From: a virus
DNA length: 22,941 bases
IMG/VR virus record: IMGVR_UViG_3300003324_000159
Coordinates: 1-22,941 of that record
Direction: 5' to 3' (one strand)
The position numbers and the translations under genes were made by a program. Positions 1-22,941 of the stretch are shown one piece after another (within the stretch, counting starts at the first letter, position 1; each line of letters starts with the position of its first letter). The notes beneath the pieces are model-generated. The model saw only the letters and a list, made by a program, of their open reading frames with translations. It was not told the origin of the DNA and ran no database searches.

Positions 1-49
1 GACGCAAAGACTCTCGAAGTCGGAGTCCGACTTCGAGAGTCTTTGCGTC
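1..49. repeat. Perfect 24-bp inverted repeat at the window edge
   Basis: Bases 1-24 are the exact reverse complement of bases 26-49, with a single G at 25 between them. The left arm starts at the first base of the window, so the repeat may continue beyond it. The right arm is also the coding sequence of a leftward gene that starts at 79. It could be a fold-back artefact at a contig end, a hairpin genome end, or a real hairpin inside a gene; the sequence alone cannot decide. Confidence 0.95.
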
Positions 50-79
50 ACGGTTTGTCTTTTCAATGTACAGTGTCAT
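1..79 (-). CDS. 5' part of a small leftward gene (runs off window)
   Basis: An ATG at 79-77 on the minus strand lies 5 bases after a good ribosome binding site (AGGAG, plus positions 85-89) that overlaps the stop codon of the preceding gene (88-90). The frame stays open to the edge and gives 26 residues beginning MTLYIEKTNRDAKTLEVG. About 18 of these precede the axis of the edge palindrome; the rest are read from its inverted copy and may not be real. I do not recognise the product. It would be the fourth gene of the leftward cluster. The start is well supported, the continuation is not. Confidence 0.5.
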   Translation of the reverse strand, partial: MTLYIEKTNRDAKTLEVGLRLRESLR

Positions 80-87
80 TAGTGCTC

Positions 88-360
88 CTAATGTAAGCGT
101 CTAAACAGAGTGATCGGTAAATTCAGGTCAGAAGAGTAAACTTGAAGTGTTCGGTCTGAGTTGATTAGAGTAATCAGCCAAGTATACTCTTTTCGGTCGT
201 GGCTTAAAGCATGGTACTGCTTGGAATGTATTTTGTACAGTCCTTTGTTTGGACCAAAGTGAATCTCTAGGAAATCACCTTTCCAAATCTTGGCAGGATT
301 GTCAGTGAACAATTGAGTTCTGTTCGTGGATTCATTAGTGACCGGATCAATCAACCACAT
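88..360 (-). CDS. Hypothetical 90-residue protein, leftward cluster gene 3
   Basis: The ATG at 360-358 shares one base with the TAA of the upstream gene (TAATG), so translation is probably coupled, and GGGAAC just upstream is a weak ribosome binding site. The protein is short, mixed in charge and rich in aromatics, with no signal peptide or membrane segment. Its middle (FLEIHFGPNKGLYKIHSK) looks like beta strands around a turn, as in small SH3-like folds, but this is only an impression. It lies with other short genes opposite to the structural operon, the usual place for early or regulatory phage genes. Function unknown. Confidence 0.75.
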   Translation of the reverse strand: MWLIDPVTNESTNRTQLFTDNPAKIWKGDFLEIHFGPNKGLYKIHSKQYHALSHDRKEYTWLITLINSDRTLQVYSSDLNLPITLFRRLH

Positions 361-515
361 TATCGTTCCCGGACGATAGAGAATTCTATCGCTGGCCAGC
401 GAGTAAGTAATTGAGACATGGCTGCCATCAACTCAAATGGGTTGAGTTCTAGTGCTGAGTTAAAATCCTGCCATTGAATGTCTGGTGGAATTCGAAAGTA
501 AAGTCTAAACATCAT
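360..515 (-). CDS. Hypothetical 51-residue protein, leftward cluster gene 2
   Basis: The protein begins MMFRLYFRIPPDIQWQDF and ends SIVRER. Its ATG (515-513) overlaps the TGA (514-512) of the upstream gene as ATGA, and its TAA (362-360) overlaps the ATG of the downstream gene as TAATG. An AGGAG motif about 8-10 bases before the ATG (near 523-527) is a good ribosome binding site. Stop/start overlaps on both sides of an open 51-codon frame make a real gene likely despite its size. The product is amphipathic with several Trp and Phe and no clear membrane span. Function unknown. Two inverted repeats (389-402 and 430-448) lie inside it. Confidence 0.7.
   Translation of the reverse strand: MMFRLYFRIPPDIQWQDFNSALELNPFELMAAMSQLLTRWPAIEFSIVRER
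389..402. repeat. 14-bp perfect palindrome inside the 51-residue gene
   Basis: TCGCTGGCCAGCGA is fully self-complementary. It directly follows a second inverted repeat, CGATAG-agaatt-CTATCG. It may be an RNA hairpin near the junction with the next leftward gene, or a protein-binding site; chance is also possible. Confidence 0.35.
430..448. repeat. 19-bp inverted repeat AACTCAA-N5-TTGAGTT
   Basis: Seven-base arms flank ATGGG. The TTGAG half-site also occurs at 1483-1489 and in the operator-like palindrome at 1517-1533, so one DNA-binding protein could recognise all three. The half-sites are turned the other way here, which weakens that link. Confidence 0.3.
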
Positions 516-754
516 TGTTCGGCTCCTAAGACTACTGTTTGCGAACCATGCTCATCGCAGGTTATCTCGCATGAGAACAGAACTATTGGATGACGTTCCC
601 AATAAGTCTCCAGATCGTCAGCTATGCAGGCAGACGCATATTCGTGAACGTCAAGTGTCGCTGATTCACCCTTAAAGACAGGGCTGTATTCGATTGCACA
701 CTGTCCGTTTTCTAGCATCAGCATATGTTCGACTTGATATGTTGGTTGGCACAC
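512..754 (-). CDS. Hypothetical 80-residue acidic protein, leftward cluster gene 1
   Basis: It starts with GTG at 754-752, preceded by AGGAG about 6-7 bases upstream (CTAGGAGTACATAGTG on the minus strand). The product is acidic and contains four cysteines (positions 2, 43, 62 and 66), with C62 and C66 in SCEITCDEHG. The C-x3-C plus H could bind a metal, but no known family fits. It heads the leftward cluster and its stop overlaps the next start. A promoter would have to lie in 755-857, since a terminator stands upstream at 859-882. Confidence 0.75.
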   Translation of the reverse strand: MCQPTYQVEHMLMLENGQCAIEYSPVFKGESATLDVHEYASACIADDLETYWERHPIVLFSCEITCDEHGSQTVVLGAEQ

Positions 755-769
755 TATGTACTCCTAGAC

Positions 770-810
770 TGAGGGCGCTCATTTGTATTTGTTGTCAACT
801 AATCGCAACG
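770..810 (-). promoter_or_regulatory. Candidate promoter region of the leftward cluster
   Basis: A promoter is expected between the terminator at 859-882 and the GTG at 754. On the minus strand this stretch contains TTGCGA (808-803), TTGACA (798-793) and TACAAA (787-782). TTGCGA with TACAAA would give a short 15-base spacer, and TTGACA has no good -10 partner at 17 bases. The region is AT-rich and plausible, but the exact boxes are uncertain. Confidence 0.25.
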
Positions 811-858
811 CATAGCAATACGCGTTTTTCCACGCGCTATTTCACAATGCGCAAAGTA

Positions 859-882
859 AAACCCCCGATTACTCGGGGGTTT
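859..882 (-). terminator. Intrinsic terminator of the 150-residue gene
   Basis: AAACCCCCGA (859-868) pairs with TCGGGGGTTT (873-882) around a TTAC tetraloop, giving a 10-bp stem with a G/C-rich core. On the minus strand it is followed by a T-rich tail (TTTTACTTT), so it ends the leftward transcript from 1356. The plus side is also T-rich, so it could work in both directions. Confidence 0.85.
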
Positions 883-903
883 CACCTTTTGTTTCAGCCG
901 ATG

Positions 904-1356
904 TTACTTCGCGTCGGCTTTCGTCACGGCGTCTGTCGTCTCGGTTTCGTGAACGATTCGAAGCGAACCATTCGGAACGGGCAGACTGATCGCAGAGACG
1001 CGCGCGGTTCCGTCGTCGGAATACGAAACGTGTCCGGTCCTACGGAGATTCTTTGCGCCGCCCCGTCCGCGACCATCTTTGACAACGGCCGAACGGAACA
1101 GAGAAACGAAAGTCTCGGCGAAATCCGGAAGCGAAGCGATGAATGCGGCCGCGCGCTCCTTGTCGAAATCGGGGACAAGGTCCTTTGTCACGTTGTCGAG
1201 AATGCGAGCAGACGCCAAAACGTTTCGCGCGGTTTGGACTGCCGAGATTTCTTCTTTCGTGAGAGTTTTCGAAACAATGGCGAAGACTGCTGAATCGGTT
1301 TCGGCCATCGCGCGAATTTCGTCGACTGAGAAACGGCCGGTGGTTTGGTTCGACAT
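904..1356 (-). CDS. Hypothetical 150-residue protein, GC-rich, own terminator
   Basis: The ATG at 1356-1354 is preceded by AAAGG at a suitable distance (GAAAGGTAATTGAAATG), and a strong terminator lies 20 bases beyond the stop. The N-terminal two thirds are predicted helical (FSVDEIRAMAETDSAVFAIV, then EEISAVQTARNVLASARIL). The middle has a basic Gly/Arg patch (DGRGRGGAKNLRRTG), and the C-terminal 45 residues look like beta strands. I recognise no family. The coding sequence is visibly richer in G and C than its neighbours and forms a single-gene unit between a terminator and a divergent control region, as expected of a regulator or a recently acquired cargo gene. Confidence 0.75.
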   Translation of the reverse strand: MSNQTTGRFSVDEIRAMAETDSAVFAIVSKTLTKEEISAVQTARNVLASARILDNVTKDLVPDFDKERAAAFIASLPDFAETFVSLFRSAVVKDGRGRGGAKNLRRTGHVSYSDDGTARVSAISLPVPNGSLRIVHETETTDAVTKADAK

Positions 1357-1706
1357 TTCAATTACCTTTCAGGTTGACGGAGTTACACTCCGATCCTAAT
1401 GCATCGCGCGTGATTTGTATATCCGCATCGTGAGAGGTTTCGTCTCAGCATTCGAAACAAAAGGTCTAGACTTAAAGCGCGCTTGAGTTATCGAAACGCG
1501 ATATCGATTTCAGATATTGAGATGCGATCTCAACATATGGACAAGCATGTTGTATCCTTTATTTCCAGCCGACGGAGGAGGGGTTCCCATTTTCGTGGTC
1601 CCAAAATTCCCCAAAATTTTTGAAAACAAAATTTATGTATGACCCTGTTGACGTGCCCTAGACAGACGTGGTATCGCGCGTGCGCGCGGTGTGTTACTGT
1701 GTCCCT
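1357..1706. promoter_or_regulatory. Divergent control region between left and right arms
   Basis: About 310-350 bases lie between the leftward gene start at 1356 and the first likely start of the rightward operon. It holds GTTTCG (1437-1442) and CGAAAC (1453-1458) as an inverted pair, a third CGAAAC at 1492-1497, CGATATCG around 1500, TTGAGTT at 1483-1489 and a 17-bp palindrome at 1517-1533. An AT-rich block follows (about 1603-1640). TTGACG at 1648-1653 is a possible -35 box for the rightward operon, though no convincing -10 follows it. TATACA near 1420 on the minus strand could be the -10 box for the leftward gene. No gene is seen here. A packaging start site is also possible because the small terminase gene follows. 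Confidence 0.55.
1517..1533. promoter_or_regulatory. Operator-like palindrome TTGAGAT-GCG-ATCTCAA
   Basis: Two perfect 7-base arms flank GCG, in the middle of the divergent control region. Size and symmetry fit a site for a dimeric helix-turn-helix repressor. No repressor gene is recognised in the window. Confidence 0.5.
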
Positions 1707-2372
1707 GTGGCACTGACTGAGTTGCAGCCCGCGACGGTGGCCCCTGCTGATCCGAAGTTGCATAAATTTAAACTTCCGAAAACTTTTGGGCCGAGAACGA
1801 TCAAAATCATCATGCCTTGGCTGGAAAATTTCTGGCACACTTACAACAGATTTCCTTTTCCTGAAGAATGGCTTGACAGGTTTGCCATCACTCCACAACA
1901 AGTGGATTCGATTTTAGTCAATCCGTTGTTCAAGCGATCATGTAAAGCCAGAGGTATCACTCCAAATTTCTGGGAAAAAGGTTTCAATGAGCGACAGCAG
2001 ACCACTATCGCATTGCTCGCAAACATCGGTGATGGGCGACCCGTTGACAAGAAATTGGCATCTATTGGTGTCACCCAAGCCGAACTCGAAGGCTGGTATC
2101 AGATTCCAGAGTTCAAATCGACACTCGAATCTCGGCTTTCAACCAACCTCGGTAATTTCAAGCCAGAAGCAATGGGTTCTCTTGCAAGGAATGTGAAGAA
2201 GGGAAATCAGCGTTCGATCGAGTATTATCTTAAACTTGTCGGTGAGGACGAGGCACCGGAAGTTGCCAATCTTAAGCGCGCCATGCAATTAATTGTGGAT
2301 TCTGTTCAGCGCCACGTTAAAGACCCTGCTGTCCTTGAATCGATCAAGGCTGATCTGATGGAGATTCTGTAA
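1707..2372 (+). CDS. terS: Probable terminase small subunit
   Basis: Role inferred: it recognises phage DNA and brings it to the large terminase for packaging. The protein is basic and helical. Its first half has two helix-turn-helix-like segments (around FAITPQQVDSILVNPLFKR and GVTQAELEGWYQIPEFKS). The C-terminal part has the pattern ARNVKKGNQRSIEYYLKLVGE, typical of phage small terminases that resemble transposase-type HTH proteins. It is the first gene of the rightward operon and lies close to the large terminase. The start is uncertain: GTG at 1707 gives 221 residues (MALTELQ), while GTG at 1668 or 1689 would add a Cys/Val-rich leader that does not look coding. None has a clear ribosome binding site. 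Confidence 0.65.
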   Translation: MALTELQPATVAPADPKLHKFKLPKTFGPRTIKIIMPWLENFWHTYNRFPFPEEWLDRFAITPQQVDSILVNPLFKRSCKARGITPNFWEKGFNERQQTTIALLANIGDGRPVDKKLASIGVTQAELEGWYQIPEFKSTLESRLSTNLGNFKPEAMGSLARNVKKGNQRSIEYYLKLVGEDEAPEVANLKRAMQLIVDSVQRHVKDPAVLESIKADLMEIL

Positions 2373-2932
2373 TGTCTGCTCTCACTGCATTTTTGGGCCT
2401 GCGTTATCCACAGGAAAATGTGGACTATATGCGGGCTTCATTGGACATCGAGCAGGCATACAAAGATATCGACGCCTTCGCAGAGAAAATCGCTGATCCC
2501 ATTCGCGGAATGATGACTTGTGATTCAGATGTCATTCGTCTGACTGGAGTTTTGTTCCAAGTTCACTTCAATACTGCGAACTATAATGTCGGCGGAATTG
2601 TCAACCTCGCCAATGATCGATTCACAATCCCCACTGACGATGTCTATGTGATTTCTGCTCAAGTTCGTTGGACAAATGGAGTCACAGGAACGGCCCGAAA
2701 GGCACAACTTCAAGTCAATAATAATGTGAAGAAGATTGATGTCGTAGACGAACCGTCGAATAATGGCGACGGTGGTGCGACGAACACAATCTATTATGAG
2801 TCTGAGTTCAACGCCGGCGATCAGATTACTTTGTGGGCGCGTCACGACAATGGTTCTGCATTGAATCCCGGAGTCGAGTCGAACTTCGGTGGAACCTGGA
2901 TGAAGATTCGGCGGGCCTCTTTTGTCAATTGA
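2372..2932 (+). CDS. Beta-sandwich (C1q/TNF-like) virion protein, copy 1
   Basis: The ATG at 2372 overlaps the terS stop (TAATG). The N-terminal 45 residues are helical. From about residue 55 the protein follows a C1q/TNF-like jelly-roll pattern: FQVHFNTANYN, then GGIVNLANDRFTI, then VYVISAQVRWTNG, then a late AGDQITLWARHDNG and GTWMKIRR at the end. Such domains form trimeric knobs on phage fibres and head decorations. The next gene is a clear paralogue (residues 73-86 match its residues 69-83 closely). The place between the two terminase genes is unusual for a structural protein. Role inferred: receptor-binding or head-fibre knob. Confidence 0.7.
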   Translation: MSALTAFLGLRYPQENVDYMRASLDIEQAYKDIDAFAEKIADPIRGMMTCDSDVIRLTGVLFQVHFNTANYNVGGIVNLANDRFTIPTDDVYVISAQVRWTNGVTGTARKAQLQVNNNVKKIDVVDEPSNNGDGGATNTIYYESEFNAGDQITLWARHDNGSALNPGVESNFGGTWMKIRRASFVN

Positions 2933-3467
2933 TAGTCCGCGCCTCCACAAAAAATCACGAAACTCGCCCGCGCCTGGGTCACACATTCACAATGGTGTGG
3001 ACTCATTTGAAATCCCTGGGCTTAGTAACCTTCTCAACCCCCCTGTAGCCAAAATCAGTAAGAACGGCACGCAGACAATTCTCAATACAACAGAAGCGAC
3101 GATTCATTTCGCACAGACTGATTTCAGTCACGGTGGATTAGTCGATCTGGCTAATGACAGATTTACAATCGTCGATCCAGGTATCTATACTGTCAAGTAT
3201 CACATCAAGTTCGTCAACGGGACAGCGAATACCTGGCGCAAAGGCTTCTTATATCTAAATTCGGTCTTAGTCGACACTTCGGTTTGTCAAGAACCGGCGA
3301 TCGCATATCAAGGCTCTGCGATCTGCAAAGGCGCTGTTGATTTGCTTTGTGCCGCTGGCGACCATATCTCTCTGACCGGCTATCATAATAACGGCGGACC
3401 TCTTGACGTGACGAATGTTCAGGGCAACACTTGGATGTCTATTATTAAGGTGCGAAGCGATGCCTAG
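2922..3467 (+). CDS. Beta-sandwich (C1q/TNF-like) virion protein, copy 2
   Basis: The frame opens with TTG at 2922, inside the end of the previous gene, and there is no earlier ATG; ATT at 2928 or GTG near 2997 are alternatives. Residues 1-40 are a Pro/Ser/His-rich leader (SPAPGSHIHNGVD, then IPGLSNLL). Residues 55-181 repeat the fold of the preceding protein: HFAQTDFSHGGLVDLANDRF, GIYTVKYHIKFVNG, AAGDHISLTGYHNNGG, NTWMSIIKV. The leader replaces the helical N-terminus of copy 1, so the two may share a knob but attach differently. It contains one dispersed 9-base word at 3042. The gene is certain; the role as a fibre or decoration knob is inferred. Confidence 0.7.
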   Translation: MSIDSPRLHKKSRNSPAPGSHIHNGVDSFEIPGLSNLLNPPVAKISKNGTQTILNTTEATIHFAQTDFSHGGLVDLANDRFTIVDPGIYTVKYHIKFVNGTANTWRKGFLYLNSVLVDTSVCQEPAIAYQGSAICKGAVDLLCAAGDHISLTGYHNNGGPLDVTNVQGNTWMSIIKVRSDA

Positions 3468-5007
3468 AGCACAAAGAGGATTCGGCCTCAAAACTCTGAT
3501 TGAAACCTTGGCCAATGACATTGCCGATGTCAAGCCGAATCTTTATCTCTACAACCAAGGCGAAGTAAAGAATGAAAAGCAACTTATCTTTCACCAGTCA
3601 GACAAGCGTGGCCGGTTGTATATCGGGGCCAACCGATCAGGAAAAACAGTTGGCGGAGTGGTTGAGGACATATGGTGGATGCTCGGCGAGCACCCGTATC
3701 TTAGTGGATTGCCGGAGCCTCCAATTTATGGACGATTGGTCACGGTGGACTTTAAAACAGGATGGAATCAAATCACCCAGCCAGTCGTTAGACAATGGCT
3801 CCCTCCATCCAAACTGATTAATGGTTCGTGGGAAGACTCCTATGACAAAGTCAACCATGTTTTGACATTGGCTAACGGTTCGCAACTCGAAGTGAAATCC
3901 TGGGATCAGGACATCGAGTCATTTGCTGGTGTGCCTCGACATTTTATTCATTTCGATGAAGAGCCGCCGCGAAACATTTACAACGAATGTATGTTACGTC
4001 TAGTTGACTATAACGGTCGCTGGTGGATGACTATGACTCCACTGGACGGAATGGACTGGACATTCGATGTTCTCTACGAGCCTGCTGTATTAGGTCAGAA
4101 TCCTCTGATCGATGTGGTGGAAGTAGAGCAGTCAGATAATCCATTTATTGATGCTGAGTCTGCGGCCGCGGCTGTAGCCGATCTTGGAGACGACGAACAA
4201 GTTGAAATCCGTTCGAAAGGTAAATACCTTCCACTGGGCGGAATTATCTTCACCAATTATGATCGAGATGTGCATGTAATTGATCCTGTAATTCCTAGAG
4301 GGAAAGAATGGGTCCATTGGGAATCTCTAGATCACGGCTTTTCAAATCCAACCGCTTGGCTTTGGCACGCGGTACATCAGCCGTCAGGTGTCGTGGTCAC
4401 TTACGATATGCATTACAAATCACAGATGACTGTGAAACAGCACGCTGCGGTAGTGAAAGAGCGCGAAGCGCAATTAGCCAAGAAGTTTGGGATTGTTCCT
4501 TACCTGCGTGTAGCCGATCCCGCGATCGAACAACGCTCTGCGACTACTGGACTTTCGATTCGGATGACATATGCTCTTGAGGGCATCAATATTTCGTTAG
4601 GTCGGCTTCGGAATGTCGAGGCTGGCTTGGATCGAATGAATACATACTTCTCTGAAAACAAATGGTTTATCACTTCAAACTGTGAGCCTCTGCTGAAAGA
4701 AATTCGTAAGTACCGTATTAAGCGATTCGACTCTAGTAAGGTCCGTGAGAAGAACAACGCACAAGAAAAGCCGGTTAAGAAAGACGACCACGCGATTGAT
4801 TCTTGTCGTTACTTCTTTAGTTACATGCCGATTTTGAATCCGGCGCCTGGTCGTCCCCCTAGCATGGACCGGCAGAAACTTGCTACCCTGTTGGGCACGG
4901 GCGGTAGCGCCGTGGACCTTAATAGAGATTATAGGATTGATACTAATCTTTTGAAAAGTCCCGTTCATACCGTTCAGAACTACGAGTCGACCGTAGGAGA
5001 TTTCTAA
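3460..5007 (+). CDS. terL: Terminase large subunit (packaging ATPase and nuclease)
   Basis: It powers DNA translocation into the prohead and cuts the concatemer. The 515-residue protein has a Walker A motif GANRSGKT (56-63), a Walker B motif HFIHFDEE (161-168) and a coupling motif TMTP (191-194). The C-terminal RNase H-type nuclease has Asp candidates in SLDHGFSNPTAW (D291), VADPAIEQRS (D353) and KKDDHAIDSCRYF (D442, D443, D447). Length fits the family. The ATG at 3460, preceded by AAGGTG, overlaps the stop of the previous gene and is preferred to an in-frame start at 3415 that would add a non-conserved leader. Two near-matches to the dispersed word lie inside (4171, 4507). Confidence 0.96.
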   Translation: MPRAQRGFGLKTLIETLANDIADVKPNLYLYNQGEVKNEKQLIFHQSDKRGRLYIGANRSGKTVGGVVEDIWWMLGEHPYLSGLPEPPIYGRLVTVDFKTGWNQITQPVVRQWLPPSKLINGSWEDSYDKVNHVLTLANGSQLEVKSWDQDIESFAGVPRHFIHFDEEPPRNIYNECMLRLVDYNGRWWMTMTPLDGMDWTFDVLYEPAVLGQNPLIDVVEVEQSDNPFIDAESAAAAVADLGDDEQVEIRSKGKYLPLGGIIFTNYDRDVHVIDPVIPRGKEWVHWESLDHGFSNPTAWLWHAVHQPSGVVVTYDMHYKSQMTVKQHAAVVKEREAQLAKKFGIVPYLRVADPAIEQRSATTGLSIRMTYALEGINISLGRLRNVEAGLDRMNTYFSENKWFITSNCEPLLKEIRKYRIKRFDSSKVREKNNAQEKPVKKDDHAIDSCRYFFSYMPILNPAPGRPPSMDRQKLATLLGTGGSAVDLNRDYRIDTNLLKSPVHTVQNYESTVGDF

Positions 5008-5439
5008 ATGACCGCAAAGAAGGCGGCTGCTACTCCTGAGTCAAAGAATCTTCGCAAGGAGATTGATGAACTCAAGAAGCAGCACGAAAAGGAATTGAAG
5101 GCGCAGCAAAAGGCGCATGAAGAGGCTCTTGCAGAAGTTACTGCTCAGGCGGAAACGACTGCAAAGCCGACCGATCCGAATCCGGTTGCTGGAGAGATGC
5201 TTACTCCGAATGTTATTGCGCCGGATCATCCGGAAGTTCCACATTACGAATCAGGTTACGCTGTCGAGCGTAGTTTTTATCCTGGTCACGAACTTCCAGC
5301 ACATGCTCGTCCGCTTGATTTGGACCCGCGTACAAATGGTCCTTTCCTTGATGAAGTTCGCGCAGTCGAAGCGGCTAATCGGGAAAATATGAGGACCGAG
5401 CATGTTAAGGCTCTCGCTCAGTCTGCGGGGGTGCAGTAA
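5008..5439 (+). CDS. Coiled-coil protein of unknown function
   Basis: The ATG follows the terL stop directly, with TAGGAGA as ribosome binding site. Residues 14-52 form a strongly charged coiled coil (LRKEIDELKKQHEKELKAQQ and on), followed by a Pro-rich linker (56-80). A region of about 60 residues with YESGYAVERSFYPGHELP and a short helix at the C-terminus complete it. It has no membrane span or Cys. Its place between terL and portal suggests a packaging or head accessory role, but I recognise no family. Confidence 0.75.
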   Translation: MTAKKAAATPESKNLRKEIDELKKQHEKELKAQQKAHEEALAEVTAQAETTAKPTDPNPVAGEMLTPNVIAPDHPEVPHYESGYAVERSFYPGHELPAHARPLDLDPRTNGPFLDEVRAVEAANRENMRTEHVKALAQSAGVQ

Positions 5440-5442
5440 GTT

Positions 5443-5955
5443 ATGGGTTTGGGACCATCGGATAGAATCCAGCTGATTACACAAGATTTGAATCATCCTG
5501 CGAAGTGTGCAATTTGTCATTTCCCCCATGACGGCGTTCGTCCGTTCTTGGATTTCGGATTGCAGATTGAGCGCTATGGTTCATTTTATATCTGTGCTTT
5601 CTGTGCAGTTAATGTGGGTCAGGCCGTGGACATGGTCACCGCCCAGGAGTTCGGTGAACTGAATTCCTCCTATGAGCGCATGTCCGAGATTAATTTCGAA
5701 TTGAAGGAAGCGCTTGATGATGCACACCGTGGACTGGATACTATTCGTTCTATGTTTAATCTGCCTGCTGTTACTGATGTTCACCTTCCTGAGCCTGAAG
5801 TGGATTCTGAGTCAGAATCAACTGGAGCGCCAGAATCTTCAACACCAGTGGAATCAGGAGAGAACGTCACTGTTGAATCGAGTTCAGGCGGGGGATTTGC
5901 AGACTCTATTGCGACTGAACTCAACAACGGCGATGACAACCCCCTCCGAATCTAA
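5443..5955 (+). CDS. Zinc-ribbon protein with acidic Ser-rich tail
   Basis: Two Cys pairs, CAIC (22-25) and CAFC (51-54), are 25 residues apart, as in a small zinc ribbon. A helical stretch follows (about 66-105, FGELNSSYERMSEINFELKE and on). The last 60 residues are acidic and rich in Ser, Glu and Gly, and probably unfolded. The gene begins 4 bases after the preceding stop. Such proteins are common as phage accessory proteins, but this one has no assigned role; binding to DNA, RNA or a packaging partner is a guess based on the ribbon. Confidence 0.75.
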   Translation: MGLGPSDRIQLITQDLNHPAKCAICHFPHDGVRPFLDFGLQIERYGSFYICAFCAVNVGQAVDMVTAQEFGELNSSYERMSEINFELKEALDDAHRGLDTIRSMFNLPAVTDVHLPEPEVDSESESTGAPESSTPVESGENVTVESSSGGGFADSIATELNNGDDNPLRI

Positions 5956-6097
5956 ATATCAATCAGCATCAGACATAGACGAAATTAGTAAGATCGGACC
6001 GGACGGGATAGCAAACGATGACGATGACCATGCCGGATTCGTCGACCCCTGGCGAGACGCCGGAACCTTCATCGAGTCTGAACGATCGGACGCCTGA
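5933..6097 (+). CDS. Possible 54-residue acidic protein overlapping portal start
   Basis: An ATG at 5933 opens a frame that overlaps the end of the zinc-ribbon gene by 23 bases and the portal gene by 80. The product begins MTTPSESKYQSASDIDEISK and has a run of four Asp. It would fill the 62-base gap before the portal gene, but it has no good ribosome binding site, and the long overlap with portal is unusual here. It may be only a shadow. Confidence 0.25.
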   Translation: MTTPSESKYQSASDIDEISKIGPDGIANDDDDHAGFVDPWRDAGTFIESERSDA

Positions 6098-8210
6098 AAG
6101 ATTCCAAGGGAAGAATGAGGCTTCCCGCAAAGAAATCAGGCGCCTGATCGATTGGGCTAACAAAAACTTTTCTGCCACCAAGAATGAGCGTTCGGCTTTC
6201 GAGCGCCAATGGCATTTGAATTATGCCTTCTACAAGGGTCGGCAGAATGTTGTGTTTCGTAATGCTGATTCTCAGTACAACCGATCTTTTTCGCTCTATA
6301 CTCCGCCTGCGCCGTATTTCCGAGCGCGTCCCGTCATTAACAAGATTCGACCGATTGCTCGTCGTCAAATGGCGAAGTTGACGGCGCAAAAACCCTCAGT
6401 GTCGGTCGTTCCGCAATCTAGTGATGATCGGGATATGTATGCGGCGCAGGCGGCTGAGCAAATTTGGGAATACATTTATGAGACTCGGAAAGTTGCAGTC
6501 ACTATTCGTCGAGCAGTTTTCTGGACTGTGATCGACGGCATCGGATTCATTAAGTCTTGGTGGGACCCCAATGAGGTTGATTACCTAACCGGGGACCAAG
6601 GTAATATCTGTTATGAGCATGTGACTCCTTTCCATCTTTTCATCCCTGATCTTAAGTGTGAAGAAATCGAATATCAACCATTCGTTCTTCACGCACAACT
6701 CATGTCTGCCGACGCATTGTCAGCCAAACTCAAGCGTCCGATCAATTATGAATCAGGCAAAGGTTTGGACGACAATTATGCTACGATGTTGGGTGTTCAG
6801 CAGTGGCAGCAAGATCGTACTTGTCTCGCAATGGAGTATTGGGTTAAGCCAGGCCAATATGCGATCCTTCCTGACGGTGGAATGTTCATTATTGCCGGGA
6901 ATCAACTCGTCTCTATCACCGAGGGACTTCCATACACACATGGTCAATATCCTTTCGCAAAACTTTCCGATGTACACACTGGACAATTCTATCCCGACTC
7001 AGTAGTCCAAGACTTGATTCCGCTACAGCGGGAATATAATCGTACTCGCGGACAGATCATCGAGGCTAAGAATAGAATGTCCAAGCCTCAGATTGATATT
7101 GAAAAGGGTGCGTACGATCCTAACAAGATCACTTCTGAGCCTGGTTTGATTCTTGAACGCACACCGGGTTTTGAGCCTGCGCGTTTGCTACAGCCAGCGC
7201 AACTTCCTGCATATGTCGAGAATGAACTTCTCCGTATCCAGGCAGATATGGATGATATATCTGGACAACATGATGTTTCTCGCGGCGACACGCCTGCCGG
7301 CGTCTCTGCGGCTACAGCGATTAGTTATCTGCAAGAGGCAGACGACACAATGCTTTCTTTCACATATGACTCTGTGGAAGAGGCAGTCGAGAAACTCGCC
7401 AAACTAACTTTGAGTTACGTTCACGATTATTGGACTGACGAGAAGGTAATCAAAGTCACTGGAATCGATGAGTCTTTCGATGTGTTGAGTTTCCGCGGCA
7501 GCGACATTCCCTCTCAGGCAGATATTCGCGTCGAAGGCGGATCGGCACTTCCTACTTCAAAGGCTGCACGTCAGGCATTCCTTATGGACCTTATGGATCG
7601 AGGATATGTTCCTCCGGATCAAGGTCTTAAGATCATGGAAATCGGCGGCCTGGATTCTCTCTTTAAGCGCCTTAAGATTGATGAGGCTCAGGCTGGTCGA
7701 GAGAATCTTAAGATGCGCCAGGTTGACGAGAAAATGCTTGCCGATTATCAGCAGCAGGCACAGCAGGAACTCATTGCGGAAAATGCAGACAATCCAAATG
7801 TTCGCGCGGACGAGTCTGGACAGTTGTGGGATTACTCTGCTGATCCTTCCGGACAGAACATTCCTCCGGAGCCGCTTAATCCTCCGCTTATTGTTCCAGT
7901 CAACTCCTGGGATAACCATATGCTCCATATTCAGGTGCATAATGATTATCGTAAGTCGCAAAGTTTTGAACAGTTGGACAAGCCTGCGAGAGATTTGTTT
8001 GAGCAGCATGTTCAATCGCATGTTATGGCAATGCAGTCAGATTACAATATGCAAATGAATACTGATCCTTCTCAATTAATGATGCAGCAACCCGCTGCCC
8101 CTGTAGCCCCGCCAAATCCGAGCGGGGAGAATCAATTTAGTGATATTCCGGCGGCTGATGAGCAGCCAAGTCAATTTGGAGGACTGGATAATGGCTCAGC
8201 ACCAAATTAG
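6018..8210 (+). CDS. Portal protein
   Basis: The portal forms the twelve-fold ring through which DNA enters and leaves the head. At 730 residues it is close in length to P22-type portals. Residues 1-35 are disordered and acidic. The conserved core runs from about residue 40, with helical INKIRPIARRQMAKLTAQKP, YYIYETRK-type segments, SVVQDLIPLQREYNRTRGQI, the long helix before DDISGQHDVSRGDTPAGVSAATAI (typical of portal families), and a barrel region rich in Gln. The last 70 residues are rich in Gln, Met and Pro. Three ATG codons lie in frame at 6018, 6024 and 6030 and none has a strong ribosome binding site, so the exact start is open. A 9-base word lies at 8100 and a near-match at 7310. Confidence 0.92.
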   Translation: MTMTMPDSSTPGETPEPSSSLNDRTPERFQGKNEASRKEIRRLIDWANKNFSATKNERSAFERQWHLNYAFYKGRQNVVFRNADSQYNRSFSLYTPPAPYFRARPVINKIRPIARRQMAKLTAQKPSVSVVPQSSDDRDMYAAQAAEQIWEYIYETRKVAVTIRRAVFWTVIDGIGFIKSWWDPNEVDYLTGDQGNICYEHVTPFHLFIPDLKCEEIEYQPFVLHAQLMSADALSAKLKRPINYESGKGLDDNYATMLGVQQWQQDRTCLAMEYWVKPGQYAILPDGGMFIIAGNQLVSITEGLPYTHGQYPFAKLSDVHTGQFYPDSVVQDLIPLQREYNRTRGQIIEAKNRMSKPQIDIEKGAYDPNKITSEPGLILERTPGFEPARLLQPAQLPAYVENELLRIQADMDDISGQHDVSRGDTPAGVSAATAISYLQEADDTMLSFTYDSVEEAVEKLAKLTLSYVHDYWTDEKVIKVTGIDESFDVLSFRGSDIPSQADIRVEGGSALPTSKAARQAFLMDLMDRGYVPPDQGLKIMEIGGLDSLFKRLKIDEAQAGRENLKMRQVDEKMLADYQQQAQQELIAENADNPNVRADESGQLWDYSADPSGQNIPPEPLNPPLIVPVNSWDNHMLHIQVHNDYRKSQSFEQLDKPARDLFEQHVQSHVMAMQSDYNMQMNTDPSQLMMQQPAAPVAPPNPSGENQFSDIPAADEQPSQFGGLDNGSAPN

Positions 8211-8430
8211 TCCTGACCTTAAGTTTACTCCGGTTGTTAAGACTAGAGCCACTTCTAAGTCTGCGGCCGTCAGTACGCACGGGTTTGCGACTCCTGCTAA
8301 TTATGCGAGTATGTCGGCTCTTGATACTCGACTTCTTGCTCTTGGATATACTCAGGCGAATATCGACCGAATGAACGCGAATGACAAGCAGTTTGCTGTT
8401 CGTGCTGCTGACGACGCGGGGACTATCTAA
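8191..8430 (+). CDS. Hypothetical 79-residue protein
   Basis: The ATG at 8191 overlaps the last 20 bases of the portal gene and follows a strong ribosome binding site (GGAGG, near 8179-8183). An in-frame start at 8140 lacks this signal and would add a leader read from portal sequence. The product is Ala/Ser-rich at the start, and the C-terminal half (SALDTRLLALGYTQANIDRM) looks like a three-helix bundle similar to small ubiquitin-associated or FF-like folds. No function is known; its position suggests a head accessory. Confidence 0.7.
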   Translation: MAQHQISPDLKFTPVVKTRATSKSAAVSTHGFATPANYASMSALDTRLLALGYTQANIDRMNANDKQFAVRAADDAGTI

Positions 8431-8432
8431 TT

Positions 8433-8975
8433 ATGGCGAAGGCAAAGCAAATGCACGGCAAGCGCCGGACTTTCGGAGAATTGCAGTCTGTTCTCCGTCA
8501 ACTTAACCTTGCCTCGTCAGGAACAAAGCCTGTCTCTGAAATTAAGACCGGTTTTTTGTCTGGGGGTTCAATTGCCAAGGGTAAGAAGTTGACGGATACT
8601 CAGAAGGCAAAGCGAGCAGAAATTAAGCAACAGATTCGGACTGCTCGACAGAATATGCGAAAGTCTGGCCAAAAGCCACCTCCGACTGATGTTCAGAATA
8701 TGCGTAAGAATGTTATCAAGAATCAAGGAAATCCGAATACTCCTTCGATTCCTGGTGGTCCTCGACCACAAATGCCAGAAATTCCTCAAGGTCGGCCTTT
8801 GCCAAAACCTGGAAGGCCGTTTCCGAATGGAAATCAGACTCCGCCGACCAAGCCCCCTGTTGACAGGACTGCTACCATGAGTCATGCACAGGCGAACACG
8901 GCTAGGCAGGCGGCGCTAATGAATCGGAGACATAAATTTGCTCCGAGTGTTCCAAAGCAACCGTCACCTAGATAA
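8433..8975 (+). CDS. Basic proline-rich protein of unknown function
   Basis: This 180-residue product is strongly basic (many Lys and Arg, few acidic residues). It has a helical segment around residues 53-78 (LTDTQKAKRAEIKQQIRTAR) and a Pro-rich tail in the second half (PGGPRPQMPEIPQGRPLPKP). It begins 2 bases after the preceding stop. The charge and lack of order suggest nucleic-acid contact or a role inside the prohead, but no homologue is recognised. Confidence 0.7.
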   Translation: MAKAKQMHGKRRTFGELQSVLRQLNLASSGTKPVSEIKTGFLSGGSIAKGKKLTDTQKAKRAEIKQQIRTARQNMRKSGQKPPPTDVQNMRKNVIKNQGNPNTPSIPGGPRPQMPEIPQGRPLPKPGRPFPNGNQTPPTKPPVDRTATMSHAQANTARQAALMNRRHKFAPSVPKQPSPR

Positions 8976-8991
8976 TTAAGGAAATATTACC

Positions 8992-9795
8992 GTGGAACCC
9001 GAAGACACCGGCCAGGGCAACTCCCAGGGCGAAAGCACAGGAGGAAATCCGGCATGGCAAGAATTTCTTGCTTTTGTTCCGGAGGATCAGCACAGCCAGG
9101 CGCAAGAAGTTCTTAGTAAGTGGGATCAGGGCGTACAGCAAAGATTTCAGGCCAGGGCAGAAGAACTCGAACCGTTTAAGCCTTTCATTGAGCAGAAGGT
9201 TGACCCGCAAACTTTGCAGGCCGGACTTCAACTCTATGAAGCACTTAACACAAGACCACAGGATTTGTTTAAGTCAATGGCAGATACGTTCGGTTTGGAA
9301 ACTGCACAGCAGATTCTTGGAATTACGCCTCAGGCTACAGAACCCGCTGGTAGCAAAGAAGATGAAGATGATCCCTTCAAGGGAATTGACGAGCATCCTG
9401 TAATTAAGGAACTCCGAGAAAACTTCAACAATCTTGCAACCGTGCTTGTCGGAGAACGTGAAAGGTCCGAAATTCAGGCACAGGAAGATTTGATTGCTGA
9501 TGAAATCGCTGGGGTTTCTGAAAAATTGGGCCGCGAACTCAAACCATTTGAAGAAGAGCATCTGATTCTTTCAATGCTGAATGGCGCCAATATCGACCAG
9601 GCTTTTAACAACCTCCAAGGTTACCTGAAAGAGATTGGTGTTGTTCAGGATGCGCCACCGGCTCCTACGGTTCTTGGTTCAAATGGCGGAGTTCCAAGTG
9701 CTCCGGTTGATCCCAGGAAGATGACAGATAGCCAGCGCCAGCATTCAGCGATTGATCTTCTTAAGAATCTGAATGCTGCTGATCGACAGGGATAA
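8992..9795 (+). CDS. Scaffolding protein
   Basis: Role inferred: it guides assembly of the capsid protein into a prohead and leaves before or during packaging. The 267-residue acidic protein is mostly helical, with charged segments such as GERERSEIQAQEDLIADEIA and a Pro-rich hinge near residues 220-240 (DAPPAPTVLGSNGGVPSAPV). It lies directly before the major capsid gene, the usual place. It starts with GTG at 8992 after AAGGAAAT. A near-match of the dispersed word is at 9333. Confidence 0.8.
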   Translation: MEPEDTGQGNSQGESTGGNPAWQEFLAFVPEDQHSQAQEVLSKWDQGVQQRFQARAEELEPFKPFIEQKVDPQTLQAGLQLYEALNTRPQDLFKSMADTFGLETAQQILGITPQATEPAGSKEDEDDPFKGIDEHPVIKELRENFNNLATVLVGERERSEIQAQEDLIADEIAGVSEKLGRELKPFEEEHLILSMLNGANIDQAFNNLQGYLKEIGVVQDAPPAPTVLGSNGGVPSAPVDPRKMTDSQRQHSAIDLLKNLNAADRQG

Positions 9796-9798
9796 CAA

Positions 9799-11019
9799 AT
9801 GGTTACAACCACTCTGGCTACCGTAGATAATCTTCTCAAGGAAATCTACGAGCCTGGGCTGAACGATCAACTCAACAACGCCACTAAGACTCTCACGCGA
9901 ATTGAGAAGACTTCTGACGGTGTTGAGCATGACGTCGGCGGTAAGTATGTTTCGTTTGCGATTCGTACCAAGCGAAACAATGGAATTGGTGCTCGTCTTG
10001 AAATGGAGGCTCTGCCGGCCGCCGGTCAGCAGGCTTATGAGCGTGCCCGAGTTGGTTTGAAGTATCTTTATGGTTCTCTCGAACTTACTGGCCAGACTCT
10101 TGAACTTGCCAAGACGAATGAGCAAGCATTTGTAAATGTTCTCGATGCCGAAATGGCGGGAATCAAGCAAACGCTTGCAAAGGACACGAACCGTCAGGTT
10201 TATGGTACTTCTACCGGTAAGTTCGGTACTGCAAACGCAGTTGGTACTACGACGACTCTCGTTGTTCCGAATGAGCAGAACATTTATTTCGAGGTCGGCC
10301 AGGTTATCGATATTTACGATAACGCTGATGCTGTTCGTGCTTCTGGAAAGACAATCACTGCAATTTCAGTGGGTGCTTCCAATACCACGATTACGTTCAC
10401 GACTGCCTCGGGTACTGCTACCGCTTCCGGTGATTACGCTGTTCGTGCGGGGAACCGTGCGAAGGAAATCATTGGTCTTTCAGAAATTATCGGTACTTCC
10501 AACACTGTTTACAATATCAACCCTGCCACTGTTCCTGTTTGGCAGTCAGTTGTAAATGCAAACGGTGGAACGAACCGTGCTCTTTCAGAAGGTCTGATGA
10601 TTAAACTCGTCGACGACATCGGCGATCTTGGTGGCGGAATGCCGACAGTTATTTTCTGCTCTCGCGGTGTTCGTAGGTCGTATTTTAACCTGCTTGTCCA
10701 GCAACGCCAGTTTGTCAACACTCAGAAGTTTGAAGGCGGATTTACGGGTCTTGCTTTCACGACTGACGATGGTGAGATTCCTGTTGTCTCTGATGTTGAC
10801 TGCCCCAAGAACAAGATGTTTGCCGTGAACGAAAAGGAACTTAAGTTCTATGCGGCAAACGACTGGGGATTTATGAACCGCGACGGTTCAATGTGGCAGC
10901 GAGTTATCAACTCGTCCGGAAACTTCGATGCTTACGATGCTACGCTGTTTAAGTATTGTGAACTCGGAACCCATCGCCGCAACGCGCACGGTATGCTTTC
11001 GGATATCACCGAGGGCTAA
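9799..11019 (+). CDS. Major capsid protein (HK97 fold)
   Basis: It builds the icosahedral head. The 406-residue product has an E-loop-like region (GIGARLEMEALPAAGQQ, 62-78) and a spine-helix region (LAKTNEQAFVNVLDAEMAG). A beta-rich insertion spans about residues 148-217 (VGQVIDIYD, then ITAISVGASNTTITFTTASG), like the extra domain of P22-type capsid proteins. The P-domain and A-loop region ends with GGMPTVIFCSRGVRRSY and LFKYCELGTHRRN. No N-terminal propeptide is obvious. A ribosome binding site (AGGGAT) precedes the ATG, and a hairpin follows the stop. Confidence 0.92.
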   Translation: MVTTTLATVDNLLKEIYEPGLNDQLNNATKTLTRIEKTSDGVEHDVGGKYVSFAIRTKRNNGIGARLEMEALPAAGQQAYERARVGLKYLYGSLELTGQTLELAKTNEQAFVNVLDAEMAGIKQTLAKDTNRQVYGTSTGKFGTANAVGTTTTLVVPNEQNIYFEVGQVIDIYDNADAVRASGKTITAISVGASNTTITFTTASGTATASGDYAVRAGNRAKEIIGLSEIIGTSNTVYNINPATVPVWQSVVNANGGTNRALSEGLMIKLVDDIGDLGGGMPTVIFCSRGVRRSYFNLLVQQRQFVNTQKFEGGFTGLAFTTDDGEIPVVSDVDCPKNKMFAVNEKELKFYAANDWGFMNRDGSMWQRVINSSGNFDAYDATLFKYCELGTHRRNAHGMLSDITEG

Positions 11020-11026
11020 TTGGTTT

Positions 11027-11062
11027 GGAAAGGGCTAGGCTGTCCACGGACTAGCCCTTTCC
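11027..11062 (+). terminator. Hairpin after the capsid gene
   Basis: GGAAAGGGCTAG (11027-11038) pairs perfectly with CTAGCCCTTTCC (11051-11062) around a 12-base loop. The tail (TACTCTTT) is only partly T-rich, so this may be a leaky terminator or an mRNA-stabilising hairpin. The next gene starts 20 bases later, leaving no room for a separate promoter. Confidence 0.75.
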
Positions 11063-11081
11063 TACTCTTTAAAGGATTAAA

Positions 11082-11666
11082 ATGAGAACTGATTGGCAAC
11101 TTGTTGAGAATGCCGTCAAGATTGCGCGAGAAATGGGCGAGGATATCTCTGACGGATTTCTGACCGTCGGATTTGGAGTTGCCGAACTCCGAGACGAGCA
11201 CGGACTTCTCAAAGAGGTTATCCCTTTCGCTAACCTGATTACCACAGCCGGGGATCAGTATTACGCTCAGAAGGGAATTGTCGGAATCTCCCCGGCAAAC
11301 CCGGCTGCTCCGACTGCTGTTAATGGTATGAAACTCGGAACAGGAACGACTGCGGCTGCAAAGTCCGGAGCCGGTGCTGCTCTTGTTACATATCTTTCAG
11401 GTAGCAACGTTGCATTTGATGCAACTTTCCCGTCTGCTGCTGCTGTTGGCGGTGACACAGGTTGGAACGCAACATATAAGACAACCTGGGGTGCTGGTGT
11501 CGCAACTAATGGCGCCATTACCGAAGTTGCAATTGTAAACGATCAGGGTACAAACGCAACTTCTACCGCTGCCAACACAATTTCTCGAGCCGTTATTGCA
11601 TCCGTTAACAAGGCCGCCGGTGACACACTTGCTGTCACTTGGAATCACAAGTTCCTCGGCGCGTAA
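11082..11666 (+). CDS. Virion structural protein, possibly head decoration or tail-associated
   Basis: The ribosome binding site is AAAGGATT, followed by ATG at 11082. Residues 1-45 are helical. The rest is beta-rich, with LGTGTTAA (85-92), GAITEVAIVND (144-154) and a final strand TLAVTWNHKFLGA. This arrangement (a gap-rich start, LGTGTT, then a T-E-V strand and a W-containing last strand) recurs in phage virion proteins of beta-sandwich type. It is the only gene between two hairpins of identical geometry and follows the capsid gene, which suggests high expression and a role on the head surface. Decoration protein is my preferred guess; a tail or fibre-base protein is possible. Confidence 0.65.
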   Translation: MRTDWQLVENAVKIAREMGEDISDGFLTVGFGVAELRDEHGLLKEVIPFANLITTAGDQYYAQKGIVGISPANPAAPTAVNGMKLGTGTTAAAKSGAGAALVTYLSGSNVAFDATFPSAAAVGGDTGWNATYKTTWGAGVATNGAITEVAIVNDQGTNATSTAANTISRAVIASVNKAAGDTLAVTWNHKFLGA

Positions 11667-11673
11667 TTGATTT

Positions 11674-11709
11674 GGCTACAGGGTGCGACCTCCCGTCCAC
11701 CCTGTAGCC
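11674..11709 (+). terminator. Hairpin made of two inverted copies of the dispersed word
   Basis: GGCTACAGGGTG (11674-11685) pairs perfectly with CACCCTGTAGCC (11698-11709) around a 12-base loop. Each arm contains the 9-base word found throughout the window. Stem and loop sizes equal those of the hairpin at 11027-11062. The tail TTCAATT is a weak T-tract, so termination would be partial. Confidence 0.75.
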
Positions 11710-11730
11710 TTCAATTAAAAAGGATGGATA

Positions 11731-12972
11731 ATGGCCCGGCAAATTGATGTCTTCATTGGCGGAAAACAAAGCGGGGCCACAGACCACGTTGTAACACTCA
11801 ATGATTCTGCTTTGGATATTAACCAAAGCGATGATGTTACTCCAGAATTCACTCCAGGTCAGGTGGCCTATACTCGCGTGCTTGTCGATCCTGCTGGAAT
11901 GCAGGATAACTGGCAAGTTGTGGAAAAGAATCTTTTTAGCAATATCATCACTAACCCAATGGGGTTGAGTGACACTCGTTCTGTTGTCAAGAATCCTGGG
12001 ACTACTCGCCAGACAATTTTTGGCTCATCTATGGAGCCTTCCGGTTTTTCTACGACGGCAGCAAAATGGAACTTCTATAACAACCAACTTGGTGGGGTTC
12101 CCGCATATCGTGGATATTCTGGCGGTGCTGTCGACAAATGGAACACTGACGGCGATCTGCAACAGGCTCTCGGCTCTGCGCACACTAGACGAGTCTTTCT
12201 GTCATTCAAAGGCACAGTCACTGTTGCGGCATTGGGAAATAAATCAGGTCCATCTCTCGCAGATGTAGACACTCATTTCTCACAGACAGACTTTCCTAGT
12301 GAGGCTAGCGGTTGGGTCGAATATCTTGGATGGTGGCATGAGCCAACCGAAGATTTCACCACTGCATCCACTCAGGCCGAATATCGTCGCCAGTGGGGTC
12401 TGCTCGCAGATTATGTTCATAATAATGGACCCAATAATCTTTGGATGACAGGACCGACTTTCAACGGTTCTCAGATGTTCAAGACAAATGGAATAAATGC
12501 TTTCCCGAACTGGTGGGCTGGAAATGATGCTCAAGGTGTTCCTTATTACGATATCGGTTCTCTTGATTTGTATTCACGAGTGGGGCGCGCTCCTGATACG
12601 GGACCTCTAGCCGGATATTTCACGTACAAGGCTCTGTTCATTGATCTTGGATGGGAAAACTTCATTGCAAATCACCCTGTTCGAAAAGGTCGTTGGCTGA
12701 CCGGAGAATTCGCTAGCGCTTTGGCTGGTGACCCTCTGGCGAATCCTAATGGAAATTACACTGGTCCGGACGATCCTGACGGCTCTCGGCGAGCGTTTTG
12801 GGTTGAGACTGAAATGGGTCCGAATTTCGAACAGCGTGGGAACAGCATCGAGGCAATCTTTTGGTGGAGCGCTAACGGAAACCTCGGAGATTTCCGGCTA
12901 CAGGCAGACAATAATACTCCTGCAAAGTGGGCTGCTCTTTGCGCTCACACTCGACAGGCTTATGGCTGGTAA
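11731..12972 (+). CDS. GH26-like glycosidase tail fibre or depolymerase
   Basis: Role inferred: it cuts polysaccharide on the host surface during adsorption. Residues 1-95 are an attachment region that includes one GLSD repeat like those in the next gene (78-81). Residues 96-413 follow the beta/alpha barrel of clan A glycoside hydrolases near family GH26: YLGWWHEPTEDF (acid/base candidate E204), YRRQWGLLADYVHNNGPNNLW, DIGSLDLYSRV, WLTGEFASA (nucleophile candidate E326) and AIFWWS in the last strand. Both key Glu are present, 122 residues apart. The ATG has AAAAGGATGG upstream. The exact substrate cannot be told; family assignment is from pattern only. A 9-base word lies at 12896. Confidence 0.75.
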   Translation: MARQIDVFIGGKQSGATDHVVTLNDSALDINQSDDVTPEFTPGQVAYTRVLVDPAGMQDNWQVVEKNLFSNIITNPMGLSDTRSVVKNPGTTRQTIFGSSMEPSGFSTTAAKWNFYNNQLGGVPAYRGYSGGAVDKWNTDGDLQQALGSAHTRRVFLSFKGTVTVAALGNKSGPSLADVDTHFSQTDFPSEASGWVEYLGWWHEPTEDFTTASTQAEYRRQWGLLADYVHNNGPNNLWMTGPTFNGSQMFKTNGINAFPNWWAGNDAQGVPYYDIGSLDLYSRVGRAPDTGPLAGYFTYKALFIDLGWENFIANHPVRKGRWLTGEFASALAGDPLANPNGNYTGPDDPDGSRRAFWVETEMGPNFEQRGNSIEAIFWWSANGNLGDFRLQADNNTPAKWAALCAHTRQAYGW

Positions 12973-12975
12973 CAT

Positions 12976-15888
12976 ATGTCAGTATTGATGGATGCGGAAT
13001 TCAATGTCTCTCCAGATAACACTGTTCTGGACGAGGGCAATACTCCGTACGTTGCCGTCAATACAGGTATTGCCGGGAATACTAATTATCACTCAGACAA
13101 TGGTTTTGTCTATGACGGAACTTTCTCTGCTCTTTGGAATGGAACCACTGGTCAGACTCTTATCAATCGATTTGATCTTGCTAGTCTGACCAACATCATC
13201 GATCACGGAATTGCCATTCGCCCGCAGGGAACCCCGAATGCAAATACTGCGATTCTGTGGGTTTCTGCATCCGCTACAAGTACCGTGCGCGCCTCAGTGA
13301 GAATTCTGTCTGATGGAACTATCCAGATGCGTCAGGCGAGTTCCTCGGTTTGGGATTCGGTCGCCAACGGATTCGGCACTAAGATCGCAGGAACTAACTT
13401 AAACCGTTGGTGGTTCATCGAGCATGTAGTCACTGCCACGACTCAGCGGGTCAAAGTTTGGGATGACACTCAGACTCTTATTGAAGACTCTGGGAATATC
13501 ACTTACAATGGCTCGACTTTCGATCAGGCATTTGGTGGCTCTCAGAGTTCATTCTGGACCTGTAGCTATGACCGTCATATTATTCGTGACGATTCTAGTT
13601 TCCTTATTGGCCCTAGAGTTGTCGCTTCTAACTGGACTCGGACGATCACAGAGCAACTCGGATTGACTGACTCTCTTATCACCGAAATTGTCGCCTTCCT
13701 GCTTCAAAATGACTTCGAAGCAGTCGGTATGATTGGTGCGGCATTCACGGCTGGTGAGACAGGATATGACAATCTCACTGGTCAATGGGCGAGGGATCAG
13801 GTTCTACACTATAATGGTACTCAGTCGGCGCGATTGAATTATGCGAACAATAACGGGTTGGCGCTTAAGAGTTTTACGTCGGCTCAGGCCCACGTATATA
13901 ATGGATGGGCCGAGAATTTCAACACACGTCCGGACACTGTGACCACAATCTCGCAGGTTGAGGATGCAGCAGGTACTATTCTTGGAAGAGTCAGGATTAA
14001 TGCTCTCGGGGGGATTGTAATTGACAATGGAACCACAACTGTTTATACACAAGTTGGACCAACTGTTTTCACATTGGTGGGTCCCACTCGTAAGTGGTAT
14101 TGGCTTGAGCATTTTGTGGAAGCGGATCAGAACAGGCAGAAGTTCCAAATCTACGACTACGCCGCCAACCTAGTTCTCGATACAGGCTGGCAGACATATA
14201 CAGGTGGTAATGTTTCCAGGGCCAAGATTGGATTCCTGAACAATTGCACTGTTGATGCCAGTATTGATAAGCACCGAATTGCAATTGGAGTTCCTACCGG
14301 CCCTGTAGCCCAGCCAAATGATTTCGCACAGAATCTAGCAGAACTTGAGAGTCTCGTTGACTCTATGACAGTCGACCAATTTCGTACTCTGCTGGAGTCA
14401 ATGGGTCTATCGGACACTCTGCAAATTTCGTCGTCGACACAATGGGCTGCCAACCCTAACGATGTTATGGCATTGGCAGATTCTATTCTTGTCGGAACTC
14501 ATAACACATTCTTGACTCAACAGGATGCCGTTGGAATTTCCGAACTAGACGATGGTTTTCAAATCGTCAATGAGACTCAAACAGACGCTCTAGGGCTGGC
14601 TGACAGCCTGGTTGTGCAGCGTGGTATCCTGGCAGCAGACATTACGGACGACACAGGACTCACAGATTCACTTATTGTTGGCAAGAATTATGGAACTCAA
14701 GTTGATGATTCTGCTGGACTAGTTGACTCTGTTTCGGTATTGCAAGGATTTGCACAGAATAGACAAGTTGATGATTCCGAGAATCTGATAGATTCACTTC
14801 AAATTGGTCACGGTAGAACTCCGACTGATGATATGACTCTGAGAGATTCTCTCGTCACCAATAAGTATACTCTAACTCCAACGATTACTGATCTGTTGGG
14901 GTTGGAAGATGTTATCACCACAATCAAGAATGGAGTGCCTGTGGTGTCACTCTCAAAGGCTGACCAAGTTGCGGCCGCGCTACGGGCACTCGGCTATACG
15001 GGATCAATCCAGGATATGCAATATAAGTATCTCCTGGACAAGTATACGCAGCAATTTGGTGCGCCGACTAAAGCATTGAGTTCTGCTGATATGCAACTTA
15101 AACTTGGATATCAGGTAGAGGACCTTCTCAATCTTTCGAATATTTCCAGTCTAACCAATGCTTGGACTGTTGCTCAAACAGATTTGGAAGGTCTGACAGA
15201 TACTCCGTTGATTACAGGTATCTTTGAACCAAAGGAGATTCTGTCTAGTCAGGATCAGTCCGCTGGGTCAACTGCGATCACTGCATCTGTTACTTTGAAG
15301 GCTGGACGACTTTATCATTTGGTTGTCACAGGATTCCCAACAACCGGAGGTACAGCCGCCGATCCTACTGGAGTTCAGCACGACTCCAACAATACAGCAT
15401 TCACAAAGATCGGCAGTGTTCTCACTGCAAATGGAAACTGTGACCTTAGTATTTGGGCGATTGATGGTTCTTCGCCTAGTGGTGCTGGAACAATCACTAT
15501 CACATTTGCGGCCAGCCAGAATGTCATTCAATGGAAATTGATAGAACTTGCTGGAAGCAAGATCACTGGTGCTGGCGGATTTGGTGGTCGTAAGCAAGCA
15601 ATTGTTTCGGCTCAGAATGCAGCGACAACTCCGTCTGCTGCACTTGGTTCTGCCCCGACTGCTGGTGACATCGAATATATTGCAATTGTCTACAACGCTG
15701 CAAGTGCAAACACAATCACGGCAGGAGCAGGAACTCCGACATTGCTCGGTTCGAACTTGCAGGGTGCATCAGATGCTGTGCAACTTGCAATTGGCTATAA
15801 GATTTCAGCACTAGCAACGACTCTTGGATTCAACACAACTAATGCATCCGGCAAGGCGATGCTGATATGTGAATTGGAGGCAGCATAA
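12976..15888 (+). CDS. Large lectin-like tail fibre with GLxDSL repeats
   Basis: This 970-residue product has four parts. Residues 1-215 and 246-440 are two divergent copies of a ConA/LamG-like jelly roll (compare RWWFIEHVVTATTQRVKVWDD with KWYWLEHFVEADQNRQKFQI). Residues 455-651 are about nine tandem units of roughly 20 residues with the pattern D-D-x-x-G-L-x-D-S-L; one more unit sits at 226-237 between the lectin domains, and partial ones near 715-746. A helical insert is at 655-710, and residues 750-970 form a beta-sandwich C-terminal domain rich in Gly, Thr and Ala. It is probably a receptor-binding fibre that works with the glycosidase encoded before it. A 9-base word lies at 14302. Confidence 0.8.
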   Translation: MSVLMDAEFNVSPDNTVLDEGNTPYVAVNTGIAGNTNYHSDNGFVYDGTFSALWNGTTGQTLINRFDLASLTNIIDHGIAIRPQGTPNANTAILWVSASATSTVRASVRILSDGTIQMRQASSSVWDSVANGFGTKIAGTNLNRWWFIEHVVTATTQRVKVWDDTQTLIEDSGNITYNGSTFDQAFGGSQSSFWTCSYDRHIIRDDSSFLIGPRVVASNWTRTITEQLGLTDSLITEIVAFLLQNDFEAVGMIGAAFTAGETGYDNLTGQWARDQVLHYNGTQSARLNYANNNGLALKSFTSAQAHVYNGWAENFNTRPDTVTTISQVEDAAGTILGRVRINALGGIVIDNGTTTVYTQVGPTVFTLVGPTRKWYWLEHFVEADQNRQKFQIYDYAANLVLDTGWQTYTGGNVSRAKIGFLNNCTVDASIDKHRIAIGVPTGPVAQPNDFAQNLAELESLVDSMTVDQFRTLLESMGLSDTLQISSSTQWAANPNDVMALADSILVGTHNTFLTQQDAVGISELDDGFQIVNETQTDALGLADSLVVQRGILAADITDDTGLTDSLIVGKNYGTQVDDSAGLVDSVSVLQGFAQNRQVDDSENLIDSLQIGHGRTPTDDMTLRDSLVTNKYTLTPTITDLLGLEDVITTIKNGVPVVSLSKADQVAAALRALGYTGSIQDMQYKYLLDKYTQQFGAPTKALSSADMQLKLGYQVEDLLNLSNISSLTNAWTVAQTDLEGLTDTPLITGIFEPKEILSSQDQSAGSTAITASVTLKAGRLYHLVVTGFPTTGGTAADPTGVQHDSNNTAFTKIGSVLTANGNCDLSIWAIDGSSPSGAGTITITFAASQNVIQWKLIELAGSKITGAGGFGGRKQAIVSAQNAATTPSAALGSAPTAGDIEYIAIVYNAASANTITAGAGTPTLLGSNLQGASDAVQLAIGYKISALATTLGFNTTNASGKAMLICELEAA
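14398..14928 (+). repeat. Tandem protein repeats, about 20 residues each
   Basis: Units centre on GL or a variant at residues 477, 499, 520, 540, 561, 581, 603, 621 and 642 of the fibre protein. Spacing is 18-22 residues. The strongest core is ITDDTGLTDSLIVGK. DNA of neighbouring units has diverged (for example GATGATTCTGCTGGACTA against GATGATTCCGAGAATCTG), so the array is old. Confidence 0.8.
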
Positions 15889-15968
15889 TGGGTACAGGTT
15901 GGTGGATTCAAACCATCCTTCTGATTATCATTATTTGTTTGCAACTTGCAGGCTACAGGCGGCCATGA
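15888..15968 (+). CDS. 26-residue single-span membrane peptide
   Basis: The ATG overlaps the fibre stop as TAATG, with GGAGG at 15876-15880 as ribosome binding site. Its TGA overlaps the ATG of the next gene as ATGA (15965-15968). The product begins MGTGWWIQTILLIIIICLQL and ends AGYRRP: two Trp, a hydrophobic stretch of about 15 residues and a basic end, fitting one membrane span. A 9-base word (15951-15959) forms codons G-Y-R. Overlaps on both sides and a strong site argue that it is translated. Function unknown; a small membrane-active or virion peptide is possible. Confidence 0.7.
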   Translation: MGTGWWIQTILLIIIICLQLAGYRRP

Positions 15969-16435
15969 CTAATCCCACACAGTTAGTAGACTCCTTTGTT
16001 CCGAATTCAGACGGAAGATGGGTGTCTGAGAATTTCGTTAGACTCAACGAGGTTGTTCACGACTACGACCCCAACCTCGACGTGGGTTTCTTGCCAAGCG
16101 AACTTCAAACGACACCCTTTCTCCGGGAGTATTGTTTTCTCGTATTCGATCGAGCCAGGAACACTCCGGTCTTTTATTTCAAGCCGGACGAAACTCCTGC
16201 CAAGGTCCTCGCGAGAATCTTCCGCATCGACACAAGAAAAAACGATGTCCTAGCGAATTTGGAAGCAGAGGAAACAGCAGAGGAAATCCTGAGACTTAAG
16301 GCTCTCATGGACGACCAGGAAGACCGTAAAGAACTTGCCGACTGGATTATGACCAAGTCTGGCAACTATCCGAAGTTTAAGCCTCCGGGCGAGGATAAGG
16401 TGCAAAAGTTCGATGACAAACTTCACCGTATCTGA
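15965..16435 (+). CDS. Hypothetical 156-residue protein
   Basis: The ATG at 15965 overlaps the stop of the membrane peptide; an in-frame start at 15869 lies within the fibre gene and is not needed. Residues 1-75 are mixed, with FVRLNEVVHDYDPNLDVGFL and a PVFYFKP strand. Residues 80-125 are a charged helix (EAEETAEEILRLKALMDDQE), and the C-terminus is rich in Lys and Pro. Similar proteins often stand beside the adaptor gene in short-tailed phages, but I recognise no named family. Confidence 0.7.
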   Translation: MTNPTQLVDSFVPNSDGRWVSENFVRLNEVVHDYDPNLDVGFLPSELQTTPFLREYCFLVFDRARNTPVFYFKPDETPAKVLARIFRIDTRKNDVLANLEAEETAEEILRLKALMDDQEDRKELADWIMTKSGNYPKFKPPGEDKVQKFDDKLHRI

Positions 16436-17090
16436 CATCTTTACTAGGGTTCAGCGTACATTTGGCGATGAGGCGGCCGTCCAAGTGACGCTGGACGATG
16501 TCCTTAATTGGATCAATGATTCTCAAAAGGAAGCCTGTAATCAGATTCCTAAGTTGCTTCCTAAGGTGGCATACCTAGATACGGTGCAGGACCAGATTCG
16601 ATACGATTTTCCTAGTGATCTGTTCACTCTCTCGGAAGTGTACTACCAGGATTCGAACTTGCTGAGTTATTTCCAACTCAAGTTCTTCACTCTGTTTGAA
16701 TTCTCACAGTGGGCTGACGGCTGGGATGGAACGACGTATGCGTCTGCTCAGCCGGCAATTTACACTCGGGAAGCAAACGAGTTGATTGTCTTTCCTGCTC
16801 CCAGAGAATCAGCCGAAGACGGTTTGAAACTTCATTACGCCAGATATCCTGTGCTGGTGACAGCGGACACCGACCCTATCGATCTTCCAGAATATCTAGA
16901 TCAATATCTTCTAGATTTCTGTATGAATCGCGCCTATGAAATGGACGAGGATTGGTCCTCTGCGGATCGAATGGCTAACAGAATTCAGACAGCACTGAAT
17001 GACAATAAGACAACTCCTGAACAAAGACACAATCAGTCAACTTATGCATCTATGAACACGGCATGGGAAGATACATACGATGCCCTCTAG
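16413..17090 (+). CDS. Head-tail adaptor protein
   Basis: Role inferred: it binds under the portal ring and carries the tail nozzle. The 225-residue product is helical at the N-terminus (FTVSDIFTRVQRTFGDE, VTLDDVLNWINDSQKEACNQI), has the strand pair DTVQDQIRYDFPSDLFTLSEVYYQD and a C-terminal helix region (PEYLDQYLLDFCMNRAYEMD). The helix plus Q-x-Y-D-F-P pattern is typical of the gp4/gp11-like adaptors of short-tailed phages. AAGGTG about 10 bases upstream supports the ATG, which overlaps the previous gene by 23 bases. The next gene codes for the likely nozzle, as in podovirus operons. Confidence 0.75.
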   Translation: MTNFTVSDIFTRVQRTFGDEAAVQVTLDDVLNWINDSQKEACNQIPKLLPKVAYLDTVQDQIRYDFPSDLFTLSEVYYQDSNLLSYFQLKFFTLFEFSQWADGWDGTTYASAQPAIYTREANELIVFPAPRESAEDGLKLHYARYPVLVTADTDPIDLPEYLDQYLLDFCMNRAYEMDEDWSSADRMANRIQTALNDNKTTPEQRHNQSTYASMNTAWEDTYDAL

Positions 17091-18657
17091 TGCAATTCCT
17101 GTGACACTCGGTCCCTTCACCGGAGGGATTAATACCGCTAGCGACCCTACTGCTATTGCGGATGAAGAACTATGGGATTGTATCAATTTGGAAATTGACC
17201 AAGATGGGTCATTAGTTTCTCGTCCACCTATTCTTCAACAAAATGGCTTGGGATCGTGGACTGAGAGAATTGTTTTGATCGGGTCTGCTCAGATCGCTGG
17301 CATTAACTATCTTGTGGGTTCAAATTCACAAGGTACGTATGTCTATGATGGAAACAACTGGACACAAATCAAGGCCGGTTTGCAGTCTCGCTGCGCTGTT
17401 CAAATTCGTGACCTGATTTATGTTGTAGCCTCTCCACTTTCGGGCCAAAGTGGCGGTTACTGGAGTCCGGGGTTTGGTTTTACCGTAGACAATAGTATGC
17501 CGCGTGGAGAGAAGGCAGTATTCCATAAGAGTCGCCTTTGGATTGTTCCAGGGATGAACGCTACAGGCAACCGTTCTCGCCTGCAATTCACAGACCCGAT
17601 CATCAATGATACTTTAAGTTGGAATGCATCGAATATCGCAGATATTTCTCCCGGTGACGGTCAAATTCTCGTAGACATCATTGTCTACGATGACAACCTG
17701 TTGCTATTTAAGACGAATTCAACATACGTTTATGCTTTTGATTTGCAGCCTTCTGACGGCTCTATTCAAAATGTGAATCCTGTCATTGGAGTGAGCGCGA
17801 ATCGCTGTGTGGTTCTCTATGAGAACACTGCATTCTGCTTCCATCAAGGTCATGTGTATCAAATCGTGGATTATGCGTTCCAGCGCATCAGCGAGAAAGT
17901 CGAGTTTGTCTATGACGGTACGTCCCCAAGCGCCCGAGCAGAAGAAATCTTCCTGTCCTTGGTTGGGGATAGACTCATTTTCCGATACTTCAACACAATT
18001 TACGTTCTGTGCTTGCGAGTTGGCGGGTGGGTCCGATGGGTCTCAGCCTCCAACACTCTGCACAATTTTGGCCCAATCGTTAAAATGCCTGCAAATTCAG
18101 TCATTGCTGGACAGGACAAATATTTCGCCGGATCGAGTATCTTGAATGATACTCACGTCTATTCTATTCAAGATGGATTCGACGGTGTCCGCACTGAGGC
18201 AATTTCGTGTTACCTTAAGACCAAACTCTATGATCTGACTGCCGTTGCCAGTAGTACCGGCAGACCCTTCATTTTTTCTGATTCGGCTCACTTCAAGAAA
18301 ATGGCTTGGTGGGGCGCTGACATTCTCGGATCAGGTTCTGTGAGTGCGCGCGCAAATCCTATTGTAGCCTCTTATCAGGTAAAGTGGTCAGATGTTACAA
18401 ACTTGTTGTGGCCGAATCAGAATATTTATATCTGGAATGATCCGCTAACAATTCCGTTTGCACCAAAAACGGACGTTGCTGACGCCGGCAAGGTCCAGCG
18501 AAAGTTCTTCCGATTCCTAAAAACACTTCGGTTCAGACAGATTTACTTTGAACTAACTGTAAATACGGATGGAAGCACGGCCACAGGGCCTTGCCGGGTG
18601 TTCAGCCTGACTGCTATGCTGAGCAACAAGCAGCAAGTCTCAAAGCAGGTGTCCTAA
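17080..18657 (+). CDS. Tail nozzle or DNA-stabilisation protein (beta-propeller type)
   Basis: Role inferred: it closes the portal after packaging and forms the tail tube tip. The 525-residue protein opens with LGPFTGGINTASDPTAIADEELWDCINLEID, a pattern shared by the short-tail tubular B and P22 gp10-like proteins. It continues with repeated beta-blade segments such as YLVGSNSQGTYVYDGNNWTQI, VFHKSRLWIVPG, DNLLLFKTNSTYVYAFD and LVGDRLIFRYFNTIYVL. Length fits that group. It overlaps the adaptor gene by 11 bases, as expected for a two-gene unit. Near-matches of the dispersed word lie at 17422 and 18361. Confidence 0.8.
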   Translation: MPSSAIPVTLGPFTGGINTASDPTAIADEELWDCINLEIDQDGSLVSRPPILQQNGLGSWTERIVLIGSAQIAGINYLVGSNSQGTYVYDGNNWTQIKAGLQSRCAVQIRDLIYVVASPLSGQSGGYWSPGFGFTVDNSMPRGEKAVFHKSRLWIVPGMNATGNRSRLQFTDPIINDTLSWNASNIADISPGDGQILVDIIVYDDNLLLFKTNSTYVYAFDLQPSDGSIQNVNPVIGVSANRCVVLYENTAFCFHQGHVYQIVDYAFQRISEKVEFVYDGTSPSARAEEIFLSLVGDRLIFRYFNTIYVLCLRVGGWVRWVSASNTLHNFGPIVKMPANSVIAGQDKYFAGSSILNDTHVYSIQDGFDGVRTEAISCYLKTKLYDLTAVASSTGRPFIFSDSAHFKKMAWWGADILGSGSVSARANPIVASYQVKWSDVTNLLWPNQNIYIWNDPLTIPFAPKTDVADAGKVQRKFFRFLKTLRFRQIYFELTVNTDGSTATGPCRVFSLTAMLSNKQQVSKQVS

Positions 18658-18857
18658 TGGCATATGATTTTCAACCATACGCCGCAGGAAAGAAAGTTTA
18701 TGGATTGGGTGGAAGACCTAATCCTACGAATGGACCCCTAGATCGTTGGGGATATATTCAAAGAGATAAGGCGGCTAAAATAAGGCGCCAGGCTTTGTTA
18801 AATAGGTTGCAGCAGATGAGTAAACTAAGAGGAAATTATGGCCTACGGAACTTCTAA
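18657..18857 (+). CDS. Hypothetical 66-residue basic protein
   Basis: The ATG overlaps the stop of the nozzle gene as TAATG. The N-terminal half is Gly/Pro-rich (YAAGKKVYGLGGRPNPTNGP), the C-terminal half a basic helix (RDKAAKIRRQALLNRLQQMSKLR). Its last 20 bases overlap the next gene. Function unknown; it stands where short-tailed phages encode small tail or internal proteins. Confidence 0.65.
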   Translation: MAYDFQPYAAGKKVYGLGGRPNPTNGPLDRWGYIQRDKAAKIRRQALLNRLQQMSKLRGNYGLRNF

Positions 18858-19476
18858 TAAGCGGCCTAGGGACGACCAGCAACAGCAACCGCAAGTACAA
18901 GTTCAACAGTCAATTGGTGGTCCGCCTCCCAATGAGTCCGGACAATATTCTGCTGCGCCCAATAAAAAGCAACGCGATCAACAACAGAATGGTGGTCCGA
19001 AACACGCTTCGCCACTTCAACGTTATCTGAGGAACGATCCTACATTTCGTGCTCAGTCGAGCCAACTTGACCAGGCAATGCAGGATTATCGAACCCAGAT
19101 TTTTGGAGCAGGCTACAGGCCGGGAGCAGAGCATCCATTTCAAACTGCTGATCCGACTAGCACAATTGGTCAAATTCTCCAGCAGTTTCAATCTACTCGT
19201 CAAGGTCTGCAACAGCAAAAGAGACAAGACCTCCCCGCGATGCAGAGTGATTTCGCTTCAAGAGGTCTAGTCAACTCTGGGCTTTACGCCAAGGCCGACA
19301 ATGATTATCGGACAGATTATGCCAGGAATCTAACCGATCTAATCAATTCGCGCCAGAGTTCGATTCAGAATGTCTTGAATTCGTTGCAGCAATTCCAGCA
19401 CAATATTCAGGGTCAACGACAGAATGCTAGGCTTGAGGCAATTCGCCGTCGAGCCGCTACGATGGGTCTTCAATAA
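18838..19476 (+). CDS. Gln-rich protein, probable internal virion protein
   Basis: The ribosome binding site AAGAGGAAA and ATG at 18838 lie in the end of the preceding gene. Of the 212 residues the first 60 are Gln/Pro/Asn-rich and disordered. The rest is helical and basic, with DYRTQIFGAGYRPG and a Gln-rich C-terminus (SIQNVLNSLQQFQHNIQGQR). Helical, Gln-rich proteins after the nozzle gene are typical of ejected internal proteins in short-tailed phages. A 9-base word lies at 19111 (codons G-Y-R). Confidence 0.65.
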   Translation: MAYGTSNKRPRDDQQQQPQVQVQQSIGGPPPNESGQYSAAPNKKQRDQQQNGGPKHASPLQRYLRNDPTFRAQSSQLDQAMQDYRTQIFGAGYRPGAEHPFQTADPTSTIGQILQQFQSTRQGLQQQKRQDLPAMQSDFASRGLVNSGLYAKADNDYRTDYARNLTDLINSRQSSIQNVLNSLQQFQHNIQGQRQNARLEAIRRRAATMGLQ

Positions 19477-20873
19477 TGGTAAATTATTCAAGTTCACCTG
19501 AGGGTGGCGGTGGCGGATATTCTGCTGATCTTGCAGCATTTCTTGCAGCCTTGGCAGAAGCATTGCGAGCGAATCCGAACTCTCCAAACGGACGCGACGC
19601 ACAATTGATGCAACTAGGTGCTCCATATGGTGCTCCTGGTTTGAATATGCAATGGGCGCAGGGTTTGCTTGCAAATCCGAGTCAGGCGCAATTCGAACCT
19701 GAAGTTATGAAATATGGTGCTCCTTCTGCTGTCCAAAATGGTGGAGGCAGTTATACTCCGGAACCTGATCCGAATAAACAGACTGGCGCCCCTGTAGCCG
19801 CACCTGTTGATCCGGCACAGGCAATTTTGGATCAAATGATGCGGCAATATAATCAGTCTGCTGGTGGATTTGATTATGAGTCTGCACTGGATCAGGTTAA
19901 GTCTCAACTTGCGGCTGCATATGCTCCACAAATTAATGCTATTCGTGGGCAGAACAAGACAACTAAGCGAGAGGAAGCACAGAACGAGAAGGCTGTGCGA
20001 AAGATGTACGGTGCTCTCGCTCGATTTGATTTACGTGCAGGAGACAGATCACAGGATCGAGCAAATGCAAATGCCCGAGCGCTTGCCAAACTCGGCGAGG
20101 CTACAGGGCGTCAGATTTCAGATGCTACGACTGGACAAGTTGCCGCCGAACGAAATCTTTTGCAGGGTCTAGGTTTGGGTTCTGCTGGAAAAAATCTCCT
20201 TGGCAATGTTCAAGATATCGGATCGAGAGCAGGAGCACTCGCTGCTAGAACTTCGCAGGGAGCACAGGCGAATGCGAGAACTTATGGCGAACATCAAGCG
20301 GATATGCTCACACAGTTGGCGAGTTCCGATAAACTCGAAGGGACGAATGCTAGAGTTGATCTGCGTCAGCAACTTGCGGACATATTAGCAGGGAATCGGT
20401 CCAATATCGCTGCACTTCGAGGACAGCAGGCTGCGGCTGTAGCCCAAGCGATTCCGCAATTACTAGGGACTCAGGCTGATTACGAATCTCAGCGACAGGA
20501 TATGCTTCAACAGATTTTTGAGAATGTGACAGGAGTTCAGCAACAGCAATTTGAGAATCAACTTGCGCTGCAACAGGCTCAAGGTGCTGGTGCTCCGACA
20601 TTGAGTAATCCTTTGATGGAGTCTCAGCAATATCTTGCTGGTGCAGTGCCTCCGAAGTATGCCTCAACCGCTGAGTCAATTTTGCAGACTCTCACAGCAG
20701 AGCCACAATTTGTTTCGGGAGGGATTAATAATCCTCTTAATGCAGGGGAAATGCTTAAGATCACTCCTGAGTATGCTATGCAGGAAATTGCTCGACTTGC
20801 ACAAGAGAAGGGAATCACTGATCCGGCTATCATCGCTGCTCTGAGACAGGCTGCATATAACCTCTATGGCTAA
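19476..20873 (+). CDS. Ala/Gln-rich internal (ejection) protein
   Basis: The ATG overlaps the previous stop as TAATG. The 465-residue product has a Gly-rich start (EGGGGGYSADLAAFLAALAE), a Pro/Gln linker with PVA repeats near 105-110, and a long helical region of Ala, Gln and Arg (from about 150). Its C-terminal part resembles the end of a structural helix bundle (AEMLK-type, then GITDPAIIAALRQAAYNLYG). No enzyme motif is visible. With the next and previous genes it forms a block of probable ejected proteins. 9-base words lie at 19791 and 20099 and a near-match at 20436. Confidence 0.65.
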   Translation: MVNYSSSPEGGGGGYSADLAAFLAALAEALRANPNSPNGRDAQLMQLGAPYGAPGLNMQWAQGLLANPSQAQFEPEVMKYGAPSAVQNGGGSYTPEPDPNKQTGAPVAAPVDPAQAILDQMMRQYNQSAGGFDYESALDQVKSQLAAAYAPQINAIRGQNKTTKREEAQNEKAVRKMYGALARFDLRAGDRSQDRANANARALAKLGEATGRQISDATTGQVAAERNLLQGLGLGSAGKNLLGNVQDIGSRAGALAARTSQGAQANARTYGEHQADMLTQLASSDKLEGTNARVDLRQQLADILAGNRSNIAALRGQQAAAVAQAIPQLLGTQADYESQRQDMLQQIFENVTGVQQQQFENQLALQQAQGAGAPTLSNPLMESQQYLAGAVPPKYASTAESILQTLTAEPQFVSGGINNPLNAGEMLKITPEYAMQEIARLAQEKGITDPAIIAALRQAAYNLYG

Positions 20874-22941
20874 GACTGCATCGCTGAAATTAAACGTTAA
20901 CGATCTGCTGGCTGCATTGTATCAACCTCAGCCACAGATCACTCCGGCGTTTAATCAGCCGAATTTTGCCGATAAGGTTATCTCTCAGGCGCTTCCCGAT
21001 GAGAGTTTGATTCAAGCAGCACAGGCAGGGAATAATGAGGGACCGTCTCTTCTCGGACGAGTTCTTGACTACCTGTCGATTCCAGAATACACTGTCGCCA
21101 ATGTTGTCCAAGATGTTCTAGACTCCGGTAGTAATACTGACGAGTCCGGTTGGGACGTTCTCAAGAATGTCGGCGCTGATGTTGCCGGTGGAGTTGCCAA
21201 TATTGCTGATGTTCCTTTCAATCCTGTCAATTGGATTCCGGGTGTCAATCAGGGCCTGACAAAACTCGCCGATAAGTACAATGAGCCTCGCACTGGATTC
21301 GATCTGATTCACGATAATTTTGGGGGGACAGGCTCTACTGCTGGCGATGCTATCGCAGGATTTGGATTGACCGCGCTTCTTGATCCTCTCACTTATGTCG
21401 GAGGTCTTGGACTACTCAAATCAGGTGCTAAGGAAGGAATTGAAGCGGCTACAGGGGCTGGATTGCTTGGGCGCGAAATCGCTCCAGAGATTGCTGATCG
21501 AGTTTGGAATCCTGCGACTAAGAAGTGGGAGATTAACGGATCATCTGAGGGAGTTATTCAAAAGATTCTCCCTGGTGAGAAACTAGTTCGTGATCCTGGT
21601 CCGCTACCTAATCCAAATCCTATTTCCGGTCGAGCCAGAGACACTCTTTTGAAGTTGCAAGATGAAAAGCCGCCTCTGACATTGCGAGAAGGTCCGCTTC
21701 CTGACGTCAAATTCACTCAATTCAAGCACCCGACGACTGGAAAGTTCTACGATCCAGAGAAATTGATTGCGTCTCAAAGGGAGGCTGCAAAGGATCGACC
21801 TTTGTTTAGTGGAATTCCAACTACTCAAAGAGATATTGAAAATTTCGCAGACCGTCTGCCCGAAATCAGGCGGGTAATCGCGCCTGAGACGACCCCACCA
21901 CGCGCTGCCAGTGGCCGCCTCGCAGCCGATGCGGTCGAGACGGCCCAAGAGTACGTCCGAAAGTCGCTTCCCAAGGGAGAATCCACACTAAATCCTGTTC
22001 GTCAGGTGAACCTTTTTAAGAAGGTTGCTGCTGGCACCAAGGGGAATGTTGGTAAGAAACTAGCGGCATTTAAAGCGGCAGAAGATGCTCTGATTTCTCA
22101 GGGAATTCAGCCTGTAGCCTTCACCGGGGAAAGACTACGGCTGAGTGATCTGATTAATCGTATCAAACCCAAGAGCATGGATGAATTGAATTCAACGCTA
22201 GGAGAATTTGCTAAAAAGTACGATCAGGATATCGTTACAAAGGCTGCGATTGATTCTCTTATCTCAAAGCGAGCCGACACTGTTGCATCTGTGTTGTCCC
22301 GTTTCGAGGATATTGCAAAGCCTTCTGTCGAGCCGGAAGTTATGGCTGATCGACTTAAGATTCAAAAGCAACTTCACGATCTTGGAATCGATTTCACTCG
22401 AAAGGCTGGTTTTTCCGAGAAAGAAGCACAACTTGTCAAGCCGCTGCTCGAAAAATCCCTGGAAGGAACAGGACTCAAGGTCGAACAAGTTATGCAGTCT
22501 TATGGTCCACAACTTTTCAAGGCTACGCTACAGGGCAAGATTGATATTGACTCTGTCCTTGCTCTCGATCGCGCTATAGCCAAGGAATTGTCTCTGGATT
22601 ACAAGGGTGTCTCACAATTCAAATTGAAGGCTGGACGCTACTTGCAGAATAATAAGGCTGTCGAAGGCTTTATGACTCGGACTGCTACATGGTGGGGAAG
22701 AGCAGACATTTTCAAGTACTACAAGGATGCTTTCGATCACGCTGTTCAGGACACTCGCGGCCTGGCAAATCTACTGAATGGGATCGCTCGAAAATATAAG
22801 CCGGATGAGCGAGTTCAGGCATTCAAATATACTCAGAGAATGGCGCAAGGGATTAAGGAAGATATCCCGGATGATCTAGCGCCATTGGTTGCAGTTTTCC
22901 ATGACTACTTTGACACTGCATTCGGTGTGTCGAAGATGACC
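20866..22941 (+). CDS. N-terminal 692 residues of a very large virion protein (partial)
   Basis: The ATG at 20866 overlaps the previous stop by 8 bases. The frame has no stop through the right edge (692 codons). Residues 95-200 contain Gly/Ala-rich hydrophobic segments (for example VAGGVANIADVPFNPVNWIP and AGDAIAGFGLTALLDPLTYVG) that resemble membrane-active helices of ejected proteins. The rest is helical and charged. No catalytic motif is seen so far; a lysozyme, protease or transglycosylase domain may follow beyond the window. Giant proteins in this place are typical of short-tailed phages that eject a DNA-transfer apparatus. 9-base words lie at 21447 and 22111. Confidence 0.8.
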   Translation, partial: MAKTASLKLNVNDLLAALYQPQPQITPAFNQPNFADKVISQALPDESLIQAAQAGNNEGPSLLGRVLDYLSIPEYTVANVVQDVLDSGSNTDESGWDVLKNVGADVAGGVANIADVPFNPVNWIPGVNQGLTKLADKYNEPRTGFDLIHDNFGGTGSTAGDAIAGFGLTALLDPLTYVGGLGLLKSGAKEGIEAATGAGLLGREIAPEIADRVWNPATKKWEINGSSEGVIQKILPGEKLVRDPGPLPNPNPISGRARDTLLKLQDEKPPLTLREGPLPDVKFTQFKHPTTGKFYDPEKLIASQREAAKDRPLFSGIPTTQRDIENFADRLPEIRRVIAPETTPPRAASGRLAADAVETAQEYVRKSLPKGESTLNPVRQVNLFKKVAAGTKGNVGKKLAAFKAAEDALISQGIQPVAFTGERLRLSDLINRIKPKSMDELNSTLGEFAKKYDQDIVTKAAIDSLISKRADTVASVLSRFEDIAKPSVEPEVMADRLKIQKQLHDLGIDFTRKAGFSEKEAQLVKPLLEKSLEGTGLKVEQVMQSYGPQLFKATLQGKIDIDSVLALDRAIAKELSLDYKGVSQFKLKAGRYLQNNKAVEGFMTRTATWWGRADIFKYYKDAFDHAVQDTRGLANLLNGIARKYKPDERVQAFKYTQRMAQGIKEDIPDDLAPLVAVFHDYFDTAFGVSKMT

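Follow-up and report, generated by a model that had tools for sequence, protein, structure and literature searches.

A 9-base word repeated along a podophage genome fragment as a probable initiation site of a phage AEP primase

The 9-base word CCTGTAGCC is repeated on both strands of the window, by which we mean the whole stretch of 22,941 bases analysed here, an IMG/VR virus fragment carrying a podophage structural module. Comparison with related and unrelated phages suggests that the word is the template recognition or initiation site of a phage AEP/PrimPol primase, which is fused to a RecA-type helicase and encoded beside a family A DNA polymerase (PolA); we give this reading a probability of about 0.8. 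It is preferred because nearly all AEP-bearing relatives carry their own version of the word while the AEP-less relatives are without it, and presence of the word appears to follow an AEP domain fused to the replicative helicase. Such a replication-priming site was not among the roles proposed in an earlier, sequence-only reading (repressor or stoperator, partition, nucleoid, Chi, packaging, uptake or host-imposed signal) and fits the word better than they do. Those roles found no support, as the word tracks the phage AEP primase: it is missing in family members without the AEP domain and polymerase, differs where the primase type differs, and recurs in unrelated phages with this primase from widely differing hosts, but not in AEP-less phages of the same host genera.

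Counting of exact matches in the window gave 12 copies of CCTGTAGCC, six in each orientation, while 100 dinucleotide shuffles gave a mean of 0.11 and a maximum of 1, which confirms both the over-representation and the even orientation split claimed in the sequence-only reading. CCTGTAGCC is the top over-represented 9-mer of the window, and its parts are likewise enriched (CTGTAGC, 21 copies against 1.5 expected; TGTAGCC, 19 against 1.4; CTGTAGCC, 16 against 0.3). Ten copies are genic and the remaining two form an intergenic inverted pair (Table 1).

Table 1. Word copies, near copies, hairpin and identified genes of the window
Feature	Position	Strand	Remarks
CCTGTAGCC copy	3042..3050	+	exact match; inside gene 2922-3467
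CCTGTAGCC copy	8100..8108	+	exact match; inside portal gene
CCTGTAGCC copy	11674..11682	-	exact match; left arm of intergenic inverted pair
CCTGTAGCC copy	11701..11709	+	exact match; right arm of intergenic inverted pair
CCTGTAGCC copy	12896..12904	-	exact match; genic
CCTGTAGCC copy	14302..14310	+	exact match; genic
CCTGTAGCC copy	15951..15959	-	exact match; genic
CCTGTAGCC copy	19111..19119	-	exact match; genic
CCTGTAGCC copy	19791..19799	+	exact match; genic
CCTGTAGCC copy	20099..20107	-	exact match; genic
CCTGTAGCC copy	21447..21455	-	exact match; genic
CCTGTAGCC copy	22111..22119	+	exact match; genic
Near copy GCTGTAGCC	4171..4179	+	retains CTGTAGCC
Near copy GCTGTAGCC	7310..7318	-	
Near copy TCTGTAGCC	9333..9341	-	
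Near copy GCTGTAGCC	20436..20444	+	
Perfect hairpin, 12-bp stem	11674..11709		GGCTACAGGGTG..CACCCTGTAGCC; two word copies; intergenic
Terminase large subunit	3415..5007	+	PHROG match; query for relatives
P22-like portal protein	6018..8210	+	
Major capsid protein, SU10-type	9799..11019	+	query for family
SU10-type adaptor protein	16413..17090	+	

The window corresponds to the structural half of a Jasminevirus-like podophage, and no replication genes were found in it. Two large proteins of the structural region (11731-12972, 413 aa; 12976-15888, 970 aa) gave no Pfam, PHROG or NCBIfam matches. Among isolates, the closest to it are Arthrobacter phage Jasmine, Microbacterium phage Shocker and Cellulosimicrobium phage DS1. 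A scan with the capsid protein retrieved 472 relatives, while none was found in 85,000 cellular genomes, and hence neither a prophage nor a host was assigned. A further scan was based on the polymerase alignment, since that of the full primase-helicase lacked a conserved stretch; the polymerase relatives number about 360. A search of 2.9 million viral contigs for the inverted word pair yielded 41 loci, and window-type structural proteins are encoded at about half of them; close pairs in the same orientation in IMG/VR fell mostly on unrelated contigs, with two family members among the loci listed. The word-pair hairpin of family relatives lies just 3' of the capsid gene in 20 of the 21 annotated pairs, several of these contigs being near-duplicates. 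At the place where relatives carry that hairpin, immediately 3' of the capsid gene, the window has a hairpin with 17-nt arms (11027-11062), which is a probable terminator. The contig start (1-49) is a perfect 24-bp inverted repeat with a 1-nt loop and looks like a fold-back assembly or amplification artefact.

Contig G030 (47,070 bases) joins, in one contig, ten window-like structural genes, an AEP-helicase gene (41405-43186), a PolA gene (43122-44924) and the exact 9-mer of the window, which occurs nine times forward and 11 times in reverse along the whole contig, the reversed control giving 0. We infer that the phage from which the window derives also has an AEP primase, its replication genes lying beyond the 22.9-kb fragment.

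The enrichment extends throughout the relatives, whereas its absence there had been named in the sequence-only reading as grounds for rejection. In complete relatives, each with its own word, 40-130 copies lie on both strands and over the whole genome, and most of the loci fetched likewise show an extreme word peculiar to them (CTGTAGCC, CCTGTAGA, CTGTAGAT, CTGTAGCG, CTGTGGGT, CTGTGGCT, CTGTCGCG and others). Family words include CCTGTAGCC, CTGTAGA, CTGTCGCG, CTGTGGG and CTGTAAAGG; TGT is invariant among them and the letters 3' of TGT differ. Counts against expectation were 101 against 18 for CTGTGG in Jasmine, 38 against 0.07 for CTGTAAAGG in Shocker, 116 against 32 for CTGTCG in DS1 and 98 against 22 for CTGTAG in ctEqG8. 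The copies span both genome arms in about equal orientations, with a spacing per strand of 0.9-2 kb in both orientations; no consistent switch of strand preference, as an origin signal, was seen along the genomes, G001 being the sole exception. Alignment of Jasmine with Brad revealed that 81% of the aligned CTGTGG sites were intact, compared with 60% for permuted control words (p=3e-5), which indicates that the word sites are maintained by purifying selection. Shocker (L057) carries a further repeat, TACCCTAA, with 15 copies against 0.1 expected (for example at 522, 538, 1915, 1927, 44320 and 44342), mostly a short distance upstream of gene starts and oriented with transcription, which looks like a promoter or operator element.

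Protein clustering was carried out over complete or near-complete family genomes, 16 word-bearing and six word-lacking (G009-G014). The N-terminal AEP domain and PolA were present in 16/16 of the former and 0/6 of the latter. The primase-helicase of intact word-bearing genomes has 552-645 residues, against 348-390 in the word-lacking ones, whose helicase gene retains the helicase domain and starts past the absent N-terminal AEP domain. That some family members are without both AEP and PolA possibly goes back to one event. In these word-lacking genomes (L280-L296) palindromes such as CAATTG or GAATTC are over-represented. On the AEP tree the word's fifth letter undergoes seven changes, against 31.7 in shuffles. 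Across 14 family genomes the partial correlation of word variation with AEP, given capsid similarity, was about 0; fine variation of the word within the family is explained no better by the AEP than by general relatedness, and it was not counted in favour of the primase. The family A polymerase gene is present as two open frames 0.3 to 3.5 kb apart in G005, G006, G003, G017 and G029 (L268-L273, L262-L264, L297-L299, L305-L306), several genomes having small ORFs in the gap, and an intron, an intein or a split polymerase is possible.

The N-terminal domain of the helicase of word-bearing relatives is predicted to have an AEP fold. It carries conserved [DE]xD, S..H and D..W....LRPP motifs, a weak Pfam Prim-Pol match and a PHROG 'DNA primase' match (1.7e-18). 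The structural model (pLDDT 92) matched best the AEP domain of S-2L PrimPol (Z 19.9) and the RSF1010 RepB' primase (Z 17.8), while eukaryotic and archaeal primase catalytic subunits gave Z near 10.

The association was examined in eleven phages of other lineages, chosen solely for distant homology to the AEP-helicase (Serratia phage Serbin; Pseudomonas phages PMBT14 and Lebethron; Gordonia phages SteamedHams, Cozz, GTE2 and Mayweather; Curtobacterium phage Shrew, Microbacterium phage Triscuit, Brevundimonas phage Strzyga and ctuI7215). The hexamer [CG]TGTGG ranked 1-10 of 2080 in all eleven; it came first in seven of them and among the top three in ten, and the eleven represent about four or five independent lineages, some of the Gordonia AEPs being nearly identical. 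Microbacterium phage Hamlet, a presumed control, proved to be AEP-positive and has 33 copies of GTGTGGCC against 1.9 expected. Phages of the same host genera without the AEP (GTE7 of Gordonia, Min1 of Microbacterium, LUZ24 of Pseudomonas and Eta of Serratia) were not enriched for the word, and Rhizobium phage RHph_TM3 and Lactococcus phage 1706 gave no match to the family AEP profile and are without the TGT word. At a fixed cut-off of z>=8, 24/28 AEP-positive and 1/14 AEP-negative genomes passed (p=1e-6, an optimistic value as related genomes were counted separately). The AEP-positive phages under the cut-off were G002, Mayweather, Strzyga and ctuI7215. The sole AEP-negative genome over it, G016 (L302-L304), is a GC-rich contig with 33 copies of CCCGTAGCCC and no AEP or helicase match; it was rejected as a word-bearer, since its copies are partly tandem (CCCGTAGCCCGGCTT) and the contig is unrelated to the phage family, and was regarded as carrying an unrelated repeat.

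We infer that the AEP domain itself is the reader of the word, and likewise the template strand and the primer start. The primase would read the TGTAGCC part of the single-stranded template 5'-(CC)CTGTAGCC-3', and a short G-rich primer would begin opposite the C run or just upstream of it. Selection would retain copies on both strands genome-wide, at about one per 1-2 kb per strand, and sites of this density would make lagging-strand priming possible wherever the fork stands. The 3' letters would shift as the primase diverges, giving each lineage its own version; the TGTGG words contain GTG(G), and the window lineage has TGTAG followed by CC and preceded by a C-rich run, from which a G-rich primer could be copied. 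The observed spacing of the word per strand falls within the range of Okazaki fragments, which are about 1-6 kb in T7 (PMC12839067).

Several characterised systems resemble the proposed one. NrS-1 PrimPol is likewise a phage-encoded AEP. It has a helix-bundle and a helicase region and begins its primers at short template sites, TTTGGTTA and GTG/GTGG, with the start at the first base upstream (PMC8718748). Of these sites, GTGG agrees with the TGTGG core found in the words of Jasmine and the Gordonia phages; in the window word, GT is followed by A and the specific 3' part is longer, and the NrS-1 enzyme differs in being itself the replicative polymerase. RSF1010 RepB' is the closest solved structure with DNA, and GTG has been proposed as its initiation site (PMC4434180); however, ssiA and ssiB of RSF1010 provide one 40-nt hairpin initiator per plasmid strand in a leading-strand mode only, compared with the dozens of dispersed 9-mers found here. 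T7 gp4 primase also uses sites dispersed in the genome (GTC, (G/T)2GTC), with the 3' flank affecting choice (PMC12839067), but it is a DnaG-type enzyme of unrelated fold, whose trinucleotide occurs 504 times in the lagging strand region and needs no long-word enrichment. GP55 of lactococcal phage 1706 is a phage replicase AEP that starts with G opposite C at the site 5'-CCAAC-3' (PMC12205980), as proposed here, although it belongs to another AEP type.

Primase sites are usually too short to mark a genome, whereas the marks described here are extreme and lineage-specific. Primase initiation sites as such have been described before; for extended, lineage-specific words spread over entire phage genomes, a limited search of open-access papers returned no description, nor any account of genome-wide enrichment of primase words. 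It is likely that phages with AEP primases in general have the extended template specificity of their primase written into the genome, each as dozens of copies of one lineage-specific word of 7-10 bases, whose core stays constant while its 3' code changes fast in co-evolution with the primase. If so, primase specificity and lagging-strand start sites would be readable from sequence alone. The words would directly predict where primers begin in scores of phages, both cultured and uncultured (Jasmine, Shocker, DS1, phages of Gordonia and Serratia), and they offer a natural series in which to study template reading by an AEP primase and the re-writing of sites across a genome upon a change of specificity.

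The word may alternatively be bound by another replication protein co-inherited with the AEP-helicase, such as PolA, an accessory DNA-binding protein, a helicase-loading protein or a fork-restart factor, which we consider unlikely. PolA was found in all AEP-positive phages tested, and certain small proteins, among them the Jasmine 29736-30413 family, are confined to word-bearing phages; however, that family is absent from several word-bearing phages, the helicase domain is present also in word-lacking phages, and known AEPs already read GTG-type template sites. As to PolA, L405, L410, L447 and L419 have close homologues without the family AEP and are without the TGT word. L405 and L410 have instead another dispersed word, ACCCAGGG, on both strands, with 26 copies in the L405 contig and 37 (22+15) in contig G033 (L457-L459), these phages also having PolA. 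G033 encodes a Pfam Prim-Pol AEP as a separate gene, and in the full L410 contig a separate helicase gene is preceded by a Pfam Prim-Pol protein scoring over the curated cut-off. With the same PolA, another AEP type is thus accompanied by another word, and this favours the primase over the polymerase as the probable reader.

Sites bound by a repressor, a nucleoid protein or a partition protein, whose recognition sequence differs between lineages, would also be dispersed, asymmetric and lineage-variable, as are the stoperators of cluster A mycobacteriophages, dozens of asymmetric lineage-specific sites that are read by a repressor. This explanation is nevertheless very improbable. Orientations are about equal in both genome arms rather than one relative to transcription, no repressor gene was identified in the replication modules inspected, the lack of capsid relatives in the 85,000 cellular genomes gives no sign of lysogeny, and the word is associated with a primase, its core recurring in phages from other families and hosts with the same primase-helicase-polymerase module.

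A Chi-like or host-imposed motif (recombination hot-spot, uptake, host methylation or nucleoid signal) deserves equally little credence. The word is short, dispersed and asymmetric, and phages without recombinases of their own reportedly may accumulate host Chi; on the contrary, the primase-less GTE7, Min1, LUZ24 and Eta, of the same host genera, are without the word, the comparison being one of phage genomes, and the GTGTGG core is common to Serratia, Pseudomonas, Gordonia, Microbacterium and Curtobacterium phages. A DNA packaging signal was rejected, as word-lacking family members retain the same terminase family.

An origin in codon or amino-acid preference (P-V-A repeats) or in composition has next to no probability: all five genic plus-strand copies read P-V-A, but the minus-strand copies are spread over three frames, both as the sequence-only reading had described, there are intergenic copies (in Shocker 13/45 sites are wholly intergenic against 2.5 expected), and 300 within-gene synonymous-codon shuffles that kept the proteins gave a mean of 0.23 and a maximum of 3 against the 10 genic copies observed. 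Coding constraint is therefore no explanation of CCTGTAGCC, and the earlier claim of a DNA-level element withstood the codon-preserving shuffles.
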